Shown piece after piece: positions 1 through 44,212 of a DNA stretch of 44,212 bases; the stretch's first letter is position 1, and each line of letters starts with the position of its first letter. The stretch is taken from NCBI GenBank assembly GCA_900317155.1, contig ONFO01000027.1, positions 1-44,212 on the forward strand, read 5' to 3'. The notes below the pieces were generated by a model. The model was not told the origin of the DNA. It ran no database searches and worked only from the letters and a program-made list of their open reading frames with translations. The position numbers were made by a program, and so were the translations under genes. This stretch comes from an uncultured Bacteroidales bacterium. GTDB taxonomy: Bacteria; Bacteroidota; Bacteroidia; Bacteroidales; F082.

Positions 1-39
1 ACCCGAAGGCAGGCTTTTCGTTTTGGTTTGTCGTTTCGT

Positions 40-2724
40 TTATTCCACCACAACATTCTTCACTTCCCAAGTCGGGCACTTATCTTGCGATGCCTCACTT
101 GTGTACTTGAAAGCAATGGTCACAGCATGGTTGACAAAGGCTGTCAAATCAATCGTTGTGGTAACGAATGACCAACTGCCATCGTTGACTGGCCATTGGT
201 CAAATACCAACTCTGACCAATCGGCACTCGCAATTTCTCCATCAAAGTTATTAGACACCATGACATGGATTCTACCTTCAGGATCGGCGTAATTGATTGC
301 TTGCTCGAATGTCAATACCGCTGAACCAACATTGGACAGGTCAATTTTCGGAGAAACCAACCAACTTTCAGCCTTATATGGAGTGTTACTCTTAAATGAA
401 CTTGCTTTCATGTGCTTGCGGGAAGCATCATGCGTCCAAACGTAGGTAAGCTCGGAAGGAAGCAATACATCATGGATTGTAAACTGGCCTTGCCCATTGG
501 CGAATGATTCAGAGAAAATTCCCGTTCCCGGTGTGGGAGGTGTGGGTGGCGTATCACCGCCTTCAAGCACGAAGTCGTTCTCGGTACCGCCGCTGTCGCG
601 CAGTCCAGCTTGTCCGAAATATTTGCGAAGTTTCCCGTTCACGGCGAGATGCTTGCCCAGGTTGCCAGGGTTATCCATCAGGTTGACTTGCGTACGGAGC
701 GGCTTACCCGCAGGCAGGTTGACGATGATGCACTGGCTGATTTCACGGCAGGTGACATCGTCAGCGATGACCACGTTGGTAGCCAAATCGAACGGAGCAC
801 TCCAGTTGATGTCGGCATTGCTCGTGACTGAGCTCAGGCCCGACTTCACGGCACCCACGATGTAGCCATGCACCCATGCAATAGGCTCTTCACTCTGCAA
901 ACCGATACCAGCGGCCACATTATAGGGATCTTCTAATGTACCACTGCCTTCACCTTGTCCAGGAGTGGGAGGCGTAGGAGGTGTCACACCACTACCCTCT
1001 TCGATGGTGATGCTTTGGATCTCCATCGTGCCAGCTTTGCTGTCAGTGGAGATGTATTTCACTGCGAAAGTAACCGTTTGGCCAACATAATCACTCAGCG
1101 AAATTTCCGTGGCGATAAAGTCGCTCCAATTGCTGCCTTCAACCAAAACGGCAGGAACCTGCGTCCAACCAGCCATACTCGGGTCGCTGCCCCAAACGTA
1201 GTTCGTCGAAGCCCAAATGGTTACTTCATTATTAATATTATTGAAATAGCGACCAATGTATGCCATCGTCATCTTGGCATCACTCACACCCGTGATAGCC
1301 ACCGGTGACGAGATGAGCCAGTCTTCGTTGGCATAATAGCTGCTACTGACATAACCCGTCATCTTAGCCGTGCTATAGTCGATTTCCCAAGATTGTGGAC
1401 CCAACACATCGTAGGTCATGTAGGTGCCAAACTCTGAAGCAAAGTTCTGCGTGTAAGGCATATTTTGCACTTCACCGCCAGTGCCTGGGCCAGGAGGAGG
1501 CGTTGGGCCACTACCCTCTTGGATGAGGATGCTCTGCACCTCAATGGTACCGGCTTTGACATTGTCGGATTTATACTTCACAGCCACACATACCTTCTGA
1601 CCAGCAAACTGCGAGAGGTCGAGGGTGGTGGAGACAAAGTCGGTCCAGTTGGAGCCTTCCGTCCAAGTGGCGGGAACTTGGGTCCAATTAACGCTGTTCG
1701 GGTCGCCAGAAGTATATTCAGAGGACACCCAAACCGTGATGTCGTTGTTCACATTGTTGAAATAACGGGCGATGTAAGTCATCGTCATGCTGGCACTCGA
1801 CACATTCTCCAAGGAGAACCTTCTCGAAATCAGCCAGTCTTCGTTTTCGTAGTTGGTGCTGTTGGCATAGCCCGTCATCTTGGCGGTGCTGTAGTCAATC
1901 TCCCACGACTGGGCGCCAGCCACATCGTAAGTCGTATAAGTGCCGAACGAAGAGGCAAAATCCTGATAATACGGCAGGTCAGCATCGCCGCCAGGCACAT
2001 AGCCGTCAAACTCCAACTCACCGGCCGTACGCAGCAAAAGTTGCCAAGTGCTGTTGTAAACCGTGGCGATGGCCGTCAAATTGCCCGTACCTTGAGGCAG
2101 CGAGTCGTTGGCAAAGTTAGCGTAGTTGCTCGTGCGCACAATGACAGTCTGCGAGTAGTCGGTCGGGTCAGCTAAAGTACGGTTACCGTAAGTGGTGGGG
2201 TCGGCGAAGGTGTTTTGCTCCGTGAATCTCACATTCTCCAAACGCACCAAACCAGCGAGGTATTTGCCTTGGTTGATTTCGGCAATGGTGGCCTTGGCGG
2301 GCGTGATGGGTTTGTTATTGGCCAAAATGACAATGTGTCCGTCGGCCTCGAAGTTGCTCAATTGAGGCAGGTTGTTGTACATGGCGTAGGTGACATCCTT
2401 CAGGTAGATGCGGACGGAGTCGCCGATGCGCACGCCACTGACGGCGTTGAGATACAACTCGATGGCGGCACCTGTGGCACGGTCTTGCATGAAGGCAGCC
2501 TTGTAGAGGTTGCCCGACACCTCGTCGGCAGTGATGATGCCATACACCGAAGCGTCTTCATTGAAAACGGTGCCCGGTTCCAAGGCAAGAATTTCACTGA
2601 TGGTGTAAACCCTTCCTATCGGCAGTTCTTGGATAGGTGGCGTAGGATACTCTTTCTTGCAGGCGGTGAACAATGTGCCCACCATGGCAAGAAGCAGAAA
2701 TGCGTTGAATACTCTTTTTTTCAT
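40..2724 (-). CDS. DUF5689 / choice-of-anchor J multidomain surface lipoprotein
   Basis: Predicted outer-membrane lipoprotein of 894 residues. The N-terminus is a lipoprotein signal with lipobox LFTAC, so lipidation is expected at Cys22, followed by KKEYPTPP. Domains read in order: a DUF5689 region (about 38-245, with YGIITADEVSGN); two closely related choice-of-anchor J/jelly-roll modules (about 250-400 and 425-580, both with YTTYDV/YMTYDV and WEIDYSTAKMTGY); a DUF6359-like module (about 590-730, GTLEDPYNVAAG); and a third jelly-roll module to the end (about 735-894). PTPP-rich linkers separate them. No T9SS sorting domain is present, so anchoring would be by lipid. It starts 96 nt downstream of the TonB receptor on the same strand and I see no promoter box in the gap, so co-transcription is likely. 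Inferred role: surface partner of the receptor, binding an unknown ligand. Domain names are family recognition; the ligand is unknown. Confidence 0.85.
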   Translation of the reverse strand: MKKRVFNAFLLLAMVGTLFTACKKEYPTPPIQELPIGRVYTISEILALEPGTVFNEDASVYGIITADEVSGNLYKAAFMQDRATGAAIELYLNAVSGVRIGDSVRIYLKDVTYAMYNNLPQLSNFEADGHIVILANNKPITPAKATIAEINQGKYLAGLVRLENVRFTEQNTFADPTTYGNRTLADPTDYSQTVIVRTSNYANFANDSLPQGTGNLTAIATVYNSTWQLLLRTAGELEFDGYVPGGDADLPYYQDFASSFGTYTTYDVAGAQSWEIDYSTAKMTGYANSTNYENEDWLISRRFSLENVSSASMTMTYIARYFNNVNNDITVWVSSEYTSGDPNSVNWTQVPATWTEGSNWTDFVSTTLDLSQFAGQKVCVAVKYKSDNVKAGTIEVQSILIQEGSGPTPPPGPGTGGEVQNMPYTQNFASEFGTYMTYDVLGPQSWEIDYSTAKMTGYVSSSYYANEDWLISSPVAITGVSDAKMTMAYIGRYFNNINNEVTIWASTNYVWGSDPSMAGWTQVPAVLVEGSNWSDFIATEISLSDYVGQTVTFAVKYISTDSKAGTMEIQSITIEEGSGVTPPTPPTPGQGEGSGTLEDPYNVAAGIGLQSEEPIAWVHGYIVGAVKSGLSSVTSNADINWSAPFDLATNVVIADDVTCREISQCIIVNLPAGKPLRTQVNLMDNPGNLGKHLAVNGKLRKYFGQAGLRDSGGTENDFVLEGGDTPPTPPTPGTGIFSESFANGQGQFTIHDVLLPSELTYVWTHDASRKHMKASSFKSNTPYKAESWLVSPKIDLSNVGSAVLTFEQAINYADPEGRIHVMVSNNFDGEIASADWSELVFDQWPVNDGSWSFVTTTIDLTAFVNHAVTIAFKYTSEASQDKCPTWEVKNVVVE

Positions 2725-2820
2725 ATCGTTGTGTATTTAATGATTCAAGATTTAAGATTTAAGATTCAAAAACTGTGGTCGCTTTGCGCAATTTTAAATT
2801 TTGAATGTTGAATTTTGAAT

Positions 2821-5391
2821 TTACTTCCTTACCGTTATACTGACAAAGAAATTGGTGCCGTACATATAGGAATACTTGTCGGGGAACATGTCGGGGTTAT
2901 TGGCATTGAAGCGCAACTGCTCGTAACCATAAAGAATGATGCTCTTGTTGTTGAGGATGTTGTTGACACTCAAGTTGAAGAGGAAATAGTAACCCTTGTA
3001 TCGCTTCGAGAAACCGCCGTAGAAGTCAAGTGTGAAGGCGGGCTTCAGCGGGGTTTCGTTCAGTACAAGAGGAATGCGGATGTCGCCTTGGGCGTAGTGC
3101 AGCATGCCCTCCTTGGTGTGGTTATATGGGTTCACATCGAAGTACATATTGGCCATATAGTTTCCGTTGAGGCTCACCCACCAGTATTTCGGCGAGTTGT
3201 ACTTGATGCCCAATGAAGCCACGGTCTCAGGACCTGCAGAAACATGGTAGTCTTTCAGGTAAGCCACGCTGTTTTGGATGTAAGCCGTGGTATTATTGTC
3301 GTCATAGACCGAGAAAATCGGGTTGTTGTCATACGCATGGATGCCGTTGGCAGCTGCCGCCTGCAAGGTGATGGTCGGGGTGACGTTCCACTCTGCTCCC
3401 ATTTCCACGCCAATGCTCTTCTGGTTGATGTTAGTCATGATGAAGTTGACAAACTCGCTGGTGTAGGAGTTGGCACTGGTGGTGGTGTTTTGGAACACGT
3501 TTTCGCAATAGAAACTGCGGTTCCAGATGAGGTTTTTGTAAGCGTAGTGGTAACCCGTCAGGCGGAACTTGAATTCGGGCGAGCGATAGAGGTAGCTCAA
3601 ATCCATAGCCAAAATGCGCTCGCTCTTGAGGTCGCCTTCCACGATGGTGTGTCGGGTGCGAGGCGACACATAAATGTCCCTGAACTGCGGGGCTTGGGTC
3701 ATTAAGGCCATATTAGCCACAAGGTGGTTACGTCCGTTGATGGCGTAGGTCACACCGGCCTTCAAGCTTGGGTCGAAGAAGTTGTGCATCTTGTCCTTGC
3801 CGTAGGAATTGTCGGCGAAGGAACCGCTCTTCCAAAGACCTTCACGCCAAATTTGGGTAAACTCTGCCTGCAAGCCCAGATAAAGGTCGAAGTTTCCGAC
3901 GAGCCAGTCGATTTGATCCCAAATGCGGCCGTAGTTACGATTAGCATAATAGTTATAGCCGATGATATCGCCCACCTTGGCTACATGGTTAGGATTCAGC
4001 AGGTTGGTTTGACACTCGTCTGATTCAAGGCTTTCGGCATACTTATTAATATCATAGTAGTAATCGCCACCAAGCAGGTCGTTGATGCTTTCGTAGTAAT
4101 GCGTACGCGATGCGCTCACCGAGAAGCCACCCGTCATGATCAAGTTGGGTTGGAACTCATGCTTGAAGTAGGTGGCGTTGCCCATTTGGCGTTTGTCGTA
4201 GTGACGTTCGGCAAGGATGTACTTGGAGGCTGCTCCAGTAACCGTATTGCCTTCTTGGCCATTGGCGTTCTGCACAGTGAAGAGGTGGTTGCGATTTGCG
4301 TTGTACAAAGCATCCCAGTCGATTTGCGTCACTTTGGGGTCACGCGTACTCCATGCAAGGAGTTGGTTTTCGTATTCCAAGGTACTGTGGGCGTTGGTCA
4401 AATAATAACTCGGAAGGTTCTTGTAGTAATCGGGACGCGGGTCTTTGGCCTCACCCCATTCGAGCGAAGTCTGGCTGCCTGGGCCACTGAAGTAGTACAA
4501 TGAAGTGTTGAACTCGGTGCGTTTGTTGGGCGTCCAATACCAAGTGAGTTGCGCCATGGGCTGATGATAGGTGCTCACGCGCGAGTTGCGTATGACCTGC
4601 TTGCCGTTGGCATCCACCGTCTGATAGCCCCAATTGGGGTTATAATAGTTCGTGCCGACGAGGTCGTAAATCTCTTGCACCACGGGAGCCGAACCGCCAC
4701 GTTGCGAAGGTGCGCCGAACACGGTGAGGTCGAGGCTGTGCTTGTCGTTAATTATCTTCTCCACGGAGAGGAAGTAACTGTAGGCCTGATAGAAAGTACC
4801 CTCGGTATAGCCTTTGCCCGCATAGCGACCGCTTGCAGCAGCCATCATGTACCATCCGTTGCCCATCTCGCCCGTGCCGATGGAAGCCATGACGCGGTGA
4901 TTGTAGGAACGATTGCTGAAGGCATAGCTCAGCGAAACCTGTTTGCGGTACTGCGAGGCACGTGTTGAATAAGCTGTGAGGCCACCGAGGCCGCCAAAGC
5001 CGGCATCGGTCTTGCCGAGACCTTCGACGAGCATCGAATTGCGGAAGGCGTCGTTGAGGCCACCCCAGTTGCTGAAGACGGGGCGTCCCGTCTCAGGGTC
5101 ATTCATCAGGATGCCGTTGATCATCACGTCGCTGTACTTCGAGTCGTTACCACGCACGCGATAACGCAGCGAGCCGAAGTTGTAGGCAGCGATGCTGTTG
5201 AACACGTCGCGCGAAGAGTTCAGCAAGGTGGAGGCATCGTTGACCGAGGTGGAGGACTCCTCGAAGTCGGAATCCATCAGGATCACCGTCGGCAAGTCGT
5301 TTTGGTTCAGGTCGGTGGAGTCGATGACTTGGGCTGCAAGCCGCGACACCATCAGCAAAGGAACCGCCATTAAAAGTAGGAATTTCTTCAT
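2821..5391 (-). CDS. TonB-dependent outer-membrane receptor
   Basis: An 856-residue outer-membrane protein. It has a Sec signal peptide (MKKFLLLMAVPLLMVSRLAAQ), a short N-terminal extension, then a plug-like region (about 45-160: ASTLLNSSRDVFNSIAAYNF, YRVRGNDSKYSDVMINGI, TGRP) and a long beta-barrel-like remainder rich in alternating aromatic residues, ending in FFVSITVRK. The usual SusC-type carboxypeptidase-regulatory (CarbopepD_reg) N-domain is not evident, so this is not a classical SusC. Downstream is the DUF5689 lipoprotein. A plus-strand exported EEP-family nuclease lies about 10 kb away at 15806, and I recall these three families occurring together in Bacteroidetes loci. The inference is uptake of a phosphorylated or nucleic-acid-derived substrate, but nothing in the receptor itself identifies the ligand. 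Transcription probably starts from the box at 5439. Confidence 0.85.
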   Translation of the reverse strand: MKKFLLLMAVPLLMVSRLAAQVIDSTDLNQNDLPTVILMDSDFEESSTSVNDASTLLNSSRDVFNSIAAYNFGSLRYRVRGNDSKYSDVMINGILMNDPETGRPVFSNWGGLNDAFRNSMLVEGLGKTDAGFGGLGGLTAYSTRASQYRKQVSLSYAFSNRSYNHRVMASIGTGEMGNGWYMMAAASGRYAGKGYTEGTFYQAYSYFLSVEKIINDKHSLDLTVFGAPSQRGGSAPVVQEIYDLVGTNYYNPNWGYQTVDANGKQVIRNSRVSTYHQPMAQLTWYWTPNKRTEFNTSLYYFSGPGSQTSLEWGEAKDPRPDYYKNLPSYYLTNAHSTLEYENQLLAWSTRDPKVTQIDWDALYNANRNHLFTVQNANGQEGNTVTGAASKYILAERHYDKRQMGNATYFKHEFQPNLIMTGGFSVSASRTHYYESINDLLGGDYYYDINKYAESLESDECQTNLLNPNHVAKVGDIIGYNYYANRNYGRIWDQIDWLVGNFDLYLGLQAEFTQIWREGLWKSGSFADNSYGKDKMHNFFDPSLKAGVTYAINGRNHLVANMALMTQAPQFRDIYVSPRTRHTIVEGDLKSERILAMDLSYLYRSPEFKFRLTGYHYAYKNLIWNRSFYCENVFQNTTTSANSYTSEFVNFIMTNINQKSIGVEMGAEWNVTPTITLQAAAANGIHAYDNNPIFSVYDDNNTTAYIQNSVAYLKDYHVSAGPETVASLGIKYNSPKYWWVSLNGNYMANMYFDVNPYNHTKEGMLHYAQGDIRIPLVLNETPLKPAFTLDFYGGFSKRYKGYYFLFNLSVNNILNNKSIILYGYEQLRFNANNPDMFPDKYSYMYGTNFFVSITVRK

Positions 5392-5438
5392 ATTGAACTT
5401 TTTATGATTTGCGTTGGATTTTATGTGAATTAAACGGA

Positions 5439-5446
5439 CAAAAATA
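5439..5446 (-). promoter_or_regulatory. -7 box for the TonB receptor operon
   Basis: Minus-strand TATTTTTG matches the Bacteroidota TAnnTTTG element and lies 47 nt before the receptor ATG. I could not assign a convincing -33 element. Confidence 0.5.
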
Positions 5447-5528
5447 GGAAAAAGATTGATGGGTTTGGCATTTTTGTTGGGATTTTTGGAAAAAAAGGAA
5501 ACTTACTATTTTAATCTATTAATTAATA

Positions 5529-5565
5529 CTCGGCTACGGTCGGATTGCAAATCCGCCCTAACGAG
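5529..5565. repeat. REP-like hairpin with ATTGCAAAT core
   Basis: The centre, CGGATTGCAAATCCG at 5541-5555, is a perfect 6-bp stem around GCA. Outer arms CTCG (5529-5532) and CGAG (5562-5565) extend it imperfectly. The same core recurs at 8146 and 8174. It lies in the gene-free stretch 5392-5839, which otherwise holds the receptor promoter and an imperfect 15-bp direct repeat. Confidence 0.6.
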
Positions 5566-5697
5566 GGACACGATTTAGCGAAAATTTAACCATTTTTCAT
5601 GGGCTTTATGTGGCGAAAAAGAGGAAATCCAAATATACCGTTTGGAACGGGAAAAATTTGGCTTGAAACGGGAACGGGGACATGCATGAAAGGTTAA

Positions 5698-5734
5698 GAC
5701 CCATATCTCAACTTTTTTTGACCCATATCTGAAC
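5698..5734. repeat. Imperfect 15-bp direct repeat
   Basis: GACCCATATCTCAAC (5698-5712) and GACCCATATCTGAAC (5720-5734) differ at one base and are spaced 22 nt start to start, about two helical turns. They lie between the 3' end of the RloB-like gene and the TonB receptor. Function is unknown; a protein-binding site or the edge of an inserted segment is possible. Confidence 0.4.
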
Positions 5735-5839
5735 CAAAAATAGTATGGGGATCAGAAGAGGGAAGTGTGGGGTTTAGTTTAGAGTTTATCATTACTATCC
5801 ACTATAAAAACGATAAAGTTAATTGAAATATTAATAAAA

Positions 5840-6532
5840 TCACCTGATTTTATTTCGTAATTTCTTAATGTCTGACTTCACAAAGCCATCGATTTCCTTT
5901 CCGAGCAAGAACACTTCCGACGTGTAAAGTTGCAACAATCCATCACCGTCTCTTGAGAATTGCCTTTCTGTATTGACAATGGCATCTTCTATCCTCGCAG
6001 GGTCTTTCTCGAAATCAAACCCGCCTGAAATGGAGCCATCTACATATTCTTTGAAAGAAGCACACTTTTCTACATCTTCAGTATCTGGTTTTTTGTCATA
6101 GATATGATAGTATAGCCAAATCTCAAAACTCGGGTTGCTCTGAGCAACGTTCCATGCTTGATATGTCTTAACCTCATCCAACGCATCTGAAATTGAAGCG
6201 TTTTGCTGTGAGCAGAACTCGCGCAAAGGTGCTATCTTGCCTTGTTCCTCCCATTTGTCGGTGTCGATGACAAACCACACCGTATCGCCATGTTCATACT
6301 CAACGGTATATTCTCTTTCTTCTCCCATCAGCACCTGTTTGGCTCGTTCCATCAACTTCAGCGGGTCGGTTCCATCTTTTGGAGGAATCGTAACGACCTT
6401 CAAATTGGACGACAACCCCTCGAAAAAGCCAAAATAATCAGGTTCTGTGCCTTTCCCCTCGCAGACGATATACAATTTGTGAGCATCCCTTGAGGGTTCC
6501 CGTTTGCCGTATTCTCTTCTTCGCTGTATCAT
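5840..6532 (-). CDS. rloB: RloB-like Toprim-fold nuclease subunit
   Basis: RloB family protein, taken here as 230 residues. Visible motifs are IVCEGKGTEPDYF (acidic Glu25 of a Toprim-like site), VWFVIDTDKWEE (Asp90 and Asp92, the DxD pair), and SNPSFEIWLYYH (about 132-143), which is typical of RloB. RloB-type proteins are putative nucleases that pair with an AAA ATPase in anti-phage or restriction-linked defence islands. The frame stays open upstream to 6589, but I chose the ATG at 6532 because it follows the TGA of the ATPase gene after a single base (TGA-T-ATG), the expected arrangement for translational coupling, and because the family motif begins soon after. Stoichiometric expression with the ATPase is expected. 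The exact target (DNA or tRNA) cannot be read from sequence. Confidence 0.8.
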   Translation of the reverse strand: MIQRRREYGKREPSRDAHKLYIVCEGKGTEPDYFGFFEGLSSNLKVVTIPPKDGTDPLKLMERAKQVLMGEEREYTVEYEHGDTVWFVIDTDKWEEQGKIAPLREFCSQQNASISDALDEVKTYQAWNVAQSNPSFEIWLYYHIYDKKPDTEDVEKCASFKEYVDGSISGGFDFEKDPARIEDAIVNTERQFSRDGDGLLQLYTSEVFLLGKEIDGFVKSDIKKLRNKIR

Positions 6533-6533
6533 A

Positions 6534-7862
6534 TCACCAATGCAAGTCTTTAAGGTTCGACAAGAAAGGAATTCCACCGTACCGACCATTCAGATAACCG
6601 TTCTCGATGTTGGCTGTATTGTGGATGTTGAAGTCACTCAATGGATAGAGTTGGGTTGCTTGTTCGGCGTCCTTTTGGGCAAACCATATTTCATCAGGGC
6701 GGAAAATCTTTTGATCTAACAGTCCCGATTCGTGAGTGGTGAAAATCAACTGACCTTTTGCGGTTTTGCTTTCCGACAACTTACGGACAATGTCTTTAAT
6801 CATGATGGGATGAATGCTTCTTTCAATCTCATCAACCATATAGACCATATCCTTCTGAATGATGGCATAAAGCAATGGCATATACTCAATCAGTCGTCGA
6901 GTGCCGTCAGACTCATCGCGAAGCGGCATCTCCACATCTTTACCGTCCAAATCCTTATGGACAGCAACCAGTGTCTTCATGTAAACATTGCCGTCTTCAT
7001 AGATTACATTGATGGCGTTGTCCCATGCATTTCTGCCTACGGTTGCCTGAGGTTCGCCCGGATGTTCTTTAGCCGATTTGATTAGTCGCATCAATTTGGT
7101 TCCTTTTACGTCTTCCTCAGCGATAAGTTCCTTTTTTACTGCCAACTTATCGATACCCGTTTTAAGTTCGGGTAAGGTCGAATTTACCAATGCCGAAAAA
7201 TCATCGTCGGTATCCAACATGTGAGGCACAAACCCATGGACAGAGGCTGGCAACACAAGCTGTAACTTTTCGTCAAACCAAGAGTAGGCATCTCTCACCA
7301 AAGGACTCTCTGCGGCATAATACTTACCCAAATAAGGCAGCAACAGCATGTCAGGGCGGACAATCCGTTTCAGCGCATCACGAAACTGGGCTTCTATACC
7401 CTTTGCGATATAGTCAGGGTTGATGCTGATTTCACCGTTTTCGCGTTTGAACAGCATCAAGTCCTTGCTTTTCTTGCTTAGCAGCAACTCTTCATAGCGA
7501 ATCTCTTGCGGCGTAAACTCTATATGATAATAGAATACATTCCCGTTGGAAAAGAATTCAATAGCCAGACCAGAAGGCTTATCGGCGCATTGCGCATCGA
7601 ATTTAAATGTAGGATTGTCGAAGAAATCAATTTCACGCACCGTTTCTGCTTCGACCAACATTTTCAGACAGTTTAAGGCTTGAAGCAGGTTGCTCTTTCC
7701 GGCACCGTTTGCACCGTAAATGGCGCTCATGCGCAATGCCGTAGCATGTCCACAAGCAACCTTATGGCTCTCATGGCTCTGGCTTTTGCTCGATGGAAAA
7801 GTATTAAACTCCACAGCATCCTTAAAGGAAGCAAAATTCTCAATAATCAGACGTAATAACAT
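6534..7862 (-). CDS. rloA: RloA-like AAA_15/AAA_21 ATPase
   Basis: A 442-residue ABC/SMC-type ATPase. Visible motifs: N-terminal LIIENFASFKD typical of AAA_15 proteins, Walker A GANGAGKS (50-57), signature-like DESDGTRRL (about 316-324), Walker B MVYMVDEIE (D344, E345), and the H-loop FTTHES (His377). All catalytic elements are intact. It is immediately followed by the RloB-like gene, separated by one nucleotide. In known RloAB-, PARIS- and OLD-like systems such an ATPase senses an intruder and licenses the nuclease partner. Cytoplasmic, with no signal peptide. A promoter box lies 25 nt upstream. No restriction or modification genes are in the window, so this is not visibly part of a type I RM locus, where rloA and rloB were first named. 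Confidence 0.85.
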   Translation of the reverse strand: MLLRLIIENFASFKDAVEFNTFPSSKSQSHESHKVACGHATALRMSAIYGANGAGKSNLLQALNCLKMLVEAETVREIDFFDNPTFKFDAQCADKPSGLAIEFFSNGNVFYYHIEFTPQEIRYEELLLSKKSKDLMLFKRENGEISINPDYIAKGIEAQFRDALKRIVRPDMLLLPYLGKYYAAESPLVRDAYSWFDEKLQLVLPASVHGFVPHMLDTDDDFSALVNSTLPELKTGIDKLAVKKELIAEEDVKGTKLMRLIKSAKEHPGEPQATVGRNAWDNAINVIYEDGNVYMKTLVAVHKDLDGKDVEMPLRDESDGTRRLIEYMPLLYAIIQKDMVYMVDEIERSIHPIMIKDIVRKLSESKTAKGQLIFTTHESGLLDQKIFRPDEIWFAQKDAEQATQLYPLSDFNIHNTANIENGYLNGRYGGIPFLSNLKDLHW

Positions 7863-7886
7863 GTCGATTCCGTTAAAAATTCACGG

Positions 7887-7894
7887 CAAAGATA
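7887..7894 (-). promoter_or_regulatory. -7 box for the RloA-RloB operon
   Basis: Minus-strand TATCTTTG followed by CCG, with a leader of about 20 nt before the ATPase ATG. Good match to TAnnTTTG. Confidence 0.6.
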
Positions 7895-8145
7895 CATATT
7901 TCTACATATTTAGCAATTATTTTCACAAAAAGATGTGTGTTTTTTTTCGAAAATCAATGTTTTGACCATTAGATGGGAAAATCGTCTTGCATCTTTTTTT
8001 ATTGAATTTCAGTTGGAATAATTGCAGATTTTTTTGACTAAAAAGCAATGCGAACCGGTAGTGTTTCATTCAGTGTGACCGCCCTACAACCCCACCGTTG
8101 GGCTGGAGGACTGTCGTACCACTGCAGCCGCATAGCGTTGTTTTT

Positions 8146-8194
8146 CCGCATTGCAAATGCTGATATTCACACCTTCCGCATTGCAAATGCGGAA
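8146..8194. repeat. Two REP-like hairpins in tandem
   Basis: 8146-8160 (CCGCATTGCAAATGC) and 8174-8194 (TTCCGCATT-GCA-AATGCGGAA, a perfect 9-bp stem around GCA) share 15 identical bases and the ATTGCAAAT core also seen at 5541. Typical of REP elements in Bacteroidota intergenic DNA. No RAYT transposase is present in the window. Confidence 0.65.
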
Positions 8195-8218
8195 GAACGG
8201 GGAGTGATTGTCTTTCAG

Positions 8219-8675
8219 CTACTTCAATTTATCGAAGACAAAAAAAATGACATAATGTCGCGATTTTACTTTTGGAACAAAGATTGACAGCAGATGCGGA
8301 GAAGGCACCGTCACCTTCACATTAACAAGAAACTGACGGGCTGCAGGAAGCCGCAAGCTATATGGGGCGATTATAACAATGAGAAATTCATAGTAGAGGG
8401 GCAAGGCGAGTGCCGACATAATCGTCGCCGTCATTGCCACCTTTGTCAGCTTGTTCAACCCTTTCGTTGGCCTGCTGATTTCGCTCGCTTGGGCAATGAT
8501 TCCTTTTTTCAAGGAATCTGCGACCTAGTAGGAACGAGCAAAATGTTGCACAGAGGTGATTTTCGCCTTCTTGACCGCAATGATTCCCAACCCTATCGTA
8601 AGTCTGCTCGTATAGATGTGTTTGATTTTGCTTTCCGATGGCGAGTGAAGTAAATTCAGGGCGGCTGAGATTCAT
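8219..8675 (-). pseudogene. Decayed ORF behind the small membrane protein (frameshift and stop)
   Basis: An ATG at 8675 overlaps the TGA of the 8672-8941 reading frame (ATGA), as in a two-gene operon. It reads MNLSRPEFTSLAIGKQNQTH. Around 8590 the plausible coding potential moves to another frame (IAVKKAKITSVQHFARSY, then TAG, then SLKKGIIAQASEISRPTKGL and a hydrophobic run ALALPLYYEFLIVIIAPYSL). This frame switch plus an internal stop indicates a degraded gene, or two fragments fused. I do not recognise the family. The hydrophobic run could be one or two transmembrane helices. Boundaries are approximate. Confidence 0.35.
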
Positions 8676-8941
8676 TCGCCCTTCTTGTACCCACGAAAAA
8701 CCAACAATAACAAAACCAGATAATACTCGGCTGAGAATTGAACACCATAAATTGCCGAAAGCAACCACAAAACTCCCGAAGCAAGCACCACCCCGATGAA
8801 ACCGATAATAAAATCCGCGATTTCCTCTGCCAGCTTATCCGCCAGTTTTTCAGTAGTTTTTTCCTTGAGTTTTTGCCAAAACCCCTTCGGTTTGGCGTTT
8901 TTGGCCGTCTACTTTGTAGACTTCATAGATTGATTCTTCAT
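8672..8941 (-). pseudogene. Small membrane-protein gene with in-frame TAG at codon 11
   Basis: Reading 90 codons from the ATG at 8941, the frame is open except for a TAG at 8911-8909. After the stop it encodes a convincing small protein: a basic/acidic amphipathic segment (KPKGFWQKLKEKTTEKLADK, then LAEEIADF) followed by hydrophobic helices (IIGFIGVVLASGVLWLL and YYLVLLLLVF), ending GYKKGE. No ATG or GTG occurs just after the TAG, so translation would need the upstream ATG. I call it a nonsense-mutated pseudogene. TAG is used as a normal stop at 27560-27562, which argues against genome-wide recoding. Family not recognised; compact size and an amphipathic helix plus membrane anchor resemble small phage- or stress-related membrane proteins, but that is only a resemblance. 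Confidence 0.5.
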
Positions 8942-8989
8942 CTTATTTCGATTTATTCCGCAAAATTACACCCATTTTTCTGAAGATGC

Positions 8990-9467
8990 CATACTATTTC
9001 CGTTTTATTAATGAGTATAACTTCTCCGAGGAAAGCATTTGAACAATTCCAGTTAATACTCAAGCACCTTTTTTGGAGGAGACCTGCACCTAATTTCGCC
9101 ATAGCGTAGCCCGCAAGCAGATGGATTTCCCTCCATTGCCTTTCCCGCAATTGATGATTTCGAAGATTTGGAAGGTCCAAATGCATGGCTGACACACTTT
9201 ACCTATGGCGACTCGATATGGATTTCATCCCTATTCCAATCATAACCTGACGCAAAACGCTATGATTCAAGAGCTATCACATTTTCCGACGATGGATTAC
9301 GCATAGCGATTCTACAATAGTGTATGTCTTGTTGGAAGCCGATAATGAAGATATAAAGAAGAAGGTAAAAACGCGCATTTCGCGTGAAATGGTCAAGAAT
9401 TTGAACCTATAAAAGGACTATCATGTTGCAAATTTTAAAAAACTCCGCAAAAATACGAAAAATTTTC
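8990..9467. other. Gene-free remnant DNA with a possible coding fragment
   Basis: No intact gene is visible. On the plus strand, a frame ending at the TAA 9410-9412 reads like the C-terminus of a real protein (YVLLEADNEDIKKKVKTRIS, then REMVKNLNL) but is closed by a TGA about 50 codons upstream. It is probably a relic. With the broken ORFs to its left this makes 7863-9467 a decay zone between two defence-like operons. Confidence 0.3.
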
Positions 9468-10283
9468 TTAAATATCAAGTCGTTTTATCTTTTTTTTAAC
9501 ATCGTCGGGTGAATTTTCACATTCTTCGATGCATTGTGCAATATAACTTGCTTTTAAAACGACGAATTGATTACCCATTGGTCCTAAATAAATGCCATAT
9601 AATACTTTGTTTTTATATACGGCACATCCACTATTCCCAAAGGTAAGTTGACTTGAACAATCAACCAAAAAACAATTTTCCCAATGCATAATGTGGTTAT
9701 CACGTTTAACATCAGCCACCGTTGACAACACATTACAATTCATTGCAATTCGCTCTATCACATCAGCATCATCCTTCTTACCAGCAATAGAGTAAGGCAT
9801 TGTGTTCAGAACTGTACCCTCTTTAATTGAGTCTAGATTGTATTTAAAATAATCATTAGATACGTCCAACTTATAAACAATCAAATCGTTATGAACATCT
9901 TTCACATCTGGCATGATTCTCCCATCAAATAGTACCATCGTATCATTAACTTCAATAAACTGCGGTATAATATCGAAGCTACAGTCTTCTTTGATCTGAC
10001 TACAATGGTCAATTCTATAATACAAGACGAAATAGTTCGTTTTTTTATCTATTGTTTGAGCCACATGTGCCGCTGTAATCAGATATTTGTCAACAAGCAC
10101 ACCATTTCCAATAAACAAATAATTGCCTTCTTTTTTATGGTATAATGGCACCATCATATCCTCAGTAATGGAAGCACCATCCAATGAGTTTAATAAGTCT
10201 TCCACTTCTTTATCATTTGGTTTTGTAAATAAATCATTATAATCTTGGACTTGTTGTCTCTCGTTTTCCGTTTTGATTTTCAT
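9468..10283 (-). CDS. Cytoplasmic trypsin-like serine protease
   Basis: A 271-residue chymotrypsin-fold protease of the Trypsin_2/DegP-like group. Catalytic residues are visible in the right order: His73 in LITAAHV, Asp133 in VHNDLIVYKL, and Ser219 in LTFGNSGCAVY with the GNSG motif. There is no signal peptide, transmembrane helix or PDZ domain, so unlike DegP it should act in the cytoplasm. It is the third gene of an operon, 19 nt after the FISUMP-like lipoprotein. Its DNA is visibly more AT-rich than neighbouring genes, hinting at separate ancestry. Standalone trypsin-like proteases of this kind occur as effectors or activators in prokaryotic conflict systems, so a regulatory cleavage role is possible, but its substrate cannot be read here. 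Confidence 0.8.
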   Translation of the reverse strand: MKIKTENERQQVQDYNDLFTKPNDKEVEDLLNSLDGASITEDMMVPLYHKKEGNYLFIGNGVLVDKYLITAAHVAQTIDKKTNYFVLYYRIDHCSQIKEDCSFDIIPQFIEVNDTMVLFDGRIMPDVKDVHNDLIVYKLDVSNDYFKYNLDSIKEGTVLNTMPYSIAGKKDDADVIERIAMNCNVLSTVADVKRDNHIMHWENCFLVDCSSQLTFGNSGCAVYKNKVLYGIYLGPMGNQFVVLKASYIAQCIEECENSPDDVKKKIKRLDI

Positions 10284-10302
10284 ATTGCTTCATTTTTAAA
10301 GA

Positions 10303-11736
10303 TTATAAATCCCGAACCAAGCGCACGCCCTGACCGAGGCATCGGATGCCATTGACAATGTGGAGGCTCGAGTCGTTGAAGTCCACGCACCAGGCGCTGC
10401 TGCTTTCGAGGTGCGAGGCCGACCAATAGTGGCCGCTGCTGCCCACACCATGGACCGAAGTCCCGCTGCGGTAGCCCGCAGCCGGCAGAAAGACGGCTCC
10501 GTTCTGTTCCATCTGTTCCCACTGTTCCGTAGTGTAGACATTCGCATAACTGCTGTTTCCTGCCGTGAAGATCAACCCAGACGGAAGCGTCCAACTGTCG
10601 GGCAACAAAATCATGCCACACACCCCGTTCACCTTGCCGCGCCCATACTTCGAGGAGGCGTCGCTCCTGCCATATAACACGTACCACCACTCGTCTTCGG
10701 TCAAGGTGCGCCACTGGCCTGCTATGTTTCCGCCATTGTATATCGCGTTGTACACACCCCAGTCGGCATTGGCATAACTACCGGTGAGATTGTTGTTGCA
10801 GCTGCCACCTGGGTAATAGTCGCTTAATGATCCGCTGGTACTCCAGGGCTGGTAGCACACCGCCCCGCTGTTCCAGCCACTTGTGCCCCAGCCGAACAAG
10901 TCGATATAGTTGCTGTAGGTCGAGGAGATGTTGCTGTTGTCTTCTCCAATGTAGTCGTACTGGTGTTCTGCAAATCGCCAATGTTCGTCAGAGGCACGAT
11001 ATTGCAAGTTGCCTTGCGAGAAATATACTTTCTCGCTAGAACTTACCGAAATAGCACCAATGGGATAAATAGTAGTAAAGCTCACTTCGTCACCGTAGTT
11101 TGTGCCAATGCTGTTAGTGGCGTAGGCACGAACATAATATTTTGTCTCAGGTTCCAAACTGGTCAAATTGCAAGTAAAACTACCCGTTCCCGAGCCCGAT
11201 GAGACGTGCTGACCGCTGATGTCAGGATAATGTCCCGTACCCCAACAGATTCCCCTTTCAATTACTGAATGGTTGCCATCGGAAGTTACATTTCCACCTC
11301 CCGTAGCGATGAAAACACCAATGTTTGAAACAGCGGCAGTGGTTACCGTTGCAAGGCCTTCGTCCAATGTAGTACAACTGGACACCTCGCTCACAAAATA
11401 CATATTAGGGTTCCATGCCTCAAATCGGTAGTAATAGGTAGTAGTCTTAGTAAGGCCCGTAGCGGTAGCATAAAACTCTTTATCGTTGGAGGGTGTGTCG
11501 TCACCAAAAGTAATTGCGTTGCTCATGTCGGCATTATGGCTTAACTTCACCACCGAACTCATTTTTCCAGGAAAGTCGACTGTCCAAGTAAAATATGCCT
11601 CGGTGCTCATAGGTTCAACACTCTTCTCAACTATGGATGGTTTTTTGGACTCAATTTGTGCATCTTTGTGGCAGGCGGTGGAGCCAAACAAGAGGGCCGT
11701 TGCCAAAAGCATTAACAAAATGTGTTTGTTTTTCAT
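10303..11736 (-). CDS. Lipoprotein with FN3-like repeats and C-terminal FISUMP/C-type-lectin-like domain
   Basis: A 477-residue lipoprotein. The signal MKNKHILLMLLATALLFGSTAC gives Cys22 as lipid site. Two FN3-like segments follow (about 33-125 with TTTYYYRFEAWNP; about 130-225 with ERGICWGTGHYP, PETKYYVRAYATNS and GTNYGDEVSFTT). From about 228 to the end comes a FISUMP/SUMF-type domain: KVYFSQGNLQY, NYIDLFGWGTSGWN, TEDEWWYVLYGR, FLPAAGYRSG, HYWSASHLESSSAWCVDF, ending GIRCLGQGVRLVRDL. This C-terminus is the fold and end motif used by the variable proteins of Bacteroidota diversity-generating retroelements, and the segment before the end is rich in NNY codons. No reverse transcriptase or template repeat is in the window, so diversification is untested. 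It lies 20 nt after the PEGA gene and 19 nt before the protease. Confidence 0.8.
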   Translation of the reverse strand: MKNKHILLMLLATALLFGSTACHKDAQIESKKPSIVEKSVEPMSTEAYFTWTVDFPGKMSSVVKLSHNADMSNAITFGDDTPSNDKEFYATATGLTKTTTYYYRFEAWNPNMYFVSEVSSCTTLDEGLATVTTAAVSNIGVFIATGGGNVTSDGNHSVIERGICWGTGHYPDISGQHVSSGSGTGSFTCNLTSLEPETKYYVRAYATNSIGTNYGDEVSFTTIYPIGAISVSSSEKVYFSQGNLQYRASDEHWRFAEHQYDYIGEDNSNISSTYSNYIDLFGWGTSGWNSGAVCYQPWSTSGSLSDYYPGGSCNNNLTGSYANADWGVYNAIYNGGNIAGQWRTLTEDEWWYVLYGRSDASSKYGRGKVNGVCGMILLPDSWTLPSGLIFTAGNSSYANVYTTEQWEQMEQNGAVFLPAAGYRSGTSVHGVGSSGHYWSASHLESSSAWCVDFNDSSLHIVNGIRCLGQGVRLVRDL

Positions 11737-11756
11737 ATATCTCGTGTGTTTTTATT

Positions 11757-13958
11757 TCATTTCCTTTTCCAACAATAACCCAATCCAATCTTTGCTTCAA
11801 CGGTCTTGAAGTTGGTGGTAACAGCATCAATGCTGAAGCTGAAGCCCTTCAGATTGAACAGTATGCCAGCCGTGGCATCTATGCCCGAGAAGGAGTCATC
11901 GCTAATCTTCACGAGGCTGCCATTGGAGGTGTACCAACTCTTGACGCGGCTACCATAGCCTGCGCCAAACTTGAAGTAAACAGGCCCGGCTACTTTGACC
12001 ACCATGCCAGCCATAGCTGAGATACGACTGCTACACGACTCACCTGTGTAGTCATAGTAGTATTCACCGTCAACCAAACCGTCGCTACCGGCAGTGGCTG
12101 AAGACTTCATAGCGGCAAAATTGAAATTGCTTGCAGCAGAAACGAACCAACCAATTTTCTTCACCATTCCAAAGGTGGCGCCGAAAGATGTTTGTGGAGC
12201 AGGGCTGTATGCAAAATCAAGTGTAGCAAAACTCACACCGTTTTCTACGAAATGGGATGCGGTTTCATTATGCAAAGTCAACGTATATTGGTTTCTAACA
12301 TCATTGGCAAAAACTTGTATATCTATTTCATCGTATTTCTTTCTTCTTTCGGCGCGAATGGTATGGTTTCCCAAAGGCAAATCAATGCTTATAGGCGACA
12401 CGCCGATTTTAATGCCATCAACAAATACAACATCGCCATCTTGGTCGGTTTTTATGGTAATCAACCGACCGAATTCAAAAAGAACTTCTCTATCAGAATC
12501 ATGCTCGGTGATGGTAATTGTTTTTTCAACAGGGACATTATTACGTGTCACCTTTATAGTGTGCTGTCCGAAACCAACAGAAGTCGTGATAGGCGTTTCG
12601 CCAACAAAAGTATTGTCCACATAAACCTTATCACCTGCACGGTCTGTTTTAACGGTTACACTTTTACCCGTAGCCAAAGATTCCTTCACTTCCAACGTTT
12701 CACCTTTTTTGATTGCAATGGTCTTTTGAATTGGTGCACAACCTTCTTTTGCCAAACGAAGTTCGTGAGAACCAATCAGTAAATCCTTGATGAACCTTGG
12801 TGTTTCTCCTATCTTCCTTCCATCGATATAAAGCGTGGCAAAATTCGGTGTACTTACCACATCCAACGAGCCATATATCGGACGCGGTGATTCCAACTTA
12901 ATTGTCTGACCAGCCATTTGAGGTGTAATATCCTTTGTAATTACAGTGGTTTCGTGGTTCTCCAGTTTACACTCTATCTTGTATGTACCACTTCCCAATG
13001 AGCCAGTCCACGTGCGGATGCCTTTCAATTCGTTGTTTACCCAAATCTCGGCATCAGCATCCACTTTCAATGTGATTCCAGCAAAGTCGGCTTTCAAGGC
13101 TGGCGAAAGCAGTGTGGTTTCGTTGTCTTTTACGGTCACATCTTCATTGAAATCGCTATATAGCTTCTTCACTATACGGACATTGTGACGGCCGCTTTTC
13201 AAAGCCTTGCTCTTGAAAGGCACTTTACCTGCCAAGGCATTGTCGATATATACGCTGGCATCTTCCAAACCGTCACCCGACACCTCAATCCAACCGAAAT
13301 TGGGCAAGAGATTCACGACAACTTTGTGTGTATTTTCGGGGTCGTCAACCACAACCGAACCAGTGAAAGTATGGTAATCGGCAAGCCGCACCTGATAATC
13401 ATATTTCCCAAATGGAACATACTCCATAGCAGAGCCATCCTGCTCTACTTGCCACGTCTTTCCATTCACTTCAAGAATGGCATCGGCAGGGTGAATCTGA
13501 AAAGCAAGATACTGCTGCGTAGGCGAATTGTTGTTCTGTTCCTGTAACGCCATCACCAATGTTCCTTTAATGACAATCTTGTAAGTATGTAACGACTCCA
13601 CGCGGGCAACATGGTCAATAAGCCGCAGTTCGTATTGTCCCCAGTCGCGATGCTTTACGCGCAAGTATTTCAGGCCAGGTGAAACCCAAAGCCAGATTTC
13701 GCCGTCGCGGGTGGCGCGTTGCACCACTTCGGAGCCATAATCGGGAACGAAGTTAAAAAGCTCACGCTGGTTGGGCGCAATGTTTTGCGTGGCAATGCGT
13801 AGCAAGGCACACTGGCGATTGTTGTGGTCAGTATGTATTTCCTCCCTTGCCGACATATCGAGGGGAAGCGATTCAACGCTCACGATTTCAAAGTCCTGCG
13901 CCATGAGAGCCAAACCGCAACACAACAGCAGGAAAAGAAAGCATGTCTTTTTCATCAT
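11757..13958 (-). CDS. PEGA-repeat envelope protein with C-terminal barrel-like domain
   Basis: Exported protein of about 733 residues. The start at 13958 (MMKKTCFLFLLLCCGLALMAQ, a signal peptide) is preferred over the in-frame ATG at 13985 because the promoter box 13983-13990 would lie on top of the longer start. The middle holds tandem PEGA-type modules, recognisable by repeated DASVYIDNALAGKVPFKSKA, ATLYIDGRKIGETPRFI, DKVYVDNTFVGETPITT and DVVFVDGIKIGVSPISI, each followed by a short LxxGxHxIxV strand. The last roughly 150 residues (SFATLDFAYSPAPQTSFGAT onward, ending KIGLGYCWKRK) look like a small outer-membrane beta-barrel with an aromatic, basic C-terminus. PEGA modules usually mediate surface or peptidoglycan contacts. 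It is the first gene of an operon with the FISUMP-like lipoprotein and trypsin-like protease. Confidence 0.82.
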   Translation of the reverse strand: MMKKTCFLFLLLCCGLALMAQDFEIVSVESLPLDMSAREEIHTDHNNRQCALLRIATQNIAPNQRELFNFVPDYGSEVVQRATRDGEIWLWVSPGLKYLRVKHRDWGQYELRLIDHVARVESLHTYKIVIKGTLVMALQEQNNNSPTQQYLAFQIHPADAILEVNGKTWQVEQDGSAMEYVPFGKYDYQVRLADYHTFTGSVVVDDPENTHKVVVNLLPNFGWIEVSGDGLEDASVYIDNALAGKVPFKSKALKSGRHNVRIVKKLYSDFNEDVTVKDNETTLLSPALKADFAGITLKVDADAEIWVNNELKGIRTWTGSLGSGTYKIECKLENHETTVITKDITPQMAGQTIKLESPRPIYGSLDVVSTPNFATLYIDGRKIGETPRFIKDLLIGSHELRLAKEGCAPIQKTIAIKKGETLEVKESLATGKSVTVKTDRAGDKVYVDNTFVGETPITTSVGFGQHTIKVTRNNVPVEKTITITEHDSDREVLFEFGRLITIKTDQDGDVVFVDGIKIGVSPISIDLPLGNHTIRAERRKKYDEIDIQVFANDVRNQYTLTLHNETASHFVENGVSFATLDFAYSPAPQTSFGATFGMVKKIGWFVSAASNFNFAAMKSSATAGSDGLVDGEYYYDYTGESCSSRISAMAGMVVKVAGPVYFKFGAGYGSRVKSWYTSNGSLVKISDDSFSGIDATAGILFNLKGFSFSIDAVTTNFKTVEAKIGLGYCWKRK

Positions 13959-13982
13959 AATGGCTTTGTTTCTTATAGAGTG

Positions 13983-13990
13983 CAAAAGTA
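13983..13990 (-). promoter_or_regulatory. -7 box for the PEGA-FISUMP-protease operon
   Basis: Minus-strand TACTTTTG matches TAnnTTTG and sits 24 nt before the preferred ATG. It decides that start against the longer in-frame alternative. Confidence 0.6.
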
Positions 13991-14105
13991 AGAGTTTTAG
14001 TCCAAAAAAGTGAAAACTATTCCAAAAAACACTGCCGAATCAAAACTAGTTTTCAACAAATGTCGCTCAACTCATTCAATGGTTATTTCATAAAACTGAG
14101 AAAAT

Positions 14106-14128
14106 TCATCCAAAGAAAGAAAAAAGAC
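14106..14128. repeat. 23-bp direct repeat, left copy
   Basis: A 23-bp stretch beginning TCATCCAAAG and ending AAAAAAGAC, identical to 15734-15756. The two copies bracket a segment containing only the ATPase_2/DUF234 gene and its control region. Confidence 0.7.
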
Positions 14129-14162
14129 TGGTTTTTGCTGTATTTCAAATGCTTTTGCCCAC

Positions 14163-15593
14163 TCAAAACAAGTCGTCCAAACTGACCACACTCTGCACTT
14201 GTCCGCTGTTTTCGTTTGGCTTCAGCCCGTAGGCGGCTATCAGTGTCAAGTGGATGCTTTTTTTCTGCGGTACTTTGTCCATCAAGGTTTGCACCCGCTC
14301 CCGCAACTCAACGCCATATTTCGCATCAATGGAGAACGACTTACCATAAAACTTTATTTCACAAAGGTTTATCACATTGTCGGCCCTGTCTATGAGCAAA
14401 TCTATCTGATGTTTTCTCTCTCTCGATTCTACCACCCAAGAAGATTCCGTCGTACTTACACTGGCAATCCCCAGTTTTTGTTTAATCTGGGCAACATGGG
14501 CAAAACAAAGTTCCTCAAAGGCAAAGCCACGCCATGCGTTTAGGCGCGGTGAGGCATTGTTCTTCTGCCAAAACTGAGGGTCTGGCTTGTCTTTGCCATC
14601 TATGAATTGAAGATAAGCCATACAAAAATGGTCAGTCAGTCGATAATGTTCGGTCTTCCGGTCACCGAATGGATAATAAGATGTGATGAAATCACTCTCT
14701 TTCAAGCCTTTGAGGATTTCACTCGCCCCACCACCATCCTTAATGTCCGTGAGTTCAAGGATTTCTTTGCGCGTGTAGCCGCTTCGTCTTCCCGCCAGCA
14801 GACGAACAACTTTTTTGTGGTCATTGGCGTTCTTGAATAGCGAGCCAAACAACCGGTCAAATTCATTCCTCAGTTTGGCGTTTCTATCAAACAGCACAAG
14901 ATCAATGTTTTGTGCCGTACTATAGCCCTTTTCAAACAGGCTCAGGTAATGTGGAACACCACCAAAGACCATGTAGGTTTGTGCCACATCATAGCGGCTC
15001 ACATTCATTTCCTTGTTTCGAAAATAAGCCTCGCACTCAGCCAAAGTGAAAGGCCAGAGTTTTATCTCGCGAGTCAGTCTGTTGTAAAGGCCGCCTTTAT
15101 TATTAATAAGGTTGTCTTCCATCCAAGAAGTGGCCGACCCGCACACAATTAGCAGAATATTGTCGCGCTTTGAAGCCCAACCGTTCCAGAAATGCTCAAA
15201 GGCAGGAATGAACCGCGACCGCGCTGTGTCCATCCAAGGCAATTCGTCAATGAAAACCACTTGCCGACTTCCATCGTCTTTAGATGCAAGCAGTTTTTCC
15301 AACCACCGAAAAGCCTCAAGCCAAGATTTGGGACACGCTTGACCTTCATATCCAAAGTCTTGCAGCGAATACAAAAACGCTTGCAATTGATCACGGAGCA
15401 GAAATTTCTTGTCATGGTCGTAAGGTGACAATCCTGTATGCCAAAAGGCAAATCTGTCTTTAAAAACTTCCTTTATTAGATAGGTCTTGCCCACACGCCG
15501 CCGACCATAAACAGCCACAAACTCCGCATTTTCAGCATTATACAATCGTTCCAATTCTTCGATTTCCTTTTTTCTTCCGATGATATTTTTCAT
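14163..15593 (-). CDS. ATPase_2 / DUF234 family AAA ATPase with nuclease-like C-terminus
   Basis: A 476-residue cytoplasmic protein of the large archaeal/Bacteroidota ATP-binding family (PF01637 plus DUF234). Motifs: N-terminal IIGRKKEIEELERLY, Walker A GRRRVGKT (30-37), Walker B VVFIDELPWMD (D116, E117), sensor-like LLIVCGSATSWM, and the family signature MVFGGVPHYL. The C-terminal part (about 390-420: HQIDLLIDRADNVINLCEIKFY) has the D...ExK spacing of a PD-(D/E)xK nuclease-like domain. These genes are often patchily distributed and lie alone, as here. Function of the family is unsettled (defence, mobile or regulatory). It has its own promoter at 15617 with AT-rich inverted repeats around it and is flanked by a perfect 23-bp direct repeat, suggesting it is a recently acquired cassette. 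Confidence 0.85.
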   Translation of the reverse strand: MKNIIGRKKEIEELERLYNAENAEFVAVYGRRRVGKTYLIKEVFKDRFAFWHTGLSPYDHDKKFLLRDQLQAFLYSLQDFGYEGQACPKSWLEAFRWLEKLLASKDDGSRQVVFIDELPWMDTARSRFIPAFEHFWNGWASKRDNILLIVCGSATSWMEDNLINNKGGLYNRLTREIKLWPFTLAECEAYFRNKEMNVSRYDVAQTYMVFGGVPHYLSLFEKGYSTAQNIDLVLFDRNAKLRNEFDRLFGSLFKNANDHKKVVRLLAGRRSGYTRKEILELTDIKDGGGASEILKGLKESDFITSYYPFGDRKTEHYRLTDHFCMAYLQFIDGKDKPDPQFWQKNNASPRLNAWRGFAFEELCFAHVAQIKQKLGIASVSTTESSWVVESRERKHQIDLLIDRADNVINLCEIKFYGKSFSIDAKYGVELRERVQTLMDKVPQKKSIHLTLIAAYGLKPNENSGQVQSVVSLDDLF

Positions 15594-15602
15594 GCCATAT
15601 CG

Positions 15603-15705
15603 ATTTTATTTCTCTGCAAAGGTACAAAAAATATTATTTTCAGAGAATTAAAGCATTTTATTTCTCTAAATCTCGATTTTTTTCTATAGTTTAGAGAAAT
15701 AAAAT
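15603..15705. promoter_or_regulatory. Operator-like array of inverted repeats upstream of the ATPase gene
   Basis: ATTTTATTTCTCTAAA at 15655-15670 and TTTAGAGAAATAAAAT at 15690-15705 are a perfect 16-bp inverted repeat. A third copy of the arm, ATTTTATTTCTCT, lies at 15603-15615, between the promoter box and the ATG, and a partial opposite arm (AGAGAA) is at 15642. A repeated arm overlapping promoter and leader suggests a repressor operator. The ATPase has no evident HTH, so the binder may be elsewhere. Confidence 0.55.
15617..15624 (-). promoter_or_regulatory. -7 box for the ATPase_2 gene
   Basis: Minus-strand TACCTTTG followed by CAG. It lies 23 nt before the ATG and is flanked by the repeated TTTATTTCTCT arms. 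Confidence 0.65.
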
Positions 15706-15733
15706 TGGTAAAAGAGCCTGCTTGACCAAAAAA

Positions 15734-15756
15734 TCATCCAAAGAAAGAAAAAAGAC
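15734..15756. repeat. 23-bp direct repeat, right copy
   Basis: Identical to 14106-14128. It ends 11 nt before the -7 box of the plus-strand nuclease gene, so the repeat is part of that gene's upstream promoter region. Confidence 0.7.
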
Positions 15757-15767
15757 CAATTTTTTTC

Positions 15768-15775
15768 TACCTTTG
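15768..15775 (+). promoter_or_regulatory. -7 box for the exported nuclease
   Basis: Plus-strand TACCTTTG followed by CCGCG. A start about 5-7 nt downstream leaves a leader of roughly 25 nt before the ATG at 15806 and excludes the longer in-frame start at 15722. Confidence 0.65.
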
Positions 15776-15805
15776 CCGCGTTATCAACTCAAAAAGCTTC
15801 CCATC

Positions 15806-16852
15806 ATGAACAAGCACATTGTTTTCATATTGGCAATTTTGGCTTTCGGCCTCGGTATAAACCGCGCCTCCGCCCAAGAACAACAAGCCTATAAGGTCGG
15901 TTTGGTCGGCTTCTATAACCTGGAGAACCTCTTCGACACCATCAACGACCCGAACAAGAACGACGAGGAGTTTCTGCCCCAAGGCGTCAACCAATGGAAC
16001 TCGGAGAAATACCTATCCAAGCTCCATAACATGGCTTACGCCATCTCCACCATCGGCGCCGACTGGTCGCCCGACGGTGTGGCCGTTTTAGGCATGTGCG
16101 AAATGGAGAATCGCACTGTGTTGGAGGACCTTGTGGCCCAACCCGAGCTGAAGGACCGCAACTACCAAATTGTCCACTATGACTCTCCCGACCGTCGTGG
16201 CGTGGATGTGGGTTTGATTTACAACCCGAAATACTTTAAGCTGACCAACAGCAAGACTTATCATACCATCATCCCCGACGACCCCGAGTTCATCACCCGC
16301 GACCAGTTGGTCGTCTCGGGCCTCTTCGATGGCGAGATGATGCACTTCATCGTCATGCACTGGCCTTCGCGTGCCGGTGGCGAGAAACGCTCCATGCCTG
16401 GCCGTATCGCTGCTGCCAACTTATGCCGCCACATTGCCGATTCCATCATGCGTGAGGACCAAAGTGCCAAAATCATCATGATGGGCGACTACAACGACTA
16501 CCCTGACAGCAAGAGCGTGACCAACTACCTGCGTGCCTCGGGCGACATGAAAGACCTGCGCGATGGTGAGTTCTTCAACCCCATGTATGAGCTGCACAAG
16601 AAAGGCTACGGTACCAATTACTACCGCGATGCACCTGGCGTGCTCGACCAGATGATCCTCACTCCTGCACTTGTGCCTACAGGTTACGACACCTATCAGT
16701 TCAAGAACGCGAAAGTGCACAATAAGGAGTTCCTGAAGCAGCACGGCGGCAAATACAACGGCTATCCCTACCGCACCTTCGGCAGCGGCGTCTGGATGGG
16801 TGGCTACAGCGACCACTTCCCGGTATATGTGATACTATTGAAAAAAGCGTAA
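15806..16852 (+). CDS. Exported endonuclease/exonuclease/phosphatase (EEP) family enzyme
   Basis: A 348-residue secreted or periplasmic enzyme, and the only clear plus-strand gene. The start at 15806 gives a proper signal peptide (MNKHIVFILAILAFGLGINR, ASAQ); the frame is open upstream to 15722 but that would place the promoter inside the gene. EEP metal and catalytic motifs are all present: FYNLENLFD (Asn38, Glu40), MCEMENR, DVGLIYN, HWPSRAGGE, GDYNDYP and the terminal SDHFPV. The family cleaves phosphodiesters (DNA, RNA, phospholipid or sugar phosphates). A likely job is releasing phosphate or nucleotides outside the inner membrane, consistent with a former partnership with the TonB receptor and DUF5689 lipoprotein, now about 10 kb away. 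The substrate is inferred, not shown. Confidence 0.85.
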   Translation: MNKHIVFILAILAFGLGINRASAQEQQAYKVGLVGFYNLENLFDTINDPNKNDEEFLPQGVNQWNSEKYLSKLHNMAYAISTIGADWSPDGVAVLGMCEMENRTVLEDLVAQPELKDRNYQIVHYDSPDRRGVDVGLIYNPKYFKLTNSKTYHTIIPDDPEFITRDQLVVSGLFDGEMMHFIVMHWPSRAGGEKRSMPGRIAAANLCRHIADSIMREDQSAKIIMMGDYNDYPDSKSVTNYLRASGDMKDLRDGEFFNPMYELHKKGYGTNYYRDAPGVLDQMILTPALVPTGYDTYQFKNAKVHNKEFLKQHGGKYNGYPYRTFGSGVWMGGYSDHFPVYVILLKKA

Positions 16853-16863
16853 GACCATTTGTG

Positions 16864-16878
16864 ATTCCCTTTGGGAAT
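16864..16878. terminator. Short hairpin between convergent genes
   Basis: ATTCCC-TTT-GGGAAT forms a perfect 6-bp stem 12 nt after the nuclease stop and just beyond the end of the converging LRR gene. No clear T-run, so a weak bidirectional terminator at best. Confidence 0.35.
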
Positions 16879-16880
16879 AT

Positions 16881-18056
16881 CTATTCCTTCACTGCCACAC
16901 GCGCTGTATGGTTTCTCCCTTCCGCATCCGCAATCCGCAGCAGGTAAACGCCTTGTGGCAAGTCTGAAACGGGGATTTCATTCGTGTCGTGCACGGTCTT
17001 CACCAACTGTCCAAGGGCGTTGTAGACCTGAACTTCAACGGCCTCAACGCCATTGATGCGTATCCTGTCGACAGCCGGGTTGGGATAGATTGTCGTTATT
17101 AAGTTTTCTTGCTCATCAACACCATCAAAATCAACCTCTATGTAATTAAAAAACTCCGACCAATACTCCGCATTCCCATAATCCTCAATCGTTCCCTTTG
17201 GAATATAGATAGGGATGTTGCGATTGACACGCTCAAAAGTGTCGTCCCAAATATAGGGAGGATAAGAGGCCTTGACCGTCATAGAGGTAAGGCGAAACAG
17301 GTTGCGGAATGCTCCACCTTCAATTTCTGTCACCGTTGACGGCAGCTCCAATTCCGTGGGCTTGTGCAAAAACTCGAAAGCACAATAGCCAATGTATGTC
17401 ACGCCTTCCGGAATGTTGATGGAGGAAAAGCCGTAGCATGCCTCGAAGCATCCGCTCTCAATCAGGGTCATCTTGGGCGGCAGATACAAGGTGCCGTCGA
17501 AGCCGCACTCATTGAAACCATTGAAGCCGATGTATTCAACCGATTCGGGAATGACGAGGTCGCCCCTAAAATTCTCACATAAGTCAAATGCATTATTGTT
17601 GATTTCGACAAGCGATTCCGAAAGGGTCAGGCTCGAGAACCTTTTGCAGTTATGGAACGCCCATTCACCAATGCTTATAACGGAATTGGGGATGACCAAC
17701 GACCCTGTGAACCAACACCCCAAAAAGGCGCGGGGGCCAATCAACCTGACAGTATTGGGGATGACCAACGACCCGGACAAATCATTACTGAAGCAGCCTT
17801 TATTAAAAGCATCGGCACCAATAGCAACCACAGTATAATCCACAGAATTGTAGTTCACTGTCTCAGGAATGGTGACGCCACCCACATAATCCACCAAATC
17901 AAACATGGATTCGAGGAGAACCTCTGGTGGGTCGTAGGAGGTGATGATATACCCCAGTTTCTGCCCCGTTGGGCAAATTGAATAGAAATCGTAGGCCGAA
18001 GCCGAAATGCCCGTCATCAGCAGGGCAAGCAAAGTGTAAAGTCTTAAGTTTTTCAT
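16881..18056 (-). CDS. BspA-type LRR protein with T9SS sorting domain
   Basis: A 391-residue secreted protein with signal peptide (MKNLRLYTLLALLMTGISAS). From about 55 to 295 it has LRR_5 (BspA/TpLRR) repeats of about 23 residues, such as SLVIPNTVRLIGPRAFLGC, SLVIPNSVISIGEWAFHNC and DLVIPESVEYIGFNGFNEC. The last about 70 residues are a T9SS type A sorting domain (TIYPNPAVDRIRI, VQVYNALGQLVKTV, LPQGVYLLRIADAEG), so it should cross the outer membrane and be anchored on the surface. BspA-type LRR proteins bind host matrix or other bacteria; the actual partner is unknown. Its ATG overlaps the TGA of the upstream gene by four bases (ATGA), showing translational coupling. Last gene of its operon. 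Confidence 0.85.
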   Translation of the reverse strand: MKNLRLYTLLALLMTGISASAYDFYSICPTGQKLGYIITSYDPPEVLLESMFDLVDYVGGVTIPETVNYNSVDYTVVAIGADAFNKGCFSNDLSGSLVIPNTVRLIGPRAFLGCWFTGSLVIPNSVISIGEWAFHNCKRFSSLTLSESLVEINNNAFDLCENFRGDLVIPESVEYIGFNGFNECGFDGTLYLPPKMTLIESGCFEACYGFSSINIPEGVTYIGYCAFEFLHKPTELELPSTVTEIEGGAFRNLFRLTSMTVKASYPPYIWDDTFERVNRNIPIYIPKGTIEDYGNAEYWSEFFNYIEVDFDGVDEQENLITTIYPNPAVDRIRINGVEAVEVQVYNALGQLVKTVHDTNEIPVSDLPQGVYLLRIADAEGRNHTARVAVKE

Positions 18057-18901
18057 TGTTTTGTGATTTTGTCTGTATAAACCATTCCGTTCATATCTGT
18101 GATGCGAAGCAGGTAAATGCCGTGCGACAAGTCTGCAACGGAAATTTCATTGATATCACGCACAGTCTTCACCAACTGCCCGAGGGCATTATAAACTTGT
18201 ACTTCAGCAGGCCGAACGCCTTCGATGCGAACCGTCTCGGATGCTGGATTGGGGTATAAAGAAACCCTATTCTGTTGCTGTTTCCTTTCTTGAACAGACA
18301 CATTGTCAATATAACAAGTCTCAAAAACTTGATTTGCAAACATTTGCTCACCATCTTTGTATTCACACAACAGATGACTCCTGCACATTTCAGAGTAGTC
18401 TTTTAGAATTCCTATCGGAAGATAAGAGGGAAAACAGCCTTCCTGAAAGACCCAGCTGCTGAAACAATCTGTCAGATGTATCACCTTTTTCCCATCTTCA
18501 TAAGTCACATTGTAAACAATCGCATAACTGTCGCCATATTCATCAGTGTAATAGAAATTGTCGCCTACCGTCAGCGACATGTCGCAAATCAGCACCTTAT
18601 CTTCAAGTATGGGATTGTATCGGTAAAGTCTTCCTGTGTTGGTGTCTTCGGTGAAATAGAAGTCCTCGTACTCATAATTGTAACCATATTGTCCATGCGG
18701 AAATCCCTTAATATACTGGGTTCCATTGATATTGACGGTGTCTGCACTCCGTATCGTCAGATAGAATGTATGGCAGTAATCAATCATTTCCATATAAACA
18801 TTCAGTCGTGTGGAGTCGGCTGCAAAATAGGATTGATACCCTTGCGCCTGCATAGTGCCGCAAATGAGCGTCGCGGCAAGAACAAACAAATACTTTTTCA
18901 T
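18053..18901 (-). CDS. T9SS cargo protein, small family (paralogue of 36886-37746)
   Basis: A 282-residue secreted protein with signal peptide MKKYLFVLAATLICGTMQAQ, an unrecognised middle of about 190 residues with several cysteines (CHTFYLTI, LICDMSLTVGDNFYY, GCFPSYLPIG), and a type A sorting domain from about 213 (SLYPNPASETVRIEG, VQVYNALGQLVKTVR, LLRITDMNGMVYTDKI). Its architecture and phrases such as RLYRYNPILEDKVLICDMSLTVGD match the 286-residue cargo at 36886 (WKRYSIAHPETLLYDFTASVGD), so the two are paralogues. The stop overlaps the start of the LRR gene (ATGA). First gene of a two-gene operon with a promoter 43 nt upstream. No function is assigned to this middle domain. Confidence 0.75.
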   Translation of the reverse strand: MKKYLFVLAATLICGTMQAQGYQSYFAADSTRLNVYMEMIDYCHTFYLTIRSADTVNINGTQYIKGFPHGQYGYNYEYEDFYFTEDTNTGRLYRYNPILEDKVLICDMSLTVGDNFYYTDEYGDSYAIVYNVTYEDGKKVIHLTDCFSSWVFQEGCFPSYLPIGILKDYSEMCRSHLLCEYKDGEQMFANQVFETCYIDNVSVQERKQQQNRVSLYPNPASETVRIEGVRPAEVQVYNALGQLVKTVRDINEISVADLSHGIYLLRITDMNGMVYTDKITKQ

Positions 18902-18943
18902 GGCTGTTTCGTTTTAAGTGTTAGACATTTGTTTTCGCTTTCG

Positions 18944-18951
18944 CAAAACTA
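18944..18951 (-). promoter_or_regulatory. -7 box for the 18901-16881 cargo operon
   Basis: Minus-strand TAGTTTTG inside a 17-bp block (plus strand CAAAACTATAACAAAAA) that recurs exactly at 26666 at the same distance from its gene. Confidence 0.6.
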
Positions 18952-19052
18952 TAACAAAAAACCACTAAAAAATCAACCAAAAGGCCAATTATAGATTTTC
19001 CTTTTGAATGCCTATTGAAAATCAATCGATTATAATCGGTATATATAGATTT

Positions 19053-20840
19053 TTACGCCTCCAAAAACGCCGAAATCGAGGCATTTCCCGTCTTTTTTCG
19101 TAGGTTGGAACGGTACTGTAGCACCGTGTTTTGGCTCAAACCCAGCAAATCCGCCTCCTCCTTCGCGCGGAATTGCAGGAACGAAAGCACGAAAAGTTGG
19201 GTCTCCGTCTTGGTCAGATTGGGGTAGGCAGCCGCCACCCGTTCCATGGCTCCGGGATAAGCCGCCTCAAACTCGTCCATGATGCGCTCCAAGCGGTTCG
19301 GCACCTTCGCACGGTAAAGGTCGGCCACCCGCTGAGGCAGCATCGCCCGCGCCTGCTGCAAGGCATCGTCCGCTTGCGTCTGTAGTTGCTGCAGCGCGTC
19401 ATCCACCGTCTGAAGCTGCTGCAAGGCATCGTTCACCTGCGTCTGAAGCTGTTGCTTCTCCTCATTCAAAGTCTGCGTTTCGGCCTCATGTTCCTTTCTC
19501 CGCTTGGCCATCCACCACCACAATCCAAGTCCCAAAACCAGCAGAACCACCACAACCGTCACCACACCCCGCACCAAGTGTCGCCGTGCCGCCAACTGTT
19601 CGGTTTGCCGTCTCTCTGCCTCAGCCTTCTCCTGTTCCCACTGCAAATGCTGCTGGAACATATCATTAAGTTGCGAAGCCCGTGCCTGGTTATTGGCAGC
19701 TGTGGCCCCTACTTCGGCAAGGATGAGAGCATACTGGTTGGCTCTCACCGTGTCGCCTTCTTCCTTGGCTATGGTGTGCAAATAGTTGGCCACATGTTTC
19801 CCTCTAACAGAGTCTTTTTCAACTACAATACTCCCAAAGGCCTTCGCGCTATCATATTGACCCATTAAATAATAGATGTACCCAATGGTCATACATCGGT
19901 TAATCCTTTCAGCCTCGTTAGAGGCTTGTTCAGCCATGCTTTTCAGGCTATCCAAGGCGGCTATGGTATCGTCATAATACAGGAATTTAAACAATGCCCT
20001 CGATGAGACAATATCCCTGTAAATCATGTTGTTCCTATCAGGCATCAATTCCAATGCCATATCATAGTAATAAGATGCACTATCCACCAATTGCAGTTTG
20101 TCATATTGCTTTCCGATAAAATAATATGTATTGGCAATCTTTTCGGACGAAGACTGCGCTTTTTTATCGTAAGCCAAAGACTGCTTGCCGCAATAAATGG
20201 CAGATTCCTGCATATATTGTGCGGAAAACAACTCCACAAGTCGGTTATAAGTCAAAGCCATAAACCGAGCCTTGTGTCCCACCAAAGCCTTCTCCTCAAA
20301 ATGTCCTTCCATCATCCGCAAGGCATTGAGGTATTCCCCGCAAGCCTCAATGAGGCTGTCGCGCTCGTAATACCCCACACCATTAATATAATGCGCCCGC
20401 GCCGCCAAAAACGCATCCCGCCTCTGTACGGACGCACCGCGTGCGTCCGCTTTACCGCGTGCGTCCGCATTACGCCCATCTGCAACATTCACAATCGAAT
20501 CAAAATAATGAACCGCCTTCAGCAGATCCTTTCTATTGCTTTGCCCATAATCATTCTTATAAAGCAGCTCCGCCACCAGTACCTGGCAATAATGCCCCTC
20601 AAACTCGTTGAGGCTGTCGGCCTCTGGGCTCCCCGCAAACTCCATCATCACCGCCAAGGCGCTGTCAGGCTGGTGCCACATGAGGGTGTCGATTTGAGAT
20701 AATACTAGGGTCGGCCCTTCGACGCTTCGACAAGGCTCAGCGACCACAGGCTCAGGGACCTCAACTTTAGTTGGTTTGGAGCAAGCCACCAGCATGGCCA
20801 GCTCAATCAGAAAGCTCACTATGTGCAAACACCATTTCAC
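19053..20840 (-). CDS. Membrane-anchored TPR-HTH transcriptional regulator (copy C)
   Basis: A 595-residue one-component regulator. I start it at the GTG at 20840 (MKWCLHIVSFLIELAMLVAC), which gives a lipobox with Cys20 matching the two paralogues; an in-frame ATG at 20888 would precede the promoter box. After the lipobox come TPR-like helices (about 40-390), a coiled-coil-prone stretch, one transmembrane helix (VVTVVVVLLVLGLGLWWW), a Gln-rich coiled coil (DALQQLQT repeats) and a C-terminal LuxR/GerE-like HTH (LTKTETQLFVLSFLQFRAKE, EADLLGLSQNTVLQYRSNLR). Topology implies a periplasmic TPR sensor and a cytoplasmic DNA-binding tail. It differs from its paralogues by a RNADARGKADARGA insert encoded by a palindromic repeat. 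It lies directly upstream of the 18901-16881 cargo operon, its likely target. Confidence 0.78.
   Translation of the reverse strand: MKWCLHIVSFLIELAMLVACSKPTKVEVPEPVVAEPCRSVEGPTLVLSQIDTLMWHQPDSALAVMMEFAGSPEADSLNEFEGHYCQVLVAELLYKNDYGQSNRKDLLKAVHYFDSIVNVADGRNADARGKADARGASVQRRDAFLAARAHYINGVGYYERDSLIEACGEYLNALRMMEGHFEEKALVGHKARFMALTYNRLVELFSAQYMQESAIYCGKQSLAYDKKAQSSSEKIANTYYFIGKQYDKLQLVDSASYYYDMALELMPDRNNMIYRDIVSSRALFKFLYYDDTIAALDSLKSMAEQASNEAERINRCMTIGYIYYLMGQYDSAKAFGSIVVEKDSVRGKHVANYLHTIAKEEGDTVRANQYALILAEVGATAANNQARASQLNDMFQQHLQWEQEKAEAERRQTEQLAARRHLVRGVVTVVVVLLVLGLGLWWWMAKRRKEHEAETQTLNEEKQQLQTQVNDALQQLQTVDDALQQLQTQADDALQQARAMLPQRVADLYRAKVPNRLERIMDEFEAAYPGAMERVAAAYPNLTKTETQLFVLSFLQFRAKEEADLLGLSQNTVLQYRSNLRKKTGNASISAFLEA
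20429..20468. repeat. Palindromic repeat inserted in frame in the TPR regulator
   Basis: CGGACGCAC-CGC-GTGCGTCCG at 20429-20449 is a perfect 9-bp inverted repeat. Part of it (CCGCGTGCGTCCGC, 20437-20450) is repeated at 20455-20468 with an 18-nt period. It encodes the low-complexity NADARGKADARG stretch absent from both paralogues. Confidence 0.65.
20717..20760. repeat. Interspersed TTCGACA(A)GGCTCAGCGACC element inside the regulator
   Basis: CTTCGACAAGGCTCAGCGACC, followed by a partial second copy (CAGGCTCAGGGACC), encodes part of the Pro/Val-rich linker just after the lipobox (VPEPVVAEPCRSVEGP). Related in-frame copies are at 20992, 30758 and 33372. Confidence 0.5.
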
Positions 20841-20844
20841 GCGG

Positions 20845-20852
20845 CAAAAATA
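20845..20852 (-). promoter_or_regulatory. -7 box for regulator C, leaderless configuration
   Basis: Minus-strand TATTTTTG ends four nucleotides before the GTG start. The same box-to-start geometry occurs in the other two regulators, with five nucleotides. Confidence 0.6.
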
Positions 20853-20880
20853 CTCAAAATCCAGCATATTACATAAAAAT

Positions 20881-20942
20881 GCCACCAAAGGACTAAAACC
20901 GTCCCCATGTCGCCGATAGGGATGGCTATGCTTTCGGTGGCT
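20881..20942 (-). terminator. Hairpin terminator after the 26623-20955 cargo operon
   Basis: On the minus strand GCCACCGAAAG (just after the 20955 stop) pairs with CTTTGGTGGC, with one unpaired base, followed by ATTTTTA. The inner CCATCCC/GGGGACGG can pair partly. Position between operon end and the next promoter fits a terminator. Confidence 0.5.
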
Positions 20943-20954
20943 TATTGATTTCCT

Positions 20955-22478
20955 TTATTCCTTAATCCATTTCCCCGTTTCTACCCTAGATTTTGAACCT
21001 GTTGAAGGGTCGCCCGCATAAACCTTCCAAACATAAACGCCCTCAACCCAATCCGTTGCATCAATCGCCGTCACATGCTCCGTAAGGGCTTGGCCGTGGA
21101 TGAGCCTGCCTTTCAAGTCATACACTTCCACGCGGGCGTTCTGCAAGGCCGTGCGGATATTGAGCACATCCTTCCCTGGATTAGGATAGACAGTAGCCAC
21201 AGCAAAACCATGCGAATGCGCCTCCTCAATATTCAGAAAGTCTGAAACGGTAATTTTAATGATGCAGTTTTCAGCCGCATGAGTGTTGTCGTCCAGCCCG
21301 TCGCAATACACTAAGCAACCGCCATCGGGACAGGCAACTAGGCACTCAGCAATAAGATACTTTGACGGATGGACATAATAAATCTCGCCGTATTTGTTCA
21401 GGTCTTGATCCATGTAGGCGACATAGAGGTTGTGAGGTACTGCTCCATCCATGCCTCCAGCCATATATACCTCATCAGATGGGCCGAAATCGATTGTGTA
21501 TATGAGTCCGCCTTGACATACTGTCGGAGTATGTATACCCCAAGTGTAATGCGTCTGGACCATGTTTTCGTCATAAACCGACATTAGGATGTCTTGGTAG
21601 ATTTCAGGATTGTTGTTATAGGCTGGCACTGACCACTTGTTGATGGAGTAAGTCTTTCCGCTGTATCGGTTGACACGGAAATAGGCGTTGTCACAGCATG
21701 ATACAGGTGGATAGGAAAGTTGGTCAACATTCATAATAGCACCCACAAGGTTCAATTCGCTGTCAAGAGTTAAGCAACTATAGCCGTATGGACCATCTGT
21801 CCGCTGCATGATGATTCTGCAACCGAGGGAGTCGGGGGTGGTAACCAAGCCATGTCCCGACAGCAAATCAGGATAAGTATCAATAAGACTCACCGCATCA
21901 TACACATGCCCTGTATCATCAAACTTTACAGTCTTTATGCACATATTCTCGGTGTTGTATGATAGGACCGCTTCACCTTCTTTGCCAACAATGACGTTCA
22001 CGGTCTTATTCATCAGATGCCCATTAACTTCATAGAAATCGGAGCCGAACCAATCGTAATCCTCAAAGGTCAGACCCAAGTCCTCATGTATGATGGCTTT
22101 ATGGAAGGTGCAAGTATCACTGCCATCGTGTCTTTTCAAGAAAAAGAAGAAAGGCTCGCGGTCTTGGAAGCGGAAAATCTCTGTAATAAAAGGAGTAGCA
22201 GTATCAGCCAAAAACTCATCATTCCAAACTTGAACCGATGCCAGCACCTCGCCATCATCGCGCATTTTTTGAACAAAAACCACTGGCTTGTTGTCGTCGT
22301 TTGTCTTTGAGGCCAAAGTAAGTAATGTGGTTTCATCAATATAGTTCATGGCAAATACGACAGTATCTCCCGTTGACCGAATCTCTTCAAGATTATAAGG
22401 ATACTCTTGCGCTTGCATCGTCACCCCTCCCGCCATCAGCAGGAGCGCAAGCAGGATGTATAGTCTAATGTTTTTCAT
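20955..22478 (-). CDS. T9SS cargo protein, propeller-like family
   Basis: A 507-residue secreted protein. The signal peptide MKNIRLYILLALLLMAGGVT ends in MQAQ, as in many cargo genes of this array. The middle has no recognised domain but resembles a repetitive beta-rich surface protein and shares landmarks with 33339, 40795 and 42326: PDSLGCRIIMQR, CLTLDSELN, YSGKTYSINKW, TWGIHTP, FGPSDEVYMAGGMDG. It ends in a type A sorting domain (TVYPNPGKDVLNIRTALQNA, RVEVYDLKGRLIHGQ, GVYVWKVYAG, GKWIKE) with an extra SKSRVE-type insertion encoded by a degenerate copy of the interspersed repeat. The ATG overlaps the C10 protease TGA by four bases, so the two are translationally coupled. Surface-anchored; ligand unknown. 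Confidence 0.75.
   Translation of the reverse strand: MKNIRLYILLALLLMAGGVTMQAQEYPYNLEEIRSTGDTVVFAMNYIDETTLLTLASKTNDDNKPVVFVQKMRDDGEVLASVQVWNDEFLADTATPFITEIFRFQDREPFFFFLKRHDGSDTCTFHKAIIHEDLGLTFEDYDWFGSDFYEVNGHLMNKTVNVIVGKEGEAVLSYNTENMCIKTVKFDDTGHVYDAVSLIDTYPDLLSGHGLVTTPDSLGCRIIMQRTDGPYGYSCLTLDSELNLVGAIMNVDQLSYPPVSCCDNAYFRVNRYSGKTYSINKWSVPAYNNNPEIYQDILMSVYDENMVQTHYTWGIHTPTVCQGGLIYTIDFGPSDEVYMAGGMDGAVPHNLYVAYMDQDLNKYGEIYYVHPSKYLIAECLVACPDGGCLVYCDGLDDNTHAAENCIIKITVSDFLNIEEAHSHGFAVATVYPNPGKDVLNIRTALQNARVEVYDLKGRLIHGQALTEHVTAIDATDWVEGVYVWKVYAGDPSTGSKSRVETGKWIKE
20992..21012. repeat. Degenerate interspersed repeat in a sorting domain
   Basis: TTTGAACCTGTTGAAGGGTCG is a diverged form of the GGTCGTTGAGCCTGTCGAA-type elements at 30758 and 33372. 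It encodes the GDPSTGSK loop just before the terminal GKWIKE. Confidence 0.4.
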
Positions 22479-25024
22479 TGTTTCGTGATTTTATTCGTGT
22501 AAACTTTCCCTTCCGCATCCTTAATGCGCAGCAGGTAAAGCCCTTCCGGCAGGCCGCTCACATTGACTTCGTTGGTGCCACGGACCACCTTTACCAGTTG
22601 GCCCAAGGCGTTGTAGACCTGGATTTCAGCCGCTTCAAGGCCATCAATCCGCAGGGTCTCCGAGGCAGGATTGGGATAGACCTTCATCTTACCCGCTTCG
22701 GTTTCGTCCACCCCATCTACCGACCAATACACCCTCAGGAAAAACTCGAACTCATTGTATTTCGACCGCGCGGGAGCCGAATAGCAGTCGATGGCTTGGT
22801 AATAGGCCACCACCTTGTAAAGATAGAAGGTCTCGTCCTCCAATGGAGTGTTGTCGGTATAGGAAGTGGAGCCGGCACCCAATGTCTTGATTTGCTGCCA
22901 ATTCATATCCGCTTCCTTGGTACGGTAGATGTAGAACCCTGAAAGGCCGTCATTGGAATGGGGCGCTTCCCAGGTGAGTTTTATCTTATTATTGTTGGTC
23001 ATCTCATACCAGAGGTTGGTGGCAGGCTGGCAGTCGTCGCCGATGGTGGCACAAGCCTCGTTGGTTGGCTCGCTTTCGCCCGAAGCGCAAAAAGCGGTCA
23101 CAAAGTAGCAATGTCCGCCATGAGTCGCCGTTTCATCGACAAAAGCAGCCGAGTTGTCTCTCACCGTCTGAAGCAGTTGCCCGTCACGATAAACATTATA
23201 ATCTGTGGATTCACCATAGGAAGTCCATGCCAGCACCACATGCTCATCCTCGGCAAAAGCGTACAAATCAGTGGGTGCATCGCAATCCGTGCCATTGCCG
23301 CAACTGTTGTTGGTTTGCAGGAAAACACCGTCATCGATGCCTTCCAAAGCACCCGAATACGAATAAACGACCTGATTGTCAGCATCCTTGATGACAAAAC
23401 TCACATCGCTAACCGTACTGCTTCCTTTGGACCAAGCGAACGAGACATGACCCAGGGGCACCGCAACAGAGAGTGTCTCGCTGCTTGAGTGCGCCGTGAC
23501 CGACTCCATCACCTGCATTGCGTTGTTAATCACTTGTATGGAAGCGCCCTGCCATCCGTTGAAGAAGGTGGTCCCTGCCACGATAGTCCAAGTGCAGGAA
23601 GGCCCGAAGCGCACACCGCTTTCGGTGGCAATCCTTCCGTGGAGACCGTTGTTCACCGCATAGACCTGATAATCGTGCAAGCCATAAAACGGCACTTCGT
23701 CGGTGATTTCCATGGCCGCGCCTGGAGCAACATCGTCTTGGGTATAAACCACCCTGCCGTCACGCTTGACGACGATTTGGTCGATATGGGTCAAATTGCT
23801 ATTGTTCAATGACTTTGTTGGATTGTTCCAATGCATGGTACAGGTGTATGAATCATCGGAAAGCGGCTGCACGCTCAAGTTAGTGGGTTCCTTTGGTGTA
23901 GCATTGTAGACGCCAGAAGGAACGGCGTCGGCAATCATCTTTTGTGCCAGGTTCCAAGTCTGGTTGTAGGTTTGCAGGTTGTCGATGCTGAACCAGCCAT
24001 CGAGGGAACCGCCCCAGCTCCAGTTGATGTGAAACAGTCCGTTGTCGTCGTAGCCATCGCAAATGAACGAATGGCCCATGCTTCCTCCATCGGTACCTGC
24101 ATACAAAATCGGAATGCCCATGTCCAAGGCATCGCGCATCATGGCCACCCATTCATCGTAGGGATAATCGTCCCTAAACAGATTGTGCGAAGTGCCATAA
24201 CCGAAATAGGAGCTCATCGCCGGTGGGATGCTTTGGTGCAAAGCACCGCTAGCCATAGCACCATAATTCATGTCAACACTCACGCCGCAATGATATATAA
24301 GGAGGGCAACATATTGATTGTCATCATTCAGCGATTCGGGCATTTCGTCCCAATGGTAAGTGGTTGCACCGAAATTTGCAGAGAGCGTGCCGTAAAGGTA
24401 ACTGTTGTATGAATGTGAGCCTGTGCCGTGTTCAGGATAGTTCCAATACTTCATCACCTGTGCCATCGAAGTGGCCACACAGCCCGCGTAGGCATTGCCG
24501 CAAGGTCCAGCCTCGTCTTTCGGGCAATATGCGTTATAATAACAGTCTTGGTCCCAATGCGTGGCAACCAAAGGTTGGACAACCACTGATCTCAAGGCTT
24601 GCGTTTTGCCGCAGCGTTCAAGGTTCTCCCATTCTTGGGCAATCACGAAATCGGCTTTTTTCAGGTTTTCTTCCGCAAAATCAACAGATTGCCCATATCC
24701 TTCCAGGAAATAGGCCAATCCATCAGGGATGTTTTCAGTGTTGAAAGCACCTGTTTCGGCATAGCCGAGAATGGGGCTGGTAAGGTCGCTGGCCGAGACG
24801 ATGACGAAACCGCCTGAAGCACCATTGAAGACATGATACGATGCTCTGCCGCTTTCCGTAACGGCTGTGTAGACCCACTTCAACTCCGTGTTGTTCTTGA
24901 AGTTGGCCTCGACAAACTTCGCGCCCAAGGCCTTGGCGCGTTCCATGCCGACCGTTCCGCCAAGCAATGGCATTGAGGCCATCAGCAGAACGGCAATAAG
25001 GCTGTAAAATCCGTTGTGTTTCAT
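22475..25024 (-). CDS. C10-family (streptopain-like) cysteine protease with T9SS sorting domain
   Basis: An 849-residue secreted protease. Order: signal peptide (1-23), Spi_C10-type propeptide (about 27-115, RAKALGAKFVEANF and HVFNGASGGFVIVSASD), peptidase C10 domain (about 150-370) with catalytic Cys182 in GCVATSMAQVMKYW, His318 in MGHSFICDGYDDNGLFHINW and the following WSWGG, then beta-rich FN3-like modules (about 375-460, 585-670 and 675-765), and a type A sorting domain (about 778-849, KVYPNPASETLRIDG to YTNKITKQ). C10 enzymes such as streptopain and the PrtT group degrade host proteins after propeptide removal. Catalytic residues are intact, so activity is likely. It starts 18 nt after the beta-helix gene and overlaps the next gene by ATGA, so it is the middle of a three-gene operon. 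Confidence 0.9.
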   Translation of the reverse strand: MKHNGFYSLIAVLLMASMPLLGGTVGMERAKALGAKFVEANFKNNTELKWVYTAVTESGRASYHVFNGASGGFVIVSASDLTSPILGYAETGAFNTENIPDGLAYFLEGYGQSVDFAEENLKKADFVIAQEWENLERCGKTQALRSVVVQPLVATHWDQDCYYNAYCPKDEAGPCGNAYAGCVATSMAQVMKYWNYPEHGTGSHSYNSYLYGTLSANFGATTYHWDEMPESLNDDNQYVALLIYHCGVSVDMNYGAMASGALHQSIPPAMSSYFGYGTSHNLFRDDYPYDEWVAMMRDALDMGIPILYAGTDGGSMGHSFICDGYDDNGLFHINWSWGGSLDGWFSIDNLQTYNQTWNLAQKMIADAVPSGVYNATPKEPTNLSVQPLSDDSYTCTMHWNNPTKSLNNSNLTHIDQIVVKRDGRVVYTQDDVAPGAAMEITDEVPFYGLHDYQVYAVNNGLHGRIATESGVRFGPSCTWTIVAGTTFFNGWQGASIQVINNAMQVMESVTAHSSSETLSVAVPLGHVSFAWSKGSSTVSDVSFVIKDADNQVVYSYSGALEGIDDGVFLQTNNSCGNGTDCDAPTDLYAFAEDEHVVLAWTSYGESTDYNVYRDGQLLQTVRDNSAAFVDETATHGGHCYFVTAFCASGESEPTNEACATIGDDCQPATNLWYEMTNNNKIKLTWEAPHSNDGLSGFYIYRTKEADMNWQQIKTLGAGSTSYTDNTPLEDETFYLYKVVAYYQAIDCYSAPARSKYNEFEFFLRVYWSVDGVDETEAGKMKVYPNPASETLRIDGLEAAEIQVYNALGQLVKVVRGTNEVNVSGLPEGLYLLRIKDAEGKVYTNKITKQ

Positions 25025-25042
25025 TTTAAAGCTGTTTTTGAA

Positions 25043-26623
25043 TTATTTCTTTATCCATTTTCCTGTTTTCACCCTTGCAGTAGGACCACTCAACTTCCAG
25101 AAATACATTCCCGAAGGCCAACTTTCTGTAACGATACTCGTTGAATTGCCCTGAATTTGTCGCTCATACATCTTCCTGCCGTTGAGGTCATAAACCACCA
25201 CAAAAGCATTTTCCCATTCCGTGAGGATATGCAGCATATCCTTGCCTGGATTGGGATAGACACTACTATTGGCAACTTGTTCCTCCACCACATCCCAATC
25301 GGGGGCTTCGAGGGCGCCGAGGTCGATACGCCCATTGATCTCACGGGGATTGCCGGCAAAGTCAGTTTCGGGATAATATTGGCTCATATTGGTGGCACCC
25401 ACGTTGAGGCAAGGTGAGGTTTCAAGCAACGCCCAATGAGCAGCCAAAGTTGAATAGTCGTATTCAGGACCTAAGCCTGCGGTCGGATTGACAAAATGTG
25501 GGTCGCCAAAGACATCTCCAGAGCCTGTAATCGTGCCGTTGCAGTTGTTGAAAACGGTCGGGTCAGAGTGCGTCGGGTCCATTCGCTCGAAACAAACGCC
25601 CGTGTTGCCCCAAAAAATGTTGTTGTAGATTTTCTGTTGGCCATTCGTCCAAATCCCCGAGCCATAACCATGTATATGTCCCTCGCTTTGATTGTTGGCA
25701 ATCGTGTTGTTATAATAATGGGAATAATTGGGAGCCGTGGTACCTAACACAGGCGAATAGCCATCGTTGTTGACGATGACATTGTCGTGCAATCGCCCAA
25801 CGCCTTCCCAGCCGAGATACAACGTGCTGCCGTGGTTGCCGTGGATGTAGTTGTTATAGACCTGGGGACCAGGAGCCGAAAGCGACAATTCGCCAATGTG
25901 CATATCGAGTGCAGTGCCGTAATGCCCTGAGTTGTTGTAGAACTCGCAATCGTGCACGGTGAAATGCCGCAATCCACCCAACGTAGCACTCGCGCCCCAC
26001 CACGCATAATTGCCGTGGAAAACGCAATGCTCTATAAGTACGCTACCAGGATTGAGCACATACATGGCACCGCCGCCACTCCCTGACGGCGAACTGGTGT
26101 TGTGGTCGTTGCGGTTTTGCGAAAAGCGGCAATGGGCGAAATAACAGTATTTCTTGTTTCTCACCTCAACGCCAGCGCCAAACCTCTCCCCTTCAGGTGC
26201 GCCCGTGATTATCTTTCCGTATTTGACTTCACAGAACTCCATCATCACGCTGTCTTGGGCATTACTTTGGTCGGAAATCAGGTGGATGCCTCGCCACCCC
26301 GATTCCGCTGAAGGATTGTTGAAATCGGTGGTGTTGCGGGCAGTGAAGGTGACGGGGACCTTATCTGCGCCCAAAGCGTAAAACGAGCCGTTGTGGACGG
26401 TGATGCGGTAGTAGCCTTCCGCAATCACCCAAGTCCCACGTTCGACGGTGAGGCGGGCTGTGCCTTCCGCATCAGGCTCAATGACGACATCACCTACAAG
26501 TTTAACGGTGTCGGCGTCCCAAAGCACATTGCCTTGGTATTCGCCCGAAACCTCGATGGTCTGAGCCGAAAGCGGAGCCGTCAGCAAAGCCATCCAAATG
26601 ACAAAAAACAAACCTTTTTTCAT
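25043..26623 (-). CDS. Right-handed beta-helix T9SS cargo protein
   Basis: A 526-residue secreted protein with signal peptide MKKGLFFVIWMALLTAPLSA. Residues about 60-380 have the short, Asn/Gly-rich turns of a pectate-lyase-like parallel beta-helix (HNGSFYALGADKVPVTF, GVEVRNKKYCYFAHCRFSQN, VYNNYIHGNHGSTLYLG, YNNTIANNQSEGHIHGYG, KIYNNIFWGNTG), followed by a typical closing segment (LLETSPCLNVGAT, EINGRIDLGALEA). The sorting domain spans about 455-526 (SVYPNPGKDMLHIL, GMYFWKLSGP, KTGKWIKK). Such helices act as polysaccharide lyases or adhesins; no lyase active site can be assigned by eye. First gene of the operon with the C10 protease and the 20955 cargo. Confidence 0.8.
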   Translation of the reverse strand: MKKGLFFVIWMALLTAPLSAQTIEVSGEYQGNVLWDADTVKLVGDVVIEPDAEGTARLTVERGTWVIAEGYYRITVHNGSFYALGADKVPVTFTARNTTDFNNPSAESGWRGIHLISDQSNAQDSVMMEFCEVKYGKIITGAPEGERFGAGVEVRNKKYCYFAHCRFSQNRNDHNTSSPSGSGGGAMYVLNPGSVLIEHCVFHGNYAWWGASATLGGLRHFTVHDCEFYNNSGHYGTALDMHIGELSLSAPGPQVYNNYIHGNHGSTLYLGWEGVGRLHDNVIVNNDGYSPVLGTTAPNYSHYYNNTIANNQSEGHIHGYGSGIWTNGQQKIYNNIFWGNTGVCFERMDPTHSDPTVFNNCNGTITGSGDVFGDPHFVNPTAGLGPEYDYSTLAAHWALLETSPCLNVGATNMSQYYPETDFAGNPREINGRIDLGALEAPDWDVVEEQVANSSVYPNPGKDMLHILTEWENAFVVVYDLNGRKMYERQIQGNSTSIVTESWPSGMYFWKLSGPTARVKTGKWIKK

Positions 26624-26665
26624 GACATAAAACGATTAAGTTGTTACTAATTTGTTTCATACCAA

Positions 26666-26673
26666 CAAAACTA
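26666..26673 (-). promoter_or_regulatory. -7 box for the 26623-20955 cargo operon
   Basis: Minus-strand TAGTTTTG within the exact block CAAAACTATAACAAAAA also found at 18944. The spacing of 42 nt to the ATG is the same in both operons, and the leader sequences are similar. Confidence 0.6.
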
Positions 26674-26776
26674 TAACAAAAATCCGCCAAAAAACCAAGA
26701 TTTGAGCCAAGTACAGATTTTTGTTTTTAACTCATCTTGATAATCAATGCGTTGCGAGAAAAAAGTACAGATTTTT

Positions 26777-26856
26777 TCAGTCCACCAAAGCTGAAATCAG
26801 GTCAAAATCGACCTTGTTTTTGAGCTTGGATCGGTATTTTGCCACCATGTTTTCGC
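26777..26856 (-). pseudogene. 3' remnant of a TPR-HTH regulator gene
   Basis: Reads ENMVAKYRSKLKNKVDFDLI then SALVD and TGA, which is the last about 26 residues of the regulator family (compare ENTVMKYRSNLKNKVDFDLI, SALVE in copy B). A 32-nt stretch is identical to copy B (28984-29015 area), while the rest is diverged. Homology stops abruptly at about 26856, just before the ATPase + Toprim module, and nothing of the upstream regulator remains. The surrounding gene-free stretch 26624-26935 holds only this remnant and the cargo promoter. Confidence 0.8.
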
Positions 26857-26935
26857 ATCACAAATTGCACGCTATCCCGAAAGGCAATCAGCACCTAACA
26901 CCCTAAATGACCGAAAAACCATTATCCGAATCCCA

Positions 26936-27553
26936 TCAAGAGACAGTAACATTCAAAGCCTTTTCCAAAGGTCGAAGAACATCCTTGTTCTTTTTGCGAA
27001 GAATGCCCATATCAAGTGCGGTCACGAGATTTTTGGCTTGATAACCTTTCTGGTAAACCTTATTGGCTCTCCCGAAGAGGTCGTTAAGTTTCTCGTTCCC
27101 GTTATTGCCTTTCAAAGACTTGGGGATGTCTTTCAACATCAAAAAACGGCAAATGCTATCCAAGTCACAAAGTAGCCAGTCCTCAATGCTGCTTTTGATG
27201 CCAAGTTGGATGAACTCATCAATACCCCTACGTTTCACCGTTTTTTTCAGCGCGTTCCAATTGACCATCAGCGGATTTCTCACTTCAAAGACATCCGTGT
27301 CGTAGGTGCAACACACAGTTTGTATCCTGTAACCTTTGTTCTTTGCATCAGGGAGGCAATCGTTTTTGAGCTTGGCCAACAACTTGCTGCTATAGCGTGT
27401 CACGCCTCTCAGATTATAAATCTTACACGGGCGCATCTCGCTGGTGCTGACCGCCCTGTAGTAGTCGATGAGTGCCTTGAAAAGCACCTCGTCTGTTTCG
27501 CCCTCCACAAACAAAACCACCTGCAACGGTTTCGATTCTGATTGCTTCTCCAT
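26936..27553 (-). CDS. Toprim-like nuclease partner of an AAA ATPase
   Basis: A 205-residue cytoplasmic protein with a Toprim-type acidic layout: Glu17 in VVLFVEGETDEVLFKALI, Asp85 and Asp87 in CCTYDTDVFEV, and a later SSIEDWLLCDLDSI (Glu124, Asp130). This resembles the small Toprim or DUF4276/OLD-like proteins that follow AAA_21 ATPases in PARIS-, OLD- and RloAB-like defence pairs. It differs in sequence from the RloB-like protein at 5840, so the window holds two unlike systems. It begins 6 nt after the ATPase stop, an operon. Predicted role: nuclease effector released or activated by the ATPase; the target is unknown. The family name is my best match rather than certain. Confidence 0.65.
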   Translation of the reverse strand: MEKQSESKPLQVVLFVEGETDEVLFKALIDYYRAVSTSEMRPCKIYNLRGVTRYSSKLLAKLKNDCLPDAKNKGYRIQTVCCTYDTDVFEVRNPLMVNWNALKKTVKRRGIDEFIQLGIKSSIEDWLLCDLDSICRFLMLKDIPKSLKGNNGNEKLNDLFGRANKVYQKGYQAKNLVTALDMGILRKKNKDVLRPLEKALNVTVS

Positions 27554-27559
27554 AGCCTA

Positions 27560-28786
27560 CTAACAGACGAAGTATTTCTCAATCTTTTCGTTGTCACCCT
27601 CCATGTCAAGCATGAAGTCAAACATAAACTCCCCTATGGTGAGTTCCATGTCGCCTGCATATTTATAGAGGTATTTCAGCTTCGACGGGTTAATCTGCGC
27701 AAAATGCGCCAGCCCGTCATTCTTGGGCAGGCCGAAATACATCTGGTCAGGTCGCAGATAACGCATCAGGTAGGGCGAATGGCTCGTCGTCAGTATCTTC
27801 GTGTCAGAGGCATAGTTCTGCAACGTCAGTAGCAGGTTCTCCATCATGCGCGGATGAACGGAGTTCTCGGGTTCCTCTATCATAATCAAAGGGATGTTCT
27901 GCTTCTTGGCGGCGATGCAGAGCGTGAAGAGGAATATCATCCGCTTGCTGCCGCTCGACAGTAGCCGTATGCTTGTCGGGGTCGTGTTGAATGCCTCCCT
28001 GACCCTGATGTCATAAACTCGGCTTCTTCCGTCGCTGAGCGTAATCTCGTCAGGTTCGAATTCCACAATTCTTGGAATGAGTTGTTTGATGCCATCGGAT
28101 AAAATGCCGTAATTGTTCGCGTCTGTCTTTTTCAGGAAGAAAATGTATTCGCTTAATGTCTTTCCTCCAAGCAAGGGAACCCCAGCGTTACCATCCATCG
28201 AGAAATACGATTCAGGATTGTCGAGGGTCTCCAAATTAGGAACGTTAATAGAGCATATTCGCTTCGCAATATCGGCAAGAAACAAGGTCCCGTTGGCTAT
28301 CGTGGACAAAGCGAGCTGAAGGGGGGATACCTCAAACGGCTTGTTGCATCTGCCCTTGGGAGAAGGCACGATAAGGCACCTGTCTTCAGTATTCCTATTA
28401 ATCAATTGGCGATAGCGTTGTTCGTTGGCCAATTTCACCTTCAGCCACTCTGACACGACGCACCCTTCTTTGTCCGCTGTTGCCCATTCACATTCAAAGC
28501 CATAGAGAAACAATTGTGCATGCTCATCTGTCGAAAGCCTTCCATTGAGTTCGAAGCGGAATTTGTTGTGGATCATTGCTTCATTGATAGGGGCGAATCC
28601 GCTACCGAGCATTAGTCGTCTGCTCTCCATACTGGCTTTTAGAAAATCCATTCCAAAACTGATGGCGTTAAGCACATTGCTCTTGCCATAGCCATTGGGA
28701 GCGATGAGTGCATTCATTTCCCCTACATTTATGCGGACATGTTCAATGTTGGAGATACCTTTTATGTCAAAACTGTCAATAACCAT
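27560..28786 (-). CDS. AAA_21-type ATPase, second defence-like module
   Basis: Taken as 408 residues from the ATG at 28786 (MVIDSFDIKGISNIEHVRIN). The frame is open to 28861, but the promoter box at 28831 lies inside that longer version. Motifs: Walker A APNGYGKS (29-36), ABC-like signature RLLSSGSKRMIF, Walker B PLIMIEEPENSVHP with double Glu, and H-loop LTTSHSPYL. Such compact ABC-fold ATPases pair with Toprim nucleases in OLD- and PARIS-like antiviral systems; here the partner is the next gene, 6 nt downstream. Stop codon is TAG. The module sits between a regulator gene and a truncated regulator remnant in an otherwise T9SS cargo array, suggesting insertion. Confidence 0.8.
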   Translation of the reverse strand: MVIDSFDIKGISNIEHVRINVGEMNALIAPNGYGKSNVLNAISFGMDFLKASMESRRLMLGSGFAPINEAMIHNKFRFELNGRLSTDEHAQLFLYGFECEWATADKEGCVVSEWLKVKLANEQRYRQLINRNTEDRCLIVPSPKGRCNKPFEVSPLQLALSTIANGTLFLADIAKRICSINVPNLETLDNPESYFSMDGNAGVPLLGGKTLSEYIFFLKKTDANNYGILSDGIKQLIPRIVEFEPDEITLSDGRSRVYDIRVREAFNTTPTSIRLLSSGSKRMIFLFTLCIAAKKQNIPLIMIEEPENSVHPRMMENLLLTLQNYASDTKILTTSHSPYLMRYLRPDQMYFGLPKNDGLAHFAQINPSKLKYLYKYAGDMELTIGEFMFDFMLDMEGDNEKIEKYFVC

Positions 28787-28830
28787 AACTCGTGCAAATA
28801 TTTTTGCGTTAGTAGAACTTAATTCTGCTG

Positions 28831-28838
28831 CAAAAATA
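28831..28838 (-). promoter_or_regulatory. -7 box for the second ATPase-Toprim operon
   Basis: Minus-strand TATTTTTG followed by CAG, 44 nt upstream of the chosen ATG. Supports the shorter ATPase start. Confidence 0.5.
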
Positions 28839-28960
28839 CATAAAACAATAAACTCGCGCAAATAGTTTTACGCTTTTTCGCAATATACCACTTCAAAGTC
28901 AAAAAGAGAAACAAGACTAATTCTGTATAGAAAAACCACCAAAAGACCTCAACCATTTTC

Positions 28961-30628
28961 TCACTCGACAAGCGCAGAAATCAGGTCAAAATCGACCTTG
29001 TTTTTGAGATTAGAGCGGTATTTCATCACCGTGTTTTCGCTCAAGTCAAGGATGTCGGCCTCTTCTTTGATGCGGAAGCCGAGGAACGATAGAACCACGA
29101 GATTGCGCTCCGTCTTGCTAAGGTCAGGATAGGCCGATTTCATTTTCTCAATGCCTTGTGGATAGGCGGCCTCGAAGGCCTCCATGATGCGCTGTAAGCG
29201 GTCTTTCTGCCCCGTCTGGTAAATCGCCTTCACCTGCTGTTGCAGCATATCGCGCTGCTGCGTGGTGAGTTGCTCCAACTCCGCTTGCAGTTGGCGCTGC
29301 GCCTCGCGAAGACGACGGGTTTCGTTTTCTTTGTTGCGCCTATAAAAATAGACAAAGACAACCAACAGTAGCAAGCCGACCAACAGCAAGGCCAATAGCC
29401 AATAAAGCCTTCTGCTTTTCTGTTGATGCAACGTTTCCTGTTGTTGGAGTTCCTCTTGCTTTTCGAATTCCTCCTGCACTTTCACCATGTCTTTCATGTG
29501 CTTTTCGGGATGCTCCATGGCTTGCATCATATCGGCATAGGCAACAGCCTTTTTCTCGTCGCCCAACGCCTTGCATGCCTCATAAAGATGAACATACAAC
29601 ATGTAGTTTTCAAAAAACCTGTCATTGGCTTTGGCCACTTCAATGGCCTGTTCCCCATAATAGACACACGAATCGTACTGCTGCTTAATATAATAGGTAT
29701 CAGAGAGTTCCTCGAGCAACAACTGCTTGACATAACCATAGCCATAATCCGACGTGTCGGTCAAACACGCAAAGCCCTCGTTGATTTCTTCAATGGCCTT
29801 GTCAAGAAAACCTTGGCGTTCCTCTTCCGATGCATAGTAATTCCCGCTTACCCGATAATTGTAATAACTGGCAATGCTATGATGCGTTTGAGCAATATCA
29901 TCGGCATAGCCTAAGGCCTCGGCTTCGAGCAGTGCTTTCTGAAAATAGACCAAACAGCTATCGAATTCCTGAGTGAGAAGATAAGAGAAAGCCAAAGAGG
30001 TCGCAGAACTCTCGCGGTTATAATGGTCACCCATTTTGGCGAAATAGGTATCAGCGAGCCTCAATGGAGTGATGGCCTCAGCAAAGTAAACCGATGAGGT
30101 ATAAGTCATGCCGAGTTCAAGATAGATGAAATACTTGAGATTGTCGATCACCGTCTGCTCATCGGTGGGTTTCGGCGAAAACTCCACCAAACGCTTGTCC
30201 ACATGACGGCATGCTTCGATGCTCTTCTGGGCTTGCAACATGGATTCGAGTGCGATCTGTTTCGGCTGCTGCATGTTGGCCGACTTGTTTGCCATGAGCC
30301 AATAGGTCCAAGCCTCATGATACTTGTCGTCGCTTCCAATAAACTGGTTACAAGCCACTTGAGACAACGAATCGAGCTCTGCACCAAACCTTTTTTTGTT
30401 ATTGATAAGCAAAGCACGCAACAAGGAATAATGTGCTTGTTCCTGATTTGAAAGAGCACTAACATTCAACGTGTCGAGAATTTGCATGGCGTCATCGGGT
30501 TTTTGCTGCAAGAAGCACTCCACGCGATAAAGCATGTCCTCCTCCGGCGGTGGAGGCGTTCCGCGCTTGGAGCAGGCGACCACCAACACGGCAAAAAGCA
30601 AAAGCCCTATGGAAAACCAGCGTTTCAT
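28961..30628 (-). CDS. Membrane-anchored TPR-HTH transcriptional regulator (copy B)
   Basis: A 555-residue paralogue of copies A and C. The start at 30628 gives MKRWFSIGLLLFAVLVVAC with lipobox Cys19; the frame is open to 30694 but the promoter box lies between. Then a PPPPEEDMLYRVEC linker, TPR-like helices (about 35-385, for example YDSCVYYGEQAIEVAKAN), a basic stop-transfer flanking one transmembrane helix (YWLLALLLVGLLLLVVFVYF), a Gln/Arg-rich coiled coil and a C-terminal LuxR-like HTH (LSKTERNLVVLSFLGFRIKE, EADILDLSENTVMKYRSNLK). Expected to sense the envelope and act on DNA at the membrane. Its natural downstream neighbour would be the 26623-20955 cargo operon, but the ATPase + Toprim pair now intervenes. 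The first about 120 bp and promoter are nearly identical to copy A. Confidence 0.78.
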   Translation of the reverse strand: MKRWFSIGLLLFAVLVVACSKRGTPPPPEEDMLYRVECFLQQKPDDAMQILDTLNVSALSNQEQAHYSLLRALLINNKKRFGAELDSLSQVACNQFIGSDDKYHEAWTYWLMANKSANMQQPKQIALESMLQAQKSIEACRHVDKRLVEFSPKPTDEQTVIDNLKYFIYLELGMTYTSSVYFAEAITPLRLADTYFAKMGDHYNRESSATSLAFSYLLTQEFDSCLVYFQKALLEAEALGYADDIAQTHHSIASYYNYRVSGNYYASEEERQGFLDKAIEEINEGFACLTDTSDYGYGYVKQLLLEELSDTYYIKQQYDSCVYYGEQAIEVAKANDRFFENYMLYVHLYEACKALGDEKKAVAYADMMQAMEHPEKHMKDMVKVQEEFEKQEELQQQETLHQQKSRRLYWLLALLLVGLLLLVVFVYFYRRNKENETRRLREAQRQLQAELEQLTTQQRDMLQQQVKAIYQTGQKDRLQRIMEAFEAAYPQGIEKMKSAYPDLSKTERNLVVLSFLGFRIKEEADILDLSENTVMKYRSNLKNKVDFDLISALVE

Positions 30629-30633
30629 GGCCG

Positions 30634-30641
30634 CAAAGGTA
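30634..30641 (-). promoter_or_regulatory. -7 box for regulator B, leaderless configuration
   Basis: Minus-strand TACCTTTG, then CGGCC, then ATG. A start at the usual distance would fall at or next to the A of ATG, leaving no ribosome-binding site. Confidence 0.65.
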
Positions 30642-30724
30642 GCATTTTTTGGCGACGCCAACAAAAAAGGCCAGCCACTTTCTTGACCAGCCAATATGCT
30701 TTCACTTCATCCCTTGCGCAATCT

Positions 30725-32203
30725 CTATTCCTTCACCCATTTCCCCGTTTCCGCGAGGGTCGTTGAGCCTGTCGAAACGCCCGTTGTATAAACCTTCCAA
30801 ACATAAACGCCCGAAGGCCAACTTTCAGCATTTATCGAAGCGATGTTTTCTGTAATCTCTTGATTGCAAACCAGTTTTCCAGTCAAGTCATAGACTTCCA
30901 CGCAGGAGTTCTGCAAGGCTGTGCGGATGTTTAGGGTGTTGCCGCTTGGATTAGGATAAACTGTAATGGCAATCTCTTCTGCCTCATCCACGGATTCCGT
31001 GCTCAAAAAATGCGCCGTAATCTGTCCACCCCTCGCAACCATGTGTGCATATTCAGGATCTGTAGAGATGGTATCGCCGTCTTGGTTAGTCCAGCCGACA
31101 AATTGGTAGTTTTCATTGGCCGTGGCGGAAAGATTGGCAAACTCTCCAAAATGGTATGTACCCGAACCAATGGCCGTACCACCATTTTCGGGACACGCCA
31201 CAACATCGATTTGAAACTCCTCATACACCGACTTGCGACTTCGGTAGATTTGGTTGTCGTATTGGCCAAAGGCGTACAGATAACCATCATTGGAAAGGTG
31301 CAAACCAATTACCATCTTGTTTGGCATCCCTGATTCCAGGGATTCCCAAGTCTCTCCATTGTCGGCAGAGCGATAAACGCCCCAAGGCACTCCCCAACCA
31401 TTGCAGTACAAATTGACATACACCACATCATTGTTGTCAACGGCTATCCCTTGAACGCATTGATAAGGCAAAAACTCCTGCCATGTAGCACCGTAATCCG
31501 TTGACCTAAGTAGGCCAGATGTGAAATCCACATTACAACCTGCATAAATCACATCATGGGAGTTTTTCGCCAAGCAGAGTATAGCAGCATTGGTCAATCC
31601 GATGTTTTCCCATGTATCGCCGTTGTCAGTCGATCGAAACAAACCGCCTTCACCCATCGCAAGATGATCCTCAACTGATGCCAACATCGTTCCATTGTCC
31701 AATTTCAGGAAGTCCGTCACCTCACAAGCCCCACCATTGCTCACCCAAACATTGGACCAAATCGTATCCCAGTCCGTTGATTTCCAAATGCTGCCCCATG
31801 TGCCCAACAACAATGAGTTATCGGGGGTAACACCTAAAGAAACACCATTATCAATTATAGGAACGGGCAGATACCTCCATTCCGTGCTTCCTGCTTCTCT
31901 CTTGTACAAGGAATGGTATCTATTCGTGCCCGCCAACAAAGTGCCGTCCGTATGCTCGTAAAGGCACAACACCCCAATGTCATCCAGTCCGATGAGGCTC
32001 CAAGTTGCTCCATCATCGGAAGAATTGTACACGCCTGTTGCGCCTACAATAATGTTTCCGTCGGCATCCTCTATGAGCGAGTAGACACCTGTCGTTGGCG
32101 GGTCAATTCCCATCCAAAAGTCATCTTCTGTCTGCGCCTGCATCGTCACCCCTCCCGCCATCAGCAGGAGCGCAAGCAGGGTGTAAATTTTCGTTGCTTT
32201 CAT
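30725..32203 (-). CDS. Asp-box (BNR/sialidase-like) propeller T9SS cargo protein
   Basis: A 492-residue secreted protein. The start at 32203 (MKATKIYTLLALLLMAGGVT, MQAQ) is preferred over the open frame from 32230, which overlaps the promoter box at 32228. Residues about 30-330 have repeated Asp-box motifs of a sialidase/BNR-type beta-propeller: NSSDDGATWSLIG, RSTDNGDTWENIG, RSTDYGATWQEF, RSADNGETWESLE. The catalytic Arg triad and FRIP motif of true sialidases are not visible, so binding rather than hydrolysis is more likely. A divergent InlB B-repeat-like module follows (about 335-400, YHFGEFANLSATANENYQFV, GWTNQDGD), then a type A sorting domain ending GKWVKE with an insert from the interspersed repeat. 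Last gene upstream of regulator B. Confidence 0.8.
   Translation of the reverse strand: MKATKIYTLLALLLMAGGVTMQAQTEDDFWMGIDPPTTGVYSLIEDADGNIIVGATGVYNSSDDGATWSLIGLDDIGVLCLYEHTDGTLLAGTNRYHSLYKREAGSTEWRYLPVPIIDNGVSLGVTPDNSLLLGTWGSIWKSTDWDTIWSNVWVSNGGACEVTDFLKLDNGTMLASVEDHLAMGEGGLFRSTDNGDTWENIGLTNAAILCLAKNSHDVIYAGCNVDFTSGLLRSTDYGATWQEFLPYQCVQGIAVDNNDVVYVNLYCNGWGVPWGVYRSADNGETWESLESGMPNKMVIGLHLSNDGYLYAFGQYDNQIYRSRKSVYEEFQIDVVACPENGGTAIGSGTYHFGEFANLSATANENYQFVGWTNQDGDTISTDPEYAHMVARGGQITAHFLSTESVDEAEEIAITVYPNPSGNTLNIRTALQNSCVEVYDLTGKLVCNQEITENIASINAESWPSGVYVWKVYTTGVSTGSTTLAETGKWVKE
30758..30778. repeat. Interspersed repeat inside a sorting domain
   Basis: GGTCGTTGAGCCTGTCGAAA adds the VSTGSTTLAE loop to the sorting domain. 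The same element in the same codon phase is at 33372; other cargo genes lack it. Confidence 0.55.
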
Positions 32204-32227
32204 TGGGGTTCGGTTTTGAAATTTTCG

Positions 32228-32235
32228 CAAAGTTA
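32228..32235 (-). promoter_or_regulatory. -7 box for the Asp-box propeller gene
   Basis: Minus-strand TAACTTTG, 24 nt before the chosen ATG, giving this gene its own promoter in the array. Confidence 0.5.
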
Positions 32236-32413
32236 ATGATAAAGATTACTTGTCAAGAGCTTTTCACGGGCAACTCCTGCCTTGTCCATACTTTTTCTTG
32301 TTGCCAACTCTTCAAAATATTGTTTTTCAATGATTTGAAAAATAGCAGAAAAACGGCTTGTCCCTATTTTTTTTGACAACATGCAATCTGTTTTCATCCC
32401 TCCAAAGGTATTT

Positions 32414-33334
32414 TCATTCCTTGATCCACTTCCCAACTTCCGCTTCCTTCCCATCTACAATTACCTTCCAAACATAAACGCCCTCAGCCCAATCCGATGC
32501 ATCAATCCCCGTCGCATTCTCTGTGAGGGCTTGGCTGTGGATGAGTCTTCCGTTGGTGTCGTACACTTCCACGTGGGCGTTCTGCAAGGCCGTGCGGATG
32601 TTGAGGGTGTTGCCGCCTGGGTTGGGATAGACATTTGAGGTTTTCTGCAATAATGATTCTTCCACGCCCCAAGGGTCATCGGTGACATAGGCCCAAATCA
32701 TGAATTGGAGTTGTTCCCAAGGCCCATAACTGGCGACATCGGTCCATTTGTTTTCCTCCATCTGCACCCAACGGGCATTGGGGTCGGGGTTGTCGTCGTA
32801 ACAAACTGCAGCCGAATAGGTCTCTGTCATGTCGGTCTCGGAGAAGACAATCCAAAGATGCTTCGTGACATCAAGTTCAACGGGGTTGTCCAAAACAATA
32901 TCGGTAAAGCCTTCATTACCTGTCGGAGCAAAGACCTGCTCGTCAAGCAAGGTAAGAGGCATAAATTCGTTGCCATAGTAAACTCCCAATAGCAGGTTTC
33001 CCATGATATAATAGTTTTCATATATGGCCACTCGGGTCAGGGTGAACCCGTCGTAGGATTGCAGGACAGAAGGTGGAAACGATACCGCCCATGAGAAAGG
33101 AATCTCCTGAGGAGTATAAGCAAGGTTGCTGCCATACACTTCGCTGCCATAATGGAGCCAGGCATCTTGTACAGAAACGACAGTGGGCTGTTTGAAAGGA
33201 ATGGCATCTGGCGCCTTTTGACATGCAAACAGACCAGTTGATCTATCCGTGTTGCATTGTTCCTGGGCTTGCATCGTCACCCCTCCTGCCATCAGCAGGA
33301 GCGTAAAAAATGTTGATAATCTGTTGTTTTTCAT
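32414..33334 (-). CDS. T9SS cargo protein with unrecognised jelly-roll-like middle
   Basis: A 306-residue secreted protein with a truncated-looking form of the array's shared signal peptide (MKNNRLSTFFTLLLMAGGVT, MQAQ). The middle, about 200 residues (SWAVSFPPSVLQSYDG, GFTDIVLDNPVELDVTKHLW, LQFMIWAYVTDD), resembles carbohydrate- or cell-binding jelly-roll modules found in Bacteroidales surface proteins, but I cannot name the family. Sorting domain about 230-306 (NVYPNPGGNTLNIRTALQNA, HVEVYDTNGRLIHSQ, VWKVIVDGKEAEVGKWIKE), without the extra loop. It starts 4 nt after the stop of 33339-34892, so the two are in one operon. Confidence 0.72.
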   Translation of the reverse strand: MKNNRLSTFFTLLLMAGGVTMQAQEQCNTDRSTGLFACQKAPDAIPFKQPTVVSVQDAWLHYGSEVYGSNLAYTPQEIPFSWAVSFPPSVLQSYDGFTLTRVAIYENYYIMGNLLLGVYYGNEFMPLTLLDEQVFAPTGNEGFTDIVLDNPVELDVTKHLWIVFSETDMTETYSAAVCYDDNPDPNARWVQMEENKWTDVASYGPWEQLQFMIWAYVTDDPWGVEESLLQKTSNVYPNPGGNTLNIRTALQNAHVEVYDTNGRLIHSQALTENATGIDASDWAEGVYVWKVIVDGKEAEVGKWIKE

Positions 33335-33338
33335 TGTA

Positions 33339-34892
33339 TTATTGTTTTATCCATTTTCCTGTTTCCGCGAGGGTCGTTGAGCCTGTCGAAACGTCCGTTG
33401 TATAAACCTTCCAAACATAAACACCCTCAGCCCAATCCTCAGCATCAATCGCGGTCACATTCTCCGTGAGGGCTTGACTATGGATGAGCATGCCCTTCAT
33501 GTCGTACACTTCCACGCGGGCGTTTGGCATTGTAGTGCGAATATTGAGCGTGCTACCACCTGGGTTGGGATAAACTGTGGCAACGGCTAGTCCATGCAAA
33601 TGGGCTTCCTCGACACTCACGAAATCCTCTGGCGTGATTTTATAGATACAATAGTCCTGATAGCCCGTGACGGTATTCCTACGAGTTGCGTAAACGAGGC
33701 AACCTCCATCGGGACAAAAATCGATAGTATGGGGGATAACATGATAACCCGTGGGTTTGAAATAAATCTCATGCTGTTTGTTCAGGAACTCATCCGTTTG
33801 GGCCACATACAAATTATCATTGATATTGCTGCCAGCAAAGCTGACGTCCATCCAACCCATCATATACACGGTGCCTTCGGGACTGAAAGCCATGCCATAA
33901 CCTTCGTCGTTCATCCTAGGGTTGATGATGCCCCAATCCCAATTCAACACGGCAAACTCCTCGTCGAAGACCCTCATGAAGACATCCAAATCGCTTCTTG
34001 ACTTGTTTTCCGCCTTTGCTTCATCTTTGCTCAACGGGCCTTCACATCCAATTGAATAAGTCAACCCGTTGTAAGGATTAAGCTGGACAAAGTGAGGACA
34101 CTCAAAATTGCCTATCCAACCACTGATATAGGGATGAGACTCATAGACCTTCCCCGCGTCTTCCACGACGGCGACCGTGTTGAACTCATCATCAAGGGTA
34201 TGGCAATCAAATGCATACTGCACGGGGTTCCGCAAAATTATGCGGCATCCCAAAGAATCGGGAGCGGAAAAGAATTGGTTCGAGAGGGAAAAGGGTATGG
34301 AATCAAAAATGCGCTCGCTCACCTGGTTGCCTTGGCTGTCAAACTTGAACAAATGCATGGCTTCCGTTTCGTTAAGGTGCCAAGCGCTGTCAACAGGATA
34401 GGAAATCAACAAGCTGCCGTCCTTTGAGAACACGGAATGAATCATTTCGGAGTAAAGAAAAGCATTGTCCGGATGGTTGAAGTCGAGGCCTTCCCATTGA
34501 CAGGGATAATAAGTCCACGACAAGTCCTCGGGATCCAATTCAATCACACAAAGCATGGGCAACGTGTCGTTATCATCCGTACGGAACGACGCATAGCGAA
34601 ATTTGCCCTCATAATACCCTCCGTGTCTCCACTGGCTCATCCTATGGCTCGGGATAGGGGCTTCGTCGAGTATATCGCCATTATACGACATTTTCAACAC
34701 CTTACATTTTTCCTCCTGGTTTCCGCCGAAAGCTAAAAACATCTTGTCGTTATAACTCCTGAGGGCATTGAACCAAACGGAATCCGATTCGTAAATCGTT
34801 GTGAGGTCACTGGGAATCTCTTGCGCCTGCATCGTCACACCTCCCGTCGTTAGCAGGAGCGCAAGCAGGGTGTAAAGCTTTACTTTTTTCAT
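33339..34892 (-). CDS. T9SS cargo protein, propeller-like family
   Basis: A 517-residue secreted protein with signal peptide MKKVKLYTLLALLLTTGGVT, MQAQ. It is a paralogue of 20955, 40795 and 42326, sharing PDSLGCRIILRNPVQYAFDC, HTLDDEFNTVAVV, YNGLTYSIGCEG, DVFMRVFDEEF, WDWGIINP, FSPEGTVYMMGWMD and FCPDGGCLVYATR. The repeated G-x-VYMxGxMD and DGGCLxY strands suggest a beta-propeller. Sorting domain from about 440 (TVYPNPGGSTLNIRTTMPNA, RVEVYDMKGMLIHSQ) ends GKWIKQ and carries the STGSTTLAE insert. First gene of an operon with 32414-33334; promoter at 34921. Function beyond surface exposure is not visible. Confidence 0.75.
   Translation of the reverse strand: MKKVKLYTLLALLLTTGGVTMQAQEIPSDLTTIYESDSVWFNALRSYNDKMFLAFGGNQEEKCKVLKMSYNGDILDEAPIPSHRMSQWRHGGYYEGKFRYASFRTDDNDTLPMLCVIELDPEDLSWTYYPCQWEGLDFNHPDNAFLYSEMIHSVFSKDGSLLISYPVDSAWHLNETEAMHLFKFDSQGNQVSERIFDSIPFSLSNQFFSAPDSLGCRIILRNPVQYAFDCHTLDDEFNTVAVVEDAGKVYESHPYISGWIGNFECPHFVQLNPYNGLTYSIGCEGPLSKDEAKAENKSRSDLDVFMRVFDEEFAVLNWDWGIINPRMNDEGYGMAFSPEGTVYMMGWMDVSFAGSNINDNLYVAQTDEFLNKQHEIYFKPTGYHVIPHTIDFCPDGGCLVYATRRNTVTGYQDYCIYKITPEDFVSVEEAHLHGLAVATVYPNPGGSTLNIRTTMPNARVEVYDMKGMLIHSQALTENVTAIDAEDWAEGVYVWKVYTTDVSTGSTTLAETGKWIKQ
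33372..33392. repeat. Interspersed repeat inside a sorting domain
   Basis: Same element and phase as 30758-30778, encoding the VSTGSTTLAE loop shortly before GKWIKQ. Confidence 0.55.
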
Positions 34893-34920
34893 TGCAAAAA
34901 CATTTTGAAATTGGTTTACG

Positions 34921-34928
34921 CAAAATTA
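34921..34928 (-). promoter_or_regulatory. -7 box for the 34892-32414 cargo operon
   Basis: Minus-strand TAATTTTG followed by CG, with a leader of about 25 nt to the ATG. Confidence 0.55.
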
Positions 34929-35044
34929 AATGAAAAACCAGCCATCACCCCAAACGAGACATGGAAGTACACAAAATATTCTTTTGTTTGAATTACACCA
35001 AATTGATATTCAATAAAATAAAAAATCAAAAATACACATTTTTC

Positions 35045-36697
35045 TTACCCACCCAAGGTGGAAAACGCGTCGGAATCCAGCTTTTTCCTGAGGTTGGAGC
35101 GGTATTTTCGGATGGTGTTTTCGCTTAGGCCAAGCAAGTCGGCCTCTTCCTTCGAGCGGAAACGGAGGAGATTGAGCAGGGCAAGTTGGCATTCCGTCTC
35201 ACTCAGGTCGGGATGGTCTTTTTTCAGGTTATCCATGGCTTGCGGATAGGCGGAATCGAATGCGTCGAGAATACGATTCAATTTGTCGTCTTGGTCAGAT
35301 TGGTAAATGGCCAATGCTCGTTGCTGCAACAATTGCATGGATTGCTGTGCGGCATGATCCAACTCCAATTGCAGTTTTTGCTGTGCCTCGCGCGACCTCA
35401 GGACTTCCAACTCCTTGGCTTTCCGATAGCGAAGCACCAAGACAATCACCGCAAGCAGGAGAGCCAGCAGCAAAGCTATCCATAGGTAAAGCCTATACCG
35501 CCTAATTTGCTGTTCGGCTTGCACTTTGTTGATTTCCATTTGCTTCTCGTACTCACCTTTCACCTCAGCGACAGATTGTTGATTTTCATTCTCTTCTTGT
35601 TGTGCCACAATCAGTTTTTCCGCAAAGAAACTGGCTTTTTCGTTATCGCCCAATGCCCTGTAGGAGTAGAACAGCCATTTGTACAGCAAACCACCTTGTT
35701 CGTGGAGGTCGGGCATTTCATAGGCTTGTGTCCCAAAATAGATACACGAATCGTATTGATGGAGTTCGTAATAGGCTTCGGCCAAGTTTTCAACCAGCCC
35801 CTTTTTATAATTGCTTTCGATGGTATCGCCCAAAAGCGCCAATCCCTTGCGACTTTCCGCTATCATTCGACGCAACAGGCCTTCGCGTTCTTCTTCGTTT
35901 GAAAAAGCTTGTTTCTCAACCCGTTGCATACAATAAATGGAAAGACAACTATAATAAAAGGCACAGTCGTTGATGCTACCATAGATTTGGGCATCGTGCA
36001 AACCGTTTTGGAAATACACAAGGCAGCTGTCGTATTCCTCCAAAGCAAGATAAGACATGCCTAAAGGAAACGTGCACACCATATATTGCTTATGATTCTG
36101 TGTTTCAGCATAATACTTTTGCGCCGCTTTCATATGCTCAATGGATTCCTTGTGATATCCGGTGCTCCCGTATGACATGCCTAGTTTCTGATGGATGGCA
36201 TATTTGACCTTGTCGATTTTCTCTTGTTCACTAATCGGTGGTTCAGAGTAACGCAACAAACGCTCATCAACATGCTGGCATAGTTCTATGCTTTGCATGG
36301 CTTTCTGCCTATAGTCGAGAACGGTTTGTCGGGTTTCCCCTTTAAATAGATTCAGTCTGGCAAGCGACAACAAAGTCATGGTCTCATAATACTTGTCTTG
36401 ACTTCCAACAAAGTAATCCTCAGCCACTTGCAACAAAGAATCGACTTCCGAGTCATATTGATTCTTCAATTCTTTCACCCACATTCGCACCAAGCAATAA
36501 TGCGCCCGTTCCTTCTCTGATAGCACCGAAAGGTTCAACGTGTCAAGGATTTGCAGAGCGCTGTCGGGATAGTTTGGGTAAAAGCACTCCACGCGATAAA
36601 GCATGTCCTCCTCCGGTGGTGGAGGCGTTACGTGCTTGGAGCAGGCAGCCACCAACACGACAAAAAACAAAAGCCCTATGGGAAACCAGCGTTTCAT
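35045..36697 (-). CDS. Membrane-anchored TPR-HTH transcriptional regulator (copy A)
   Basis: A 550-residue paralogue of copies B and C. The start at 36697 gives MKRWFPIGLLFFVVLVAAC (lipobox Cys19). The frame is open to 36802, but that extension runs through the promoter and a cargo-gene remnant. TPR-like helices span about 35-375 (EYDSCLVYFQNGLHDAQ, QYDSCIYFGTQAYEMPD), one transmembrane helix follows (LYLWIALLLALLLAVIVLVL), then a Gln-rich coiled coil and a LuxR-like HTH (LSETECQLALLNLLRFRSKE, EADLLGLSENTIRKYRSNLR). It is directly upstream of the 34892-32414 cargo operon, its inferred target. Promoter and first about 120 bp are nearly identical to copy B, whereas the C-terminal parts are diverged, suggesting gene conversion or recent duplication of the 5' end. 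Confidence 0.78.
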   Translation of the reverse strand: MKRWFPIGLLFFVVLVAACSKHVTPPPPEEDMLYRVECFYPNYPDSALQILDTLNLSVLSEKERAHYCLVRMWVKELKNQYDSEVDSLLQVAEDYFVGSQDKYYETMTLLSLARLNLFKGETRQTVLDYRQKAMQSIELCQHVDERLLRYSEPPISEQEKIDKVKYAIHQKLGMSYGSTGYHKESIEHMKAAQKYYAETQNHKQYMVCTFPLGMSYLALEEYDSCLVYFQNGLHDAQIYGSINDCAFYYSCLSIYCMQRVEKQAFSNEEEREGLLRRMIAESRKGLALLGDTIESNYKKGLVENLAEAYYELHQYDSCIYFGTQAYEMPDLHEQGGLLYKWLFYSYRALGDNEKASFFAEKLIVAQQEENENQQSVAEVKGEYEKQMEINKVQAEQQIRRYRLYLWIALLLALLLAVIVLVLRYRKAKELEVLRSREAQQKLQLELDHAAQQSMQLLQQRALAIYQSDQDDKLNRILDAFDSAYPQAMDNLKKDHPDLSETECQLALLNLLRFRSKEEADLLGLSENTIRKYRSNLRKKLDSDAFSTLGG

Positions 36698-36702
36698 GGC
36701 CG

Positions 36703-36710
36703 CAAAGGTA
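36703..36710 (-). promoter_or_regulatory. -7 box for regulator A, leaderless configuration
   Basis: Minus-strand TACCTTTG, then CGGCC, then ATG, identical to regulator B. Confidence 0.65.
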
Positions 36711-36741
36711 GCATTTTTTGGCGACGCCAACAAAAAGGCCG

Positions 36742-36889
36742 GCATTATTAGAAGCGTACACCTTCCAAACATAAACGCCCTCAGTACAATCCGTTGCATC
36801 AATCGCCGTCACATTCTCTGTGAGGGCTTGACTGTGGATGAGCCTGCCGTTGATGTCGTACGCAGTGCTTAAAATCTTGTTGCTTTCAT
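36742..36889 (-). pseudogene. Internally deleted T9SS cargo gene fused to regulator A promoter region
   Basis: Starts with ATG at 36889, overlapping the TGA of the 37746-36886 gene (ATGA), and encodes MKATRF then TAA: the shared cargo signal-peptide start. Within a few bases a second piece begins in another frame: AYDINGRLIHSQALTENVTA, IDATDCTEGVYVWKVYAS, the middle of a sorting domain. The rest of the gene between these ends, including any cargo domain, is missing, and the terminal GKWIKE is lost where the sequence joins the duplicated promoter block of regulator A (about 36742). Clear remnant of a full cargo gene that was last in the right-hand operon. Confidence 0.8.
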
Positions 36890-37746
36890 CGTATCATTAT
36901 CTTATTCGTGTAATCTTTCCCTTCCGCATCCGCAATGCGAAGCAGGTAAACGCCTTGCGGCAGGTCTGCAACGGAAATTTCATTAGTGCCTTGAATGGTC
37001 TTCACCATCTGCCCAAGGGTGTTGTACACCTCCACTTCGGCAACTTCAATGCCTTCAATTACAACTCTATCCCTTACCGGATTGGGATAAAGGGCTATTT
37101 CAGAATCCTTGTTTTCCTCAACGGCATCATAGGGATAGGTGCATGTGTTGTATTCAGGGTTCTGCCAAACGAGTTCCCCGTATTGATGGAAGCACAGCAA
37201 GCAATGCCACCCGTCATAAACACCGTAATATCCGCTCCATAGCAATCCATAATCGCTGCCTATGCCTTCAACCCATGTTTCCTTGGCGCGAGGGTTTCCC
37301 AAACCGTCATATTCTAATCCAAACCAAAACTTTCTCCTGTCAACATCACCAATCTGCACCATGCTAATGGAATCAAGAACCATTTCCTCTGCGAAATCCC
37401 CAATTCTCAAGGTGTCGCCAACACTGGCAGTGAAGTCATAGAGTAATGTCTCTGGATGAGCAATTGAATACCGTTTCCATACCTTTCCGTCCTCTTCTCT
37501 AAGTAATGTGTAAAAGATAGGATAACTATCATTCACAGTGCCCATGATTTTCATATATCGAACATCTTCAATGAGAGTGTCCCCTGAACACCAATTGACA
37601 TAGTTGTTAATTTGCCAAACGGCGGTCTCGAAGGTATGCCACTCGTTTCCTTTCTGGGCGATAGGCAAATACTCTTGCGCTTGCATCGTCACCCCTCCCG
37701 CCATCAGCAGGAGCGCAAGCAGGGTGTAAATCCTTGTTGCTTTCAT
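36886..37746 (-). CDS. T9SS cargo protein, small family (paralogue of 18053-18901)
   Basis: A 286-residue secreted protein with the array's signal peptide MKATRIYTLLALLLMAGGVT, MQAQ. The middle of about 185 residues is not recognised, but shares layout and phrases with the 282-residue cargo at 18053: GNEWHTFETAVWQINNYVNW, WKRYSIAHPETLLYDFTASV, GDTLRIGDFAEEM, KETWVEGIGSDYGLLWSG. This last phrase (WVEGIGS..GLL) is common in small Bacteroidota secreted proteins of unknown function. Sorting domain about 213-286 (ALYPNPVRDRVVIEG, VEVYNTLGQMVKTIQG, LPQGVYLLRIADAEG, YTNKIMIR) is of the NKI-ending type. Its stop overlapped the start of the now deleted gene at 36889. Confidence 0.75.
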   Translation of the reverse strand: MKATRIYTLLALLLMAGGVTMQAQEYLPIAQKGNEWHTFETAVWQINNYVNWCSGDTLIEDVRYMKIMGTVNDSYPIFYTLLREEDGKVWKRYSIAHPETLLYDFTASVGDTLRIGDFAEEMVLDSISMVQIGDVDRRKFWFGLEYDGLGNPRAKETWVEGIGSDYGLLWSGYYGVYDGWHCLLCFHQYGELVWQNPEYNTCTYPYDAVEENKDSEIALYPNPVRDRVVIEGIEVAEVEVYNTLGQMVKTIQGTNEISVADLPQGVYLLRIADAEGKDYTNKIMIR

Positions 37747-37874
37747 AGTATCATTATTTATCCATTTTTCCTAATTTGGTTCCTTTGCCATTAGTGACTA
37801 AAGCCATCCCATTCTCCAGCGCGTCGCCAAACGCATGGAAGCGGGATGGGGAGGCTATAGAAACCTCCAAATGT
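37747..37874. other. Intergenic segment with weak hairpin and possible sorting-domain tail
   Basis: CCATCCC (37804-37810) and GGGATGG (37843-37849) can pair across a 32-nt loop, without a T-run. The minus-strand frame ending at 37754 reads VTNGKGTKLGKMDK, which resembles a degraded GKEAELGKWIKE sorting-domain end. Neither is strong. Confidence 0.25.
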
Positions 37875-38381
37875 TCATTGAAGAGTCTGAACTGGTGCAA
37901 ACACTGAACTGCAATGAAAATCGTTGCCACCTTCAACACCCATGTCTTTACCTTCTGCTTCGGTTATGACAAGATACTGTGTATCGTCATTCATATAAAT
38001 CGTGCTGAAACGGATATAACCGTCAATCACGACATTACCTTTCGAAGCCCCGAGATGTTCAGCGACCTTACTCCGCACTTCCTTTGGCAATGAAATCAAA
38101 TACTCGCCATAGTTACTATTGTTTGTCTTCTTGCAGGTATATGTTTCTCCTGAAACAACGGTTTCACCATTATACTCAATGCTAATCTTGTTATCATCTT
38201 CAAAAGATAAGACGAGACTTTGAGTGGTTTCTGGATGAATGACACCAACAACGCCTCCCACCGTGGTTTGGTGCCATTGCCATGAGCCTTTCAGTTGTGG
38301 CACTTGTTCAACCAAATTGATTTTTTCACATGAGCAGAACGCAAATAAAGCGATAACTGCGATTAAAACTACTTTTTTCAT
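37875..38381 (-). CDS. Small lipocalin-like lipoprotein
   Basis: A 168-residue lipoprotein started at 38381 (MKKVVLIAVIALFAFCSC), which places the lipobox Cys (FCSC) at a normal distance; an in-frame ATG eight codons upstream is less likely. The mature part begins EKINLVEQVPQLKGSWQWHQ, TTVGGVVG and LVLSFEDDNKISIEYNGETV, a pattern common to small Bacteroidota lipocalin-like lipoproteins that form an eight-stranded barrel. It has no sorting domain and is the only non-T9SS, non-regulator gene in the right-hand array. It lies 45 nt after 38427-40766 on the same strand with no obvious promoter, so probably in the same operon. The end FHCSSVFAPVQTLQ is unusual and may be slightly altered. Ligand unknown. 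Confidence 0.65.
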   Translation of the reverse strand: MKKVVLIAVIALFAFCSCEKINLVEQVPQLKGSWQWHQTTVGGVVGVIHPETTQSLVLSFEDDNKISIEYNGETVVSGETYTCKKTNNSNYGEYLISLPKEVRSKVAEHLGASKGNVVIDGYIRFSTIYMNDDTQYLVITEAEGKDMGVEGGNDFHCSSVFAPVQTLQ

Positions 38382-38426
38382 CTTTGTGGTTATTTGATTT
38401 GACAATACTTGCTTTATATATCATAG

Positions 38427-40766
38427 TTACTCCTTAACCCACTTCCCTCTTTCTGCTTCCTTGCCATCGGCAATCACCTTCCAAACATAAACCCCTTCAG
38501 CCCATCCTCCAGCATCAATCCCCGTCACATTTTCCGTAATGGCTTGTCTATGAACCAGCCTCCCATTCATATCATACACCTCCACCCAAGCATCCCGCAA
38601 CCCCGTGCGGATATTCAGTACATCCTTCCCCGGATTAGGATAAACCGCAAATGCATTTTCGCCGTTTTCGCCGACACTTTCAAAATCGAAATGGGCTTTC
38701 AAAGCGGTAGAGTGTTCAAGGTTGAAAGTGTAGGTTTGGTCGTAGGAAACGATGTCGCCGTCAATAGCCCAAAACGCGAACTCATGGCCATTGTTTGGAG
38801 TGGCTTGGACGATGCTTTCGGGATTGTCGCAGTCACCGTGTTTGACGATGGAACAGGTGCCATGATCGGGATGGTCAACACTGACCGTGAGCTTGAAAGG
38901 CACTTCGCTGATGTTGGTGAAAGCGCTCCATTGCGAATTATTTTGGTAAGCTTCCATTGTACCACAAGGCACCTTAAGCGGGATGTCGGTGTTTACATCG
39001 TAGAACGAGTATTTTACCAAAGGTGGCGTTTCTGCCCACGAAGTGATGCTTTCCAAACCAGTACAATAATCGAACGCAAAATAGTCGAGGGTTTCAACCG
39101 ACGGTGCCAGTTCAAGGTTTTTTATCTTTGAGCAACACTCGAAAGCACTCTGTCCTATTGTTTTAATGCCATTGGGAATTGTTAACAGCCCTGCGAGTTT
39201 GTTGCAACCATAGAAAGCGGAATCGCTTATTTTGGTCATGGGACAGTCGTCGGGTATGGAGAGGGATTTTATGTTGGTATTACCATTGAAAGCGCAGTCG
39301 GCAATGCCTCTCGTGGTTTCAGGCAGTTGCAAGGCAAGGTTTGAGGCGTTGCCTTTGTAGCCAAGGCACCAGTCGTGAAGCATCATAACGCCATTGGGTT
39401 GGTCGGCTTCCCATCCTGTTTCGGCAAAGGCATAGCTGCCAATGTGAGACACTTGTTCGGTGATTTCAATGTCGTGCATGCCAGTGCAGCCATAGAAAGC
39501 CTTGCGCATAATGTTTACATTGCTAACGGCATTTTTGATTTGAAGGCTGCTGAATCCGGTGCAACCTCTAAAGGCATCGGGTTCGATTATACTCACCGAG
39601 ACGGGCAGCACGAGGTCGCCAGTCAGACCTATGCAGCCTTTGAACGCTTCGGCATCGATTCTTTGCAGCGAGGCAGGAAACACAAGTTCGCCAGTTAAGC
39701 CAGTGCAATCCTTGAAGGCCATTCCTCCTATACGTATCAGGTTTTCAGGCAACTGCAACGTCCCCGTCAAGCCGGTGCAACCCTCGAATGCGCCTTCCTT
39801 GTTGAAACAGTCAGGTGGTAATTGCCCTATCTTTGTAACGGTATTGGGAATGACAACCGAAGTAAGCCCGACACATTCCTTGAACGCACCGTGTGGGATT
39901 TCATTGATGGATTCGGGAATGACCAATTCGCCAGTGAAACCGTAACAATAGGCAAAGGCACTTGCCCCGATCCCAACCACACTTGAAGGGATGTTCAATG
40001 TGCCAGTTAGGTTCTCGCAGTCGTAAAACGCCATAATGTCGATAAAGGTGACTGATTCGGGAATGACGAGTTCCCCGGTTAGTCCGCTACAATAGCGGAA
40101 CGTTCCGTTTCCGATGTTTTCAATGTTGTCGTGAAGAACAATGGTGCCATCAAAACCAGTACAATGGGCGAAGATGCCGTTTTCGAGGTGCGTAATGGAG
40201 ATTGGTATGACAATGTCTCCGGTGAAACCACTACATGCACGAAATGCCTCTGCGCCAATAAACGAACATTGAGGCAAAGCCAACGGTCCTGTGAATCCAC
40301 TACAGCCAATAAAGGCTTTTCTGTCAATTATGTCAAGGCTTTCGGGAAGTGCCAAGATACCCTGAAAGTTACAACAGTTATTGAAAGCCAAATATCCAAC
40401 GTAAACCAGTTGATTAGAGAGTGTCAGTGTGCCGTGGAAGCCCGAGCAACACTCAAAAGCTTCGGTCTCAATCCGACGCACCGTGTTTGGGATGACCAAG
40501 TCGCCCGAAAGTGACTCGCAGTTTTGGAACGCCCTTTCGCCGATTTCAGTAACGGTGTAGGTGACACCCTCGTGCGAAACGGTTTCGGGAATGGTAAGAG
40601 AACCTTGCGCCGAGGTGCCGTTGGCATGTCCGCTCACGCTAACCTCCGGCGGATTGGCACTGATGATGGTGTAACGAAGATCGCCTTCCTGGAAGTCGTA
40701 GGCGAAAGCTTGCAGTACTGCAAATGTCAGTAAGAATGACAGCATCAATTTGTTGAGTGTTTTCAT
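38427..40766 (-). CDS. Large BspA-type LRR protein with T9SS sorting domain
   Basis: A 779-residue surface protein. Signal peptide MKTLNKLMLSFLLTFAVLQAFA, then at least twenty LRR_5/TpLRR repeats of about 23 residues (about 50-610; for example GDLVIPNTVRRIETEAFECC, GELVIPESVTFIDIMAFYDC, GTLNIPSSVVGIGASAFAYC), a short linker, a divergent InlB B-repeat-like module (about 628-700, VDHPDHGTCSIVKHGDCD, NGHEFAFWAIDGD) and a type A sorting domain (about 705-779, AVYPNPGKDVLNIRTGLRDA, GKWVKE). It begins YDFQEGDLRYTIISANPPEV like the smaller LRR protein at 16881 (GYIITSYDPPEV), so they are paralogues of different length. LRR length change by repeat loss or gain is expected here. BspA proteins bind host matrix or co-aggregate. 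Confidence 0.87.
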   Translation of the reverse strand: MKTLNKLMLSFLLTFAVLQAFAYDFQEGDLRYTIISANPPEVSVSGHANGTSAQGSLTIPETVSHEGVTYTVTEIGERAFQNCESLSGDLVIPNTVRRIETEAFECCSGFHGTLTLSNQLVYVGYLAFNNCCNFQGILALPESLDIIDRKAFIGCSGFTGPLALPQCSFIGAEAFRACSGFTGDIVIPISITHLENGIFAHCTGFDGTIVLHDNIENIGNGTFRYCSGLTGELVIPESVTFIDIMAFYDCENLTGTLNIPSSVVGIGASAFAYCYGFTGELVIPESINEIPHGAFKECVGLTSVVIPNTVTKIGQLPPDCFNKEGAFEGCTGLTGTLQLPENLIRIGGMAFKDCTGLTGELVFPASLQRIDAEAFKGCIGLTGDLVLPVSVSIIEPDAFRGCTGFSSLQIKNAVSNVNIMRKAFYGCTGMHDIEITEQVSHIGSYAFAETGWEADQPNGVMMLHDWCLGYKGNASNLALQLPETTRGIADCAFNGNTNIKSLSIPDDCPMTKISDSAFYGCNKLAGLLTIPNGIKTIGQSAFECCSKIKNLELAPSVETLDYFAFDYCTGLESITSWAETPPLVKYSFYDVNTDIPLKVPCGTMEAYQNNSQWSAFTNISEVPFKLTVSVDHPDHGTCSIVKHGDCDNPESIVQATPNNGHEFAFWAIDGDIVSYDQTYTFNLEHSTALKAHFDFESVGENGENAFAVYPNPGKDVLNIRTGLRDAWVEVYDMNGRLVHRQAITENVTGIDAGGWAEGVYVWKVIADGKEAERGKWVKE

Positions 40767-40799
40767 AGGATTATTTTTTATTTAGGATTATTTTTTATT
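40766..40799. repeat. 17-bp perfect tandem duplication at a gene junction
   Basis: TAGGATTATTTTTTATT occurs twice head to tail, covering the 3' end of 40795-42321 (with its stop) and the leader of the LRR gene. Elsewhere in this array junctions are only about 4 nt long. Confidence 0.7.
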
Positions 40800-42321
40800 C
40801 TTTTATCCATTTTCCGTTTTCCGCTAATTTGCCGTTTGATATCACCTTCCAAACATAAGCCCCCTCACTCCAATTCGTCGTATTGATGGCCGTGACATTT
40901 CCCGTTATCTCCTGCCTATAAACCATTCTTCCATTCAAATCATACAACTCCACCCAAGCATCCTTTAACCCCGTCCTGATATTCAGCACACCCTTCCCCG
41001 GATTAGGATAAGCCACCGCGACGGCGAAGCCTTGGGTATGAGCTTCCTCAATGTTGTCAAAAGCCTCCTTTGGCACCTTGAAAACCGCATCCCATCCCGT
41101 GATGTTATCATAATCGAGATGATCCACGCTAAACACACAATCGTTTGTGTTTGCACAAATTCCTGTTGGCATCCTTCCGATCATCCTCCCGACTTCGTCA
41201 AATTGATGGTATATCTCGCCTATTTTGTTCAGGTTCTCATCAAATTGAACTATATAGAGGTTTCTGCCAATAGACCCGTGGGGGATTAATGGATCCATCG
41301 TGCCTATCATATACACATCGCCCTCAGGCCCAAAGCCTATTGACCCATCAAGGTATTGAGCGGCGAAACTTCTGTCTTCTGTGTGAATGCCCCAAGTATA
41401 GTTGAATTGGTTAAAATCCTCGTCGAAAGCACTCATGAATATGTCTTCGTAAGTGGCAGGATTTCCGTTCATCGCGGGGCAGGTAAAGGTGCTGATGGAA
41501 TAGGCTTTGCCCGTGATGGGATTATAACGCAAGTTGGCTGGAAAGTAACAACTCAAAACGGGGGGATAGGCAAGATTGTCGATGTTATGCTTCTGGGCAA
41601 TGACGTTCAACTCGGCATCGAGGGTAAGGCAATCATATATGACTTCATTGGTTGATTCAGGGCATCGCATAATCACCCTACAGCCCACCGAGTCTATTGA
41701 GGACATCATAAATGCGTAGTAGCTACAAGGCCCTTCAAGCGTCGTTTCCGCACAGATATTACCTGAAACATCAAATCTCATGACGCGCAGCGAAAGAGGA
41801 AAGGAAGTCGGGTCCTCAAGCGGGAAGGAGAACACGACGCTCCCATCCTTGTTCAACACCGCATTGGTGCTGGCCCAGGAGCCAGAGTGCTCCCAGTAAT
41901 TCATCGATTCCCATTTCCCATATTCCTTGCGGCTGACTGAAAAGTCGTCATGAATTGTCGCGAGATACAGGCAAACAGAGTCGTTCGTATAGGTCAGGAA
42001 AAACATACATGGCTCCCCTTCGTCGTTCCTGTCAAAAGAAAAAGAATGAACCCAAACCACTTCATCTATTTTATCTTTCGGCCAAAAATACAGTGTGTCA
42101 ATATAATGACCTTCATCATCAATCTTGAGGATTGACCCATAAGTGCCAGGAGTTTCATAATAACGAAAGAGTATTTCGTTACCCGTGGCGTTTTGAAAGA
42201 TGGGGGTGTACAATCCACCGCTCTCGTGTTCGATAATCGGTTGAAGTTCTTGCGCTTGCATCGTCACCCCTCCCGCCATCAGCAGGAGCGCAAGCAGGGC
42301 GTAAATTCTTGTCGTTTTCAT
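40795..42321 (-). CDS. T9SS cargo protein, propeller-like family
   Basis: A 508-residue secreted protein with signal peptide MKTTRIYALLALLLMAGGVT, MQAQ. It is a close paralogue of 20955 and 42326: IDSVGCRVIMRCPESTNEVI, YDCLTLDAELNVIAQ, YNPITGKAYSISTFTCP, YEDIFMSAFDEDFNQFNYTW, GIHTED, FGPEGDVYMIGTMD, LYIVQFDENLNKIGEIYHQF. These repeated motifs suggest a beta-propeller with about six blades, but no named domain. Sorting domain about 432-508 (VAYPNPGKGVLNIRTGLKDA, WVELYDLNGRMVYRQ, YVWKVISNGKLAENGKWIKE). It lies 4 nt downstream of 42326-43792. Function unknown beyond predicted surface display. Confidence 0.75.
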   Translation of the reverse strand: MKTTRIYALLALLLMAGGVTMQAQELQPIIEHESGGLYTPIFQNATGNEILFRYYETPGTYGSILKIDDEGHYIDTLYFWPKDKIDEVVWVHSFSFDRNDEGEPCMFFLTYTNDSVCLYLATIHDDFSVSRKEYGKWESMNYWEHSGSWASTNAVLNKDGSVVFSFPLEDPTSFPLSLRVMRFDVSGNICAETTLEGPCSYYAFMMSSIDSVGCRVIMRCPESTNEVIYDCLTLDAELNVIAQKHNIDNLAYPPVLSCYFPANLRYNPITGKAYSISTFTCPAMNGNPATYEDIFMSAFDEDFNQFNYTWGIHTEDRSFAAQYLDGSIGFGPEGDVYMIGTMDPLIPHGSIGRNLYIVQFDENLNKIGEIYHQFDEVGRMIGRMPTGICANTNDCVFSVDHLDYDNITGWDAVFKVPKEAFDNIEEAHTQGFAVAVAYPNPGKGVLNIRTGLKDAWVELYDLNGRMVYRQEITGNVTAINTTNWSEGAYVWKVISNGKLAENGKWIKE

Positions 42322-42325
42322 CGTA

Positions 42326-43792
42326 TTATTCTTTTATCCATTTTCCGTTTTCCGCTTCTTTGCCGTTTGATATCACCTTCCAAACATAACCCCCTTCAGC
42401 CCATCCTCCAGCATCAATCCCCGTCACATCCTCCGTAATGGCCTGCCTATGAACCAATCTTCCATTCAAATCATACACCTCCACCCAAGCATCCCGTAAC
42501 CCCGTGCGGATATTCAGCACATCCTTCCCTGGATTGGGATAGGCAATGGCCACCTTCAGGCCGTTGTCGTGGGCTTCGTCGACATTCCAAAACGAGTCTG
42601 CGAGAATGTGGTAGATATTGTCGTTAATGGTCGTGATAAGGCAGTCGCCATTAGGCATGGCACAAATCTCTATAGATCCCTGCCATTGGCCATCGAATGG
42701 TTTATAGATTTCGCTGATTTTGTTCAAATCCTCATCAAATCGGGCGACATAAAAACCTTCCTGATAATAGATATCCTGAACCAACGCACACATTGCAATG
42801 CTGCCATCTGGAAAGAAGTCTATTGACTTCCAATAAGCGCGTTGGTCTTCACCAGGATTGTCGACAGTCAATGCCCATTTGTCGATGTGTGACATTTCCT
42901 TATCGAACTTGGCTATGATCGCATTTTGATAACCAGACTGCCCGTTGGCAACATATCTAAAGCTGCCCACCACATATAGACAACCCGATATAGGATGTTT
43001 GGCAACGTAAGGAAAAACGATGCTTTGACACCAGCCAGGCAAAGGGAAATCGTTATAGATTTCATCATGCAGCAAGGTGGTGTCAAGGTTGAAATCCAAA
43101 TTGAAGCAACGTGTTTTGACAGGCTGTTCATGAATATCGCATCCGCCTAAAAGGTAGCCCGTAGAATCTGCATTGAGAGCGAAAAGCCTTTCAGGGTCGA
43201 AGAGTACGGAAGTAAAGTACCTATCTGCAAGCACATTACCCCATCTGTCAAACCGAATGATACGGTGACGGTCAGCTGCGTTCTGCCCTAATTGCTCATT
43301 GGTGAAATAACTCACCGCAAAAATGCTATCGCTCTCGATGATGAATTGAGGATCCATATAATGAACGGTAGAAACACCTGTGCCACTAAGCAAAACAGTT
43401 CCAGTTTCGACCACCAACAAATCCTCGTCAATGTCACCAACGGCAATCCAAAGGGAATCGCCTCTCATCTTGTGGTAAATGATGCTTGGGAAACCATTTT
43501 CCTTCATGAACAACAATTGTTGGTTTGCCATAGAGAACCCTCCATCGTTGAGGTGGTTTTGTGCGACATACTCCAATTCCGTGCCGTCAGTTTTAATGCG
43601 GCACAAAGCCATAGTACCGTTTTCTTCGCCACGCATGGTAACCAAACACTCGTCTTCAGTCAAGGAAAGCAGGGCAAGATAGCCGTGGGTGTCTCCAATG
43701 AGTTCCACTTCCAATTGTTCTTGTGCTTGCATCGTCACCCCTCCCGCCATCATCATCAGCGCAAGCAGGGCGTAAATTCTTGTTGTTTTCAT
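42326..43792 (-). CDS. T9SS cargo protein, propeller-like family
   Basis: A 488-residue secreted protein with signal peptide MKTTRIYALLALMMMAGGVT, MQAQ, whose DNA is nearly identical to that of 40795. The middle is recognisably of the same propeller-like family (DRHRIIRFDRWGNVLADRYF, YLLGGCDIHEQPVKTRCFNL, KSIDFFPDGSIAMCALV, YVARFDEDLNKISEIYKPFD, MPNGDCLITTINDN) but diverged in length. Sorting domain about 412-488 (IAYPNPGKDVLNIRTGLRDA, WVEVYDLNGRLVHRQ, GGYVWKVISNGKEAENGKWIKE) is almost identical to those of 38427 and 40795. It starts 4 nt after the ancestral stop of the frameshifted gene to its right, so it belongs to the same operon. Confidence 0.75.
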   Translation of the reverse strand: MKTTRIYALLALMMMAGGVTMQAQEQLEVELIGDTHGYLALLSLTEDECLVTMRGEENGTMALCRIKTDGTELEYVAQNHLNDGGFSMANQQLLFMKENGFPSIIYHKMRGDSLWIAVGDIDEDLLVVETGTVLLSGTGVSTVHYMDPQFIIESDSIFAVSYFTNEQLGQNAADRHRIIRFDRWGNVLADRYFTSVLFDPERLFALNADSTGYLLGGCDIHEQPVKTRCFNLDFNLDTTLLHDEIYNDFPLPGWCQSIVFPYVAKHPISGCLYVVGSFRYVANGQSGYQNAIIAKFDKEMSHIDKWALTVDNPGEDQRAYWKSIDFFPDGSIAMCALVQDIYYQEGFYVARFDEDLNKISEIYKPFDGQWQGSIEICAMPNGDCLITTINDNIYHILADSFWNVDEAHDNGLKVAIAYPNPGKDVLNIRTGLRDAWVEVYDLNGRLVHRQAITEDVTGIDAGGWAEGGYVWKVISNGKEAENGKWIKE

Positions 43793-43796
43793 CGTA

Positions 43797-44212
43797 TTAT
43801 TGTTTTATCCATTTTCCGGTTAATAGTTCTTTTTCAGCATTGTAAACTCGATAGAAATACACCCCCCGCCTTCAATCCCGAAACGCCCACAGTAAGCACA
43901 TTCCCCTCGCCTCGGACAAACCTATCCAAGCAAGGGCGACCAAGGCCATCCGTAATGCTGATGCGGCAGCCATCAATGGTTCCCACTTCGCTAAGGTCAA
44001 TGTTCAGAACATCCTTTGCCGGATTAGGATACGCCTTGCCTTGAATCTCCATCACAGGCATCTCCTTGACCGCAGTGGGTATCGGGTTCATCTCCTCACG
44101 GGTCAGTTTCATAACCTTGCTTGCAGAATATGAACTCATACAATTTGCACCTCCATTCATGGCCAAGAGACAACCACCATCGTTGTAGGGTAAAACGAAT
44201 ATGGGGAAATAG
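43797..44212 (-). pseudogene. T9SS cargo gene, 5' beyond window, frameshifted in its sorting domain
   Basis: The gene enters from the right edge (reading FPIFVLPYNDGGCLLAMNGG, of the propeller-like cargo family) and has a sorting domain AYPNPAKDVLNIDLSEVG...GVSGLKAGG. It then goes out of frame in a run of six G (minus strand; plus-strand C6 at 43862-43867) and stops at 43834 as VFLSSLQC. With five G the frame would continue as AGVYFYRVYNAEKELL then TGKWIKQ to TAA at 43797-43799, 4 nt before the next ATG, exactly the junction spacing seen at 33339/33334 and 42326/42321. So a one-base insertion removes the last strand of the sorting domain. Could be phase variation, a decaying gene, or an assembly error. 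Confidence 0.85.

What the first reader, a model, noticed from the sequence alone, without database searches (positions are those of the whole stretch)
16881..44212. Regulator-plus-cargo modules: three membrane TPR-HTH proteins each heading a T9SS cargo block
Copy A (36697-35045) precedes cargo 34892-30725. Copy B (30628-28961) would precede cargo 26623-20955 but for the inserted defence pair. Copy C (20840-19053) precedes cargo 18901-16881. All three have lipobox, TPR region, one transmembrane helix, coiled coil and LuxR-like HTH. I propose a family of one-component envelope sensors, each controlling its adjacent surface cargo, to my knowledge not described as a system.
Basis: partly seen in the sequence, partly recalled or inferred. 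Interest (0 to 1): 0.72.

Follow-up and report, generated by a model that had tools for sequence, protein, structure and literature searches.

The report
Plug-in sensor switches for surface proteins
A bacterium with relatives in the stomachs of cattle-like animals carries dozens of membrane proteins that look like self-contained sensor-switches, often sitting in front of a set of surface proteins with a matching DNA docking site between, which suggests a mix-and-match system for controlling what the cell displays.

Summary
Window copies A, B and C are lipobox-TPR-TM-coiled coil-NarL/GerE-type HTH proteins, and the eight named cargo genes carry type IX sorting domains. The genome has 41 family matches, about 35 genes. 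New: a candidate operator lies between regulator stop and cargo promoter. For the window's HTH class it is two AAATCTGTACT-like sites around TTGATTATCAA; for 37 of 76 others a direct repeat with 10-11 bp period, about 50 bp upstream of the -7 box. Repeat similarity follows HTH similarity more than neighbouring DNA does. In the own genome 13 of 14 motif hits lie beside regulators. Copy B has lost its operator: it lies behind the inserted defence pair, next to an 86-bp copy of the regulator's 3' end. Most likely these are membrane-anchored one-component activators of adjacent surface cargo; binding, activation and signal are inferred.

The parts
35045..36697 (-). Regulator copy A: lipobox, TPR (periplasmic by inference), TM, coiled coil, GerE/NarL-type HTH (class 1)
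35030..35043 (-). operator site 1 after copy A (AAAAATGTGTATTT)
35003..35013 (-). operator palindrome TTGAATATCAA
34965..34977 (-). operator site 2 (ATTTTGTGTACTT), starting 49 bp upstream of the -7 box
34921..34928 (-). predicted -7 box TAATTTTG of the module A promoter
   Evidence: TAnnTTTG consensus recalled
30725..34892 (-). module A cargo, three genes with type IX sorting domains (33339-34892, 32414-33334, 30725-32230)
28961..30628 (-). Regulator copy B (class 1); the class-1 operator is missing after its stop codon (only loose single-site regex matches, no palindrome)
26936..28861 (-). inserted AAA ATPase / TOPRIM pair; the ATPase best matches HEC-01A, AbiLi and AriA models, the TOPRIM protein only weakly AbiLii
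26771..26856 (-). 86-bp remnant of a regulator 3' end, 83.7% identical to the end of copy B (coordinates read by hand)
26709..26776 (-). module B operator: AAAAATCTGTACTT (26763-26776), TTGATTATCAA (26737-26747), AAAAATCTGTACTT (26709-26722); -7 box at 26666-26673
20955..26623 (-). module B cargo: beta-helix protein, C10 peptidase with I69 inhibitor domain, third cargo, all with sorting domains
19053..20840 (-). Regulator copy C (GTG start; class 1 HTH on a different TPR type)
18987..19052 (-). module C operator: AAATCTATATAT (19041-19052), TTGATTTTCAA (19015-19025), AAAATCTATAATT (18987-18999); -7 box at 18944-18951
16881..18901 (-). module C cargo, two genes with sorting domains
36886..43792 (-). 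stretch upstream of copy A with four further sorting-domain genes (36886-37746, 38427-40766, 40795-42321, 42326-43792) and one without; any regulator heading them would lie beyond the contig end

Best explanation
Each regulator is a membrane-anchored one-component activator. The lipidated N-terminus and TPR superhelix face the periplasm, and one TM helix and a coiled coil lead to a cytoplasmic DNA-binding domain. That domain docks on a dedicated operator lying between the regulator's own stop codon and the -33/-7 promoter of the adjacent surface-cargo operon. A signal read by the TPR domain switches on that one operon. Shown by sequence: architecture, adjacency, repeats at a preferred promoter spacing, and repeat sequence following the HTH. 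Inferred: binding, activation rather than repression, periplasmic sensing, and the nature of the signal.
For: Adjacency: cargo within the first three downstream genes in 12/19 own and 41/73 relative regulators against 2/35 controls; as the very first gene in 33/92 against 0/35. Direct repeats: in 107 regulators the 120 bp after the stop hold a repeat of at least 8/9 at lag 10 in 31 and at lag 11 in 16, expected 2.4 and 2.3; in a set thinned for near-identical downstream DNA (93 of 107) 26 and 14; inside the coding ends of the same 93 genes 0 and 2; after response regulators 1/38 and 0/38. Spacing: with no spacing filter, offsets of strong repeats to TAnnTTTG pile up at 48-54 bp (one repeat can add several neighbouring offsets). 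In 17 of 24 class-1 regulators a site-2 match starts 48-49 bp upstream of the box (16 in the regex list and copy A in the window list). HTH similarity against repeat similarity rho 0.39, against spacer 0.19 and 5' flank 0.16; partial rho 0.39 given flank (0 of 2000 permutations reach it) and 0.38 given spacer. Motifs in the own genome: class 1, 4 hits, 3 beside a regulator end or remnant, reversed control 0; class 2, 10 hits, all beside regulator genes, reversed control 2. At one shared chromosomal locus in six MAGs the HTH allele matches the operator allele in 6 of 6, while two types of first downstream gene occur with both alleles. TM segment in 63/63, at least as much positive charge on the HTH side in 61/63, lipobox pattern in 47/63 regulators that are intact and score 350 bits or more. 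The genome has SprA.
Against: No expression or binding data. 39 of 92 regulators have no sorting-domain gene among the first three downstream genes. Five weaker own-genome members (L032, L037, L038, L039, L056) fell out of the count by profile score, and none has a same-strand cargo gene directly after it; with them the own count is 12 of 24. 39 of 76 non-class-1 regulators have no repeat passing the spacing filter. Copy B and L139 lack the class-1 operator and L169 its first site; 7 of 24 did not give a site-2/box pair in the regex list or window list. Four loci with unlike DNA-binding ends share TTCCAACA-type repeats (winged type L157, L162; HTH type L124, L165), so the mapping is not strict. 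At the shared locus HTH and operator are so close that linkage alone could keep them together, and in two of the six (L222, L227) the regulator reads as two overlapping frames. 7 of 7 BT3442-type relatives show no repeat of 8/9 or more (L258 with only 110 bp to look at), and 6 with downstream genes show no clear cargo, one weak 18.7-bit match in L257. The HTH falls below Pfam's gathering score.
Confidence: 0.74

Rival explanations
1. The regulators mark a recombining repeat family; cargo sits beside them because cassettes are swapped there, and the 3' repeats are recombination sites rather than operators.
For: Regulator genes share patches of up to 96% DNA identity, and at least five contigs end inside one (L045, L047, L052, L054, L055); two inserts (window defence pair, C37 Kinase-PolyVal gene) are flanked by 86-bp and 66-bp repeats of a regulator 3' end; downstream genes differ at one shared locus.
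Against: Recombination does not explain the ~50 bp distance from repeat to -7 box, the 10-11 bp period, or repeat similarity following the HTH where flanks are unlike. Both can be true together.
Confidence: 0.12
2. The operators are bound by a different, shared factor (for example an ECF sigma or PorX-like regulator), and the TPR proteins are accessory export or surface-assembly factors.
For: TPR domains often mediate protein contacts (recalled); a PorY-PorX-SigP cascade is involved in T9SS regulation in Porphyromonas gingivalis (PMC4800418, start of abstract seen in the listing).
Against: One shared factor would give one motif; here the motif changes with the HTH class, and copy C ends in a NarL-type DNA-binding fold.
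Confidence: 0.07
3. The regulators repress rather than activate their cargo.
For: The sequence does not show the sign of control; the class-1 operator spans about 68 bp and could support looping (inference).
Against: The sites lie upstream of the predicted promoter core instead of covering it, as expected for activators (positional rule recalled).
Confidence: 0.12

Closest known systems
BT3442 family (NF053779; Bacteroides BT_3442)
   Same: TPR protein with C-terminal HTH heading a block of genes; BT_3442 to BT_3433 are described as a putative operon rich in lipoproteins, with BT_3441 homologous to the 3d33 structure (PMC2954219, passages read). Four of 7 relatives fetched here (L254-L257) are followed by a small DUF3244-like gene, judged by eye
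   Different: Window copies score 35.3, 35.2 and 21.8 bits against a cut-off of 940; no 10-11 bp repeat of 8/9 or more and no clear T9SS cargo was seen there. The paper calls BT_3442 a multi-domain protein with TPR motifs; the word 'regulator' does not occur in its main text
ToxR/CadC-type membrane one-component regulators (recalled)
   Same: membrane-anchored, periplasmic sensor and cytoplasmic DNA-binding domain in one protein, no phosphorelay
   Different: order reversed (sensor N-terminal, HTH C-terminal), lipobox, TPR sensor, NarL-type instead of winged HTH in the window copies
NarL/FixJ/LuxR response-regulator output domain
   Same: fold of the 90-residue C-terminus (VpsT, LiaR, StyR, FixJ and GerE lead the list)
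   Different: no receiver domain found; tethered through a TM helix and coiled coil; Foldseek E-values 0.12 or higher, though probability is 0.97 or more for 39 of the top 40
PorY-PorX-SigP control of the T9SS (PMC4800418, start of abstract listing)
   Same: regulates T9SS-related genes
   Different: a two-component system and sigma factor acting on T9SS component genes; here one regulator per adjacent cargo block
RRNPP/Rap peptide sensors
   Same: TPR superhelix resembling Rap-Phi3T (TM-score 0.62 on the target, 0.40 on the query; other TPR proteins rank higher by E-value)
   Different: Rap and RRNPP proteins are cytoplasmic (recalled); here predicted periplasmic and membrane-tethered; no ligand known

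Membership tests
BT3442 family (NF053779) | score over the curated cut-off of 940 bits | tested here: not met
   35.3, 35.2 and 21.8 bits
DUF6377 (PF19904) | score over the gathering cut-off of 36.7 bits | tested here: not met
   23.9 bits (copy C), 14.9 (copy B), none listed for A
GerE / LuxR DNA-binding domain (PF00196) | score over the gathering cut-off of 23.5 bits | tested here: not met
   19.0, 21.2 and 13.7 bits
GerE / LuxR DNA-binding domain (PF00196) | NarL/GerE-type helical fold | tested here: met
   AlphaFold pLDDT 90.7; 48 of the 50 PDB matches shown are NarL/LuxR-type proteins by their descriptions, two are sigma factors; best E-value only 0.12
membrane one-component transcription factor | sensor and DNA-binding domain in one chain with a TM helix between | tested here: met
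   predicted only:
membrane one-component transcription factor | binds DNA and changes transcription of a target | not testable with these tools
   only indirect: operator tests
T9SS type A cargo (TIGR04183 / PF18962) | C-terminal sorting domain over the cut-off | tested here: met
T9SS-bearing organism | SprA/Sov present | tested here: met
   TIGR04189 over cut-off, C28, one open frame of 2517 aa; other T9SS parts not searched

The most novel reading that the evidence does not exclude
A three-part, mix-and-match signalling system in one Bacteroidales lineage: interchangeable TPR sensors, HTH-plus-operator pairs that stay matched, and interchangeable surface cargo. In this genome it has grown to about 35 copies beside only eight response-regulator matches, and the sensor may read the export state of its own cargo in the periplasm.
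Probability: 0.4. Interest if true: 0.86.

Novelty: new variant of a known kind. Interest (0 to 1): 0.74.

Why it matters
How T9SS bacteria choose which of more than a hundred surface proteins to make is, to my knowledge, largely open; the best-known regulators act on the secretion machine (recalled). Here many cargo blocks appear to carry their own switch with a readable docking site, so the regulator-to-target map can be predicted from sequence and tested with single parts. The natural variation (same locus, two HTH/operator alleles, two kinds of downstream gene) offers ready-made specificity experiments, and the family would be a large addition to known one-component signalling.

Tried and rejected
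Class-2 motif first written wrongly (2 hits against 1 for the reversed control); corrected. Rfam and tRNA scans of the window found nothing. Reading the window as three intact modules was rejected: copy B has no operator. The defence pair is not a regular part of the system: among the ORFs of the window and 109 fetched loci P0007 has no other match and P0008 one (L107, 74% over 89 aa, beside that regulator). That the operator is general to TPR-TM-HTH proteins of Bacteroidales is not supported (0 of 7). Autoregulation: one own-genome motif hit lies upstream of a regulator (C23:130844); the other 13 of 14 do not. RNA folding of the intergenic region was not done.

Rows dropped and how counts were made: own genome, 41 matches at E 0.01, some weak, grouped by hand into about 35 genes; 29 regions with about 32 genes fetched, the other three are in the window. 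30 own frames pass the profile at E 1e-15; 19 of these have an intact 3' end and 2 kb of downstream sequence. Relatives: of 102 non-own matches I fetched 80 regions covering about 83, leaving out mainly fragments at contig edges; 73 regulator frames entered the count. Genes split by frameshift count as two rows in L152 and L168, and the fused frame L169 15602-18832 is counted as a regulator. The repeat count uses 107 frames with an intact 3' end and at least 60 bp after it; the HTH-repeat test uses the 37 of 76 non-class-1 frames (score 100 or more) that passed the spacing filter. One of 39 response-regulator matches was not fetched, and 3 of the 38 fetched have under 2 kb of room. Cargo in fetched loci was called with an HMM that I built from window cargo and iterated, not with TIGR04183 itself. 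Genes in fetched loci are longest-ORF calls. The class-1 regex is loose: it also matches single stretches after copy B.

Full report
WHAT IS THERE. All eight named cargo genes have type A sorting domains. An AlphaFold model of copy C (22-row alignment, mean pLDDT 75.9, pTM 0.57) shows a helical repeat region (about residues 43-361), a long helix (364-447) that contains the TM segment, a second long helix (458-510) read as coiled coil, and a compact helical C-terminus. Foldseek matches it to TPR superhelices. The last 90 residues alone give pLDDT 90.7 and match NarL/FixJ/LuxR-type domains with weak E-values but high probability. The sequence profile agrees: EsrB C-terminal domain, E 0.0027.

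THE FAMILY. The window is contig 41 of a 3.80 Mb genome in 65 contigs. That genome has 41 matches to the family at E 0.01, about 35 genes by my grouping (27 matches at E 1e-40), eight PF00072 matches at E 1e-12, and at least 150 sorting domains (150 scored of 231 candidates). SprA is present. Relatives at E 1e-40 occur in 17 of 17 other same-genus genomes and 1 of 12 genomes of other families; at E 1e-60 in 3 of 98 genomes drawn over the order, own included. The 28 loci of named relatives come from uncultured Bacteroidales or Bacteroidia MAGs, including bacterium F082 and samples titled abomasum or reticulum of buffalo, yak and goat.

ADJACENCY. Among regulators with intact 3' ends and at least 2 kb of downstream sequence, a sorting-domain gene is among the first three same-strand genes in 12 of 19 (own) and 41 of 73 (relatives), and is the very first in 8 and 25. 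Response-regulator controls from five of the same genomes: 2 of 35 and 0 of 35 (Fisher p 2.5e-8 for all against control; related genomes are not independent, so this p is too small). Counting five weaker own members that the profile dropped, the own figure is 12 of 24. Many of the others are followed by a small secreted protein (three tested match DUF3244, two over the cut-off), in some loci with cargo behind it.

THE OPERATOR. Directly after the regulator stop and before the cargo promoter lies repeated DNA whose letters depend on the HTH class. Class 1 (24 regulators, window A, B and C among them): AAAAATCTGTACTT-like site, TTGATTATCAA palindrome, second site, then the promoter; in 17 of 24 site 2 starts 48-49 bp upstream of a TAnnTTTG box. 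Copy B and L139 lack the operator, L169 its first site. Other classes: tandem repeats with a 10 or 11 bp period, for example AAATCCGCAC, TGCAACTTTT, AAAATTCCCGC. Of 107 regulators, 31 have such a repeat at lag 10 and 16 at lag 11 against 2.4 and 2.3 expected from shuffles; other lags from 6 to 44 range from 0 to 7. After removing near-identical downstream regions: 26 and 14 of 93. Without any spacing filter, offsets from strong repeats to the box cluster at 48-54 bp; 37 of 76 non-class-1 regulators have a repeat of 7/9 or more at 44-58 bp.

DOES THE OPERATOR BELONG TO THE HTH? In those 37, HTH similarity predicts repeat identity (rho 0.39) better than it predicts the promoter spacer (0.19) or the 5' leader (0.16); the partial rho is 0.39 given the leader (0 of 2000 permutations reach it) and 0.38 given the spacer. 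In pairs with leader identity under 0.55, mean repeat identity over five bins of rising HTH similarity is 0.45, 0.42, 0.50, 0.61, 0.71, while the spacer goes from 0.37 to 0.44. In the own genome the class-1 two-site pattern hits four places, three beside a regulator end or the remnant and one on contig 12, where no family match was found (reversed control 0); the class-2 pattern hits ten, all beside regulator genes or pieces of them (reversed control 2). At one locus shared by six MAGs (upstream gene 93.6-96.3% identical), two HTH alleles go with two operator alleles in 6 of 6, yet each of two kinds of first downstream gene occurs with both: a sorting-domain gene in L209 and L214, and a 166-aa gene without one in L210, L211, L222, L227. 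Linkage may contribute, since HTH and operator lie within about 100 bp; in L222 and L227 the regulator is split into two frames. Counter-evidence: winged-type regulators L157 and L162 share TTCCAACA-type repeats with HTH-type L124 and L165.

MODULARITY. Over the whole protein copy C is 26% identical to A and B but 48% and 44% to L228 and L232, whose HTH is of class 2. In the last 90 residues it is the reverse: 47% and 55% to A and B, 22% and 26% to L228 and L232. Sensor and output have been recombined. Regulator genes share patches of up to 96% DNA identity, and at least five contigs end inside them. Two long relatives tested (L046, L155) carry winged HTH domains instead.

COPY B AND THE DEFENCE PAIR. 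The pair (the ATPase matches HEC-01A, AbiLi and AriA models best) lies between copy B and a remnant that is an 83.7% copy of B's last 86 bp. The remnant is followed by operator and promoter; copy B has no such operator. A TATTTTTG box (28831-28838) could serve the pair as its own promoter. A second case, a Kinase-PolyVal gene after regulator C37, is flanked by a 66-bp, 95% repeat that includes the operator. Regulator 3' ends may thus act as an insertion or exchange point.

WHAT IS KNOWN. Nine searches of the open-access library found no account of TPR-TM-HTH regulators tied to T9SS cargo; this covers only that library and those terms. The nearest described relative, BT_3442, is called a protein with TPR motifs in PMC2954219 (passages read). 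Of seven BT3442-type genes in other Bacteroidales, four are followed by a small DUF3244-like gene by eye, with further secreted genes on the same strand in L254 and L255; none has an operator-like repeat of 8/9 or more, and none of six with downstream genes has clear T9SS cargo (one 18.7-bit match in L257). So the layout may be old and the T9SS use and operators lineage-specific.

STATUS OF EACH STEP. Shown from sequence: anatomy, copy number, adjacency, operator-like repeats, spacing, dependence on HTH class, the displaced operator of copy B. Inferred: DNA binding, activation, periplasmic sensing, signal, one-to-one control.

Noticed in passing
window 26771-28861: AAA/TOPRIM pair inserted at a regulator 3' end with an 86-bp flanking repeat; a second insert of the same kind (Kinase-PolyVal gene) lies in L043 6667-7449, and L090 has the same first downstream gene.
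   Followed up: partly
window 22475-25024: Cargo with a C10 (streptopain-type) peptidase and I69 inhibitor domain plus sorting domain.
   Followed up: no
L169 15602-18832: A 1076-aa open frame matches the regulator profile and also holds a beta-helix with a sorting domain: possible regulator-cargo fusion.
   Followed up: partly
L046 2959-5430, L155 3652-6111: Long regulators keep TPR and TM but end in a winged HTH (HTH_24) instead of the NarL type.
   Followed up: partly
L110 3989-4381, L119 3971-4363, L115 2455-2844 and others: A small DUF3244-type secreted protein is often the first gene after the regulator, also by eye in four BT3442-type neighbourhoods.
   Followed up: partly
window 36543-36893: A further open frame with a sorting-domain match overlaps the start of copy A: possibly a degenerate cargo end between modules.
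   Followed up: no
L053 end, L036 and L038 starts: A 97-bp stretch shared by three contigs, in L053 directly after an interrupted regulator gene: possible insertion sequence.
   Followed up: no
L051 region, G000:C23:130844-130860: One class-2 operator motif lies upstream of a regulator gene: possible autoregulation.
   Followed up: no
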